From: Muricea muricata
Lineage: Eukaryota > Cnidaria > Anthozoa > Malacalcyonacea > Plexauridae
Reading direction: 5' to 3'
Assembly (NCBI GenBank): GCA_963855995.1
Contig: OY979728.1
Location: forward strand, 2,528,330-2,592,329
Length of the DNA: 64,000 nucleotides
The notes under the pieces were generated by a model. The model was not told the DNA's origin and searched no databases. It saw nothing but the letters and a program-made list of their open reading frames with translations. The position numbers and the translations under genes were made by a program. This document shows positions 1 through 64,000 of the stretch, in pieces (the stretch's first letter is position 1; each line of letters begins with the position of its first letter).

Positions 1-355
1 TCTAGTGCCCCAAACTTAGCTAAAATCCGAGCGTGTGCTGATCTGGCAATGCATGAAGAATTTTACATCATTTCCATGTAATATGGGAAAATGCCGAATG
101 AAAACACTTACCACATACAAGGCCAGTGTTCAGCCAGAATAGGTGAAATGAGTCGAATTCTAAAACAGCAATAAAATAAGTTGTTCTGGTTCCAAACTAA
201 GTTTTTTCATATACAAGGACCAAATTCATCATTTTGAGATAAGTTTCATGACATTTCATTGCATTTAGGCAAATTTCAAAAATTCAGGCCAATATACCAA
301 AGTGGAAAAAGTTCAAACATAGTGGTCAACATTAGCAGAGCGTCCAACGTACATC

Positions 356-3300
356 TCTAGAGCCCCAAACTTAGCTAAAATCCGAGCGTGTGCTGATCTG
401 GCAATGCATGAAGAATTTTACATCATTTCCATGTAATATGGAAAATGCCGAACGAAAACACTTACCACATACAAGGCCAGTGTTCAGCCAGAATAGGTGA
501 AATCAGTCGAATTCTAAAACAGCAATAAAATAAGTTGTTCTGGTTCCAAACTAAGTTTTTTCATATACAATGACCAAATTCATCATTTTGAGATAAGTTT
601 CATGACATTTCATTGCATTTAGGCAAATTTCAAAAATTCAGGCCAATATACCAAAGTGGAAAAAGTTCAAACATAGTGGTCAACATTAGCAGAGCGTCCA
701 ACGTACATCTCTAGTGCCCCAAACTTAGCTAAAATCCGAGCGTGTGCTGATCTGGCAATGCATGAAGAATTTTACATCATTTCCATGTAATATGGGAAAA
801 TGCCGAATGAAAACACTTACCACATACAAGGCCAGTGTTCAGCCAGAATAGGTGAAATGAGTCCAATTCTAAAACAGCAATAAAATAAGTTGTTCTGGTT
901 CCAAACTAAGTTTTTTCATATACAATGACCAAATTCATCATTTTGAGATAAGTTACATGACATTTCATTGCATTTAGGAAAATTTCAAAAATTCAGGCCA
1001 ATATACCAAAGTGGAAAAAGTTCAAACATAGTGGTCAACATTAGCAGAACGTCCAACGTACATCTCTAGTGCCCCAAACTTAGCTAAAATCCGAGCGTCT
1101 TCTGATCTGGCAATGCATGAAGAATTTTACATCATTTCCATGTAATACGGGAAAATGCCGAATGAAAACACTTACCACATACAAGGCCAGTGTCCAGCAA
1201 AAATAGGTGAAATGAGTCGAATTCTAAAACAGCAATAAAATAAGTTGTTCTGGTTCCAAACTAAGTTTTTTCATATACAATGACCAAATTCATCATTTTG
1301 AGATAAGTTTCATGACATTTCATCGCATTTAGGAAAATTTCAAAAATTCAGGCCAATATACCAAAGTGGAAAAAGTTCAAACATAGTGGTCAACATTAGC
1401 AGAGCGTCCAACGTACATCTCTAGTGCCCCAAACTTAGCTAAAATCCGAGCGTGTGCTGATCTGGCAATGCATGAAGAATTTTACATCATTTCCATGTAA
1501 TATGGGAAAATGTCGAATGAAAACACTTACCACATACAAGGCCAGTGTTCAGCCAGAATAGGTGAAATGAGTCGAATTCTAAAACAGCAATAAAATAAGT
1601 TGTTCTGGTTCCAAACTAAGTTTTTTCATATACAAGGACCAAATTCATCATTTTGAGATAAGTTTCATGACATTTCATTGCATTTAGGCAAATTTCAAAA
1701 ATTCAGGCCAATATACCAAAGTGGAAAAAGTTCAAACATAGTGGTCAACATTAGCAGAGCGTCCAACGTACATCTCTAGAGCCCCAAACTTAGCTAAAAT
1801 CCGAGCGTGTGCTGATCTGGCAATGCATGAAGAATTTTACATCATTTCCATGTAATATGGAAAATGCCGAATGAAAACACTTACCACATACAAGGCCAGT
1901 GTTCAGCCAGAATAGGTGAAATCAGTCGAATTCTAAAACAGCAATAAAATAAGTTGTTCTGGTTCCAAACTAAGTTTTTTCATATACAATGACCAAATTC
2001 ATCATTTTGAGATAAGTTTCATGACATTTCATTGCATTTAGGCAAATTTCAAAAATTCAGGCCAATATACCAAAGTGGAAAAAGTTCAAACATAGTGGTC
2101 AACATTAGCAGAGCATCCAACGTACATCTCTAGTGCCCCAAACTTAGCTAAAATCCGAGCGTGTGCTGATCTGGCAATGCATGAAGAATTTTACATCATT
2201 TCCATGTAATGTGGGAAAATGCCGAATGAAAACACTTACCACATACAAGGCCAGTGTTCAGCCAGAATAGGTGAAATCAGTCGAATTCTAAAACAGCAAT
2301 AAAATAAGTTGTTCTGGTTCCAAACTAAGTTTTTTCATATACAATGACCAAATTCATCATTTTGAGATAAGTTTCATGACATTTCATTGCATTTAGGCAA
2401 ATTTCAAAAATTCAGGCCAATATACCAAAGTGGAAAAAGTTCAAACATAGTGGTCAACATTAGCAGAGCGTCCAACGTACATCTCTAGTGCCCCAAACTT
2501 AGCTAAAATCCGAGCGTGTGCTGATCTGGCAATGCATGAAGAATTTTACATCATTTCCATGTAATGTGGGAAAATGCCGAATGAAAACACTTACCACATA
2601 CAAGGCCAGTGTTCAGCCAGAATAGGTGAAATGAGTCGAATTCTAAAACAGCAATAAAATAAGTTGTTCTGGTTCCAAACTAAGTTTTTTCATATACAAG
2701 GACCAAATTCATCATTTTGAGATAAGTTTAATGACATTTCATTGCATTTAGGAAAATTTCAAAAATTCAGGCCAATATACCAAAGTGGAAAAAGTTCAAA
2801 CATAGTGGTCAACATTAGCAGAGCGTCCAACGTACATCTCTAGTGCCCCAAACTTAGCTAAAATCCGAGCGTGTGCTGATCTGGCAATGCATGAAGAATT
2901 TTACATCATTTCCATGTAATATGGGAAAATGCCGAATGAAAACACTTACCACATACAAGGCCAGTGTTCAGCCAGAATAGGTGAAATGAGTCCAATTCTA
3001 AAACAGCAATAAAATAAGTTGTTCTGGTTCCAAACTAAGTTTTTTCATATACAATGACCAAATTCATCATTTAGAGATAAGTTTCATGACATTTCATTGC
3101 ATTTAGGCAAATTTCAAAAATTCAGGCCAATATACCAAAGTGGAAAAAGTTCAAACATAGTGGTCAACATTAGCAGAGCGTCCAACATACATCTCTAGTG
3201 CCCCAAACTTAGCTAAAATCCGAGCGTGTGCTGATCTGGCAATGCATGAAGAATTTTACATCATTTCCATGTAATGTGGGAAAATGCCGAATGAAAACAC

Positions 3301-6300
3301 TTACCACATACAAGGCCAGTGTTCAGCCAGAATAGGTGAAATGAGTCGAATTCTAAAACAGCAATAAAATAAGTTGTTCTGGTTCCAAACTAAGTTTTTT
3401 CATATACAAGGACCAAATTCATCATTTTGAGATAAGTTTAATGACATTTCATTGCATTTAGGAAAATTTCAAAAATTCAGGCCAATATACCAAAGTGGAA
3501 AAAGTTCAAACATAGTGGTCAACATTAGCAGAGCGTCCAACGTACATCTCTAGTACCCCAAACTTAGCTAAAATCTGAGCGTGTGCTGATCTGGCAATGC
3601 ATGAAGAATTTTACATCATTTCCATGTAATATGGGAAAATGCCGAATGAAAACACTTACCACATACAAGGCCAGTGTTCAGCCAGAATAGGTGAAATGAG
3701 TCGAATTCTAAAACAGCAATAAAATAAGTTGTTCTGGTTCCAAACTAAGTTTTTTCATATACAAGGACCAAATTCATCATTTTGAGATAAGTTTCATGAC
3801 ATTTCATTGCATTTAGGAAAATTTCAAAAATTCAGGCCAATATACCAAAGTGGAAAAAGTTCAAACATAGTGGTCAACATTAGCAGAGCGTCCAACGTAC
3901 ATCTCTAGTGCCCCAAACTTAGCTAAAATCCGAGCGTGTGCTGATCTGGCAATGCATGAAGAATTTTACATCATTTCCATGTAATATGGGAAAATGCCGA
4001 ATGAAAACACTTACCACATACAAGGCCAGTGTTCAGCCAGAATAGGTGAAATGAGTCCAATTCTAAAACAGCAATAAAATAAGTTGTTCTGGTTCCAAAC
4101 TAAGTTTTTTCATATACAATGACCAAATTCATCATTTAGAGATAAGTTTCATGACATTTCATTGCATTTAGGCAAATTTCAAAAATTCAGGCCAATATAC
4201 CAAAGTGGAAAAAGTTCAAACATAGTGGTCAACATTAGCAGAGCGTCCAACGTACATCTCTAGTGCCCCAAACTTAGCTAAAATCCGAGCGTGTGCTGAT
4301 CTGGCAATGCATGAAGAATTTTACATCATTTCCATGTAATATGGGAAAATGCCGAATGAAAACACTTACCACATACAAGGCCAGTGTTCAGCCAGAATAG
4401 GTGAAATGAGTCCAATTCTAAAACAGCAATAAAATAAGTTGTTCTGGTTCCAAACTAAGTTTTTTCATATACAATGACCAAATTCATCATTTAGAGATAA
4501 GTTTCATGACATTTCATTGCATTTAGGCAAATTTCAAAAATTCAGGCCAATATACCAAAGTGGAAAAAGTTCAAACATAGTGGTCAACATTAGCAGAGCG
4601 TCCAACATACATCTCTAGTGCCCCAAACTTAGCTAAAATCCGAGCGTGTGCTGATCTGGCAATGCATGAAGAATTTTACATCATTTCCATGTAATGTGGG
4701 AAAATGCCGAATGAAAACACTTACCACATACAAGGCCAGTGTTCAGCCAGAATAGGTGAAATGAGTCGAATTCTAAAACAGCAATAAAATAAGTTGTTCT
4801 GGTTCCAAACTAAGTTTTTTCATATACAAGGACCAAATTCATCATTTTGAGATAAGTTTAATGACATTTCATTGCATTTAGGAAAATTTCAAAAATTCAG
4901 GCCAATATACCAAAGTGGAAAAAGTTCAAACATAGTGGTCAACATTAGCAGAGCGTCCAACGTACATCTCTAGTGCCCCAAACTTAGCTAAAATCCGAGC
5001 GTGTGCTGATCTGGCAATGCATGAAGAATTTTACATCATTTCCATGTAATATGGAAAATGCCGAATGAAAACACTTACCACATACAAGGCCAGTGTTCAG
5101 CCAGAATAGGTGAAATCAGTCGAATTCTAAAACAGCAATAAAATAAGTTGTTCTGGTTCCAAACTAAGTTTTTTCATATACAATGACCAAATTCATCATT
5201 TTGAGATAAGTTTCATGACATTTCATTGCATTTAGGCAAATTTCAAAAATTCAGGCCAATATACCAAAGTGGAAAAAGTTCAAACATAGTGGTCAACATT
5301 AGCAGAGCGTCCAACGTACATCTCTAGTGCCCCAAACTTAGCTAAAATCCGAGCGTGTGCTGATCTGGCAATGCATGAAGAATTTTACATCATTTCCATG
5401 TAATGTGGGAAAATGCCGAATGAAAACACTTACCACATACAAGGCCAGTGTTCAGCCAGAATAGGTGAAATGAGTCGAATTCTAAAACAGCAATAAAATA
5501 AGTTGTTCTGGTTCCAAACTAAGTTTTTTCATATACAAGGACCAAATTCATCATTTTGAGATAAGTTTCATGACATTTCATTGCATTTAGGCAAATTTCA
5601 AAAATTCAGGCCAATATACCAAAGTGGAAAAAGTTCAAACATAGTGGTCAACATTAGCAGAGCGTCCAACGTACATCTCTAGAGCCCCAAACTTAGCTAA
5701 AATCCGAGCGTGTGCTGATCTGGCAATGCATGAAGAATTTTACATCATTTCCATGTAATATGGAAAATGCCGAACGAAAACACTTACCACATACAAGGCC
5801 AGTGTTCAGCCAGAATAGGTGAAATCAGTCGAATTCTAAAACAGCAATAAAATAAGTTGTTCTGGTTCCAAACTAAGTTTTTTCATATACAATGACCAAA
5901 TTCATCATTTTGAGATAAGTTTCATGACATTTCATTGCATTTAGGCAAATTTCAAAAATTCAGGCCAATATACCAAAGTGGAAAAAGTTCAAACATAGTG
6001 GTCAACATTAGCAGAGCGTCCAACGTACATCTCTAGTGCCCCAAACTTAGCTAAAATCCGAGCGTGTGCTGATCTGGCAATGCATGAAGAATTTTACATC
6101 ATTTCCATGTAATATGGGAAAATGCCGAATGAAAACACTTACCACATACAAGGCCAGTGTTCAGCCAGAATAGGTGAAATGAGTCCAATTCTAAAACAGC
6201 AATAAAATAAGTTGTTCTGGTTCCAAACTAAGTTTTTTCATATACAATGACCAAATTCATCATTTTGAGATAAGTTACATGACATTTCATTGCATTTAGG

Positions 6301-9225
6301 AAAATTTCAAAAATTCAGGCCAATATACCAAAGTGGAAAAAGTTCAAACATAGTGGTCAACATTAGCAGAACGTCCAACGTACATCTCTAGTGCCCCAAA
6401 CTTAGCTAAAATCCGAGCGTCTTCTGATCTGGCAATGCATGAAGAATTTTACATCATTTCCATGTAATACGGGAAAATGCCGAATGAAAACACTTACCAC
6501 ATACAAGGCCAGTGTCCAGCAAAAATAGGTGAAATGAGTCGAATTCTAAAACAGCAATAAAATAAGTTGTTCTGGTTCCAAACTAAGTTTTTTCATATAC
6601 AATGACCAAATTCATCATTTTGAGATAAGTTTCATGACATTTCATCGCATTTAGGAAAATTTCAAAAATTCAGGCCAATATACCAAAGTGGAAAAAGTTC
6701 AAACATAGTGGTCAACATTAGCAGAGCGTCCAACGTACATCTCTAGTGCCCCAAACTTAGCTAAAATCCGAGCGTGTGCTGATCTGGCAATGCATGAAGA
6801 ATTTTACATCATTTCCATGTAATATGGGAAAATGTCGAATGAAAACACTTACCACATACAAGGCCAGTGTTCAGCCAGAATAGGTGAAATGAGTCGAATT
6901 CTAAAACAGCAATAAAATAAGTTGTTCTGGTTCCAAACTAAGTTTTTTCATATACAAGGACCAAATTCATCATTTTGAGATAAGTTTCATGACATTTCAT
7001 TGCATTTAGGCAAATTTCAAAAATTCAGGCCAATATACCAAAGTGGAAAAAGTTCAAACATAGTGGTCAACATTAGCAGAGCGTCCAACGTACATCTCTA
7101 GAGCTCCAAACTTAGCTAAAATCCGAGCGTGTGCTGATCTGGCAATGCATGAAGAATTTTACATCATTTCCATGTAATATGGAAAATGCCGAATGAAAAC
7201 ACTTACCACATACAAGGCCAGTGTTCAGCCAGAATAGGTGAAATCAGTCGAATTCTAAAACAGCAATAAAATAAGTTGTTCTGGTTCCAAACTAAGTTTT
7301 TTCATATACAATGACCAAATTCATCATTTTGAGATAAGTTTCATGACATTTCATTGCATTTAGGCAAATTTCAAAAATTCAGGCCAATATACCAAAGTGG
7401 AAAAAGTTCAAACATAGTGGTCAACATTAGCAGAGCATCCAACGTACATCTCTAGTGCCCCAAACTTAGCTAAAATCCGAGCGTGTGCTGATCTGGCAAT
7501 GCATGAAGAATTTTACATCATTTCCATGTAATGTGGGAAAATGCCGAATGAAAACACTTACCACATACAAGGCCAGTGTTCAGCCAGAATAGGTGAAATC
7601 AGTCGAATTCTAAAACAGCAATAAAATAAGTTGTTCTGGTTCCAAACTAAGTTTTTTCATATACAATGACCAAATTCATCATTTTGAGATAAGTTTCATG
7701 ACATTTCATTGCATTTAGGCAAATTTCAAAAATTCAGGCCAATATACCAAAGTGGAAAAAGTTCAAACATAGTGGTCAACATTAGCAGAGCGTCCAACGT
7801 ACATCTCTAGTGCCCCAAACTTAGCTAAAATCCGAGCGTGTGCTGATCTGGCAATGCATGAAGAATTTTACATCATTTCCATGTAATGTGGGAAAATGCC
7901 GAATGAAAACACTTACCACATACAAGGCCAGTGTTCAGCCAGAATAGGTGAAATGAGTCGAATTCTAAAACAGCAATAAAATAAGTTGTTCTGGTTCCAA
8001 ACTAAGTTTTTTCATATACAAGGACCAAATTCATCATTTTGAGATAAGTTTCATGACATTTCATTGCATTTAGGAAAATTTCAAAAATTCAGGCCAATAT
8101 ACCAAAGTGGAAAAAGTTCAAACATAGTGGTCAACATTAGCAGAGCGTCCAACGTACATCTCTAGTGCCCCAAACTTAGCTAAAATCCGAGCGTGTGCTG
8201 ATCTGGCAATGCATGAAGAATTTTACATCATTTCCATGTAATATGGGAAAATGCCGAATGAAAACACTTACCACATACAAGGCCAGTGTTCAGCCAGAAT
8301 AGGTGAAATGAGTCCAATTCTAAAACAGCAATAAAATAAGTTGTTCTGGTTCCAAACTAAGTTTTTTCATATACAATGACCAAATTCATCATTTAGAGAT
8401 AAGTTTCATGACATTTCATTGCATTTAGGCAAATTTCAAAAATTCAGGCCAATATACCAAAGTGGAAAAAGTTCAAACATAGTGGTCAACATTAGCAGAG
8501 CGTCCAACATACATCTCTAGTGCCCCAAACTTAGCTAAAATCCGAGCGTGTGCTGATCTGGCAATGCATGAAGAATTTTACATCATTTCCATGTAATGTG
8601 GGAAAATGCCGAATGAAAACACTTACCACATACAAGGCCAGTGTTCAGCCAGAATAGGTGAAATGAGTCGAATTCTAAAACAGCAATAAAATAAGTTGTT
8701 CTGGTTCCAAACTAAGTTTTTTCATATACAAGGACCAAATTCATCATTTTGAGATAAGTTTAATGACATTTCATTGCATTTAGGAAAATTTCAAAAATTC
8801 AGGCCAATATACCAAAGTGGAAAAAGTTCAAACATAGTGGTCAACATTAGCAGAGCGTCCAACGTACATCTCTAGTACCCCAAACTTAGCTAAAATCTGA
8901 GCGTGTGCTGATCTGGCAATGCATGAAGAATTTTACATCATTTCCATGTAATATGGGAAAATGCCGAATGAAAACACTTACCACATACAAGGCCAGTGTT
9001 CAGCCAGAATAGGTGAAATGAGTCGAATTCTAAAACAGCAATAAAATAAGTTGTTCTGGTTCCAAACTAAGTTTTTTCATATACAAGGACCAAATTCATC
9101 ATTTTGAGATAAGTTTCATGACATTTCATTGCATTTAGGAAAATTTCAAAAATTCAGGCCAATATACCAAAGTGGAAAAAGTTCAAACATAGTGGTCAAC
9201 ATTAGCAGAGCGTCCAACGTACATC
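356..9225. repeat. Higher-order repeat A: 15-monomer offset, about 5.32 kb
   Basis: Ten consecutive monomers starting at 356 (to 3903) are matched in the same order by those starting at 5678 (to 9225). The pairs share rare private variants: the TAGAG/AACG monomer (356 and 5678), the TTACATG/GAACG monomer (710 and 6032), the GTCTTCTG/ATACGGG monomer (1065 and 6387), the TGTCG monomer (1420 and 6742), the GCATCC monomer (1775 and 7097) and the TAGTACC/CTGAG monomer (3549 and 8871). The offset is 5,322 bp. The block after about 3904 contains two adjacent TTTAGAG monomers in copy 1 and one in copy 2, so the match slips by one monomer there. Confidence 0.9.
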
Positions 9226-12200
9226 TCTAGTGCCCCAAACTTAGCTAAAATCCGAGCGTGTGCTGATCTGGCAATGCATGAAGAATTTTACATCATTTCC
9301 ATGTAATATGGGAAAATGCCGAATGAAAACACTTACCACATACAAGGCCAGTGTTCAGCCAGAATAGGTGAAATGAGTCCAATTCTAAAACAGCAATAAA
9401 ATAAGTTGTTCTGGTTCCAAACTAAGTTTTTTCATATACAATGACCAAATTCATCATTTAGAGATAAGTTTCATGACATTTCATTGCATTTAGGCAAATT
9501 TCAAAAATTCAGGCCAATATACCAAAGTGGAAAAAGTTCAAACATAGTGGTCAACATTAGCAGAGCGTCCAACATACATCTCTAGTGCCCCAAACTTAGC
9601 TAAAATCCGAGCGTGTGCTGATCTGGCAATGCATGAAGAATTTTACATCATTTCCATGTAATGTGGGAAAATGCCGAATGAAAACACTTACCACATACAA
9701 GGCCAGTGTTCAGCCAGAATAGGTGAAATGAGTCGAATTCTAAAACAGCAATAAAATAAGTTGTTCTGGTTCCAAACTAAGTTTTTTCATATACAAGGAC
9801 CAAATTCATCATTTTGAGATAAGTTTAATGACATTTCATTGCATTTAGCAAAATTTCAAAAATTCAGGCCAATATACCAAAGTGGAAAAAGTTCAAACAT
9901 AGTGGTCAACATTAGCAGAGCGTCCAACGTACATCTCTAGTACCCCAAACTTAGCTAAAATCTGAGCGTGTGCTGATCTGGCAATGCATGAAGAATTTTA
10001 CATCATTTCCATGTAATATGGGAAAATGCCGAATGAAAACACTTACCACATACAAGGCCAGTGTTCAGCCAGAATAGGTGAAATGAGTCCAATTCTAAAA
10101 CAGCAATAAAATAAGTTCTGGTTCCAAACTAAGTTTTTTCATATACAATGACCAAATTCATCATTTTGAGATAAGTTACATGACATTTCATTGCATTTAG
10201 GAAAATTTCAAAAATTCAGGCCAATATACCAAAGTGGAAAAAGTTCAAACATAGTGGTCAACATTAGCAGAACGTCCAACGTACATCTCTAGTGCCCCAA
10301 ACTTAGCTAAAATCCGAGCGTCTTCTGATCTGGCAATGCATGAAGAATTTTACATCATTTCCATGTAATACGGGAAAATGCCGAATGAAAACACTTACCA
10401 CATACAAGGCCAGTGTCCAGCAAAAATAGGTGAAATGAGTCGAATTCTAAAACAGCAATAAAATAAGTTGTTCTGGTTCCAAACTATGTTTTTTCATATA
10501 CAATGACCAAATTCATCATTTTGAGATAAGTTTCATGACATTTCATCGCATTTAAGAAAATTTCAAAAATTCAGGCCAATATACCAAAGTGGAAAAAGTT
10601 CAAACATAGTGGTCAACATTAGCAGAGCGTCCAACGTACATCTCTAGTGCCCCAAACTTAGCTAAAATCCGAGCGTGTGCTGATCTGGCAATGCATGAAG
10701 AATTTTACATCATTTCCATGTAATATGGGAAAATGTCGAATGAAAACACTTACCACATACAAGGCCAGTGTTCAGCCAGAATAGGTGAAATGAGTCGAAT
10801 TCTAAAACAGCAATAAAATAAGTTGTTCTGGTTCCAAACTAAGTTTTTTCATATACAATGACCAAATTCATCATTTTGAAATAAGTTTCATGACATTTCA
10901 TCGCATTTAGGAAAATTTCAAAAATTCAGGCTAATATACCAAAGTGGAGAGAGTTCAAACATAGTGGTCAACATTAGCAGAGCGTCCAACGTACATCTCT
11001 AGTGCCCCAAACTTAGCTAAAATCCGAGCGTGTGCTGATCTGGCAATGCATGAAGAATTTTACATCATTTCCATGTAATGTGGGAAAATGCCGAATGAAA
11101 ACACTTACCACATACAAGGCCAGTGTTCAGCCAGAATGGGTTAAATGAGTCGAATTCTAAAACAGCAATAAAATAAGTTGTTCTGGTTCCAAACTAAGTT
11201 TTTTCATATACAATGACCAAATTCATCATTTTGAGATAAGTTTAATGACATTTCATTGCATTTAGGAAAATTTCAAAAATTCAGGCCAATATACCAAAGT
11301 GGAAAAAGTTCAAACATAGTGGTCAACATTAGCAGAGCGTCCAACGTACATCTCTAGTGCCCCAAACTTAGCTAAAATCTGAGCGTGTGCTGATCTGGCA
11401 ATGCATGAAGAATTTTACATCATTTCCATGTAATATGGGAAAATGCCGAATGAAAACACTTACCACATACAAGGCCAGTGTTCAGCCAGAATAGGTGAAA
11501 TGAGTCCAATTCTAAAACAGCAATAAAATAAGTTGTTCTGGCTCCAAACTAAGTTTTTTCATATACAATGACCAAATTCATCATTTTGAGATAAGTTTCA
11601 TGACATTTCATCGCATTTAGGCAAATTTCAAAAATTCAGGCCAATATACCAAAGTGGAAAAAGTTCAAACATAGTGGTCAACATTAGCAGAGCGTCCAAC
11701 GTACATCTCTAGTGCCCCAAACTTAGCTAAAATCCGAGCGTGTGCTGATCTGGCAATGCATGAAGAATTTTACATCATTTCCATGTAATGTGGGAAAATG
11801 CCGAATGAAAACACTTACCACATACAAGGCCAGTGTTCAGCCAGAATAGGTGAAATGAGTCGAATTCTAAAACAGCAATAAAATAAGTTGTTCTGGTTCC
11901 AAACTAAGTTTTTTCATATACAAGGACCAAATTCATCATTTTGAGATAAGTTTCATGACATTTCATTGCATTTAGGAAAATTTCAAAAATTCAGGCCAAT
12001 ATACCAAAGTGGAAAAAGTTCAAACATAGTGGTCAACATTAGCAGAGCGTCCAACGTACATCTCTAGTGCCCCAAACTTAGCTAAAATCCGAGCGTGTGC
12101 TGATCTGGCAATGCATGAAGAATTTTACATCATTTCCATGTAATATGGGAAAATGCCGAATGAAAACACTTACCACATACAAGGCCAGTGTTCAGCCAGA

Positions 12201-14900
12201 ATAGGTGAAATGAGTCGAATTCTAAAACAGCAATAAAATAAGTTGTTCTGGTTCCAAACTAAGTTTTTTCATATACAAGGACCAAATTCATCATTTTGAG
12301 ATAAGTTTCATGACATTTCATTGCATTTAGGAAAATTTCAAAAATTCAGGCCAATATACCAAAGTGGAAAAAGTTCAAACATAGTGGTCAACATTAGCAG
12401 AGCGTCCAACGTACATCTCTAGTGCCCCAAACTTAGCTAAAATCCGAGCGTGTGCTGATCTGGCAATGCATGAAGAATTTTACATCATTTCCATGTAATA
12501 TGGGAAAATGCCGAATGAAAACACTTACCACATACAAGGCCAGTGTTCAGCCAGAATAGGTGAAATGAGTCCAATTCTAAAACAGCAATAAAATAAGTTG
12601 TTCTGGTTCCAAACTAAGTTTTTTCATATACAATGACCAAATTCATCATTTTGAGATAAGTTACATGACATTTCATTGCATTTAGGCAAATTTCAAAAAT
12701 TCAGGCCAATATACCAAAGTGGAAAAAGTTCAAACATAGTGGTCAACATTAGCAGAGCGTCCAACGTACATCTCTAGTGCCCCAAACTTAGCTAAAATCC
12801 GAGCGTGTGCTGATCTGGCAATGCATGAAGAATTTTACATCATTTCCATGTAATATGGGAAAATGCCGAATGAAAACACTTACCACATACAAGGCCAGTG
12901 TTCAGCCAGAATAGGTGAAATGAGTCCAATTCTAAAACAGCAATAAAATAAGTTGTTCTGGTTCCAAACTAAGTTTTTTCATATACAATGACCAAATTCA
13001 TCATTTTGAGATAAGTTACATGACATTTCATTGCATTTAGGAAAATTTCAAAAATTCAGGCCAATATACCAAAGTGGAAAAAGTTCAAACATAGTGGTCA
13101 ACATTAGCAGAACGTCCAACGTACATCTCTAGTGCCCCAAACTTAGCTAAAATCCGAGCGTCTTCTGATCTGGCAATGCATGAAGAATTTTACATCATTT
13201 CCATGTAATACGGGAAAATGCCGAATGAAAACACTTACCACATACAAGGCCAGTGTCCAGCAAAAATAGGTGAAATGAGTCGAATTCTAAAACAGCAATA
13301 AAATAAGTTGTTCTGGTTCCAAACTAAGTTTTTTCATATACAATGACCAAATTCATCATTTTGAGATAAGTTTCATGACATTTCATCGCATTTAGGAAAA
13401 TTTCAAAAATTCAGGCCAATATACCAAAGTGGAAAAAGTTCAAACATAGTGGTCAACATTAGCAGAGCGTCCAACGTACATCTCTAGTGCCCCAAACTTA
13501 GCTAAAATCCGAGCGTGTGCTGATCTGGCAATGCATGAAGAATTTTACATCATTTCCATGTAATATGGGAAAATGTCGAATGAAAACACTTACCACATAC
13601 AAGGCCAGTGTTCAGCCAGAATAGGTGAAATGAGTCGAATTCTAAAACAGCAATAAAATAAGTTGTTCTGGTTCCAAACTAAGTTTTTTCATATACAAGG
13701 ACCAAATTCATCATTTTGAGATAAGTTTCATGACATTTCATTGCATTTAGGCAAATTTCAAAAATTCAGGCCAATATACCAAAGTGGAAAAAGTTCAAAC
13801 ATAGTGGTCAACATTAGCAGAGCGTCCAACGTACATCTCTAGAGCCCCAAACTTAGCTAAAATCCGAGCGTGTGCTGATCTGGCAATGCATGAAGAATTT
13901 TACATCATTTCCATGTAATATGGAAAATGCCGAATGAAAACACTTACCACATACAAGGCCAGTGTTCAGCCAGAATAGGTGAAATCAGTCGAATTCTAAA
14001 ACAGCAATAAAATAAGTTGTTCTGGTTCCAAACTAAGTTTTTTCATATACAATGACCAAATTCATCATTTTGAGATAAGTTTCATGACATTTCATTGCAT
14101 TTAGGCAAATTTCAAAAATTCAGGCCAATATACCAAAGTGGAAAAAGTTCAAACATAGTGGTCAACATTAGCAGAGCGTCCAACGTACATCTCTAGTGCC
14201 CCAAACTTAGCTAAAATCCGAGCGTGTGCTGATCTGGCAATGCATGAAGAATTTTACATCATTTCCATGTAATGTGGGAAAATGCCGAATGAAAACACTT
14301 ACCACATACAAGGCCAGTGTTCAGCCAGAATAGGTGAAATGAGTCGAATTCTAAAACAGCAATAAAATAAGTTGTTCTGGTTCCAAACTAAGTTTTTTCA
14401 TATACAAGGACCAAATTCATCATTTTGAGATAAGTTTCATGACATTTCATTGCATTTAGGCAAATTTCAAAAATTCAGGCCAATATACCAAAGTGGAAAA
14501 AGTTCAAACATAGTGGTCAACATTAGCAGAGCGTCCAACGTACATCTCTAGTGCCCCAAACTTAGCTAAAATCCGAGCGTGTGCTGATCTGGCAATGCAT
14601 AAAGAATTTTACATCATTTCCATGTAATGTGGGAAAATGCCGAATGAAAACACTTACCACATACAAGGCCAGTGTTCAGCCAGAATAGGTGAAATGAGTC
14701 GAATTCTAAAACAGCAATAAAATAAGTTGTTCTGGTCCAAACTAAGTTTTTTCATATACAAGGACCAAATTCATCATTTTGAGATAAGTTTCATGACATT
14801 TCATTGCATTTAGGAAAATTTCAAAAATTCAGGCCAATATACCAAAGTGGAAAAAGTTCAAACATAGTGGTCAACATTAGCAGAGCGTCCAACGTACATC

Positions 14901-17900
14901 TCTAGTGCCCCAAACTTAGCTAAAATCCGAGCGTGTGCTGATCTGGCAATGCATGAAGAATTTTACATCATTTCCATGTAATACGGGAAAATGCCGAATG
15001 AAAACACTTACCACATACAAGGCCAGTGTCCAGCAAAAATAGGTGAAATGAGTCGAATTCTAAAACAGCAATAAAATAAGTTGTTCTGGTTCCAAACTAT
15101 GTTTTTTCATATACAATGACCAAATTCATCATTTTGAGATAAGTTTCATGACATTTCATCGCATTTAGGAAAATTTCAAAAATTCAGGCCAATATACCAA
15201 AGTGGAAAAAGTTCAAACATAGTGGTCAACATTAGCAGAGCGTCCAACGTACATCTCTAGTGCCCCAAACTTAGCTAAAATCCGAGCGTGTGCTGATCTG
15301 GCAATGCATGAAGAATTTTACATCATTTCCATGTAATATGGGAAAATGTCGAATGAAAACACTTACCACATACAAGGCCAGTGTTCAGCCAGAATAGGTG
15401 AAACGAGTCGAATTCTAAAACAGCAATAAAATAAGTTGTTCTGGTTCCAAACTAAGTTTTTTCATATACAATGACCAAATTCATCATTTTGAGATAAGTT
15501 TCATGACATTTCATCGCATTTAGGAAAATTTCAAAAATTCAGGCTAATATACCAAAGTGGAAAAAGTTCAAACATAGTGGTCAACATTAGCAGAGCGTCC
15601 AACGTACATCTCTAGTGCCCCAAACTTAGCTAAAATCCGAGCGTGTGCTGATCTGGCAATGCATGAAGAATTTTACATCATTTCCATGTAATGTGGGAAA
15701 ATGCCGAATGAAAACACTTACCACATACAAGGCCAGTGTTCAGCCAGAATAGGTTAAATGAGTCGAATTCTAAAACAGCAATAAAATAAGTTGTTCTGGT
15801 TCCAAACTAAGTTTTTTCATATACAATGACCAAATTCATCATTTTGAGATAAGTTTAATGACATTTCATTGCATTTAGGAAAATTTATAAAATTCAGGCC
15901 AATATACCAAAGTGGAAAAAGTTCAAACATAGTGGTCAACATTAGCAGAGCGTCCAACGTACATCTCTAGTGCCCCAAACTTAGCTAAAATCTGAGCGTG
16001 TGCTGATCTGGCAATGCATGAAGAATTTTACATCATTTCCATGTAATATGGGAAAATGCCGAATGAAAACACTTACCACATACAAGGCCAGTGTTCAGCC
16101 AGAATAGGTGAAATGAGTCCAATTCTAAAACAGCAATAAAATAAGTTGTTCTGGCTCCAAACTAAGTTTTTTCATATACAATGACCAAATTCATCATTTT
16201 GAGATAAGTTTCATGACATTTCATCGCATTTAGGCAAATTTCAAAAATTCAGGCCAATATACCAAAGTGGAAAAAATTTAAACATAGTGGTCAACATTAG
16301 CAGAGCGTCCAACGTACATCTCTAGTGCCCCAAACTTAGCTAAAATCCGAGCGTGTGCTGATCTGGCAATGCATGAAGAATTTTACATCATTTCCATGTA
16401 ATGTGGGAAAATGCCGAATGAAAACACTTACCACATACAAGGCCAGTGTTCAGCCAGAATAGGTGAAATGAGTCGAATTCTAAAACAGCAATAAAATAAG
16501 TTGTTCTGGTTCCAAACTATGTTTTTTCATATACAAGGACCAAATTCATCATTTTGAGATAAGTTTCATGACATTTCATTGCATTTAGGAAAATTTCAAA
16601 AATTCAGGCCAATATACCAAAGTGGAAAAAGTTCAAACATAGTGGTCAACATTAGCAGAGCGTCCAACGTACATCTCTAGTGCCCCAAACTTAGCTAAAA
16701 TCCGAGCGTGTGCTGATCTGGCAATGCATGAAGAATTTTACATCATTTCCATGTAATGTGGGAAAATGCCGAATGAAAACACTTACCACATACAAGGCCA
16801 GTGTTCAGCCAGAATAGGTGAAATCAGTCGAATTCTAAAACAGCAATAAAATAAGTTGTTCTGGTTCCAAACTAAGTTTTTTCATATACAAGGACCAAAT
16901 TCATCATTTTGAGATAAGTTTCATGACATTTCATTGCATTTAGGAAAATTTCAAAAATTCAGGCCAATATACCAAAGTGGAAAAAGTTCAAACATAGTGG
17001 TCAACATTAGCAGAGCGTCCAACGTACATCTCTAGAGCCCCAAACTTAGCTAAAATCCGAGCGTGTGCTGATCTGGCAATGCATGAAGAATTTTACATCA
17101 TTTCCATGTAATATGGAAAATGCCGAATGAAAACACTTACCACATACAAGGCCAGTGTTCAGCCAGAATAGGTGAAATCAGTCGAATTCTAAAACAGCAA
17201 TAAAATAAGTTGTTCTGGTTCCAAACTAAGTTTTTTCATATACAATGACCAAATTCATCATTTTGAGATAAGTTTCATGACATTTCATTGCATTTAGGCA
17301 AATTTAAAAAATTCAGGCCAATATACCAAAGTGGAAAAAGTTCAAACATAGTGGTCAACATTAGCAGAGCGTCCAACGTACATCTCTAGTGCCCCAAACT
17401 TAGCTAAAATCCGAGCGTGTGCTGATCTGGCAATGCATGAAGAATTTTACATCATTTCCATGTAATGTGGGAAAATGCCGAATGAAAACACTTACCACAT
17501 ACAAGGCCAGTGTTCAGCCAGAATAGGTGAAATGAGTCGAATTCTAAAACAGCAATAAAATAAGTTGTTCTGGTTCCAAACTAAGTTTTTTCATATACAA
17601 GGACCAAATTCATCATTTTGAGATAAGTTTCATGACATTTCATTGCATTTAGGAAAATTTCAAAAATTCAGGCCAATATACCAAAGTGGAAAAAGTTCAA
17701 ACATAGTGGTCAACATTAGCAGAGCGTCCAACGTACATCTCTAGTGCCCCAAACTTAGCTAAAATCCGAGCGTGTGCTGATCTGGCAATGCATGAAGAAT
17801 TTTACATCATTTCCATGTAATATGGAAAATGCCGAATGAAAACACTTACCACATACAAGGCCAGTGTTCAGCCAGAATAGGTGAAATCAGTCGAATTCTA

Positions 17901-20900
17901 AAACAGCAATAAAATAAGTTGTTCTGGTTCCAAACTAAGTTTTTTCATATACAATGACCAAATTCATCATTTTGAGATAAGTTTCATGACATTTCATTGC
18001 ATTTAGGCAAATTTCAAAAATTCAGGCCAATATACCAAAGTGGAAAAAGTTCAAACATAGTGGTCAACATTAGCAGAGCGTCCAACGTACATCTCTAGTG
18101 CCCCAAACTTAGCTAAAATCCGAGCGTGTGCTGATCTGGCAATGCATGAAGAATTTTACATCATTTCCATGTAATGTGGGAAAATGCCGAATGAAAACAC
18201 TTACCACATACAAGGCCAGTGTTCAGCCAGAATAGGTGAAATCAGTCGAATTCTAAAACAGCAATAAAATAAGTTGTTCTGGTTCCAAACTAAGTTTTTT
18301 CATATACAATGACCAAATTCATCATTTTGAGATAAGTTTCATGACATTTCATTGCATTTAGGCAAATTTCAAAAATTCAGGCCAATATACCAAAGTGGAA
18401 AAAGTTCAAACATAGTGGTCAACATTAGCAGGGCGTCCAACGTACATCTCTAGTGCCCCAAACTTAGCTAAAATCCGAGCGTGTGCTGATCTGGCAATGC
18501 ATGAAGAATTTTACATCATTTCCATGTAATATGGAAAATGCCGAATGAAAACACTTACCACATACAAGGCCAGTGTTCAGCCAGAATAGGTGAAATCAGT
18601 CGAATTCTAAAACAGCAATAAAATAAGTTGTTCTGGTTCGAAACTAAGTTTTTTCATATACAATGACCAAATTCATCATTTTGAGATAAGTTTCATGACA
18701 TTTCATTGCATTTAGGCAAATTTCAAAAATTCAGGCCAATATACCAAAGTGGAAAAAGTTCAAACATAGTGGTCAACATTAGCAGAGCGTCCAACGTACA
18801 TCTCTAGTGCCCCAAACTTAGCTAAAATCCGAGCGTGTGCTGATCTGGCAATGCATGAAGAATTTTACATCATTTCCATGTAATGTGGGAAAATGCCGAA
18901 TGAAAACACTTACCACATACAAGGCCAGTGTTCAGCCAGAATAGGTGAAATCAGTCGAATTCTAAAACAGCAATAAAATAAGTTGTTCTGGTTCCAAACT
19001 AAGTTTTTTCATATACAATGACCAAATTCATCATTTTGAGATAAGTTTCATGACATTTCATTGCATTTAGGCAAATTTCAAAAATTCAGGCCAATATACC
19101 AAAGTGGAAAAAGTTCAAACATAGTGGTCAACATTAGCAGAGCGTCCAACGTACATCTCTAGTGCCCCAAACTTAGCTAAAATCCGAGCGTGTGCTGATC
19201 TGGCAATGCATGAAGAATTTTACATCATTTCCATGTAATGTGAAAAAATGCCGAATGAAAACACTTACCACATACAAGGCCAGTGTTCAGCCAGAATAGG
19301 TGAAATCAGTCGAATTCTAAAACAGCAATAAAATAAGTTGTTCTGGTTCCAAACTAAGTTTTTTCATATACAATGACCAAATTCATCATTTTGAGATAAG
19401 TTTCATGACATTTCATTGCATTTAGGAAAATTTCAAAAATTCAGGCCAATATACCAAAGTGGAAAAAGTTCAAACATAGTGGTCAACATTAGCAGAGCGT
19501 CCAACGTACATCTCTAGTGCCCCAAACTTAGCTAAAATCCGAGCGTGTGCTGATCTGGCAATGCATGAAGAATTTTACATCATTTCCATGTAATATGGGA
19601 AAATGCCGAATGAAAACACTTACCACATACAAGGCCAGTGTTCAGCCAGAATAGGTGAAATGAGTCCAATTCTAAAACAGCAATAAAATAAGTTGTTCTG
19701 GTTCCAAACTAAGTTTTTTCATATACAATGACCAAATTCATCATTTAGAGATAAGTTTCATGACATTTCATTGCATTTAGGCAAATTTCAAAAATTCAGG
19801 CCAATATACCAAAGTGGAAAAAGTTCAAACATAGTGGTCAACATTAGCAGAGCGTCCAACATACATCTCTAGTGCCCCAAACTTAGCTAAAATCCGAGCG
19901 TGTGCTGATCTGGCAATGCATGAAGAATTTTACATCATTTCCATGTAATGTGGGAAAATGCCGAATGAAAACACTTACCACATACAAGGCCAGTGTTCAG
20001 CCAGAATAGGTGAAATGAGTCGAATTCTAAAACAGCAATAAAATAAGTTGTTCTGGTTCCAAACTAAGTTTTTTCATATACAAGGACCAAATTCATCATT
20101 TTGAGATAAGTTTAATGACATTTCATTGCATTTAGGAAAATTTCAAAAATTCAGGCCAATATACCGAAGTGGAAAAAGTTCAAACATAGTGGTCAACATT
20201 AGCAGAGCGTCCAACGTACATCTCTAGTGCCCCAAACTTAGCTAAAATCTGAGCGTGTGCTGATCTGGCAATGCATGAAGAATTTTACATCATTTCCATG
20301 TAATATGGGAAAATGCCGAATGAAAACACTTACCACATACAAGGCCAGTGTTCAGCCAGAATAGGTGAAATCAGTCGAATTCTAAAACAGCAATAAAATA
20401 AGTTGTTCTGGTTCCAAACTAAGTTTTTTCATATACAATGACCAAATTCATCATTTTGAGATAAGTTTCATGACATTTCATTGCATTTAGGAAATTTCAA
20501 AAATTCAGGCCAATATACCAAAGTGGAAAAAGTTCAAACATAGTGGTCAACATTAGCAGAGCGTCCAACGTACATCTCTAGTGCCCCAAACTTAGCTAAA
20601 ATCCGAGCGTGTGCTGATCTGGCAATGCATGAAGAATTTTACATCATTTCCATGTAATATGGGAAAATGCCGAATGAAAACACTTACCACATACAAGGCC
20701 AGTGTTCAGCCAGAATAGGTGAAATGAGTCGAATTCTAAAACAGCAATAAAATAAGTTGTGCTGGTTCCAAACTAAGTTTTTTCATATACAAGGACCAAA
20801 TTCATCATTTTGAGATAAGTTTCATGACATTTCATTGCATTTAGGAAAATTTCAAAAATTCAGGCCAATATACCAAAGTGGAAAAAGTTCAAACATAGTG

Positions 20901-23900
20901 GTCAACATTAGCAGAGCGTCCAACGTACATCTCTAGTGCCCCAAACTTAGCTAAAATCCGAGCGTGTGCTGATCTGGCAATGCATGAAGAATTTTACATC
21001 ATTTCCATGTAATATGGGAAAATGCCGAATGAAAACACTTACCACATACAAGGCCAGTGTTCAGCCAGAATAGGTGAAATGAGTCCAATTCTAAAACAGC
21101 AATAAAATAAGTTGTTCTGGTTCCAAACTAAGTTTTTTCATATACAATGACCAAATTCATCATTTAGAGATAAGTTTCATGACATTTCATTGCATTTAGG
21201 CAAATTTCAAAAATTCAGGCCAATATACCAAAGTGGAAAAAGTTCAAACATAGTGGTCAACATTAGCAGAGCGTCCAACATACATCTCTAGTGCCCCAAA
21301 CTTAGCTAAAATCCGAGCGTGTGCTGATCTGGCAATGCATGAAGAATTTTACATCATTTCCATGTAATGTGGGAAAATGCCGAATGAAAACACTTACCAC
21401 ATACAAGGCCAGTGTTCAGCCAGAATAGGTGAAATGAGTCGAATTCTAAAACAGCAATAAAATAAGTTGTTCTGGTTCCAAACTAAGTTTTTTCATATAC
21501 AAGGACCAAATTCATCATTTTGAGATAAGTTTAATGACATTTCATTGCATTTAGGAAAATTTCAAAAATTCAGGCCAATATACCAAAGTGGAAAAAGTTC
21601 AAACATAGTGGTCAACATTAGCAGAGCGTCCAACGTACATCTCTAGTACCCCAAACTTAGCTAAAATCTGAGCGTGTGCTGATCTGGCAATGCATGAAGA
21701 ATTTTACATCATTTCCATGTAATATGGGAAAATGACGAATGAAAACACTTACCACATACAAGGCCAGTGTTCAGCCAGAATAGGTGAAATGAGTCCAATT
21801 CTAAAACAGCAATAAAATAAGTTGTTCTGGTTCCAAACTAAGTTTTTTCATATACAATGACCAAATTCATCATTTTGAGATAAGTTACATGACATTTCAT
21901 TGCATTTAGGAAAATTTCAAAAATTCAGGCCAATATACCAAAGTGGAAAAAGTTCAAACATAGTGGTCAACATTAGCAGAACGTCCAACGTACATCTCTA
22001 GTGCCCCAAACTTAGCTAAAATCCGAGCGTCTTCTGATCTGGCAATGCATGAAGAATTTTACATCATTTCCATGTAATACGGGAAAATGCCGAATGAAAA
22101 CACTTACCACATACAAGGCCAGTGTCCAGCAAAAATAGGTGAAATGAGTCGAATTCTAAAACAGCAATAAAATAAGTTGTTCTGGTTCCAAACTATGTTT
22201 TTTCATATACAATGACCAAATTCATCATTTTGAGATAAGTTTCATGACATTTCATCGCATTTAGGAAAATTTCAAAAATTCAGGCCAATATACCAAAGTG
22301 GAAAAAGTTCAAACATAGTGGTCAACATTAGCAGAGCGTCCAACGTACATCTCTAGTGCCCCAAACTTAGCTAAAATCCGAGCGTGTGCTGATCTGGCAA
22401 TGCATGAAGAATTTTACATCATTTCCATGTAATATGGGAAAATGTCGAATGAAAACACTTACCACATACAAGGCCAGTGTTCAGCCAGAATAGGTGAAAT
22501 GAGTCGAATTCTAAAACAGCAATAAAATAAGTTGTTCTGGTTCCAAACTAAGGTTTTTCATATACAATGACCAAATTCATCATTTTGAGATAAGTTTCAT
22601 GACATTTCATCGCATTTAGGAAAATTTCAAAAATTCAGGCTAATATACCAAAGTGGAAAAAGTTCAAACATAGTGGTCAACATTAGCAGAGCGTCCAACG
22701 TACATCTCTAGTGCCCCAAACTAAGCTAAAATCCGAGCGTGTGCTGATCTGGCAATGCATGAAGAATTTTACATCATTTCCATGTAATGTGGGAAAATGC
22801 CGAATGAAAACACTTACCACATACAAGGCCAGTGTTCAGCCAGAATAGGTTAAATGAGTCGAATTCTAAAACAGCAATAAAATAAGTTGTTCTGGTTCCA
22901 AACTAAGTTTTTTCATATACAATGACCAAATTCATCATTTTGAGATAAGTTTAATGACATTTCATTGCATTTAGGAAAATTTATAAAATTCAGGCCAATA
23001 TACCAAAGTGGAAAAAGTTCAAACATAGTGGTCAACATTAGCAGAGCGTCCAACGTACATCTCTAGTGCCCCAAACTTAGCTAAAATCTGAGCGTGTGCT
23101 GATCTGGCAATGCATGAAGAATTTTACATCATTTCCATGTAATATGGGAAAATGCCGAATGAAAACACTTACCACATACAAGGCCAGTGTTCAGCCAGAA
23201 TAGGTGAAATGAGTCCAATTCTAAAACAGCAATAAAATAAGTTGTTCTGGCTCCAAACTAAGTTTTTTCATATACAATGACCAAATTCATCATTTTGAGA
23301 TAAGTTTCATGACATTTCATCGCATTTAGGCAAATTTCAAAAATTCAGGCCAATATACCAAAGTGGAAAAAGTTCAAACATAGTGGTCAACATTAGCAGA
23401 GCGTCCAACGTACATCTCTAGTGCCCCAAACTTAGCTAAAATCCGAGCGTGTGCTGATCTGGCAATGCATGAAGAATTTTACATCATTTCCATGTAATGT
23501 GGGAAAATGCCGAATGAAAACACTTACCACATACAAGGCCAGTGTTCAGCCAGAATAGGTGAAATGAGTCGAATTCTAAAACAGCAATAAAATAAGTTGT
23601 TCTGGTTCCAAACTATGTTTTTTCATATACAAGGACCAAATTCATCATTTTGAGATAAGTTTCATGACATTTCATTGCATTTAGGAAAATTTCAAAAATT
23701 CAGGCCAATATACCAAAGTGGAAAAAGTTCAAACATAGTGGTCAACATTAGCAGAGCGTCCAACGTACATCTCTAGTGCCCCAAACTTAGCTAAAATCCG
23801 AGCGTGTGCTGATCTGGCAATGCATGAAGAATTTTACATCATTTCCATGTAATGTGGGAAAATGCCGAATGAAAACACTTACCACATACAAGGCCAGTGT

Positions 23901-25544
23901 TCAGCCAGAATAGGTGAAATCAGTCGAATTCTAAAACAGCAATAAAATAAGTTGTTCTGGTTCCAAACTAAGTTTTTTCATATACAAGGACCAAATTCAT
24001 CATTTTGAGATAAGTTTCATGACATTTCATTGCATTTAGGAAAATTTCAAAAATTCAGGCCAATATACCAAAGTGGAAAAAGTTCAAACATAGTGGTCAA
24101 CATTAGCAGAGCGTCCAACGTACATCTCTAGAGCCCCAAACTTAGCTAAAATCCGAGCGTGTGCTGATCTGGCAATGCATGAAGAATTTTACATCATTTC
24201 CATGTAATATGGAAAATGCCGAATGAAAACACTTACCACATACAAGGCCAGTGTTCAGCCAGAATAGGTGAAATCAGTCGAATTCTAAAACAGCAATAAA
24301 ATAAGTTGTTCTGGTTCCAAACTAAGTTTTTTCATATACAATGACCAAATTCATCATTTTGAGATAAGTTTCATGACATTTCATTGCATTTAGGCAAATT
24401 TAAAAAATTCAGGCCAATATACCAAAGTGGAAAAAGTTCAAACATAGTGGTCAACATTAGCAGAGCGTCCAACGTACATCTCTAGTGCCCCAAACTTAGC
24501 TAAAATCCGAGCGTGTGCTGATCTGGCAATGCATGAAGAATTTTACATCATTTCCATGTAATGTGGGAAAATGCCGAATGAAAACACTTACCACATACAA
24601 GGCCAGTGTTCAGCCAGAATAGGTGAAATGAGTCGAATTCTAAAACAGCAATAAAATAAGTTGTTCTGGTTCCAAACTAAGTTTTTTCATATACAAGGAC
24701 CAAATTCATCATTTTGAGATAAGTTTCATGACATTTCATTGCATTTAGGAAAATTTCAAAAATTCAGGCCAATATACCAAAGTGGAAAAAGTTCAAACAT
24801 AGTGGTCAACATTAGCAGAGCGTCCAACGTACATCTCTAGTGCCCCAAACTTAGCTAAAATCCGAGCGTGTGCTGATCTGGCAATGCATGAAGAATTTTA
24901 CATCATTTCCATGTAATATGGAAAATGCCGAATGAAAACACTTACCACATACAAGGCCAGTGTTCAGCCAGAATAGGTGAAATCAGTCGAATTCTAAAAC
25001 AGCAATAAAATAAGTTGTTCTGGTTCCAAACTAAGTTTTTTCATATACAATGACCAAATTCATCATTTTGAGATAAGTTTCATGACATTTCATTGCATTT
25101 AGGCAAATTTCAAAAATTCAGGCCAATATACCAAAGTGGAAAAAGTTCAAACATAGTGGTCAACATTAGCAGAGCGTCCAACGTACATCTCTAGTGCCCC
25201 AAACTTAGCTAAAATCCGAGCGTGTGCTGATCTGGCAATGCATGAAGAATTTTACATCATTTCCATGTAATGTGGGAAAATGCCGAATGAAAACACTTAC
25301 CACATACAAGGCCAGTGTTCAGCCAGAATAGGTGAAATCAGTCGAATTCTAAAACAGCAATAAAATAAGTTGTTCTGGTTCCAAACTAAGTTTTTTCATA
25401 TACAATGACCAAATTCATCATTTTGAGATAAGTTTCATGACATTTCATTGCATTTAGGCAAATTTAAAAAATTCAGGCCAATATACCAAAGTGGAAAAAG
25501 TTCAAACATAGTGGTCAACATTAGCAGAGCGTCCAACGTACATC
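14901..25544. repeat. Higher-order repeat B: 20-monomer offset, 7,096 bp
   Basis: Monomers from 14901 to 18448 are matched in order by those from 21997 to 25544. Private markers repeat at an exact 7,096-bp distance: the TTTATAAAATT variant (15885 and 22981) and the AATTTAAAAAATT variant (17301 and 24397). Neighbouring markers also agree: GGCTAATA, AGGTTAAATGAG, CTGGCTCC and AACTATG followed by ACAAGG. The two copies differ by only scattered changes, such as AAGGTTTTT near 22551, which implies recent duplication or homogenisation. Confidence 0.9.
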
Positions 25545-26963
25545 TCTAGTGCCCCAAACTTAGCTAAAATCCGAGCGTGTGCTGATCTGGCAATGCATGA
25601 AGAATTTTACATCATTTCCATGTAATGTGGGAAAATGCCGAATGAAAACACTTACCACATACAAGGCCAGTGTTCAGCCAGAATAGGTGAAATGAGTCGA
25701 ATTCTAAAACAGCAATAAAATAAGTTGTTCTGGTTCCAAACTAAGTTTTTTCATATACAAGGACCAAATTCATCATTTTGAGATAAGTTTCATGACATTT
25801 CATTGCATTTAGGAAAATTTCAAAAATTCAGGCCAATATACCAAAGTGGAAAAAGTTCAAACATAGTGGTCAACATTAGCAGAGCGTCCAACGTACATCT
25901 CTAGTGCCCCAAACTTAGCTAAAATCCGAGCGTGTGCTGATCTGGCAATGCATGAAGAATTTTACATCATTTCCATGTAATATGGAAAATGCCGAATGAA
26001 AACACTTACCACATACAAGGCCAGTGTTCAGCCAGAATAGGTGAAATCAGTCGAATTCTAAAACAGCAATAAAATAAGTTGTTCTGGTTCCAAACTAAGT
26101 TTTTTCATATACAATGACCAAATTCATCATTTTGAGATAAGTTTCATGACATTTCATTGCATTTAGGCAAATTTCAAAAATTCAGGCCAATATACCAAAG
26201 TGGAAAAAGTTCAAACATAGTGGTCAACATTAGCAGAGCGTCCAACGTACATCTCTAGTGCCCCAAACTTAGCTAAAATCCGAGCGTGTGCTGATCTGGC
26301 AATGCATGAAGAATTTTACATCATTTCCATGTAATGTGGGAAAATGCCGAATGAAAACACTTACCACATACAAGGCCAGTGTTCAGCCAGAATAGGTGAA
26401 ATCAGTCGAATTCTAAAACAGCAATAAAATAAGTTGTTCTGGTTCCAAACTAAGTTTTTTCATATACAATGACCAAATTCATCATTTTGAGATAAGTTTC
26501 ATGACATTTCATTGCATTTAGGCAAATTTCAAAAATTCAGGCCAATATACCAAAGTGGAAAAAGTTCAAACATAGTGGTCAACATTAGCAGAGCGTCCAA
26601 CGTACATCTCTAGTGCCCCAAACTTAGCTAAAATCCGAGCGTGTGCTGATCTGGCAATGCATGAAGAATTTTACATCATTTCCATGTAATGTGGGAAAAT
26701 GCCGAATGAAAACACTTACCACATACAAGGCCAGTGTTCAGCCAGAATAGGTGAAATGAGTCGAATTCTAAAACAGCAATAAAATAAGTTGTTCTGGTTC
26801 CAAACTAAGTTTTTTCATATACAAGGACCAAATTCATCATTTTGAGATAAGTTTCATGACATTTCATTGCATTTAGGCAAATTTCAAAAATTCAGGCCAA
26901 TATACCAAAGTGGAAAAAGTTCAAACATAGTGGTCAACATTAGCAGAGCGTCCAACGTACATC

Positions 26964-29900
26964 TCTAGTGCCCCAAACTTAGCTAAAATCCGAGCGTGTG
27001 CTGATCTGGCAATGCATGAAGAATTTTACATCATTTCCATGTAATATGGGAAAATGCCGAATGAAAACACTTACCACATACAAGGCCAGTGTTCAGCCAG
27101 AATAGGTGAAATGAGTCCAATTCTAAAACAGCAATAAAATAAGTTGTTCTGGTTCCAAACTAAGTTTTTTCATATACAATGACCAAATTCATCATTTAGA
27201 GATAAGTTTCATGACATTTCATTGCATTTAGGCAAATTTCAAAAATTCAGGCCAATATACCAAAGTGGAAAAAGTTCAAACATAGTGGTCAACATTAGCA
27301 GAGCGTCCAACATACATCTCTAGTGCCCCAAACTTAGCTAAAATCCGAGCGTGTGCTGATCTGGCAATGCATGAAGAATTTTACATCATTTCCATGTAAT
27401 GTGGGAAAATGCCGAATGAAAACACTTACCACATACAAGGCCAGTGTTCAGCCAGAATAGGTGAAATGAGTCGAATTCTAAAACAGCAATAAAATAAGTT
27501 GTTCTGGTTCCAAACTAAGTTTTTTCATATACAAGGACCAAATTCATCATTTTGAGATAAGTTTAATGACATTTCATTGCATTTAGGAAAATTTCAAAAA
27601 TTCAGGCCAATATACCAAAGTGGAAAAAGTTCAAACATAGTGGTCAACATTAGCAGAGCGTCCAACGTACATCTCTAGTGCCCCAAACTTAGCTAAAATC
27701 TGAGCGTGTGCTGATCTGGCAATGCATGAAGAATTTTACATCATTTCCATGTAATATGGGAAAATGCCGAATGAAAACACTTACCACATACAAGGCCAGT
27801 GTTCAGCCAGAATAGGTGAAATCAGTCGAATTCTAAAACAGCAATAAAATAAGTTGTTCTGGTTCCAAACTAAGTTTTTTCATATACAATGACCAAATTC
27901 ATCATTTTGAGATAAGTTTCATGACATTTCATTGCATTTAGGCAAATTTCAAAAATTCAGGCCAATATACCAAAGTGGAAAAAGTTCAAACATAGTGGTC
28001 AACATTAGCAGAGCGTCCAACGTACATCTCTAGTGCCCCAAACTTAGCTAAAATCCGAGCGTGTGCTGATCTGGCAATGCATGAAGAATTTTACATCATT
28101 TCCATGTAATGTGGGAAAATGCCGAATGAAAACACTTACCACATACAAGGCCAGTGTTCAGCCAGAATAGGTGAAATCAGTCGAATTCTAAAACAGCAAT
28201 AAAATAAGTTGTTCTGGTTCCAAACTAAGTTTTTTCATATACAATGACCAAATTCATCATTTTGAGATAAGTTTCATGACATTTCATTGCATTTAGGCAA
28301 ATTTCAAAAATTCAGGCCAATATACCAAAGTGGAAAAAGTTCAAACATAGTGGTCAACATTAGCAGAGCGTCCAACGTACATCTCTAGTGCCCCAAACTT
28401 AGCTAAAATCCGAGCGTGTGCTGATCTGGCAATGCATGAAGAATTTTACATCATTTCCATGTAATGTGGGAAAATGCCGAATGAAAACACTTACCACATA
28501 CAAGGCCAGTGTTCAGCCAGAATAGGTGAAATGAGTCGAATTCTAAAACAGCAATAAAATAAGTTGTTCTGGTTCCAAACTAAGTTTTTTCATATACAAG
28601 GACCAAATTCATCTATTTGAGATAAGTTTCATGACATTTCATTGCATTTAGGCAAATTTCAAAAATTCAGGCCAATATACCAAAGTGGAAAAAGTTCAAA
28701 CATAGTGGTCAACATTAGCAGAGCGTCCAACGTACATCTCTAGTGCCCCAAACTTAGCTAAAATCCGAGCGTGTGCTGATCTGGCAATGCATGAAGAATT
28801 TTACATCATTTCCATGTAATATGGGAAAATGCCGAATGAAAACACTTACCACATACAAGGCCAGTGTTCAGCCAGAATAGGTGAAATGAGTCCAATTCTA
28901 AAACAGCAATAAAATAAGTTGTTCTGGTTCCAAACTAAGTTTTTTCATATACAATGACCAAATTCATCATTTAGAGATAAGTTTCATGACATTTCATTGC
29001 ATTTAGGCAAATTTCAAAAATTCAGGCCAATATACCAAAGTGGAAAAAGTTCAAACATAGTGGTCAACATTAGCAGAGCGTCCAACATACATCTCTAGTG
29101 CCCCAAACTTAGCTAAAATCCGAGCGTGTGCTGATCTGGCAATGCATGAAGAATTTTACATCATTTCCATGTAATGTGGGAAAATGCCGAATGAAAACAC
29201 TTACCACATACAAGGCCAGTGTTCAGCCAGAATAGGTGAAATGAGTCGAATTCTAAAACAGCAATAAAATAAGTTGTTCTGGTTCCAAACTAAGTTTTTT
29301 CATATACAAGGACCAAATTCATCATTTTGAGATAAGTTTAATGACATTTCATTGCATTTAGGAAAATTTCAAAAATTCAGGCCAATATACCAAAGTGGAA
29401 AAAGTTCAAACATAGTGGTCAACATTAGCAGAGCGTCCAACGTACATCTCTAGTGCCCCAAACTTAGCTAAAATCTGAGCGTGTGCTGATCTGGCAATGC
29501 ATGAAGAATTTTACATCATTTCCATGTAATATGGGAAAATGCCGAATGAAAACACTTACCACATACAAGGCCAGTGTTCAGCCAGAATAGGTGAAATCAG
29601 TCGAATTCTAAAACAGCAATAAAATAAGTTGTTCTGGTTCCAAACTAAGTTTTTTCATATACAATGACCAAATTCATCATTTTGAGATAAGTTTCATGAC
29701 ATTTCATTGCATTTAGGAAATTTCAAAAATTCAGGCCAATATACCAAAGTGGAAAAAGTTCAAACATAGTGGTCAACATTAGCAGAGCGTCCAACGTACA
29801 TCTCTAGTGCCCCAAACTTAGCTAAAATCCGAGCGTGTGCTGATCTGGCAATGCATGAAGAATTTTACATCATTTCCATGTAATGTGGGAAAATGCCGAA

Positions 29901-32900
29901 TGAAAACACTTACCACATACAAGGCCAGTGTTCAGCCAGAATAGGTGAAATGAGTCGAATTCTAAAACAGCAATAAAATAAGTTGTTCTGGTTCCAAACT
30001 AAGTTTTTTCATATACAAGGACCAAATTCATCATTTTGAGATAAGTTTCATGACATTTCATTGCATTTAGGCAAATTTCAAAAATTCAGGCCAATATACC
30101 AAAGTGGAAAAAGTTCAAACATAGTGGTCAACATTAGCAGAGCGTCCAACGTACATCTCTAGTGCCCAAACTTAGCTAAAATCCGAGCGTGTGCTGATCT
30201 GGCAATGCATGAAGAATTTTACATCATTTCCATGTAATATGGGAAAATGCCGAATGAAAACACTTACCACATACAAGGCCAGTGTTCAGCCAGAATAGGT
30301 GAAATGAGTCCAATTCTAAAACAGCAATAAAATAAGTTGTTCTGGTTCCAAACTAAGTTTTTTCATATACAATGACCAAATTCATCATTTAGAGATAAGT
30401 TTCATGACATTTCATTGCATTTAGGCAAATTTCAAAAATTCAGGCCAATATACCAAAGTGGAAAAAGTTCAAACATAGTGGTCAACATTAGCAGAGCGTC
30501 CAACATACATCTCTAGTGCCCCAAACTTAGCTAAAATCCGAGCGTGTGCTGATCTGGCAATGCATGAAGAATTTTACATCATTTCCATGTAATGTGGGAA
30601 AATGCCGAATGAAAACACTTACCACATACAAGGCCAGTGTTCAGCCAGAATAGGTGAAATGAGTCGAATTCTAAAACAGCAATAAAATAAGTTGTTCTGG
30701 TTCCAAACTAAGTTTTTTCATATACAAGGACCAAATTCATCATTTTGAGATAAGTTTAATGACATTTCATTGCATTTAGGAAAATTTCAAAAATTCAGGC
30801 CAATATACCAAAGTGGAAAAAGTTCAAACATAGTGGTCAACATTAGCAGAGCGTCCAACGTACATCTCTAGTGCCCCAAACTTAGCTAAAATCTGAGCGT
30901 GTGCTGATCTGGCAATGCATGAAGAATTTTACATCATTTCCATGTAATATGGGAAAATGCCGAATGAAAACACTTACCACATACAAGGCCAGTGTTCAGC
31001 CAGAATAGGTGAAATGAGTCCAATTCTAAAACAGCAATAAAATAAGTTGTTCTGGTTCCAAACTAAGTTTTTTCATACACAATGACCAAATTCATCATTT
31101 TGAGATAAGTTTCATGACATTTCATCGCATTTACGCAAATTTCAAAAATTCAGGCCAATATACCAAAGTGGAAAAAGTTCAAACATAGTGGTCAACATTA
31201 GCAGAGCGTCCAACGTACATCTCTAGCCCCCAAACTTAGCTAAAATCCGAGCGTGTGCTGATCTGGCAATGCATGAAGAATTTTACATCATTTTCATGTA
31301 ATATGGGAAAATGCCGAATGAAAACACTTACCACATACAAGGCCAGTGTTCAGCCAGAATAGGTGAAATGAGTCCAATTCTAAAACAGCAATAAAATAAG
31401 TTGTTCTGGTTCCAAACTAAGTTTTTTCATACACAATGACCAAATTCATCATTTTGAGATAAGTTTCATGACATTTCATCGCATTTAGGCAAATTTCAAA
31501 AATTCAGGCCAATATACCAAGATGGAAAAAGTTCAAACATAGTGGTCAACATTAGCAGAGCGTCCAACGTACATCTCTAGTGCCCCAAACTTAGCTAAAA
31601 TCCGAGCGTGTGCTGATCTGGCAATGCATGAAGAATTTTACATCATTTCCATGTAATATGGGAAAACGCCGAATGAAAACACTTACCACATACAAGGCCA
31701 GTGTTCAGCCAGAATAGGTGAAATGAGTCGAATTCTAAAACACCAATAAAATAAGTTGTTCTGGTTCCAAACTAATTTTTTTCATATACAATGACCAAAT
31801 TCATCATTTTGAGATAAGTTTCATGACATTTCATCGCATTTAGGCAAATTTCAAAAATTCAGGCCAATATACCAAAGTGGAAAAAGTTCAAACATAGTGG
31901 TCAACATTAGCAGAGCGTCCAACGTACATCTCTAGTGCCACAAACTTAGCTAAAATCCAAGCGTGTGCTGATCTGGCAATGCATGAAGAATTTTACATCA
32001 TTTCCATGTAATATGGGAAAATGCCGAATGAAAACACTTACCACATACAAGGCCAGTGTTCAGCCAGAATAGGTGAAATGAGTCCAATTCTAAAACAGCA
32101 ATAAAATAAGTTGTTCTGGTTCCAAACTAAGTTTTTTCATATACAATGACCAAATTCACCATTTTGAGATAAGTTTCATGACATTTCATTGCATTTAGGA
32201 AAATTTCAAAAATTCAGGCCAATATACCGAAGTGGAAAAAGTTCAAACATAGTGGTCAACATTAGCAGAGCGTCCAACGTACATCTCTAGTGCCCCAAAC
32301 TTAGCTAAAATCCGAGCGTGTGCTGATCTGGCAATGCATGAAGAATTTTACATCATTTCCATGTAATATGGGAAAATGCCGAATGAAAACACTTACCACA
32401 TACAAGGCCAGTGTTCAGCCAGAATAGGTGAAATGAGTCCAATTCTAAAACAGCAATAAAATAAGTTGTTCTGGTTCCAAATTAAGTTTTTTCATACACA
32501 ATGACCAAATTCATCATTTTGAGATAAGTTTCATGACATTTCATCGCATTTAGGCAAATTTCAAAAATTCAGGCCAATATACCAAAGTGGAAAAAGCTCA
32601 AACATAGTGGTCAACATTAGCAGAGCGTCCAACGTACATCTCTAGCCCCCAAACTTAGCTAAAATCCGAGCGTGTGCTGATCTGGCAATGCATGAAGAAT
32701 TTTACATCATTTTCATGTAATATGGGAAAATGCCGAATGAAAACACTTACCACATACAAGGCCAGTGTTCAGCCAGAATAGGTGAAACGAGTCGAATTCT
32801 AAAACAGCAAAAAAATAAGTTGTTCTGGTTCCAAACAAAGTTTTTTCATATACAATGACCAAATTCATCATTTTGAGATAAGTTTCATGACATTTCATCG

Positions 32901-34059
32901 CATTTAGGCAAATTTCAAAAATTCAGGCCAATATACCAAAGTGGAAAAAGTTCAAACATAGTGGTCAACATTAGCAGAGCGTCCAACGTACATCTCTAGT
33001 GCCACAAACTTAGCTAAAATCCAAGCGTGTGCTGATCTGGCAATGCATGAAGAATTTTACATCATTTCCATGTAATATGGGAAAATGCCGAATGAAAACA
33101 CTTACCACATACAAGGCCAGTGTTCAGCCAGAATAGGTGAAATGAGTCCAATTCTAAAACAGCAATAAAACAAGTTGTTCTGGTTCCAAACTAAGTTTTT
33201 TCATATACAATGACCAAATTCACCATTTTGAGATAAGTTTCATGACATTTCATTGCATTTAGGAAAATTTCAAAAATTCAGGCCAATATACCGAAGTGGA
33301 AAAAGTTCAAACATAGTGGTCAACATTAGCAGAGCGTCCAACGTACATCTCTAGTGCCCCAAACTTAGCTAAAATCCGAGCGTGTGCTGATCTGGCAATG
33401 CATGAAGAATTTTACATCATTTCCATGTAATATGGGAAAATGCCGAATGAAAACACTTACCACATACAAGGCCAGTGTTCAGCCAGAATAGGTGAAATGA
33501 GTCGAATTCTAAAACAGCAATAAAATAAGTTGTTCTGGTTCCAAACTAAGTTTTTTCATATACAATGACCAAATTCATCATTTTGAGATAAGTTTCATGA
33601 CATTTCATTGCATTTAGGCAAATTTCAAAAATTCAGGCCAATATAGCAAAGTGGAAAAAGTTCAAACATAGTGGTCAACATTAGCAGAGCGTCCAACGTA
33701 CATCTCTAGTGCCCCAAACTTAGCTAAAATCCGAGCGTGTGCTGATCTGGCAATGCATGAAGAATTTTACATCATTTCCATGTAATATCGGAAAATGCCG
33801 AATGAAAACACTTACGACATACAAGGCCAGTGTCCAGCAAAAATAGGTGAAATGAGTCGAATTCTAAAACAGCAATAAAATAAGTTGTTCTGGTTCCAAA
33901 CTAAGTTTTTTCATATACAATGACCAAATTCATCATTTTGAGATAAGTTTCATGACATTTCATCGCATTTAGGCAAATTTCAAAAATTCAGGCCAATATA
34001 CCAAAGTGGAAAAAGTTCAAACATAGTGGTCAACATTAGCAGAGCGTCCAACGTACATC
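26964..34059. repeat. Short higher-order repeats (5-, 4- and 3-monomer) at the right end of the array
   Basis: The trio of variants GAGTCC-TTTAGAG-CATAC, TTAATG and CTGAG-CAGTCG occurs from 26964, again from 28739 (offset 1,775 bp, five monomers), and the first two again from about 30158 (offset about 1,419 bp, four monomers). Nearer the edge, the TCTAGCCCCC start at 31222 repeats at 32641 (1,419 bp), and the GTGCCACAAAC start at 31931 repeats at 32995 (1,064 bp, three monomers). Private substitutions become more frequent towards 34 kb. Confidence 0.8.
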
Positions 34060-35170
34060 TCTAGTGCCCCAAACTTAGCTAAAATCCGAGCGTCTGCTGA
34101 TCTGGCAATGCATGAAGAATTTTACATCATTTCCATGCAATATGGGAAAGTTCTGAATGAAAACACTTACCACATACAAGACCAGTCTTTGGTCAAAATA
34201 GGTGAAATGAGAAAAATTCTGAAACAGCAATATGATGGGTTGTTCTGGTTCCAAACTAAGTTTTTTTACATACAATGACCAATTTGACCATTTTTTTCTA
34301 ACTAGCATGAGATTTCATCGCATTTAGCAAAGTTTTAAAAATTCAGGCTAATATAACAAAGTGGGAAAAGTTCAAATAGTGTGATCAACAGTAGAAGACT
34401 CTCTGAAATACATCATTAGCGCCCCAAACTTAGCTAAAATTGCAGAGTGAGCTAATCCCGTAATGCGTGAAAAATTTTACATCATTTCCATGCAATATTG
34501 GAAAGTTCTGAACGAAAACACTTACCACATACAAGATGCCAAATGGGTAAAATCCTGAGCAAGCTGAAACACCACTATAATGCATTTCCCAGGGGTGGAT
34601 TTAGGGGAGGGGTGCACAGGGGTGTGCACCCCTGTTGGCTTTGGTGAACAGGGGTTCAAGGGGGGTGCAAAAAATCAGTATTACTATAATCTCAGTAAAT
34701 GCCCATCATTATAAGTATTCAATATTGAAAAGAGAATTTAAAAGACGGTCAAACACCAATCAAAAACACTCAAATATAAACAAAGAAATCGTTTTATATT
34801 ATATTAAAGGCCACTCGTCAAGGCTTGTCATTGAAGAATAGCCTACTTACGAAAATCAAGCATGTTGTGCCAAAGGACAGATCATTAGCCAGTTTATGTT
34901 TATTACTCCTGACAATCATTTTGTTCTGAAATCTGAATATTGAAGTATCTCAGATCATAGTAAATAGAAACTGTGCTCAGATCAATATCTAACATAATCA
35001 TTTCAGTGCAAGCCCCAGCGAGTAAACGCTCCATAGAGCATCTTGTTTTATATTAAAACTCTACATTCGTCGCCATTTTAACTTTTCAATATTGCAAGTA
35101 CTTCATGTAAGCGTACTGTATTTGCCCAGACATTTTGTGGCCAGGCTTACATCAAAATTACACAGGATAT

Positions 35171-35537
35171 AGACGCTTCCCGAATTTATTCTGTGGGCAT
35201 AAAAAACACTTCTTTTAAATAGGCTTCATACCCCGCCTCGATTTCAAGCTATTAGAGAGCTTAAGCAAGCGACGTTTTTGTCAACACGGACGGCAGCCGG
35301 AAGTAAGTTGCGTCGTTATAGATGGCGAATGATGGCGTCAGCCGTTCTCGTTTGGAATCAACAACGGCAGTCAGTCAACTTTCACGTTCATGATTTCAAA
35401 CGAGAACGGCTGACGCCATCATTCGCCATCTGTAACGACGCAACTCACTTCCGGCTGCCGTCCGTGTTGACAAAAACGTCGCTTGTTTAAGCTCTCTATT
35501 GTTTCGTGTGCACTTAAGCAAATTCGGGAAGTGTCTA
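35171..35537. mobile_element. Foldback/MITE nested in the hAT element (outer layer)
   Basis: The sequence ATAGACGCTTCCCGAATTT (35169) is answered by AAATTCGGGAAGTGTCTAT (to 35538) in inverted orientation. Both ends read as TA followed by GAC, consistent with a TA target duplication. It is interrupted by a second palindrome at 35255-35496. Confidence 0.6.
35255..35496. mobile_element. Foldback MITE, 242 bp, TA target site (inner layer)
   Basis: Arms of about 100 bp, nearly perfect inverted repeats, start GAGAGCTTAAGCAAGCGACG and end with its complement, separated by a loop of about 40 bp. TA flanks both ends (35253-35254 and 35497-35498). Terminal sequence and length resemble the 240-bp element at 44081. 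The inverted arms produce a spurious 70-residue ORF. Confidence 0.8.
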
Positions 35538-36540
35538 TTTAGCTCAGAAATATAGTATAACTTCAAAGTTTTTTCCTTTTTTTTAAGTCAAGCTGAAGCT
35601 CATAATTCAATGTTCAAATTGCAGAAAATGGTATCTCTGGGGTTCGAATTTTCAAATTTTTCAGAGGGGGGGGGGAATGCTCCGGACCCCACCCCTAGGG
35701 GCCTCGCACCTTGCCACTTGACTCACCTGGCACCCCCCTTAAAAAACACTGCTGGATCCACCCCTGGCATTTCCAGCACTCAAAACTAAGTTTTTTTCAG
35801 AAATAATGGGTGATTTTGTCATTTCTACCAAGTTTCAATGAATTCCATCACAATTTGCACATTTTCATAATTCAAGGTACAAATCTGGAACAATTAAATA
35901 TGAGGAAAAATTACAACAAGAGGTATCTCCCACTAAGCTTTTCCAAATAAAATGAGACAAGTCCAAAGTTACTTTATTCTTAAGAGACCAGCGGTACAGT
36001 GATGCATGGAAAATTTCAAATGATTTCGATGCAAAATGCTAAGGTTCTGAATCAAGACACGTAGCACACAGAAAGAGCCATTGGAAGACCAAATGGGTAA
36101 AATCATGGGCAAGCTGAAACATCACTATAACGCATTTCCAGCACTCCCAACTAAGTTTTCTCACAAACCATGAGTGATTTCGCCATTTCCACCAAGTTTC
36201 AATGAATTCAATCACAATTTGCACATTTTCAAAATTCAAGGAACAAATCTGGAAGAATTAACAATGAGGAAAAAATTTCAACAAGAGGTATCTCCCACTA
36301 AGCTTTTCAAAATATAACGAGACAACTCCAAAGTTAGTTTATTCTTAAGAGGCCAGCGGTACAGTGATGCATGGAAAATTTCAAATGATTTCGATGAAAA
36401 ATGCAAAGGTTCTTAATCAAGACATTTAGACATAGAAAAAGCCATTGAGACACCAAATGGTGAGCCCAGCTAAGCTTTTCCAACCATAACAAGACAAGTC
36501 CAAAGTTAGTTTATTCATAAGAGGCCAGTGGTAAAGTACT

Positions 36541-37681
36541 GAGAGAAAACCCACGTATTTTATGAGAGTGTTAACTCTTTTTCACATACATAGCCAAGAA
36601 ACCCTCGGAGATAAAAGTCATTTTTGACACTAGAAAGAGCTCATTTTATTGAGGTAGTATTTTTTTTTAAGTGGAACAAAATAAGTGCAAAAGTTACGAG
36701 CTAATTTGGGACATTTAACAACGGCACAGAATAGAAAATAGTTTTTTGTAACTAAAAAAAAACTCTTCCAAATCCAATCTCTAACAAATTACAAAGAAGC
36801 AATTGTTTTGTGATGAAAAGATATTAAATTGACAAGGGTGTAAAATTTTAACGTTCAGAGTCTTATTTTTCTGATCGTGCTTCTAGCTTGAAAATAAATG
36901 TGGAACTGATTAATTTTTGCCAAATTTTTAAACAAACGTTGGAATAAACTGAAATGAATAAATTTTTAATTGTACTACTGTCAGTATTTTATTTGATGTT
37001 CACAGTCAGCAAAAATGAAATTGCATTTGCAAAACATGCTCAGTTAGAATGGAAAAATGGTCTTTTTGGCATAAAATTTTAAACATTAAAAGCAGGACAA
37101 ACAATTAATACTGTGTAGGTATTATACAAGACCCACTGTTAAATACAATACATGTGATAGTGGGCATATTATGTTTTTTTTCTGAAATTGACATCAATAA
37201 CAATCTATCAATGTAAGTGGTGTGTACACTAGACGTTAGTCAGAGACACAAAAATTTGACGTTTTAAATATTTTAAAACCTTTTTTGCATGTTTTTATAT
37301 ATAAACTATTAGCCATAAAAGAATACAATAATTTTTAACCAACCAGGGCTTTAATTTTAACATAACACTATTCATCATTATTTGTTTAAATATCTGAGAC
37401 TTGAATGCTTTAAACACATGACACTTTCCATAAGTGGTCGCACAAAATAATCAAATTGGTCGAGGATACAAGTGCCATTTCAAAAATTACACTGTCCTAA
37501 TCATTGTAGCATGAAATAATACTGGTATGTATTATGCTAATTACTGTGGAGACACATATTAAGCTACACTTTGATGGTAGTTGTGACTTTATGTTATACA
37601 TGATAACAAGTTCATAGAGCTACAAATAGATCTTAATTGAGAACTAAGGCTATAACTATTAGTAATATAATTATATATTAC
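36541..37681. other. AT-rich intergenic DNA without recognised features
   Basis: No exon with a plausible reading frame and splice sites, no tandem repeat and no clear inverted repeat was found by eye. Downstream exons of the ADAL-like gene on the minus strand would be expected here, and none is visible. Confidence 0.5.
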
Positions 37682-37817
37682 CTAACAGAATTTTCGCTTG
37701 TAGTATATAATCAACTAAATCCTGGTCACCGACGTTTTCAGAAAGGATCCATGTTCCATGGCCAATGCAGTCTGGATATAAGCTAACCAATGCCCTCGTT
37801 TCTGGGATATTTGGAGC
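37682..37817 (-). pseudogene. Isolated adenosine-deaminase-like (ADAL/MAPDA) exon
   Basis: A 136-nt minus-strand exon (45 codons plus 1 nt) is bounded by acceptor TTTGTTCTACAG and donor GTAATA. It translates to a segment containing PETRALVSLYPDCIGHGTWI followed by DLVDYI. This matches the region of N6-methyl-AMP deaminase (ADAL/MAPDA) around the IGHGT motif, where family members usually read PDRIGHGTF and then DLVDF. ADAL removes the alkylamine from N6-modified AMP in the cytosol. The usually conserved Arg before IGHGT is Cys here (CGC to TGC would explain it). No other ADAL exon (HAHLNGS, LELRSTPR or SNVK regions) was found within 3 kb on either side, and the satellite begins just beyond. 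It is most simply a relic or a duplicated stray exon; a gene with very long introns is the alternative. Confidence 0.65.
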
Positions 37818-37819
37818 CT

Positions 37820-39410
37820 GTAGAACAAATCACACATAAATATTGCAGACAACTGTTAAATTGAAAAAGTGGGTGGAGGGTAGGTAATATATTACTTCTG
37901 CTATGTGAATAGATAGTTTTAATCTACCTAACCCTGTTATTTTTACATGTAGGAGGAAACCTGAAAAAAAACCTTGAGAAACTCACAGCTTTTGGCAAAG
38001 CATTGACTTGATGAGAAAAGGGTTTGAATCACATTGAGAGGCCCCCATTGCCCATCTGCAACCTTTGAGGTGCAAGTGGTTTACCAACTCACTGTCAAAG
38101 CTCCATACATTACCTAATGAATAGGGTAGAGTAAAGGATTCATTTGATCTGAGCAGACGACAATGCCCCTCATGCAATGCTAAACTGGATGCCTTGGCTT
38201 CAGCACTCTATTTTTGCATTTTTATATAATATCACTCTCAAAAATGCCAAAGTGCTGCCATATTAGCAACAATCAACTACTGTAGCACAGAAACCTGTGT
38301 GTTAGAAAACTCTATGGGGCATGGCTGCACAGAATTTCTCATCCAGAACTCACTCTTATAGGAAATGAACTTTTTAATAACAAACTACTAGTGAACATAT
38401 GCATGTGAAGTGCACAGGAACACAAACTTTGAAGATGTCAACTCAAGTGATCCTTGTTTTTTCCTATTCTGTGCCTTTAGTTAACTTTGGTAGAAATTAT
38501 CAGATTCCATTAATAACTTATTTGGTTCCAATAAATAAAGTTAAATGAATGGAAATGGGAAATATTGGCACTTAATTTGTAACATAACATTGCAGCTCTA
38601 AAATATGAAAACTAACGGTAGGGTTGCCAGAACCATGGTCAGCCATGATTGTCAGTGTGACCGTTGTACCAACTTGTGGTGGTTGTTATTATGTTTTCAT
38701 TAAAAAATAATCCCAAGAGATTGCAATCTGCATCAGTCACTGCAGAACATGGATTTTATAGTATAAAGAAAACCCAAGTGTGTCTACACAGAAGAGTTTC
38801 CAAATAAAATTTGTTAATTCCAAATAAAATTTGTTAAATGAGATTTTACACAACTAAATAAGGTATATCTCGAACAATCGATTCATCTTCAGCACCAATT
38901 TATTAGCTTAGCCGGCCCGACAATTTGGTCATGCTATGCAAATTTAAATCATTAACATTATTCATTTCTTTAGAAATTGATCCTCATACGGTCTATAAAC
39001 ACTGAAAAATTTGCATTTGCATTACCAAATGTCGGGCTGGCTTTGCCACTGATTTATTTTATTTATTTATTTAATTTCGCTAAATTGGGCCTGATTTTCG
39101 ACAAAACTCATCTATATCTCATCATAGATACTCGTCTAGAAATACTGAGACAAAATAAAACACATTACCTTGAAACAAATGCAGGATTTTCTCAAACATC
39201 TTCGAATATCGAGCCACACATGCTTGCAAATTCTTTTGTGAAATGAGTAATTTCCGACTGCCGAAGAACGAACTAATCCGAACTGTGCGACGATCTGTCG
39301 CAAACACTGATCGCAAACTACTCGGTGGAACTGGAACCACTAGAAAATCAACCCATTTTAGATCACGTGACAGTTGAATAACCCATAAAACTCATGGTCA
39401 TGGCTGAAGG
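37820..39410. other. AT-rich intergenic DNA
   Basis: Several short ORFs exist (for example near 37983-38177, 38977-39246 and 39122-39340), but none shows a recognisable domain, conserved motif or convincing splice pattern. No repeat structure is evident. Confidence 0.4.
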
Positions 39411-39416
39411 GGATGC

Positions 39417-39619
39417 ACGAGAGGTAGGTTTTCAAGATGGCGGCTGTTTTTCAAGATTCTTAAAACGAGAACGAATCAACAACCAGACATTGATAGCATT
39501 CCAAAAGCTTTCCCTAACCCTAACCACAATTTAGAAATGCTATAAATGTCTGGTTGTTGATTCTTTCTCGCTTTAAGAATCTTGAAAAACAGCCGCCATC
39601 TTGAAAACCTACCTCTCGT
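39417..39619. repeat. Foldback element with telomere-like loop
   Basis: The left arm starts ACGAGAGGTAGGTTTTCAAG (39417) and contains AAGATGGCGGC; the right arm is its inverted copy ending at 39619, with arms of roughly 80 bp. The loop contains CCCTAACCCTAACC (39513-39526), two copies of the TTAGGG-type telomeric repeat. The sequence TAAAACTCAT occurs on both sides (near 39386 and 39619), possibly an imperfect target duplication. Confidence 0.75.
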
Positions 39620-40167
39620 TAAAACTCATACAGGGACGCTGGAACCTGAAAAGGGCTGGGGGTAAATGTGGTACTACAAGCGGTGCTCCTAACAGTTCTT
39701 TGCAAAAATTTCTAGAGCAATCCTTAATCAAAAAGAGGAATTGTAGGTTATTAGTCAGGGAAGACCGCATGTAGTTTTGGCAGAGTGCAAGAGTATGAAC
39801 GGAGGAATCCAGCAAGAAAGTACTTAAATTGTGGGCGCGTATTGTGGGGTGGTACCATCTTGAATGACAACTGCCCAGATTTCCACATTTACAACCAATC
39901 TTTTTCTAGCACATCTTTTAGAATAATTAATGGTTCGCTTATTTAATGGTTCACCACGTTACATAAGTCACTGTCGCTTTACACTAGACTTGATCTATAA
40001 TAATATGTATATCTTACCGTCAGTTAAATCCTAATGAAACTTTATCAAGCACTTTGCAATTTATTTATGAAAAATATACATACAAATCCCATTGGACTTC
40101 TAATTGCTTCTTGACGTTCTCGGATGTCCAGTGTCTCCGACCTTTATTTTTCAAAAGCTAAGACTGT

Positions 40168-40398
40168 GTTATCGTCGATTTCAGCTAACTTCTCACTGTA
40201 ATAATAATCGGAAGGTCTTTGCGAAGTTCAAAAGTTTATTTCAGAATTCGAAAGCTGGCTTGTAAATTAAGCATTTAATTGGCTTCTTTGAGTTCAAGGG
40301 CCAATCACAGCCTTTGTTTACAAACCGTCTTGCGAATTCTGGAGTAAACTTCCGAACTTCGTTATTGCCGTAAAAAGTAACCTGAAATCGACGATAAC
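40168..40398. repeat. Foldback/MITE with GTTATCGTCG ends
   Basis: GTTATCGTCGATTTCAG at 40168 is mirrored by CTGAAATCGACGATAAC ending at 40398. Similarity continues inwards for most of each arm (for example GAATTCG plus a GTTTGTAAA-like stretch). Total length is about 231 bp with no coding potential. It lies just downstream of the EIF3J stop codon, in the possible 3' flank. Confidence 0.75.
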
Positions 40399-40807
40399 AA
40401 CATGCAGGTATTACAGGTGTTTGAAAGGTTCTTATTGTATACCAAAGACAAAATACATTACAATATTTTTTATATGTCTAGTCTTACAGGATGTTTGATT
40501 TGACTACAGAGACACCGACATTCACAGCCTAACGACCACATGATGAAGAAGATGGTCTCTACTCTAATCTCAAATTCATAACATATTTGCACGAGTGTAA
40601 AATACTGCTTGATCCTTCACATCACTTTGCTAAGAATTTCCAATAATTATTTCATTACCTACACAGTCATACTTTGCATCAAGCCATACTTTGTATCAAT
40701 TTTCAAATTTCTACGAATTCCGGGTCAGTTTCAATAAATATAAGCTGGGATACAATCCAGCCACAATCCATACCATTTTCCATGCACAATACATATATTT
40801 ATATTCC

Positions 40808-43800
40808 CTACATAAAATCTTCGTATTCATCACCAAAAGTTGAATAATCTGCTAAGTCAACTCCCTTCGTTCCCTTGGCACCTCCGCCTAACACCGCTTT
40901 TTTCGTTTTCTTTTTACCTTTGACAGCCTAGACACAAAGACATTCAGCAATTAAGAAAATAAATCTCTAAAACAGACCTTGATTCATTAGAATGGGGGGG
41001 GGGGGGGAAGGTGAGACATCATGACCAATTTTGAATCACCCACCGTGTTTGTTTTTTTTTTGTCAAGTATATTCCAAAAACCAAATCGAATAACGTCTGT
41101 TTATAAACCCAATACACATTTTAAGATCACTCACATGCCTAGTTACTATCATACATTAGCTTGCGGCAGCGTAATAAGGGAGAACAAAAGTAGCTACGCA
41201 ATTAGAAGCATGAACATGAGTGAATAACTCGTTTCATCATTCGTATGCCTGGTTACTTTTGCCCTAATGTACTCTTCCCCAAACCAGAACAATGGTATTG
41301 GTACCCAACCATGTGAATAATCCGAAGATGGGAACGTCAGCCGATGATGTCTCTTTCCGTTTTTCTTGTTTAAATTTGATTAGCTCTCAGTCTTACACCC
41401 TCAACAGTTACAAGTCTTCGACGAATTTTTACCTTTTGTGCCTTTTGTTTCTCTGAAGCCAAAACATTTAATACGCTTGCCAATTTCTTAACATCTTCGG
41501 CTTCCACTAAATAACAAGAAAAGCTCACATAAATACTCAATACAAAACTTGCTTACATGCATGTTATGGTGAACTGTGGTATGTTATAGTTGGATATGTC
41601 ATGTAATAGAATGGATGTAATATGTTATAACATGGCATTGCAGGTTCAAAACGGCTATTTTAGTGGAATACTAGATAATTATGTTCGTTCATTAGTAGTT
41701 AGGTAGTTTATTGATGTAGCGTCGCCGTAGTAGCCGCGGCATATTTCCTGTAGTAGGCTAGTTTACATGAGACGGTATAATCGAAACTATGTTAGAGAGA
41801 GGACGGCGTTAATAGAAGAGACATTGCTACATGCATAAGTTGAATTCAAACCATCGCTACTCGTTTTGTGCTGGTGTAAACCAAAGCACGTATGTTTGAT
41901 TGTTATATTTGTTATTGTTTAACTAGTTTTGTTGGTCATTGACACTGTTGATACTTAGTTAAATAGTTCTACTTACTGTCGTGTTTCAGTTCGAACCTAC
42001 AATCATTGTACCTGCGATTTTACAATTTATTCATCTAAAGTCAATCCAATCTGCGCCTAACCTACAAGTCCCACATTGTGCCTTTCAACTGCAACCTATT
42101 ATACGTATTTGGCTGCTATACCACGTTGCGTGACTTGTAGAAAAGCCTCTTTTGAGTTGTACCGGTATGGTATATGTCAGTATTGCATGGTGCGATATGG
42201 CATGGCGTAGTGCGATATGGTATGGTATAGTATGGTATGCTATGGTGTGGTATGGTATGCTCTGCTAAAATATATCACCACTTACTTCCACTGGCTAAAT
42301 CCCGTAATAAAACTTCTAAAAATCCTGGGTAATCCACAGATGTCTAGAACGTGAAACAGGTTTTATGAAATATGCCAATATACATAGAAAATGAACATGG
42401 GTGCGAGAAATACCTGATTTACTTTGAGTGTTCAAGATGAGATCTCACGAGTGAGTGCAGCGAGCGAGTGAGAAATATCATTTCCAACACGAGAAAAAAT
42501 CCGTTATTAAAATATCTGTTAATTTTTTCATGACATACATACGTTTTTTAATTTTGCAATACTGTTGAAGGAGAAATGACCATTGATCTGTATAATACTG
42601 GATCACGCATTCATGACATCCAATGAAACAAACGAAAATGACGAATTTGGAATACCAAGATGGCGATCAATCAGCATTTTCAATATGTATATAAAGTTCC
42701 TTACTTTAAAAAAATTTACGGAAATTGAAAACTCTGCTTAAAAGATTACTCTTACACCCGCAAAGAACACTGGACCTGGAGTACCAAGCATGGCGGCGAT
42801 GACTTCAAAATCTAATTATAAAGGCGTGATGCAGTATTATACAGATCAATGGTAATTTCTCCTTCAATATTCTAGAACCAATTTAAAGTATATATTAAAG
42901 TAAAAAATTTAACAAAAGATATTGCAATAATGTTACTTCAAAGGCTCTTAACGTTAACCAAAGGGTAATAAATTCATTTGGAAACGATATAAGACGACGA
43001 AAACATGAAAGGACGATGAAAAGACGAAAGGCGGATGGCGGCATGTGATTTTTCAACTGCCACAGAAAGGCATAAAAAGGTATAACATCAGAGATATTGA
43101 AGTTGCAAGGGATAAAAAGTGGCCCTGACTCGAAAAGGCTGAAAATGATCAGAACGTTTGAGAAATAACTATCCGATGAATAGCGTTATTCGTACAACCC
43201 AGTTGAAGAAAAAGTCAACATAACTTGGCAGCAATCTTACACATACCTCAAACTGTGATAATTTTTCTGCTAACATTTTTGCTAATTCATTAAATTCATC
43301 TCTATTTGTTGGTTTAAATGTATCTATACTTTTTTTCGTCTCATCTATGTTCCCTCCATCTACATATAAAAAAGTGCAGAACTGTATTAATTGTATCCTC
43401 TGGGCAGCAATAGAGAACTGCAAAGCATCTAAGCATTGTTTGGAGGGGCAGCACGGAGTGAAGAAACTTCAAAGGTTATACAGCTATTTTAATCAAGGTT
43501 GTCTTTCCAAAGGCGTAAACTCTGAACTATGACCGCGCAAAGGATGATGGATTATGGTTTATTCAAGTCCTGATACTCACGGAATTACCTTTGTAGCAAG
43601 TAAATTTGCTGTCGTAAGTTTCCAATGTCCCCTTTGTGCTTTTTCAAAGAAATAATTTCGGATTTGGAGATGAAAGTAAGCAATAGCCCATCATTCCTTG
43701 CGCGTTCATAGTTTACAGTTTACGCTTTTGGAAGGGCGGTCTTGATGTGAAATGGCTGACTACCACTTACCGAATAAATCTTTTGCAACTTCCAAGTCAG

Positions 43801-46800
43801 ATTCTTCTACTAATCTATAACAAAAAGATTATGGTATTCTAAGTAAAATATCAGTATCACATTCACACATGACACATTGTAACGGATTAATTTTTACCGT
43901 GCAACTATTTTTTACTTCTAACAAAGTTTTTTTTTATTTCGTTACTTCTGTTATACTTCGGCAAATCCCGAAACTTGGCTCAGCCAGGCTATGACCCAGA
44001 GCTATTGCCTCTGTTTACAGCCTGAATAAATGTTCTATTTAATTACAGTATACATTAGTCGTACTTTCTAGTATATATTAGAGAGGTTAAGATTGATGTT
44101 TACGGCAGACCGGTAACCGCAAACGCCAAACTTCAAGTCGGATTTTCAGGTGAAGTGTTAGCTGTTCGAAATTAGGATAATTTGTGCATTATTATTGAAG
44201 AATGGAATTACTAAAAACTTGTCGAAACCTTCGAAAACTTGTAGAACTTACCTTCAAATCCAACTTGAAGTTTGGGCTTTGCGGTTACCGGTCTGCCGTA
44301 AACATCAATCTTAACCTCTCTATTTCCAAATACTACATGCATACGTAATTTCTCTGTATTTTCTATTATTTTTCTATTTCCTCAAATCTATAACCTAAAA
44401 TTTTTTTTCAAGCAATACTTTTACTTAAGTTAGTCAGTACTTTGAATTCTTGTTAAAAATTGCACAAGCACTTTACTGAACTCTGACAAAGATATACATT
44501 GAAACATTGCAAATGATGGCTAAAATTATTTCTTCTCTCCACAAACTCAATAAAAACTCATGAGCAAAACACAAAGAAAATCATAGCCGTAAAGGAGTCT
44601 TTATATGTGATAAAACTGTTATCAAAATTTCAACAAAATTTTACCTCGATTTTCTCGGCTTATAGAACATCTGTTTATAAAAAATCTTTCGCAAACAAAC
44701 TGACAAGACTGGTACAAAATGGATCGTATTTGAAGTAATTAAATACACTCGGCTGCACCTCACGTTTTAAATATGTTAAAACGCTCCTTCTAATGTATTA
44801 AATAGTACTTCAAAGCTACAAACTCAACAAGTCATTTATATTCACATACTTTTGTTTTGCCAATTTGTCCGCCAATTTTGAGGCAAATATAGATTCCTAC
44901 GTGAAATTGATTGAACATAAATTAGTAACGAATCATTAATCCAAGGCCAGATGTTTTTGAAAATGTCAAGATTGGTGGGGGACAAGGGAGTGCAGTAGTT
45001 TGGGTATCACTCTAACTTTCTCTTCTGAGGTTTAGGATCTGATATATCCGCCTACCAGTAGCATTGATGCATTACATTAGTGAGTTTCATGTAATAAAGA
45101 AGGCAAGAGATGCTAGAATTATTTTATCTACAACACCTCATCATCATCCTCTTCATCGTCTTCCTGTTCTTTCATTTCTGCTTTCCTCAATAACTCTTCT
45201 TTCCTCTTTTCTTCCTTTTCTAATATTTTCTGCTTCACAGTAGACTTTTTCTTTTTCACTGAAGCAGCAGGACTTGGTTCTAGACAGACAACCATCGTGT
45301 GTTCTTTACAAGCTTGTACTGCGATTATTGGTATCAATTTCATTTTGTCGAAACAGCAAATTAATTTTGTGTGAACAAGTAAGGGTCATTGTCAGTCAGA
45401 AATGCCACAGACTTAATGCAAGTTTTGGATTTTCCCGGCTTGATGAAAGACTGGCATCAAGTTTCATCACGCCTTGTTACCTTTATCAATTTGGACCAAG
45501 TGTATAAAAGTCCGGTCTGTGGCAAATGTTTAATACACCCATTGTTCGTTTTCTACCTATTTTGTTCAACTCCAGCCACTGTAGCCCATATAGTTAACAG
45601 TCAATAGTCTTCAAAAAGGTATCCACCGAATAGGATAGAAATTCAGACATAAAGACGATGTCTAAGATGAAAAAAAGTAGTGTAATACACAACTTCATGT
45701 TGCCAACTGATGTCAGTGGCGCCACGAAGAATTACAAATTGCTGCTTCAATATCGACATTTTATGCAGTAAATAACGTACGTATCTCGTTTAAATCAATA
45801 TGGGTGTAACTTTGAAGATCTTTTCCCCCGATATAAGCTTAATAAACCATGTATTAATTGTGGTGGAGTCGAAAAATATTGTTATAAATAGACACAAGTG
45901 TTACACGTTCACTTTGTCGTTTATGTTTTCTTTGTCGATTTCAGAATTCGCAAAATTGACCAATCACAGCGAAGCACAAAAGTTCTAAACATTTGCCACA
46001 GACCAGAAGGTTATACTTAATGGAACTTCATAATTACAGACTTGCTGTAACTTGTTGATTAAAGCTTGTGGATAAAAGTCTTGACAATCTACTTGCATCA
46101 AGCCGCTTAAGACTTGCAGCAGACTTGTTGTCATCAAGACTTGTTGTCATCACTTGTTGTCATCCCTCCAGATGTCTTGCTTACATGTCAGGCAATCAAT
46201 TTGGTTTGCCCACACAGTATCTCGAATTCGCATTTCCAAACCCCAATAAGTAACAAAAGACCACCACGGAATTCAATGCGGTCAAGGAAACGCCCACTCT
46301 AATAAGTTTACACCCAAGCAGATAATTCCCAGATATCCCAGTGGGAGCATACCCCTTCACCACCCATACACATGGCTCACATCTTCATGAACCCATGTTG
46401 CCTTCAACAAGCTCCATACGTTCACACCCAAGCAGAAAATTCCCAGATATTTCAAGTGGGAGCATGCCCCTTCACCATTCATACACATGGCTCACATCTT
46501 CATGTACCCATGTTACCTTCAACAAGCTCTATGGTAAATGTATTGCGAGATAGCAAATTTTCTATCATGATTGAACCTCCCTGACGGTAGTAAGATGCTC
46601 TAAAATCCATGCAGGTAACAGTCCGACCAGTAAAGGAGTCCCATAACTTAATATGCCTAGCAAGGGCTCTATGCTAAAAAATTATCCTTTTTCAGCTAAA
46701 ATTGTAATCAATTAGAAATGAGTATGCTTTTTAAAATCTCAAAACGTGTACATAAACTGAACAAAGGGCAATTATCCCTAGTTGCAAAATACCCCAAACC

Positions 46801-49227
46801 TGTTTTTTCTGTGTCCTCTTTCTCATCCTCCTCATCATCCCAATTCTCCTAAAAAACAAAAAACAATTCATTGTGAGAAGCAATTACAAAGACTTACTTT
46901 GACTATACACATGGTATTTTTGTGAAAAACATTTTTTACATAAACATGCTCCAATGACAGTATAATCTAAGGCACTGCTACACTAGTCTTGCAAATTGTC
47001 CAGCAACAATTTTTTTCTAAACTGGAGCTTCATGATCAGGGATGTTACACAGTGCAACATTTCTTGCAACTTACCTCGCAATAGAGGGTGTGATCTATTT
47101 TAAAATAGCAAGTTTTTTCATTGTGCAATGGCAACAAAATGGCTACATTGCATAAAGTAGAACCTCATCCTACTTGGTGCAATGCTTCTTGCAACAAAAA
47201 TGTTGCCTGACTTTACAATTGTGACGCATGTTACGCCTTTATTTATTTGTTTTTAATTATTCGTCAACTAACACTGGTTCAAGTGCAAAGTTTCAAGTAA
47301 TTTCATGCTAGTTTGAGGACTTTCAAAAATTCACTCAATACTGAGAGTGTGGAAAAAAGTTAGCAAAGTAGGCCAACTAAAGCAAAGTCTCTCAACTGTA
47401 TCATCACATGCCCAATCTTATTCTATTTATCATGGAGGATTCATTTGGTTTTGAGTGCAAATTTTCAAACAATTTCAATTCATTATATGAAGTTTTCGAA
47501 TGAACAGATACCATGGAGAAAGACACTGAAAAGCCATACAGGTCAATTCCAGGACAATCTGTGCAATGACTACAATCTGTCACAGGGTCTCCAGACTAAG
47601 TTTTTTCATCAACTAAGACTGGTTCAAGTATTTCAGCAAAGTTTCAAGTAATTTCATGTTAATTTGAAAATTTTCAAAAACTCAGCTAATGAGAGCACGT
47701 GAAAAAGTTGGCAAAGTAGGCAAACTAATGCAAAGTCTCTCACTGTATCATCACTGGCCCAGTCTTAGTTTAGTCATGCAGGAGGATTCATTCAATGATG
47801 TCTGCAAAGTTTTAAACAATTTCGATTCACTATATGAAGTTTTTGAATGAACACAGATAGAACAGAGCAAGACACTGGAAAGCCATATAGGTAAATTACA
47901 GGACAATTTGTGCAACCACTGCAATGTGTCACAGGGTCCCCAGATTAAGTTTTTTCATCAACTAAGACTGGTTGAAGTACTTGTGCAAAGTTTGAAGCAA
48001 TTTCATGCCAAATTGAAAACTTTCAAAAATTCACTCAATTATGAAGTTTCCTAATGAAGAACACAAAGAAAGTCATCGGAAAGGCAATTCAAAATAGTGA
48101 TATTTTTAGCCTATTAAAACAGAACAGTCATAGCCATAAAGCCATGCTCAGAGTTTTCATCTAGACATTCTCATCTTTGATTTGTCAATGATCATATGGC
48201 TGAAAGAGAAGCAGTCCCGCATAGAAATATTAGAGAGGTTCAGTTTTGGCTTCCAATACCTCCACTGCTACCTTAATCTATCTTTCAGCCAATCAGATGT
48301 GCCGGACCTACCCGATTAACCAATCAAATTGCTTAAAAATCAGAAAAAGGTAGCGGTAGTGGTACAGGAAGTTAAATCTGAGCCTCACTATTCCAAACAG
48401 TGGCACATAAAGAAAGCACAGTGGTTGAAATGAAAATAACAACAAAATATCCATAAGTCAATTGAATCTGTATAGTGCTTTCTCTCAAATGGCACTATCT
48501 TAAGTGTAAGCAGAGGGTGACCACTTTGATTTACATGTAGAATACTTGCTAAGCAGCATATAGGACACATAACAGTCACACAAAAATTACCAGAGACAAC
48601 TTTCTATTTTATTACCACAGAATAAAGCAATGTACAGAAGGTCATCTCCAGTGGTTTCATGTAGAGTAATAATGAACTAATCATATACAAAGATTTCTCG
48701 CACAAAGAGTAGAAAATGCTCCCTCTATCAAATGTTCATTATCCTCAAACAGATGATAATTAAACTATATTGGAAGCCCAATCAACAAATAACAAATACT
48801 CTAGGCAAACAGATGATACATGTATATCTGATTATCTGAACTTCAGATGTATTCATGAATGATTCAGATTTTATCATTAAAACCATTATGCCTGAAATGT
48901 AAACAGGAAATAAATCATACTTTTAATGCGTCGTCATCCTCGTCTTCGCCTTCCCATTCATCGCCTTTCTTTTCCGTCATTTCGCCGGGCTCAAAGCCCT
49001 CGTCGTCTAAAAATACATCAAAACACGTTTTTCGAAATTCAAAACAATCATTGGACAACAACGTAAATATTGACAAAAAATTTCAAGCTTCCAAAAGCTT
49101 CCCTGATTGAAAACACGCTCAGCACATAACAATGCCTTAAACATCATATTTCCCAGTCAAAGATTGGCAAAAATAAGAAAAAAATTCGATGAAATATTGA
49201 ATTTTTTCACTTACCCCAGTCTGCCAT
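40808..49227 (-). CDS. EIF3J: Eukaryotic translation initiation factor 3 subunit J (10 exons, 248 aa)
   Basis: eIF3j is the loosely attached eIF3 subunit that binds the 40S decoding centre and helps start selection and ribosome recycling. The reading frame assembles from exons 49227-49215, 49006-48921, 46848-46800, 45279-45137, 44896-44850, 43814-43771, 43359-43247, 42343-42286, 41506-41433 and 40927-40808. All are GT-AG, and phases agree at every junction. The protein begins MADWDDEGFEP, followed by an acidic stretch with EWEGEDEDDD (the family's WEGEDE motif) and NWDDEE. A Lys/Glu coiled coil follows, then SKLADKL, ESDLEVAKDLF, NRDEFNELAKML, FLEVLLRDL and KKLASVLNVLASEKQK. A Lys-rich linker leads to the family C-terminus GDEYEDFM. 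Human EIF3J has 258 residues. Oddities are a 13-nt first coding exon and weak donors after exons 3 (GTTTGG) and 4 (GTGTTG). Introns carry many MITEs and old satellite-like repeats. Confidence 0.95.
42172..42267. repeat. Degenerate GGTAT-type pentanucleotide microsatellite
   Basis: Imperfect tandem GGTAT/GCGAT units (TATGGTATGGTATAGTATGG-like) lie between the EIF3J exons at 42286 and 41506. Non-coding. Confidence 0.7.
42566..42867. mobile_element. MITE-like element, TTGAAGGAGAAAT ends, EIF3J intron
   Basis: The left end TTGAAGGAGAAATGACCATT (42566) is mirrored by the right end whose complement reads TTGAAGGAGAAATTACCATT (to 42867). The inverted repeat extends about 47 bp through GATCTGTATAATACTG. 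No ORF lies inside. Target duplication is unclear. Confidence 0.75.
43493..43745. repeat. Inverted-repeat element in EIF3J intron
   Basis: Arms of about 58 bp: TCAAGGTTGTCTTTCCAAAG at 43493 and its diverged inverted copy ending at 43745, both including the GCGTAAACT and CTATGA blocks. About 253 bp in total; the short ORFs across it reflect the palindrome. Confidence 0.7.
44081..44320. mobile_element. Foldback MITE, 240 bp, TA target site
   Basis: Inverted arms of about 64 bp begin GAGAGGTTAAGATTGATGTT and include TTTACGGCAGACCGGTAACC. TA flanks both ends (44079-44080 and 44321-44322). Terminal sequence, length and target site resemble the element at 35255-35496, suggesting one family, possibly mobilised by a Tc1/mariner-like transposase. 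Confidence 0.8.
45501..46018. repeat. 518-bp element with 32-bp inverted ends, EIF3J intron
   Basis: The left end carries GGTCTGTGGCAAATGTTTA (45514-45532) and the right end its exact inverse (45987-46005), extending outward to TGTATAAAAGTC and AGTATAACCTTC. The interior has no recognisable ORF. It includes a stretch (TTTCAGAATTCGCAAAATTG, near 45942) resembling the arm of the 40168 foldback. Confidence 0.65.
46037..46166. repeat. Dispersed repeat, CTTGATGCAAG/TTGTCATCAAG family (copy 1)
   Basis: This stretch in EIF3J intron 3 is similar, in inverted orientation, to 53109-53210 in an RSL24D1 intron. Shared blocks include GTCTTGACAATC, CTTGCATCAAGCC and GCAGCAGACTTGTTGTCATC. Short ORFs here are not coding. 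Confidence 0.75.
46306..46533. repeat. Tandem duplication, two copies of 114 bp
   Basis: The unit starting GTTTACACCCAAGCAG (46306) is repeated as GTTCACACCCAAGCAG (46420), with a few substitutions along the whole length. Overlapping 70-residue ORFs on the plus strand arise from the repeat and lie in an EIF3J intron. Confidence 0.9.
47250..48060. repeat. Ancient satellite-related tandem repeats in EIF3J intron 2
   Basis: TCAACTAACACTGG at 47264 recurs as TCAACTAAGACTGG at 47609 and 47958, giving periods of 345 and 349 bp. The unit shares order and spacing of blocks with the main satellite: CTAAGTTTTTTCAT, then AAGTTTCAAGTAATTTCAT, TTTCAAAAATTCA, GTGGAAAAAAGTT, and GAATGAACA corresponding to GAATGAAAACA. 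Half-unit similarity is also visible: GCAAAGTTTCAAGTAATTTC at 47285 against GCAAATTTTCAAACAATTTC at 47457. These are probably old relatives of the array, about 13 kb from its edge. Confidence 0.75.
48233..48388. mobile_element. MITE, 156 bp, TA target site, EIF3J intron 2
   Basis: The inverted ends GAGAGGTTCAG and GTGAGGCTCAG extend, with mismatches, about 43 bp inwards to CCACTGCTACCTT. TA flanks both ends (48231-48232 and 48389-48390). The first bases match the GAGAGGTTAAG family at 44081. Confidence 0.7.
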
Positions 49228-49340
49228 GATTCACATGTGTCGAGAACTGACACCCGATTAGCACATTTCACGTCGCCAGGCAGCCGGAAATTTTGTCTCC
49301 GATTGCTCGGCTGCCAGCCAGACTGTCGATAAGTCAGGAG
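49228..49340 (-). promoter_or_regulatory. Probable EIF3J promoter/5' UTR
   Basis: A locally GC-richer stretch lies directly upstream of the EIF3J start codon. It contains CCGGAA (49284-49289), the ETS-type core common in TATA-less housekeeping promoters. No TATA box is evident. The assignment is inferred from position. Confidence 0.4.
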
Positions 49341-50780
49341 AGAAATATCGAAGCTAATTTGATTCAGTTTCTCTGGGTTTTGAGTTGAAATTAAGGATAT
49401 TAAAAATTTGTATTTGATGCAAAAATTTCTTTTTTGTAAAGATTTTCAGGCAAAAGAAAAACAACTTAAACAGTAAAGACTATACCTGTAATCTGATACT
49501 GAAGTACAACACGGTTGTATTCTAACCCGAACCCATATTCACTGCATACTAGTGGAGCAGATTGTGCATATTTCGCAATTCCGCGACATAGCGCAAATTA
49601 GTCAGTACACGGTAATTTGAATTTTAAAATTCAGTTTTTTATACACCCTGTATAATGGTTCGCCGTATAACCTTTCACAAAAAAAGTAACAAAGTTGCTC
49701 AACCAAGATTCAACAGTGCACCAACAGCCTCGAGAAGAAATCTTGAGTGTTATAAGACTAACTCTCAATCTTTCCTTCCGCTATTGAACACTAAAATTCC
49801 AGTAATATATCTGCCTTGATTTTTCACAGTCGCTACACTAAATCAGCTTGTGGTGGTTAAATTTTCTGAAAAGCACTCATTGTTTACGATCCCTCTTTGA
49901 GATTAGTCTCCATTCAGTTGCAACTCTCGCGAATATACCAATGATGGGGGGGGGGGGGGGTTACACAGATCTCCCAATACGACTGACCTCAATGCTGCTT
50001 AAAGGCAAGAAGCTAGAACTGGGCAATACCTTACCCTTGAGGATTACTTTTCCCGGATATTTGGAAGTACAAAATGGAAAACAGGCTTAAGAAAGATTCT
50101 TGCAGAAAAATCTCTTCATACGATTGTCGTCATCTACCAGTTAAATCTACTTTCCGTTTGGTCAAAGGCCGTCAATCCTGGGGGATCAGGGTGAAGAACA
50201 TCTAATTATCCCCACCGCACTTTTTTAACGAACATTTGGTCATTTGAGGTTCAAATCTTAGTTATCTTACCAAAATTCACATTCAAACTTCATCTACTTC
50301 GACATCCTCATATCGCTACAAATGAAGCTATGGTATTAGCAACGGGGGTAATAGAGCATAGGAAGTTATAGTTGAGTACATTTAAACGATTCGGTGCATG
50401 TATCAAAATTTTAAAAAATTCGAGATGCTTTCCTCTCTCCTCCTCTCACTTTGGAGTCTCCCCCCCCCCATTTTTGGAACGGACTTTCGCCCTTGGTTTG
50501 GTCGTAACTGTCGGAGCAAGTCATTCTCGACGATGCGATATGGTCTAGACCTATCTTTTCTTTTGTATGCAGTATTCAAATTATATTAGATCGGCGTACA
50601 TATAAAAAGTACATTGCTTTATAAGGATTTCGGGCACTGATAAAACTGATAATCTCACACGTGAACTGATTATTTATGATAATTTCACATGTGAAAATTA
50701 TCGCTTTTCAAACATAGCTTCCCCCAATCATAGCTTCTGGACATTTTTAATTGGTGGAAAACCTGTACTTTATATAATAA
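49341..50780. other. Intergenic DNA between EIF3J and NUPR
   Basis: No gene recognised. It contains a poly-G run (about 49947-49960), a poly-C run (about 50461-50469) and a 25-bp palindrome GATAATTTCACATGTGAAAATTATC split by its centre near 50690. A mariner-type end-like sequence ACACCCTGTATAA lies near 49642. ORFs of 60-80 residues here show no recognisable features. Confidence 0.45.
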
Positions 50781-50790
50781 ACAGAAAAAT

Positions 50791-50900
50791 ATATGGGTGC
50801 TTGGAAATACCAGATTTATTTCTCGTGTTGAACATATTTCTCATGATACATATCATGTTCAACACTCGATATGAATCTGGTATTTCCGCGCACCCATGTA
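50791..50900. repeat. Stem-loop element, GGGTGC ends
   Basis: Two arms of about 50 bp are inverted copies, starting ATATGGGTGCTTGGAAATAC and ending with GTATTTCCGCGCACCCATGT, with a centre near CATGATACATATCATG. A half-copy of the same sequence (CATGGGTGCGAGAAATACCT) occurs at about 42399 in an EIF3J intron, so it is a dispersed family. Confidence 0.75.
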
Positions 50901-51435
50901 TTATTCTCTATATCATATCGGTCCTTTGATATATTAACGAGTAAATGGAAATCATACTTTGTCATCCTTTCCCTTTAGGCACAACCAGCTTACTTATCAG
51001 GTACAGCCACCTATTAGCATTATTGGACTACAATTTTCACAAGATGAAAGAAAAACTTATCGTGCGAGCTCGTAACGATTTTGTTCAAAATTCGTTTCAT
51101 TCTCAAACATCTTAAGATATTTCAGTTTCTAAATTATGATAGCCAATATCAAATCGAAAGCACAGACACTTAATTAGTCATTAATTATAACATCGTGTTT
51201 ATTAATATGCGTACAATTATTTAATACTACTCACAAATAATAATTCATCTTAAAATAAAATAATATCCAATTGAAATAAAACTTAAGCCTAAAATACACT
51301 GCTGAGATGCAAATGTTTTTCTAAGGTAGAAAACAAACAATCAAGTATCTTCTTCAAAAGACACGTCGCAGGGTCTTTGACCTTGTGCAGTCATTAATTA
51401 CACAGCAGTGCTTTGTTATTAAATATCTCCGAACT

Positions 51436-51645
51436 TTATTTGTCCGCGTGTCCTTTCCGTTCTTCCTTTCGTTTATCTTCGGCATTCCCAATCTTGTCCG
51501 CAATTTTTCGTTCGTGTCCTGGATAGTTGTGAGGATGCTTGTTAAGATCGGCTTCTTTCTTCGACTTGCCTTTTCTAGAATGTGAACCAGCATGAAGCGA
51601 TTCGTCGCAGTTATATTCTTCGTATTCGTCAGCAGCATCGGCCAT
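51436..51645 (-). CDS. NUPR1-like nuclear protein (p8 family), 69 aa
   Basis: NUPR1/p8 is a small, disordered, stress-induced chromatin-associated protein. The 69-residue product has an acidic N-terminus with YEEYNCDES, a basic cluster RKGKSKKEA (residues 24-32), the family signature GHERKIADKI (residues 43-52) and a Lys/Arg-rich end. Human NUPR1 (82 aa) has the corresponding DES, RKGRTKREA and GHERKLVTKL segments. I chose the ATG at 51645 (MADAADEYEE) because the frame upstream runs into a likely splice acceptor (TTTGCAG, exon start 51696), implying a 5' UTR intron. The in-frame ATG at 51702 lies beyond that acceptor. It is divergent to RSL24D1, about 0.5 kb away. The paralogue assignment (NUPR1 or NUPR2) cannot be made. 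Confidence 0.85.
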   Translation of the reverse strand: MADAADEYEEYNCDESLHAGSHSRKGKSKKEADLNKHPHNYPGHERKIADKIGNAEDKRKEERKGHADK

Positions 51646-52158
51646 TTTTACTTTCCGCCGAACTGGAGCGAACTCTAGGCCTTCCTGCGATGAAATCTGC
51701 AAATATTACGGTAAGATACACGCAGAAACCTCTCGTCCAGACTTGATTCCTAACAACGTACGACCACGTTTATTTTCTGGCCGAAAGATGACGATACAAT
51801 TTGATTTGTATGCAGACAACCGCTGCTCAACCAACTCTATGTGTGTCGGCTCTGATAATATGACTGAGTTCATTTTAACAATTTCAGGAGAAAAATTAGG
51901 AAAAATTGTCATTTTGCGGTATATTACCTAACTTTTCATGTCATTATTGCATTAAATTTTTGATAAACCCTCAATTTAGCTGAAATTTAACGAAAACTCT
52001 CCCTGCTTCCCACGGAAGAGACTGGGTACTATTCTCCGAGATACCACAGGCCTATATATTTCGATGTTCGCAGGCGTCATTCCTTTCCTATTTACAAAAT
52101 TTCACGTTGGTGGAATTTTCATATTTTTGTGTCAAATTTTCTTGAAAATAAATACAAA

Positions 52159-53994
52159 ATGCGTTTAGAAAAATGTTACTTTTGTTCTTCGACTGTATGG
52201 CCTGGACATGGCATTACGTTTGTGAGAAATGATTGCAAGGTATTGTCATAGGCTTGAATTAAATCATTTAAAAAGTTAAGAGTTTTAAAATATGATGTAT
52301 AATATTTTTGTGCTGTAAAAGAATGTTCATATTTTACAGATAATAGTATTAAATCTACTTTGATCTAAATTGATAAATTAGATTAAAGACTTTCAGAAGT
52401 CCACTATATAGGAGTTAGGAGTAGCAGAGTGCCAAATTTGCATTGATATGGTGTAATATTCATCAACATAAGCTAGTACCAATAGACCTCAGAAGTGCTT
52501 ATGTCACGCGGTTTTCAATGCATATAAATACAAAGTAAATTTTTCCCACCTGTTTCCCACATTCATTGCCATTAACTCTGGCGTGACGTAAGGACATCAA
52601 GTGTCTATTAGAGAGGCGTTACATAGTTGGTCTTATTTAACCTCTAGCCTTACCTAATACATGCATTGAATATCCCTGAACTTTCCTTTTATCCTTTTAT
52701 ACATGATAGGTGTTCAAATTCTGTCGTGCAAAGTGCCACAAGGCCTTCAAGAGGAAACGAAATCCAAGGAAAGTCAGGTGGACGAAAGCTTTTCGGAAAG
52801 CGGCTGGCAAAGAACTGGCTGTCGTGAGTAGACCATGGCTATGTGATTTTGACTCTTTGTTACCACAAGTGTGCGTCCTGTCCCATGTAACACTATTTGC
52901 CGATTGTCTTGTTAGGACTCAACGTTTGATTTTGAAAAGAAAAGAGATGTTCCTGTGCGGTATTCAAATGAAAGCATTAAGCAAACTGGTATTGTATATT
53001 GATTCATTTGTCCATTGGTTTATGGTAAACTTTCCCTAGCAGTTGTCACAGGCATGTTACCTTGTAGTCATTAAGCTGATATTAGGATGCGTTCACACCA
53101 CATGCTCCAGCTTGATGACAACAAGTCTGCTGCATGTTCTCTACAGGCTTGATGCAAGTTGATTGTCAAGACTTTATCTCCACAAGCTTGATGTAACTTG
53201 CAGCAAGTCTACAAGTATCAAGAGACTTGATGCAACTTGATGACAAACTTTCAATATGATTATGTTTTGTAAAATAGTTTCTGCCATGAAGCGAATCACA
53301 GAAATACAAGAAAAACGACAGAAACGGTTCATCAAAAACAGGTATATACATTTACTTGATTTGCCATGGTACTAGAACAACGTTGATTTTTTGCCAATGG
53401 AAGCAATTATCCAAATACTAAAATCAAACGTTACTTCCATATTAGACTAAAGGCAAGCAAAAAGCTGGTGGAAGAAGCAGATCGCAAGGAAGTCCAGACA
53501 AATATAAACCTGATAAAACCAAAACCAGGTAAGGCATCATTTTTAATCTATGCACAACAAAAAACGAAAAACATTTTCTGGGTTGACAAAAACAACATTG
53601 AACAATATTTTGCTATCCACACTGTTCAAGGTTGTCAACACAATATTGTTCAACATTGCTACACCTGATTGCAGGCTAATTCAGGCTCAACAATGCTGAA
53701 CAATATTGTTGACAACATTGAACAATGTTGGCAGCAAAACATTGTTCAAGCCTGCTTTCATCAGCTCAGAACAGGTTGTTTATTTTCAGCTGGTATGGGG
53801 GCAGGGGGGGGGGGCTATGGGAATGCTGGTTGTGGAGACCATCCAAAATAGAATTGTTGCTATTATTGTGTATTATTATTGCTTGTTCAATTGCCAACTA
53901 AAATATCATTTTTTTCAAAGTTCTCAAGAAATCAGCAGGACAGAAGATTTCCCAAGTCATGAAAGATGTGGAACACATGGAGACAGACAACTAA
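52159..53994 (+). CDS. RSL24D1: Ribosome biogenesis protein RLP24 (6 exons, 162 aa)
   Basis: RLP24/RSL24D1 is a placeholder for ribosomal protein eL24 on nucleolar pre-60S particles. It is released in the cytoplasm by a Drg1/SPATA5-type AAA ATPase. Exons are 52159-52239, 52710-52823, 52916-52988, 53278-53341, 53446-53528 and 53921-53994; all are GT-AG and in phase. The start [11 protein letters not shown] is followed by [13 protein letters not shown], then [13 protein letters not shown], giving the zinc-binding set Cys6, Cys9, Cys32 and Cys36. Next comes the highly conserved [20 protein letters not shown]. The helical middle contains [13 protein letters not shown] and [12 protein letters not shown], then [10 protein letters not shown]. 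The C-terminus is short and acidic. Human RSL24D1 has 163 residues. No frame disruption is seen. Confidence 0.97.
52485..52605. mobile_element. Small MITE in RSL24D1 intron 1, TA target site
   Basis: Inverted ends GACCTCAGAAGTGCTTATGT and its diverged complement (ending GGACATCAAGTGTC), meeting GTCACGC/GCGTGAC, span 121 bp. TA flanks both ends (52483-52484 and 52606-52607). The terminal GACRCTT resembles the foldback at 35171. Confidence 0.65.
53109..53210. repeat. Dispersed repeat, CTTGATGCAAG family (copy 2)
   Basis: Reverse-complement relative of 46037-46140. Blocks GATGACAACAAGTCTGCTGC, GGCTTGATGCAAG, GATTGTCAAGACT and CTTGCAGCAAGTCT appear in mirrored order. It lies in RSL24D1 intron 3. 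Confidence 0.75.
53586..53752. repeat. AACAATATTGTT palindromic repeat cluster in RSL24D1 intron 5
   Basis: Multiple interleaved copies of AACAATATTGTT, GTTCAACATTG and GTTGTCAACA in both orientations form an irregular inverted repeat. Short ORFs on the plus strand run through it without recognisable content. Confidence 0.6.
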
Positions 53995-54047
53995 TGTCTA
54001 TTTTAATCATTGTTGGATTTTGTAAATACAATCTAAAACAAAAAGTG

Positions 54048-54053
54048 AATAAA
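54048..54053 (+). terminator. Polyadenylation signal of RSL24D1
   Basis: AATAAA lies 54 nt after the RSL24D1 stop codon, followed by a T-rich stretch. Confidence 0.7.
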
Positions 54054-54697
54054 TATTTTTCTTAACATACCTTGTGTGTTTCATGTGTATGATCACTTTA
54101 TAATTAGAGTCATTAAACGTATCATTGTGGCAATAGGTCTAATGGTAGGTCTGATATTCTGTTGGTCTTGGTGCAAGAATCTGTCTGTCAATATATATGT
54201 ATGGTATCCTTAAGGAAAGAAAGTAAAATGTCTCATCAATTTTATTCTATTTTCTGGTCATCTAATCCAAAATACCAGATGACATTTATTTTCTGTACAT
54301 TGGGGGTGAGGACCTTTTTCTTACCATACCCCCTGGAATTCATTTAATTTACCAGCCTCCCTTAGAATTTTTATTTGATAGATCCTGCCTTAAGTTTTTG
54401 CCTCTATCACCCCTCTCTTGAATTTCCAAGCTGTTTATACACCTCCACCCCTTTTTTTCATTTTAACCTCCCCCCTGCCTCCTCAAGTTTTCCAAGGTTC
54501 TACCCCCCCCCCCTTGTGTGTGGAAAATAAATGACATCTGCCAATACACAAAGAGCATTGTTTAAAATTTAGCTAATTTTTCACTCAGGTAATCTGTTAG
54601 TTGTAACGGGTGAACTGGTGACAGTCCTGCTGTAGTTTTCCCAGAGCACAAAAATCCGCGCATACACTAATGCTTAACGGGGGCTTGGGACCGATGT

Positions 54698-54708
54698 AAG
54701 ATGGCGAC
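54698..54708 (+). promoter_or_regulatory. YY1-like motif overlapping the PPCDC start codon
   Basis: AAGATGGCGAC spans the start codon. AAGATGGCGGC is the classic YY1 site found at or just after the start of many animal housekeeping genes. Inferred from motif and position only. Confidence 0.4.
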
Positions 54709-57700
54709 TGAAAACGACAATATGAAGCAAAGTACAAATATTCTAGTTGGAGTTACGGGGAGTGTTGCTGCTATAAAGCTACCTCTTCTTGTTGAAAAAC
54801 TGCTTAAAATTCCCAAGGTTCGTTTACAGCTTTTTTTATTTCGAAAAGTGTAAAGTATAGGATTTATTTCAACGTATTCGCCGTATGATCATGGCTTTAC
54901 GCAATCGTGGATTCTGATTGGCTGTTTCTAAAATTCTGTAAAATCAGGGCTTCTCGTTGGTTGCTTAAGTCTTTAGCTCATTGGTTCTCTTTGAATTTGA
55001 GCATAGATCAACCTCGCAAGCCAGGGTCTTTACCTACGCCCTGCGCTGCGACAAAGACCCTGGTTCAGGCTGGTCACGTGACACCCCAAAATCTGGGATA
55101 CTTTTAATTAGCGACCTTTATTTTATTGGGGAGGGGTGGTAGAGTGGCTTATGAATGCATTTCTCGTAAGAAGTTGGTCAAATTGCCAAGAAAGCTCATC
55201 AAAAATTGTACTTTTGCTGCCGGGGTCATTATTTTCTATGCATGAAAGCTCAAGCGCGTGTCGAGTTTCACATGAAACACAAACGTGGATCAGATTTCAA
55301 AAGATTACGCATCGCCGCAATGTAAGTGTCGAAGAGAAAATAATCCTGTTAATATTGGCTTTGGGGTCGTATTGACGGCGTTTGCAGTCCGTATACGATC
55401 ACTGATACCAAAGAACGCATTTATTATTGAGAGTCTGGATTTATATTACTGCGAAATTTCTGTGGAAATATATCGAAAGAATAACCGCAAGCGACGGCAA
55501 GATTTGTAAACAAATGTCAACTGTGCGGCATCGCGGCGACCAGGCGACGAAAAACATATCAGGGCGAGGAGACACATCCATATTATCAACTTTACTATAA
55601 AGCCAACAATAATTTTTCAAAGATAAGTCAAAGGCTCGTCTATACGTGTATTTTTAACAGTACAATTTTTTAGTTGACCCAGTCATCTTCTATGCACTAT
55701 TCGATATGTATGGATATGTAGTAATACTTTACATGTAGAAAATGAATGACAAATAATAATTTTGTTAGATACAGGAATACAGTACTTGAACATTATTAAA
55801 CGAGGAATATCTATAAAGGTAGTGCTGTAAATAGTGTGTAACTTATGTTACATAATAATTGTCTGTGTAAAATTTCTGTTCATGTATGTATATACATATT
55901 GAGGTCCTGGTAGGGAAGTGTGGATGTTACTCGTCTGATTTTCAAGATATGCTATATATCGCCTCTCGAAAACAATGCTATGTCTCTTTCGAAAATTTTA
56001 ATTGTTTCCCCCTTATATATATGACTATGACAGTATTGACTATGGTCTATTGCGGCGCTGTCGCTATAGCCAGCGATTGTGCTAACTTGAAGAAAATTTA
56101 CCCTAGAAGGGCCTCATTATTTCTTACTCTACGATCTTACTTCGATTCACGGGGTCAAAACTAGCAAATGATAAAAAGAATATGTATATATAAAAGTATA
56201 ATATAGAAATTATATCATGTGCAAATGTCAGTTGCAAAACGTGAAATATATTTCAGTCCATGGGGCCTGTGTTGGACATTCCCATTTTCGTATTTATTTC
56301 ATGCTCTAGAATTCCCCTGTAATACAGTCGCTCTATCCCTTTTTAAATCAGTAATCCATTAGTTTCAAAGTAGTTTTAACATAGTAGTTTTACATGGTCA
56401 TTGAGAGTTTTGTAAAGTCACTCATGGCTCATCTAATTATATGCCCTTGGCAATATTGATCTTTATTGATGATAGACATGATACGCGTAAGGCGTACACT
56501 CTGCGCGTGCACTAAATATTTGCATTGGTGCACGCACAATTTAATGAAATAATTCAAAGGTCATGAATGTATATGACATAAACGAATAAAGCAACAGTGA
56601 GAGGCCATTTTAATGTCTTTTAAAACAAACGCGGCAGCGAAAGACAGACTTAATATAAACTTACGATTGCGTGCGGATACCAGTTGCCCAAGCCCAACTT
56701 AACACTTAAACTGTCAATGAAATACTCATGCTTTTGGAGTTCAAACGCTGACAAGAAATACGGACAAAAAAAAGAAAAGTACATAATTTTAGATCAGAAA
56801 ATTCTTGTTATTTTTCGCAACCATTACATCTCGCTCCTTGCATTTGAAATGTATCGCTTGTATGTGGAAGCATGTAATTTGATACTTTCCGCACCACACA
56901 GAGCAAAAGATTTTTGAAAGAGTCACGTGACCAGCCTGAACCAGTGTCTTTCTCGCAGCACCGGGCGTTGGTAAAGACACTGGCTTGCGAGGTCGAGCAT
57001 AGATGTGTCTGTTAAAATAGCATCCTATCATATTTCAAACTAGTTGCATTTCAAAAACCATTTTCATTGATAAATAATAATTTATCACTAAATTAAAATA
57101 TACAATTTTCCAAGGTGCATTTTCTGTGTAAATTCTCGTAGAGTGATCGTAGATGACATGTGACATGTTTATAAATATGTAAATTTGACTGGTTTGGATA
57201 TATACAGGTTGAGTAAAAAAACTGATGCCTTTTCAAACTCAAATCAACCGCGAATTCATTACGGTCTATTCCCATGGGTCTACAGAGAACAGATCGTGAC
57301 TTAGTACACAGTACAGGGTGATTAAAAAAAATGATACTATTGAAATTCAAACTAGCATCATTGCATTCTTTTAATTTGACAGACGTTGATGTAAAGCAAA
57401 ATTTAATTCCCTGTGGAAGTTAAAATGCATAATTCTAGCCATTCAAGATATGTCAGAAATAAGACAAAGTCCGAAACAAGACAGAATACAGCCCCATGGG
57501 AATAAACCGTAATGAAATTCACGGCTAATTTGATTTTGAAAGGGCATCAGTTTTTTACTCACCCTGTATAGAACTTTTAGAGATATTTAACAATCAGTCG
57601 CCGAAGGCAGATTACAAGCCTATATTCACTGAGCCAAAGGCGAATTCACTGAGCTGAAACTACTAATTGTAATGTTTTAGTATAAATTTCTAGGTGTTTA

Positions 57701-59687
57701 CTAATAATAATCAAATAAGCTTTACAAAATTCACTTCAAATTTGTTACTGTATAGAAAAAGCTAAAATTTATAGTCAGTGGCCAGTGAACATCACTTCAG
57801 AGACAGTGAATCTTGACCAATCAGAATGCAGGAAAATCAATAGCCACATGGAAAATTATACTAGATGGATTTATAAAATTGTATAACTCAGGAGCGTAAG
57901 GACTGTAATCAATCAGGAAATCTAAATAGTGCGCCAGATACTACAGGAAAGCACTGTTCCATACAGAAGAAGGTCAATAGACTCAATCTGTGAATATTTT
58001 GTTCAAAGGTTAGCGTGAAGGTGGTTGCTACCCAACACTCGTTTCATTTTTTCGATCGGACGTCAATTCCTTGTCAGATTTACGAAGACAAAGATGAATG
58101 GCAGGTTTGTATCTGATAAGCCATGAAAAGTGCCCTTAAGGAGAGACGATATTCAGTGGGTGTTGAACTAAAGGCACAAAATAGGAATTACCTGGCCCCC
58201 CACCAACCCTACGGGTATACTAAGAAGCTGTGTGAGTGATTGGTTGGTTTTCCTAACCACATTGACCTTAAGTCGTTGTCGCTATTTTTAAATTAGAATT
58301 ACTGAATTGCGGCTAGGGCAGTTAAGCATATATTTTTAAGGGATATTTTGCAGTGAACTTTGACATAAAAGCATTTCTATTCTGTGCTAAAGTACTCCAG
58401 ATTAGAAAATTAAACCCTAAAGAAATTTGCTTAGCTTAGCTCTCCCCTGCTGGTAGGATGATAATGGCACCCTGTAGAACACTAAAACGTATAATCCAAA
58501 TCACTTGAATTTCCTGACCTGTTCTCTTGAATTATATAGACTTGGACAAAAAGAGGGGATCCTGTTCTTCATATAGAGGTACAATTTCATTTTGCGTGAA
58601 TCTATGGTACATTTATACCGGCCAATTATTCATACCCCCGGCTCCGTAAAACACCATATATACATTACTCATTCAACAATTTAAATATCCTTTTAGCTGC
58701 GAAGATGGGCACATCTGTTCCTAATAGCGCCTCTTGATGCCAATACAATGGCTAAACTTTCTCATGGTATCTGTGACAACCTACTGGTATGTAATGTAAA
58801 ACTATCTTTTTGTTCATATACCTTCTCGGAAGAAAATTAGAATAGGAAATTGCAACTACATATACTTTGTAAACATATCTAATAGCGAAATAACTACAGT
58901 ACGGCAGAAGGTTGTGATATCTTCAGAAAACGGTGCAAATTCCTTTGCATGTCTGTTATTTCTCAGACATCAGTGGCAAAACAAAAATTGCAGCTTCTGT
59001 GCTTCGTCAACGGAGCTATTAGTGCAATAACCATTGATTTTTTCGGCTATATCTGTTGTTTTTCAGACATGCGTAGCAAGGGCCTGGGACCCTGCCCGAC
59101 CAGTCTACCACTGTCCAGCAATGAACACGTACATGTGGCAACATCCGCTAACACAGGAACATCTTCAGAAACTTCACTCATTGAAATACATTCAGATTCC
59201 CCCTGTCTCCAAAACATTGGCGTGTGGAGATTGTGGTAAGCTTTGGCTCGTGGAAATTGTATTGATTTTTATCCGAGAGAATAAAATTCCCGGCGTAAAA
59301 GTCTTGGGCCTGCTGAATTATCAAAACAACAGTCCGGAATGGATACGTGGTTGTCATTCTTATATTTGAAGCTGACAAGTGTGTTGAATTCACGAAAGAA
59401 GAAGGTTCACTTGATCCAGCTTAAGGCCTTTCACTAGGACGTACCTAAGGCTTCAAGTGTCGTCTGTTCGAAAAAAAGGAGCGTGACCACTTTAAAGTTA
59501 AAGACGCTTTTAAATCATGGACAAGGCTGTATCCATCTTTGACTGTTTCTAATATCAGCAATTTAACTTCACTGAGTTTAGGAATTTCTTATTTTCTGTT
59601 ACAGGTATTGGAGCGATGGCTGAAATTCCAACGATTATCGAAACAGTTCTGGAAACAATAACTGAAAAGCGAGGACAGGAGTTATGA
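54701..59687 (+). CDS. PPCDC: Phosphopantothenoylcysteine decarboxylase (6 exons, 197 aa)
   Basis: PPCDC is an FMN-dependent cytosolic enzyme that decarboxylates 4'-phosphopantothenoylcysteine to 4'-phosphopantetheine, the third step of coenzyme A synthesis. Exons are 54701-54817, 58009-58104, 58540-58578, 58697-58786, 59067-59235 and 59605-59687; phases agree. Visible motifs are ILVGVTGSVAAIKLPLL (FMN-binding Rossmann start, residues 13-30), GDPVLHIELRRW with catalytic His82, IAPLDANTMAK, HCPAMNTYMW with the PxMNxxMW substrate motif (residues 129-138), and LACGDCGIGAMAE with the catalytic Cys167 of the flexible flap. Human PPCDC has 204 residues. Exon 3 is only 39 nt and contains the catalytic His. 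The exon 1 donor (GTTCGT) is weak. Intron 1 (3.2 kb) is filled by two transposons. An ATG at 54694 is followed at once by TAA and is not the start. Confidence 0.96.
55009..56994. mobile_element. 1,986-bp TIR transposon with 10-bp target duplication (Mutator-like?)
   Basis: The left end CAACCTCGCAAGCCAGGGTC and the inverted right end GACCTCGCAAGCCAGTGTCT open a terminal inverted repeat of about 80 bp, which runs through CTGGTTCAGGCTGGTCACGT. The flanking direct repeat GAGCATAGAT occurs at 54999-55008 and 56995-57004. A 9-10-bp duplication with long TIRs best fits a Mutator-like element. The interior shows only short ORFs (the longest, 55886-56164, has 92 codons) without transposase motifs, so it is nonautonomous or decayed. 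It sits in PPCDC intron 1. Confidence 0.8.
57205..57566. mobile_element. Mariner-type MITE, TACAGGGTGAGT ends
   Basis: The left end CAGGTTGAGTAAAAAAACTG and inverted right end CAGGGTGAGTAAAAAACTGA are the start of arms of about 80 bp that include CATTACGGT and TATTCCCATGG. TA flanks both ends (57203-57204 and 57567-57568). Near 57311 a third, direct-orientation terminal-like sequence (ACAGGGTGATTAAAAAAAAT) lies inside, suggesting a nested relative. It lies in PPCDC intron 1. Confidence 0.8.
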
Positions 59688-59692
59688 CACTG

Positions 59693-59698
59693 AATAAA
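59693..59698 (+). terminator. Candidate polyadenylation signal of PPCDC
   Basis: AATAAA occurs 6 nt after the PPCDC stop codon; a second AATAAA is at 60068-60073. Which one is used cannot be decided here. Confidence 0.4.
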
Positions 59699-59872
59699 CA
59701 CATCAACAGGAACATAAAAGCCAATCACATTTTGCCAGTTATCGCTGTTCCCATGGCAACACAAAATGTAATCTCACATGACTGCACCTTCAGCAGCTTG
59801 TGTGTGCTATAATTATAATTAGTAGAATCATACTAGTATTCTATTGCAAATGCTGTAATTTGATTGGTTACT

Positions 59873-59908
59873 CTACTCGCTATCTATTCCTCGATAGATA
59901 GCGAGTAG
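59873..59908. repeat. Perfect 15-bp stem-loop
   Basis: CTACTCGCTATCTAT and its exact inverse are separated by 6 nt. Weaker pairing continues outward (TGATTGGTTA against the complement of AAACAATCAC). A second small hairpin (GATTTCTAT/ATAGAAATC) follows near 60007-60029. It is probably the core of a dispersed foldback repeat. Confidence 0.7.
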
Positions 59909-59909
59909 C

Positions 59910-61050
59910 GAAACAATCACCTTCCTATAGAGATTTCTTTTAAAAAAATTGCTTAAAAATCAAATTTTTTGTTGAATATTCCATGTTTGACCTCTGATCG
60001 CTCTCGATTTCTATCACCGCATAGAAATCTCGAGCTCGTAATCTAATTGTTAATTATAAAGTGAACCAATAAACTCTGTGAAAAGTGAAGATGAAGTTGA
60101 GATATGATGAACTGGAAATTTATGAACTATGCATAGATAATGCGATCCATAATAGCGCTTAGCTAATAGACTATATGATATATTATAGTAGTCAAAGTAA
60201 AGATAATCCATGAAGTGGAAGAATCCAAAAAATTCGTAGTGTTTAAAGCTATTAAAATTTCATATCAAAAATAATTCGCCCTTGTGTGGAGAGAAATTTT
60301 TTACAGTAAAAAGATAGAAGTACGGATTTCTTTTATTTCCATGGTGTTAAAGTATCAATTAATAATCGGCAGTTCCAGTAAACTCAAGTGAGTGTGTTTC
60401 ATACCCCGCAGGAGGAACAGACATCTTTAAGCCGTCGGCAAAACTTGAAAAGGAAGGCAGGTGTTGTATACATCAATTAAAATCAATTAAAGATGATTAA
60501 AATATATCGTTTATTACATGCTCTTTTACGTGCCCAGCTGGTTTAGGATAGCTTTGCACTGAATGTAGTACATCGTCAGATACTATGCTTCAAAATGAAG
60601 TTTGCAAGGGGAAGGACAATTGGACTAACAATATCATTTATATTAAATATTGTTTTCTCGTTCTAAAACCCTGAAAATTGCTGCCTGTTTATAGATAATA
60701 TGATATGGTGTTTTTCCAGGAAACATGTCTAAACACACTCCGAAACACGACAGGTGGCGTCCTTGTACGTTTTTAAAGTTTTCTAAGTCTTTTACCATCG
60801 GGTATTGCTAAGTTCCACAAAAAATTCAGCTTGTTTTGGTTATGCTGACTTAAACATACATCCCTTTTAACTGAACCCCCGTAATCCCTGAGACAGGAAG
60901 AACATCCTGTATCATCTATTAAAATCTGGTGACGTATAATCGATTTAATTCAACACATATGCACTTCCTTGCACGAGAAAATTCCGTCATTTGAGGTCAG
61001 TCCGAGCAAGCCAGCAAGGGGCAGAAACTTCATACTGCAGCAGCGTACTC
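59910..61050. other. Intergenic DNA downstream of PPCDC
   Basis: AT-rich, no gene recognised. Two short stretches with splice-like borders (about 60412-60459 after CCCCGCAG, and 60720-60751 after TTTTTCCAG) were seen. Neither has protein similarity that I can recognise, so neither is called as an exon. Confidence 0.4.
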
Positions 61051-61055
61051 GAAAA

Positions 61056-64000
61056 ATGAATTGGTAGGCAACATTTCTGGCCTTCATTCTCGTTACAACA
61101 CTGTATGCTGTGAGTAAATAACTAATTTTTAAAATCCTCTATTTAATGAAAAGTGGACAATTTCGAGGGAATTTATGTAAAATTATATGGAACGTGTACT
61201 TTTAAAAGAAATACTCACTTTATAGCCTGTCAGTTCAGCTAATTCTAACTATAGGCATTCCTATTAACGAAAGCGTTCCTAAATTTCTAAACTTGTCCTG
61301 ACAACGGTATGCTTGGCCTTGTATTACAGATGTGGAATCTAACCAAATATCTCACTCGCTGTCTACCCCTTTGAGTGTCCGATATTTTTCGACTGATCAT
61401 GAGTTGCACACTTGATGCCTCTTGCTGGGTTGGCTAGTGTGTTGGTACACAGAGGTGGTTTTTGTTGTAAATTATTTTAAAAAGTAAACTGTAAACACGG
61501 ACGTAATTGTTACTAAAAAAATTTTATAATATGCCCAGCTCACACGTATCTTGCTCAGTGGCATCGCCGGCACAATTAATTTCTTTTGAAATCGAATCTA
61601 TTTCAAAAGAAATTAATTGGGCTGAACAAGAATGTATGAATATATGCCCTCACGATCGATCTGGCGACGCCACAGATCTCGCTGGCCGTCCTATATCATA
61701 CAGGACGTTTTGGTTTGTGAAACACAAAAGAGACCTCAGTGGCATACCAAAAAATCACGTTCTTATTTTAAGAAAAAAAAACTTATTGAAAGAAAATCTT
61801 ATTCTTAAAGAGAATTTCTTAAAATAAGTCCAAATTTTCTTGGGAGACTGATAAGAAAATTTTCTAAAAATAGATCGGGATGGGTGTGTGTCCTTATTCC
61901 TACTTTTTACTGTTGTTCCCACGTATACGGCTTTTAACCAAGTGACTATATAGCAAAGAGGCGGCAAGGGGTAAATTTTTCAACGGGTAAAAGTCTTTAA
62001 ACAAGCATTGCAAATTGTTTTTGGAAAAAAAATACAGATCGGAACTAAACTCTAAAAGAGAAATAAATATTTTGCTTACCTTTCTTAAGCTAATAATTTA
62101 TTTAAAAGTAATGTTAAGATGACGAATTGCATAAGGAGAAACAATGAAAGAAGGTTAACCCCCCCCCCCCCGCCCATGAGTTTACTATGACTCCGTATAT
62201 GCAGTCACATTTTTGCTGTTGTACCATGTTGCTAAGGACTTTGTTGAAAGCTGTGTAGTTTAGTATAGTTCGTTATTAAGTTTTTTTTTAGGTTTTAAGG
62301 GTGTTTTTAGGGGGGGGGGGCGTTAGTTCATTTTTAGGGGTTTTTTTATAGTTGAATATATTTCATTTTTTTTATACTACATAAGGAACCGAAATTAGAG
62401 TAGCAAGAGAAAACCCATGGCTGAAAAAATTATAATTGCAAATTATGGACGGTTATAAACCTAAAAGACAGGAAAAAACGACGTTATCGTCCACAGTGTT
62501 AGTAAGAAAAGCAATCAAACACCAAACTGCTTTGCATGAAATAGCAAAAAGAAACACTTGTAAATGTCACCATCAATGTTTTATCATTTAAATTCCAACA
62601 GGAAAAGATGAACAAATGTTTTGAAGAAGTTTGTCCAGTTGGGTTTGCATATTGTAGTAACCGTCGTATCGACAAGTCTGGCTCATACAGGTAATTAATG
62701 TTTTACTGATTACTGAATTTAGATTCGACTGATATTCTACTTAATATCATGTCTCTTTGTTTACTCGATTCTGATTGGCTAAGAACTGTGCCGATTAATC
62801 ATTAATCGGCCTAGTGTGCCGATTAAAATTTAATGGACGGATCGCGAGCCCCGCGGGGCGCGGGATTTTTTAAAACTAAAAACATAAACAAATCGGTGAA
62901 ACATTTTTTCTAAAAAATGACATTAATGGGAAATTACACTTGTCCACGAAGTATTAATGAAAAATCACACTTGTGTTTGGTGAAATGTTTATAATATTAT
63001 TAATACTTCTCGGACCGTGTAATTTCCTATACTAATATAATAATAATGAATTTGGCTTTGAATTGGAAGCTCACGCGCATAAAAACTGCTGTTTAATATT
63101 GTAAAAATAGAACTAAATATACGATGATACATATAAAATTAATATAAAATTATCGCTTTCCCCCTCATATTCAGCTACAGTGTTGTTAATGGATGTTCAG
63201 GCATAGAAGACACTCAAACGTCATTCGTTGGATGTGATCGTGGAAAGGTATACACTATAAACATATTTAAAAGAAGATCAGTGAAATCCAGGGCCTCTTT
63301 TAACGATTTTCCAGTGGGGGGGGGGGGGGCAATTGCGCAAAAGGGACCGTCATAACTATAAATATTTAACGATGACATGTAATTTAATATCCAAAATTGT
63401 AAACTTTTACAACAAGATAACCAAAAATACGTTAACTATGTGGTAAAGAGTTAAAGCCTTAAAAAAGGGACTTTACTTGGGTGGGCAAAAACGTACTTAG
63501 TGGGGGGAGGGGCACGAAAGGGGACTGGGGGGGGCATTTGCCCCCCCCCCCAGCTTATATGTTAAAAGAGGCCCTGGTGAAATCATCATGAAAATGTGTA
63601 GAAAAGGCTGTTTTGTACAGCAAAAATGGTTAAGCCATGGCACCTTCATCCGTCTATTCAAAAAAATGACTGTATATTTGTGAAACATAAATAAATATTG
63701 ATTTTTTCTACTGTCTATACTCACACCAAACTAAAACTTGAAGAGTATAGTTTTGTTACTTATACATTATTGTAATAAAGGTATCTAAAGTAAAAAAAAG
63801 CCTGGAAGAAGAAAAAAACTAAAGTATTAAGTGGAACGTGAAATGTTGGATAATATTGAATTTTCCACCTGTGTTTTTCATCATTGGGCTGTAACTGTAC
63901 GATGTTCCAAAAATCAACCTGCATCGTCATTCTACTTCACAGTGCTGTGCATGTTTTGGTCCAGACAGCAAGCAAGACTATTGTGCACCTAAATGTCGAG
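61056..64000 (+). CDS. Cysteine-rich, probably secreted protein, partial; candidate first exon has an in-frame TAG
   Basis: Three in-phase exons are well supported: 62602-62690, 63175-63247 and 63943 to the window end. They encode 73 residues with 10 cysteines, including NKCFEEVCPVGFAYC, NGCSGIED, GCDRGK and CCACFGP. The gene continues beyond 64000. Upstream, 61068-61109 encodes a hydrophobic stretch (ATFLAFILVTTLYA) ending at a GTGAGT donor in the matching phase, as expected for a signal peptide. The only in-frame ATG (61056) is separated from it by TAG at 61065-61067. Either the copy carries a nonsense mutation, or the TAG is a splice acceptor and the ATG is in an unseen upstream exon. I do not recognise the family. 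A disulfide-rich secreted protein is inferred; there is no evidence for any particular activity. Confidence 0.6.
61574..61618. repeat. Perfect 19-bp inverted repeat, 7-nt loop
   Basis: AATTAATTTCTTTTGAAAT and its exact inverse are separated by CGAATCT. It lies within intron 1 of the cysteine-rich gene and inside an unsupported 106-codon ORF (61507-61827). Confidence 0.75.
62930..63030. repeat. Inverted repeat in intron of the cysteine-rich gene
   Basis: GGAAATTACACTTGTCCACG (62930) and the complement of ACTTCTCGGACCGTGTAATT (63005) pair, including AAGTATTAAT/ATTAATACTT. A nearby palindrome CCGATTAATCATTAATCGG (62791) is separate. Confidence 0.6.
63289..63576. mobile_element. hAT-type MITE, 288 bp, with 8-bp target duplication
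   Basis: The ends CAGGGCCTCTTTTAAC and GTTAAAAGAGGCCCTG are a perfect 16-bp inverted repeat. They are flanked by GTGAAATC at 63281-63288 and 63577-63584. The interior contains three G/C homopolymer runs and no transposase. It lies in the intron between the second and third supported exons of the cysteine-rich gene. Confidence 0.92.

Follow-up and report, generated by a model that had tools for sequence, protein, structure and literature searches.

The CEN178 arrays of Arabidopsis contain short blocks of nearly identical monomers that are repeated at varied distances. In human alpha satellite, the monomers that make up one higher-order unit can share as little as 50-70% identity, as stated in the part of PMC8997354 consulted. 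In New World monkeys, the same family has a 343-bp monomer which the consulted portion of PMC4053949 describes as a fixed dimer. In the survey of plant and animal tandem repeats by Melters et al. 2013, the consulted text reports that multimers are more alike than monomers and that units of at least three monomers were rarely seen, owing to read length. In the present study, we analysed a window of 64,000 nucleotides (C13:2,528,330-2,592,329) from the Muricea muricata genome (453 Mb, 74 contigs), in which a 355-bp satellite resembles each of these systems in part. Ordered variant sets that are copied together, mixed unit sizes and decayed edges are shared with the human higher-order repeats, as far as the consulted part of PMC8997354 describes them. 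However, divergence between C13 monomers is about 2% and not tens of percent, the array is not tiled by any single unit, and no CENP-B box occurs in it at up to one mismatch. The first-pass annotation had proposed an organisation like that of alpha satellite; the ordered blocks are indeed present, but at about 2% divergence, set against the 50-70% identity quoted above, the likeness is a loose one. As in the survey, the multimers are more alike than the monomers, but here the blocks reach 12 monomers. The CEN178 arrays, likened to this locus by description only, differ in unit length and in their centromere role. A literature search over titles and abstract openings returned no earlier description of the 355-bp family. 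In addition, exact satellite patterns had zero matches in viral_contigs and in the phage and plasmid collections, and a single 20-base match in genome_contigs, to a bacterial record, was taken as chance.

Tandem Repeats Finder reported one 355-bp tandem array at window positions 1-34,535, with 97% matches. Cutting at a fixed seed yielded 98 monomer starts, and monomer alignment delimited 96 intact head-to-tail monomers of 352-355 bp at 1-34,059 on the forward strand, the 97th being decayed. The span of 1-34,059 given by the first-pass annotation is therefore right for the intact monomers, but decayed homology continues rightward and the array begins far to the left. From 100 kb of fetched sequence and pattern hits, its start was placed at about C13:2,390.8 kb, some 137.5 kb left of the window, and the whole C13 array measures about 171.5 kb, or roughly 480 monomers, of which the window holds the right-hand part. 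It is a long head-to-tail array of a single unit. We decomposed 415 C13 monomers, the decayed edge monomer among them; the part at 2,405.6-2,428.3 kb (about 23 kb) is known through pattern hits only. There were two irregular monomer intervals, of 826 and 711 bp, and counted monomer offsets shift a little where these are crossed. The 826-bp interval contains an insertion of about 460 bp with inverted ends, which is the sole break in satellite coverage among the array stretches read.

The 96 window monomers differ on average at 6.7 positions per pair (about 2%); 101 pairs are identical and 56 of the 96 sequences are distinct. The variants recur in order over long distances. At an offset of 15 monomers (5,322 bp), 4,474 bp are copied with 6 mismatches (99.87% identity), so that positions 1-4,474 appear again at 5,323-9,796 as 12 successive monomers with at most one difference each. 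At an offset of 20 monomers (7,096 bp), 3,593 bp are copied with 7 mismatches (99.81%), including a 2,090-bp exact repeat; these copies, at 14,938-18,530 and 22,034-25,626, are not in tandem and have about 3.5 kb of other monomers between them. The near-identical copies at offsets 3 and 5 sit directly in tandem within 24,211-29,717, all on the forward strand like those above. Offset 3 copies 1,775 bp with 2 mismatches (99.89%; 24,211-25,985 to 25,275-27,049), and offset 5 copies 1,959 bp with 2 mismatches (99.90%; 25,984-27,942 to 27,759-29,717). Offset 4 is represented by exact repeats of 851, 801 and 791 bp. These are the five register lengths named by the first-pass annotation, and its figures were correct.

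The longest ordered run at a limit of one difference was 12 monomers, against a maximum of 4 in 500 permutations of monomer order, which confirms the earlier claim that variant haplotypes recur in order. Runs of three or more at the same limit numbered 10, and the 500 permutations gave at most 5. In the 374 monomers from C13:2,428 kb on, there were 15 ordered blocks of at least five monomers and none in 100 permutations. These blocks use ten offsets (5, 6, 8, 10, 11, 13, 15, 16, 18 and 20). The long block copies in the window are 99.8-99.9% alike, compared with about 98% between monomers. No single multimer tiles the array in tandem; tandem stretches in the window are short and occur at offsets 3, 5 and 15 only. 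Given the ten offsets among 15 blocks and the short tandem stretches, we describe the array as block-copied and not as a uniform higher-order array. Near-identical tandem copies of several kilobases are hard to assemble, and misassembly might have created the repeated blocks seen here. We regard this as scarcely credible: the copies differ by scattered single changes, more than half of the window monomers are distinct (56/96, as above), the 100 kb to the left of the window contain zero N, and ordered blocks occur at ten offsets in this array, with step-3 copies also in a second array on contig C9.

Unequal exchange between satellite units is a quite probable explanation of the mixed registers. 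If sister chromatids or homologues repeatedly exchanged out of register, the array would be kept nearly uniform, and each exchange would duplicate or delete anywhere from a few to about twenty monomers as one block. Because each such exchange would move a multi-monomer block, neighbouring variants would be copied together and several block lengths would coexist. We simulated neutral unequal exchange forward in time, placing breakpoints inside monomers and assuming an array at equilibrium (20 settings with 6 runs each, mean exchange size 2-30 monomers). The simulated process makes ordered blocks at mixed offsets, and a mean size of 8 monomers, with matching divergence, came closest to the observed array. 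With this size and a mutation value of 0.0007, there were 30-75 blocks in one set of runs and 23-174 in a second, compared with 15 observed; the share of distinct monomers was 22-37% versus about 51%, and the change with distance was steeper than observed. The addition of conversion (12 settings with or without it, 6 runs each) brought the block number and the distinct share into line, but lifted divergence and four-gamete conflicts above the observed values. No simulated setting fitted every measure. The first-pass annotation had suggested stepwise unequal exchange or conversion; exchange agrees with the near-identical tandem blocks and with the simulations, and conversion is not needed, though it may have contributed. 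Furthermore, among 20 monomers that differ by at least 2 from all others, 17 fitted better as two-part chimeras and 3 did not, and 8 of the 17 improved by 2 or more differences; these counts stand without a null.

The same blocks might have been copied by break-induced replication at stalled forks instead of reciprocal unequal exchange. The published model, in the part of PMC8997354 consulted, predicts nested blocks and favours duplication over deletion, and the low divergence combined with many distinct monomers in our array suggests a recent expansion. However, both processes can leave the same pattern and no feature here separates them, while neutral exchange alone already produces mixed registers in simulation. 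We consider break-induced replication unlikely and infer that the process was unequal crossover. Overall, the most likely reading is that a recently expanded array has undergone unequal exchange, and the C13 array follows a known mode of satellite evolution.

The edges of the array are older than its centre. Private changes rise to 1.56 each in the last nine window monomers, compared with 0-0.59 in the other bins. These are followed by decayed edge monomers at 34,060-34,589 (forward strand), which match the consensus at 85% and 81% identity. A 1,177-bp insertion (34,590-35,766, unstranded) lies inside a relic monomer, with 11-bp inverted ends and between two copies of the 8-bp sequence GCATTTCC; from its end and duplication type we take it to be hAT-like. 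This element also holds a 114-bp inverted repeat with arms that are 95% complementary (35,253-35,366 and 35,385-35,498). Beyond it, at 35,767-36,545 on the forward strand, are 365-bp relic copies of the satellite family, about 70% identical to the consensus, and a separate small relic array with a unit of about 349 bp is found at 47,285-48,060 on the same strand (67-71% identical). At the left edge, the same relic type occurs just outside the array, 88-93% identical to the right relics in the longer matches and split by about 870 bp of other sequence. Both edges thus carry the same old, interrupted 365-bp relic, and therefore a young core lies between old borders. The CpG observed/expected ratio is lower in the satellite than in the flank (0.73), at 0.52 for the consensus and 0.36 and 0.17 for two relics; these values would fit the decay of methylated repeats.

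The relics also bear on the origin of the unit. We compared the two halves in a profile that left out one relic row whose tail carried the wrong half. When relics were included, the half-versus-half score was 31.2, against maxima of 14.0 in 60 column permutations and 18.0 in 60 block shuffles, and 9.3 for a reversed half; with relics alone it was 36.8, against control maxima of 14.7 and 15.6. For the young consensus plus the edge copy, the score was 9.5, no more than the controls, and in the consensus alone the halves were not significantly related (23.0 versus a shuffle mean of 23.5). In addition, the right relic shows a 365-bp step followed by a 172-bp step, which is what exchange between half-units would leave. 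Judged from these alignments, the 355-bp unit looks like a fixed and since eroded dimer of an older ancestor of about 178 bp. The New World monkey alpha satellite, in the consulted account, is similar in being a fixed dimer, a likeness of description without sequence comparison; in contrast to it, the relation between the halves on C13 is visible only once the decayed relics are included.

The family is not confined to C13. Contig C9 carries an 8.4-kb array at 187.7-196.2 kb with 22 monomers that are 96.8% alike within the array and, against 40 monomers sampled from the 415 of C13, 92.4% identical. In six C9 monomers, 13 near-fixed differences from C13 were found, and the two contigs carry different homogenised variants. 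Among C9 monomers 10-17, step-3 pairs are 99.4-100% identical, some pairs at other steps being equally close, in a comparison without permutation control. Contig C1 has a solo 278-bp piece (95% identical) about 11 Mb from the contig end. Genome-wide, exact matches to a C9-type 26-base pattern number 220 on the forward and 726 on the reverse strand, and a C13-type 34-mer matches 405 times forward and 147 times in reverse. Among the 100 matches listed of the 946 to the C9-type pattern, all are on C8, with 99 on the forward strand at 281-349 kb and one on the reverse strand at 14,375 kb of 14,638 kb, which lies among several tandem monomers about 262 kb from the right end. Since the matches run in contig order, C9-type matches would be absent from C1 to C7. 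Within the first stretch on C8, successive copies of one variant type lie 5, 4, 2, 7, 8, 5, 5, 9, 3, 4, 9 and 4 monomers apart.

These distributions permit a tentative reading, which we hold to be rather doubtful, of a chromosome-end satellite with the same orientation relative to each end, homogenised per chromosome yet shared between ends, and built in three time layers. The layers, as doubtful as the reading to which they belong, would be an ancestor of about 178 bp, edge relics of about 350-365 bp and young 355-bp cores with shifting registers. The last 600 bases of C8 contain 93 TTAGGG, and the printed part of its first 600 reads N. No telomere array was found at either end of C9 or C13, and the large array lies 2.39 Mb into C13, which is an uncapped contig. 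The printed parts of the first and last 600 bases of C13 share inverted sequence by eye, and these ends may lie in copies of one repeat. For the family as a whole, chromosome ends are a live alternative as its location, but one that the C13 array itself does not show.

It had also been proposed that the array may mark a centromere. As the core of a centromere or pericentromere, it would have had its higher-order repeats favoured for carrying kinetochore chromatin. Its length of about 171.5 kb, a unit of about two nucleosome lengths, and a young core with old edges, a layering described for centromeric satellites in the consulted part of PMC8997354, speak for this. Against it, gene frames start about 7 kb from the array, and relatives form arrays elsewhere, one of 8.4 kb on C9 and others near both C8 ends (the latter among the 100 matches listed of 946). 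The satellite gave negative results in tests for a WW rhythm and for unusual folding. At up to one mismatch, the CENP-B box is missing from the array and has one match in the window, at 50,052-50,066, fewer than the mean of 3.45 expected by chance; this box is absent from many centromeric satellites. We therefore judge a centromeric core to be quite improbable, and the proposal gains no support from the gene frames 7-25 kb away, the missing CENP-B box and the C8 relatives near contig ends. At the gathering score, Rfam had no match in the window, so no known RNA family points to a self-cleaving-ribozyme satellite; a sub-threshold Rfam snoRNA match (E 0.87) occurs in four monomers, and the tRNA search was negative. 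Instead, the array would appear to be without a sequence-specific job, a passenger in interstitial or chromosome-end heterochromatin.

The frames of ordinary genes lie to the right, 7-25 kb from the array edge. Three frames match eIF3J and follow the order of its profile, none of them reaching the curated cut-off on its own, and one of them also matches a solved eIF3J (E 0.003). In addition, there are a p8/Nupr frame (E 5.9e-16), an L24e frame (E 2.6e-13) and two frames of a flavoprotein family, one above and one below the cut-off, which we have taken for PPCDC; the further frames tested had no family match. The p8 protein search returned 8 relatives; in viral_contigs, no p8 relative was confirmed. 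Several small repeats were observed in the same flank. At 46,302-46,529 there are two tandem copies of a unit of about 115 bp, about 90% alike and with no visible relation to the satellite. Inverted repeats with arms of 64-90 nt and 83-94% complementarity, perhaps small transposons, are located at 39,417-39,619, 44,079-44,322 and 50,772-50,918. A 75-nt sequence, perhaps a dispersed repeat, occurs in opposite orientations 1.8 kb apart at 55,008-55,082 and 56,922-56,996 (91% complementary).

Because step-3 copies occur in the 8.4-kb C9 array too, ordered monomer blocks alone do not mark a centromere. The C13 locus offers a well-resolved natural record of tandem-repeat renewal: around one assembled locus, the sizes of the blocks, the decay at the edges, the variants specific to each array and an older layer of dimers are all legible. 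If the chromosome-end reading is true, that set of arrays would let the size, rate and direction of exchange be measured directly.
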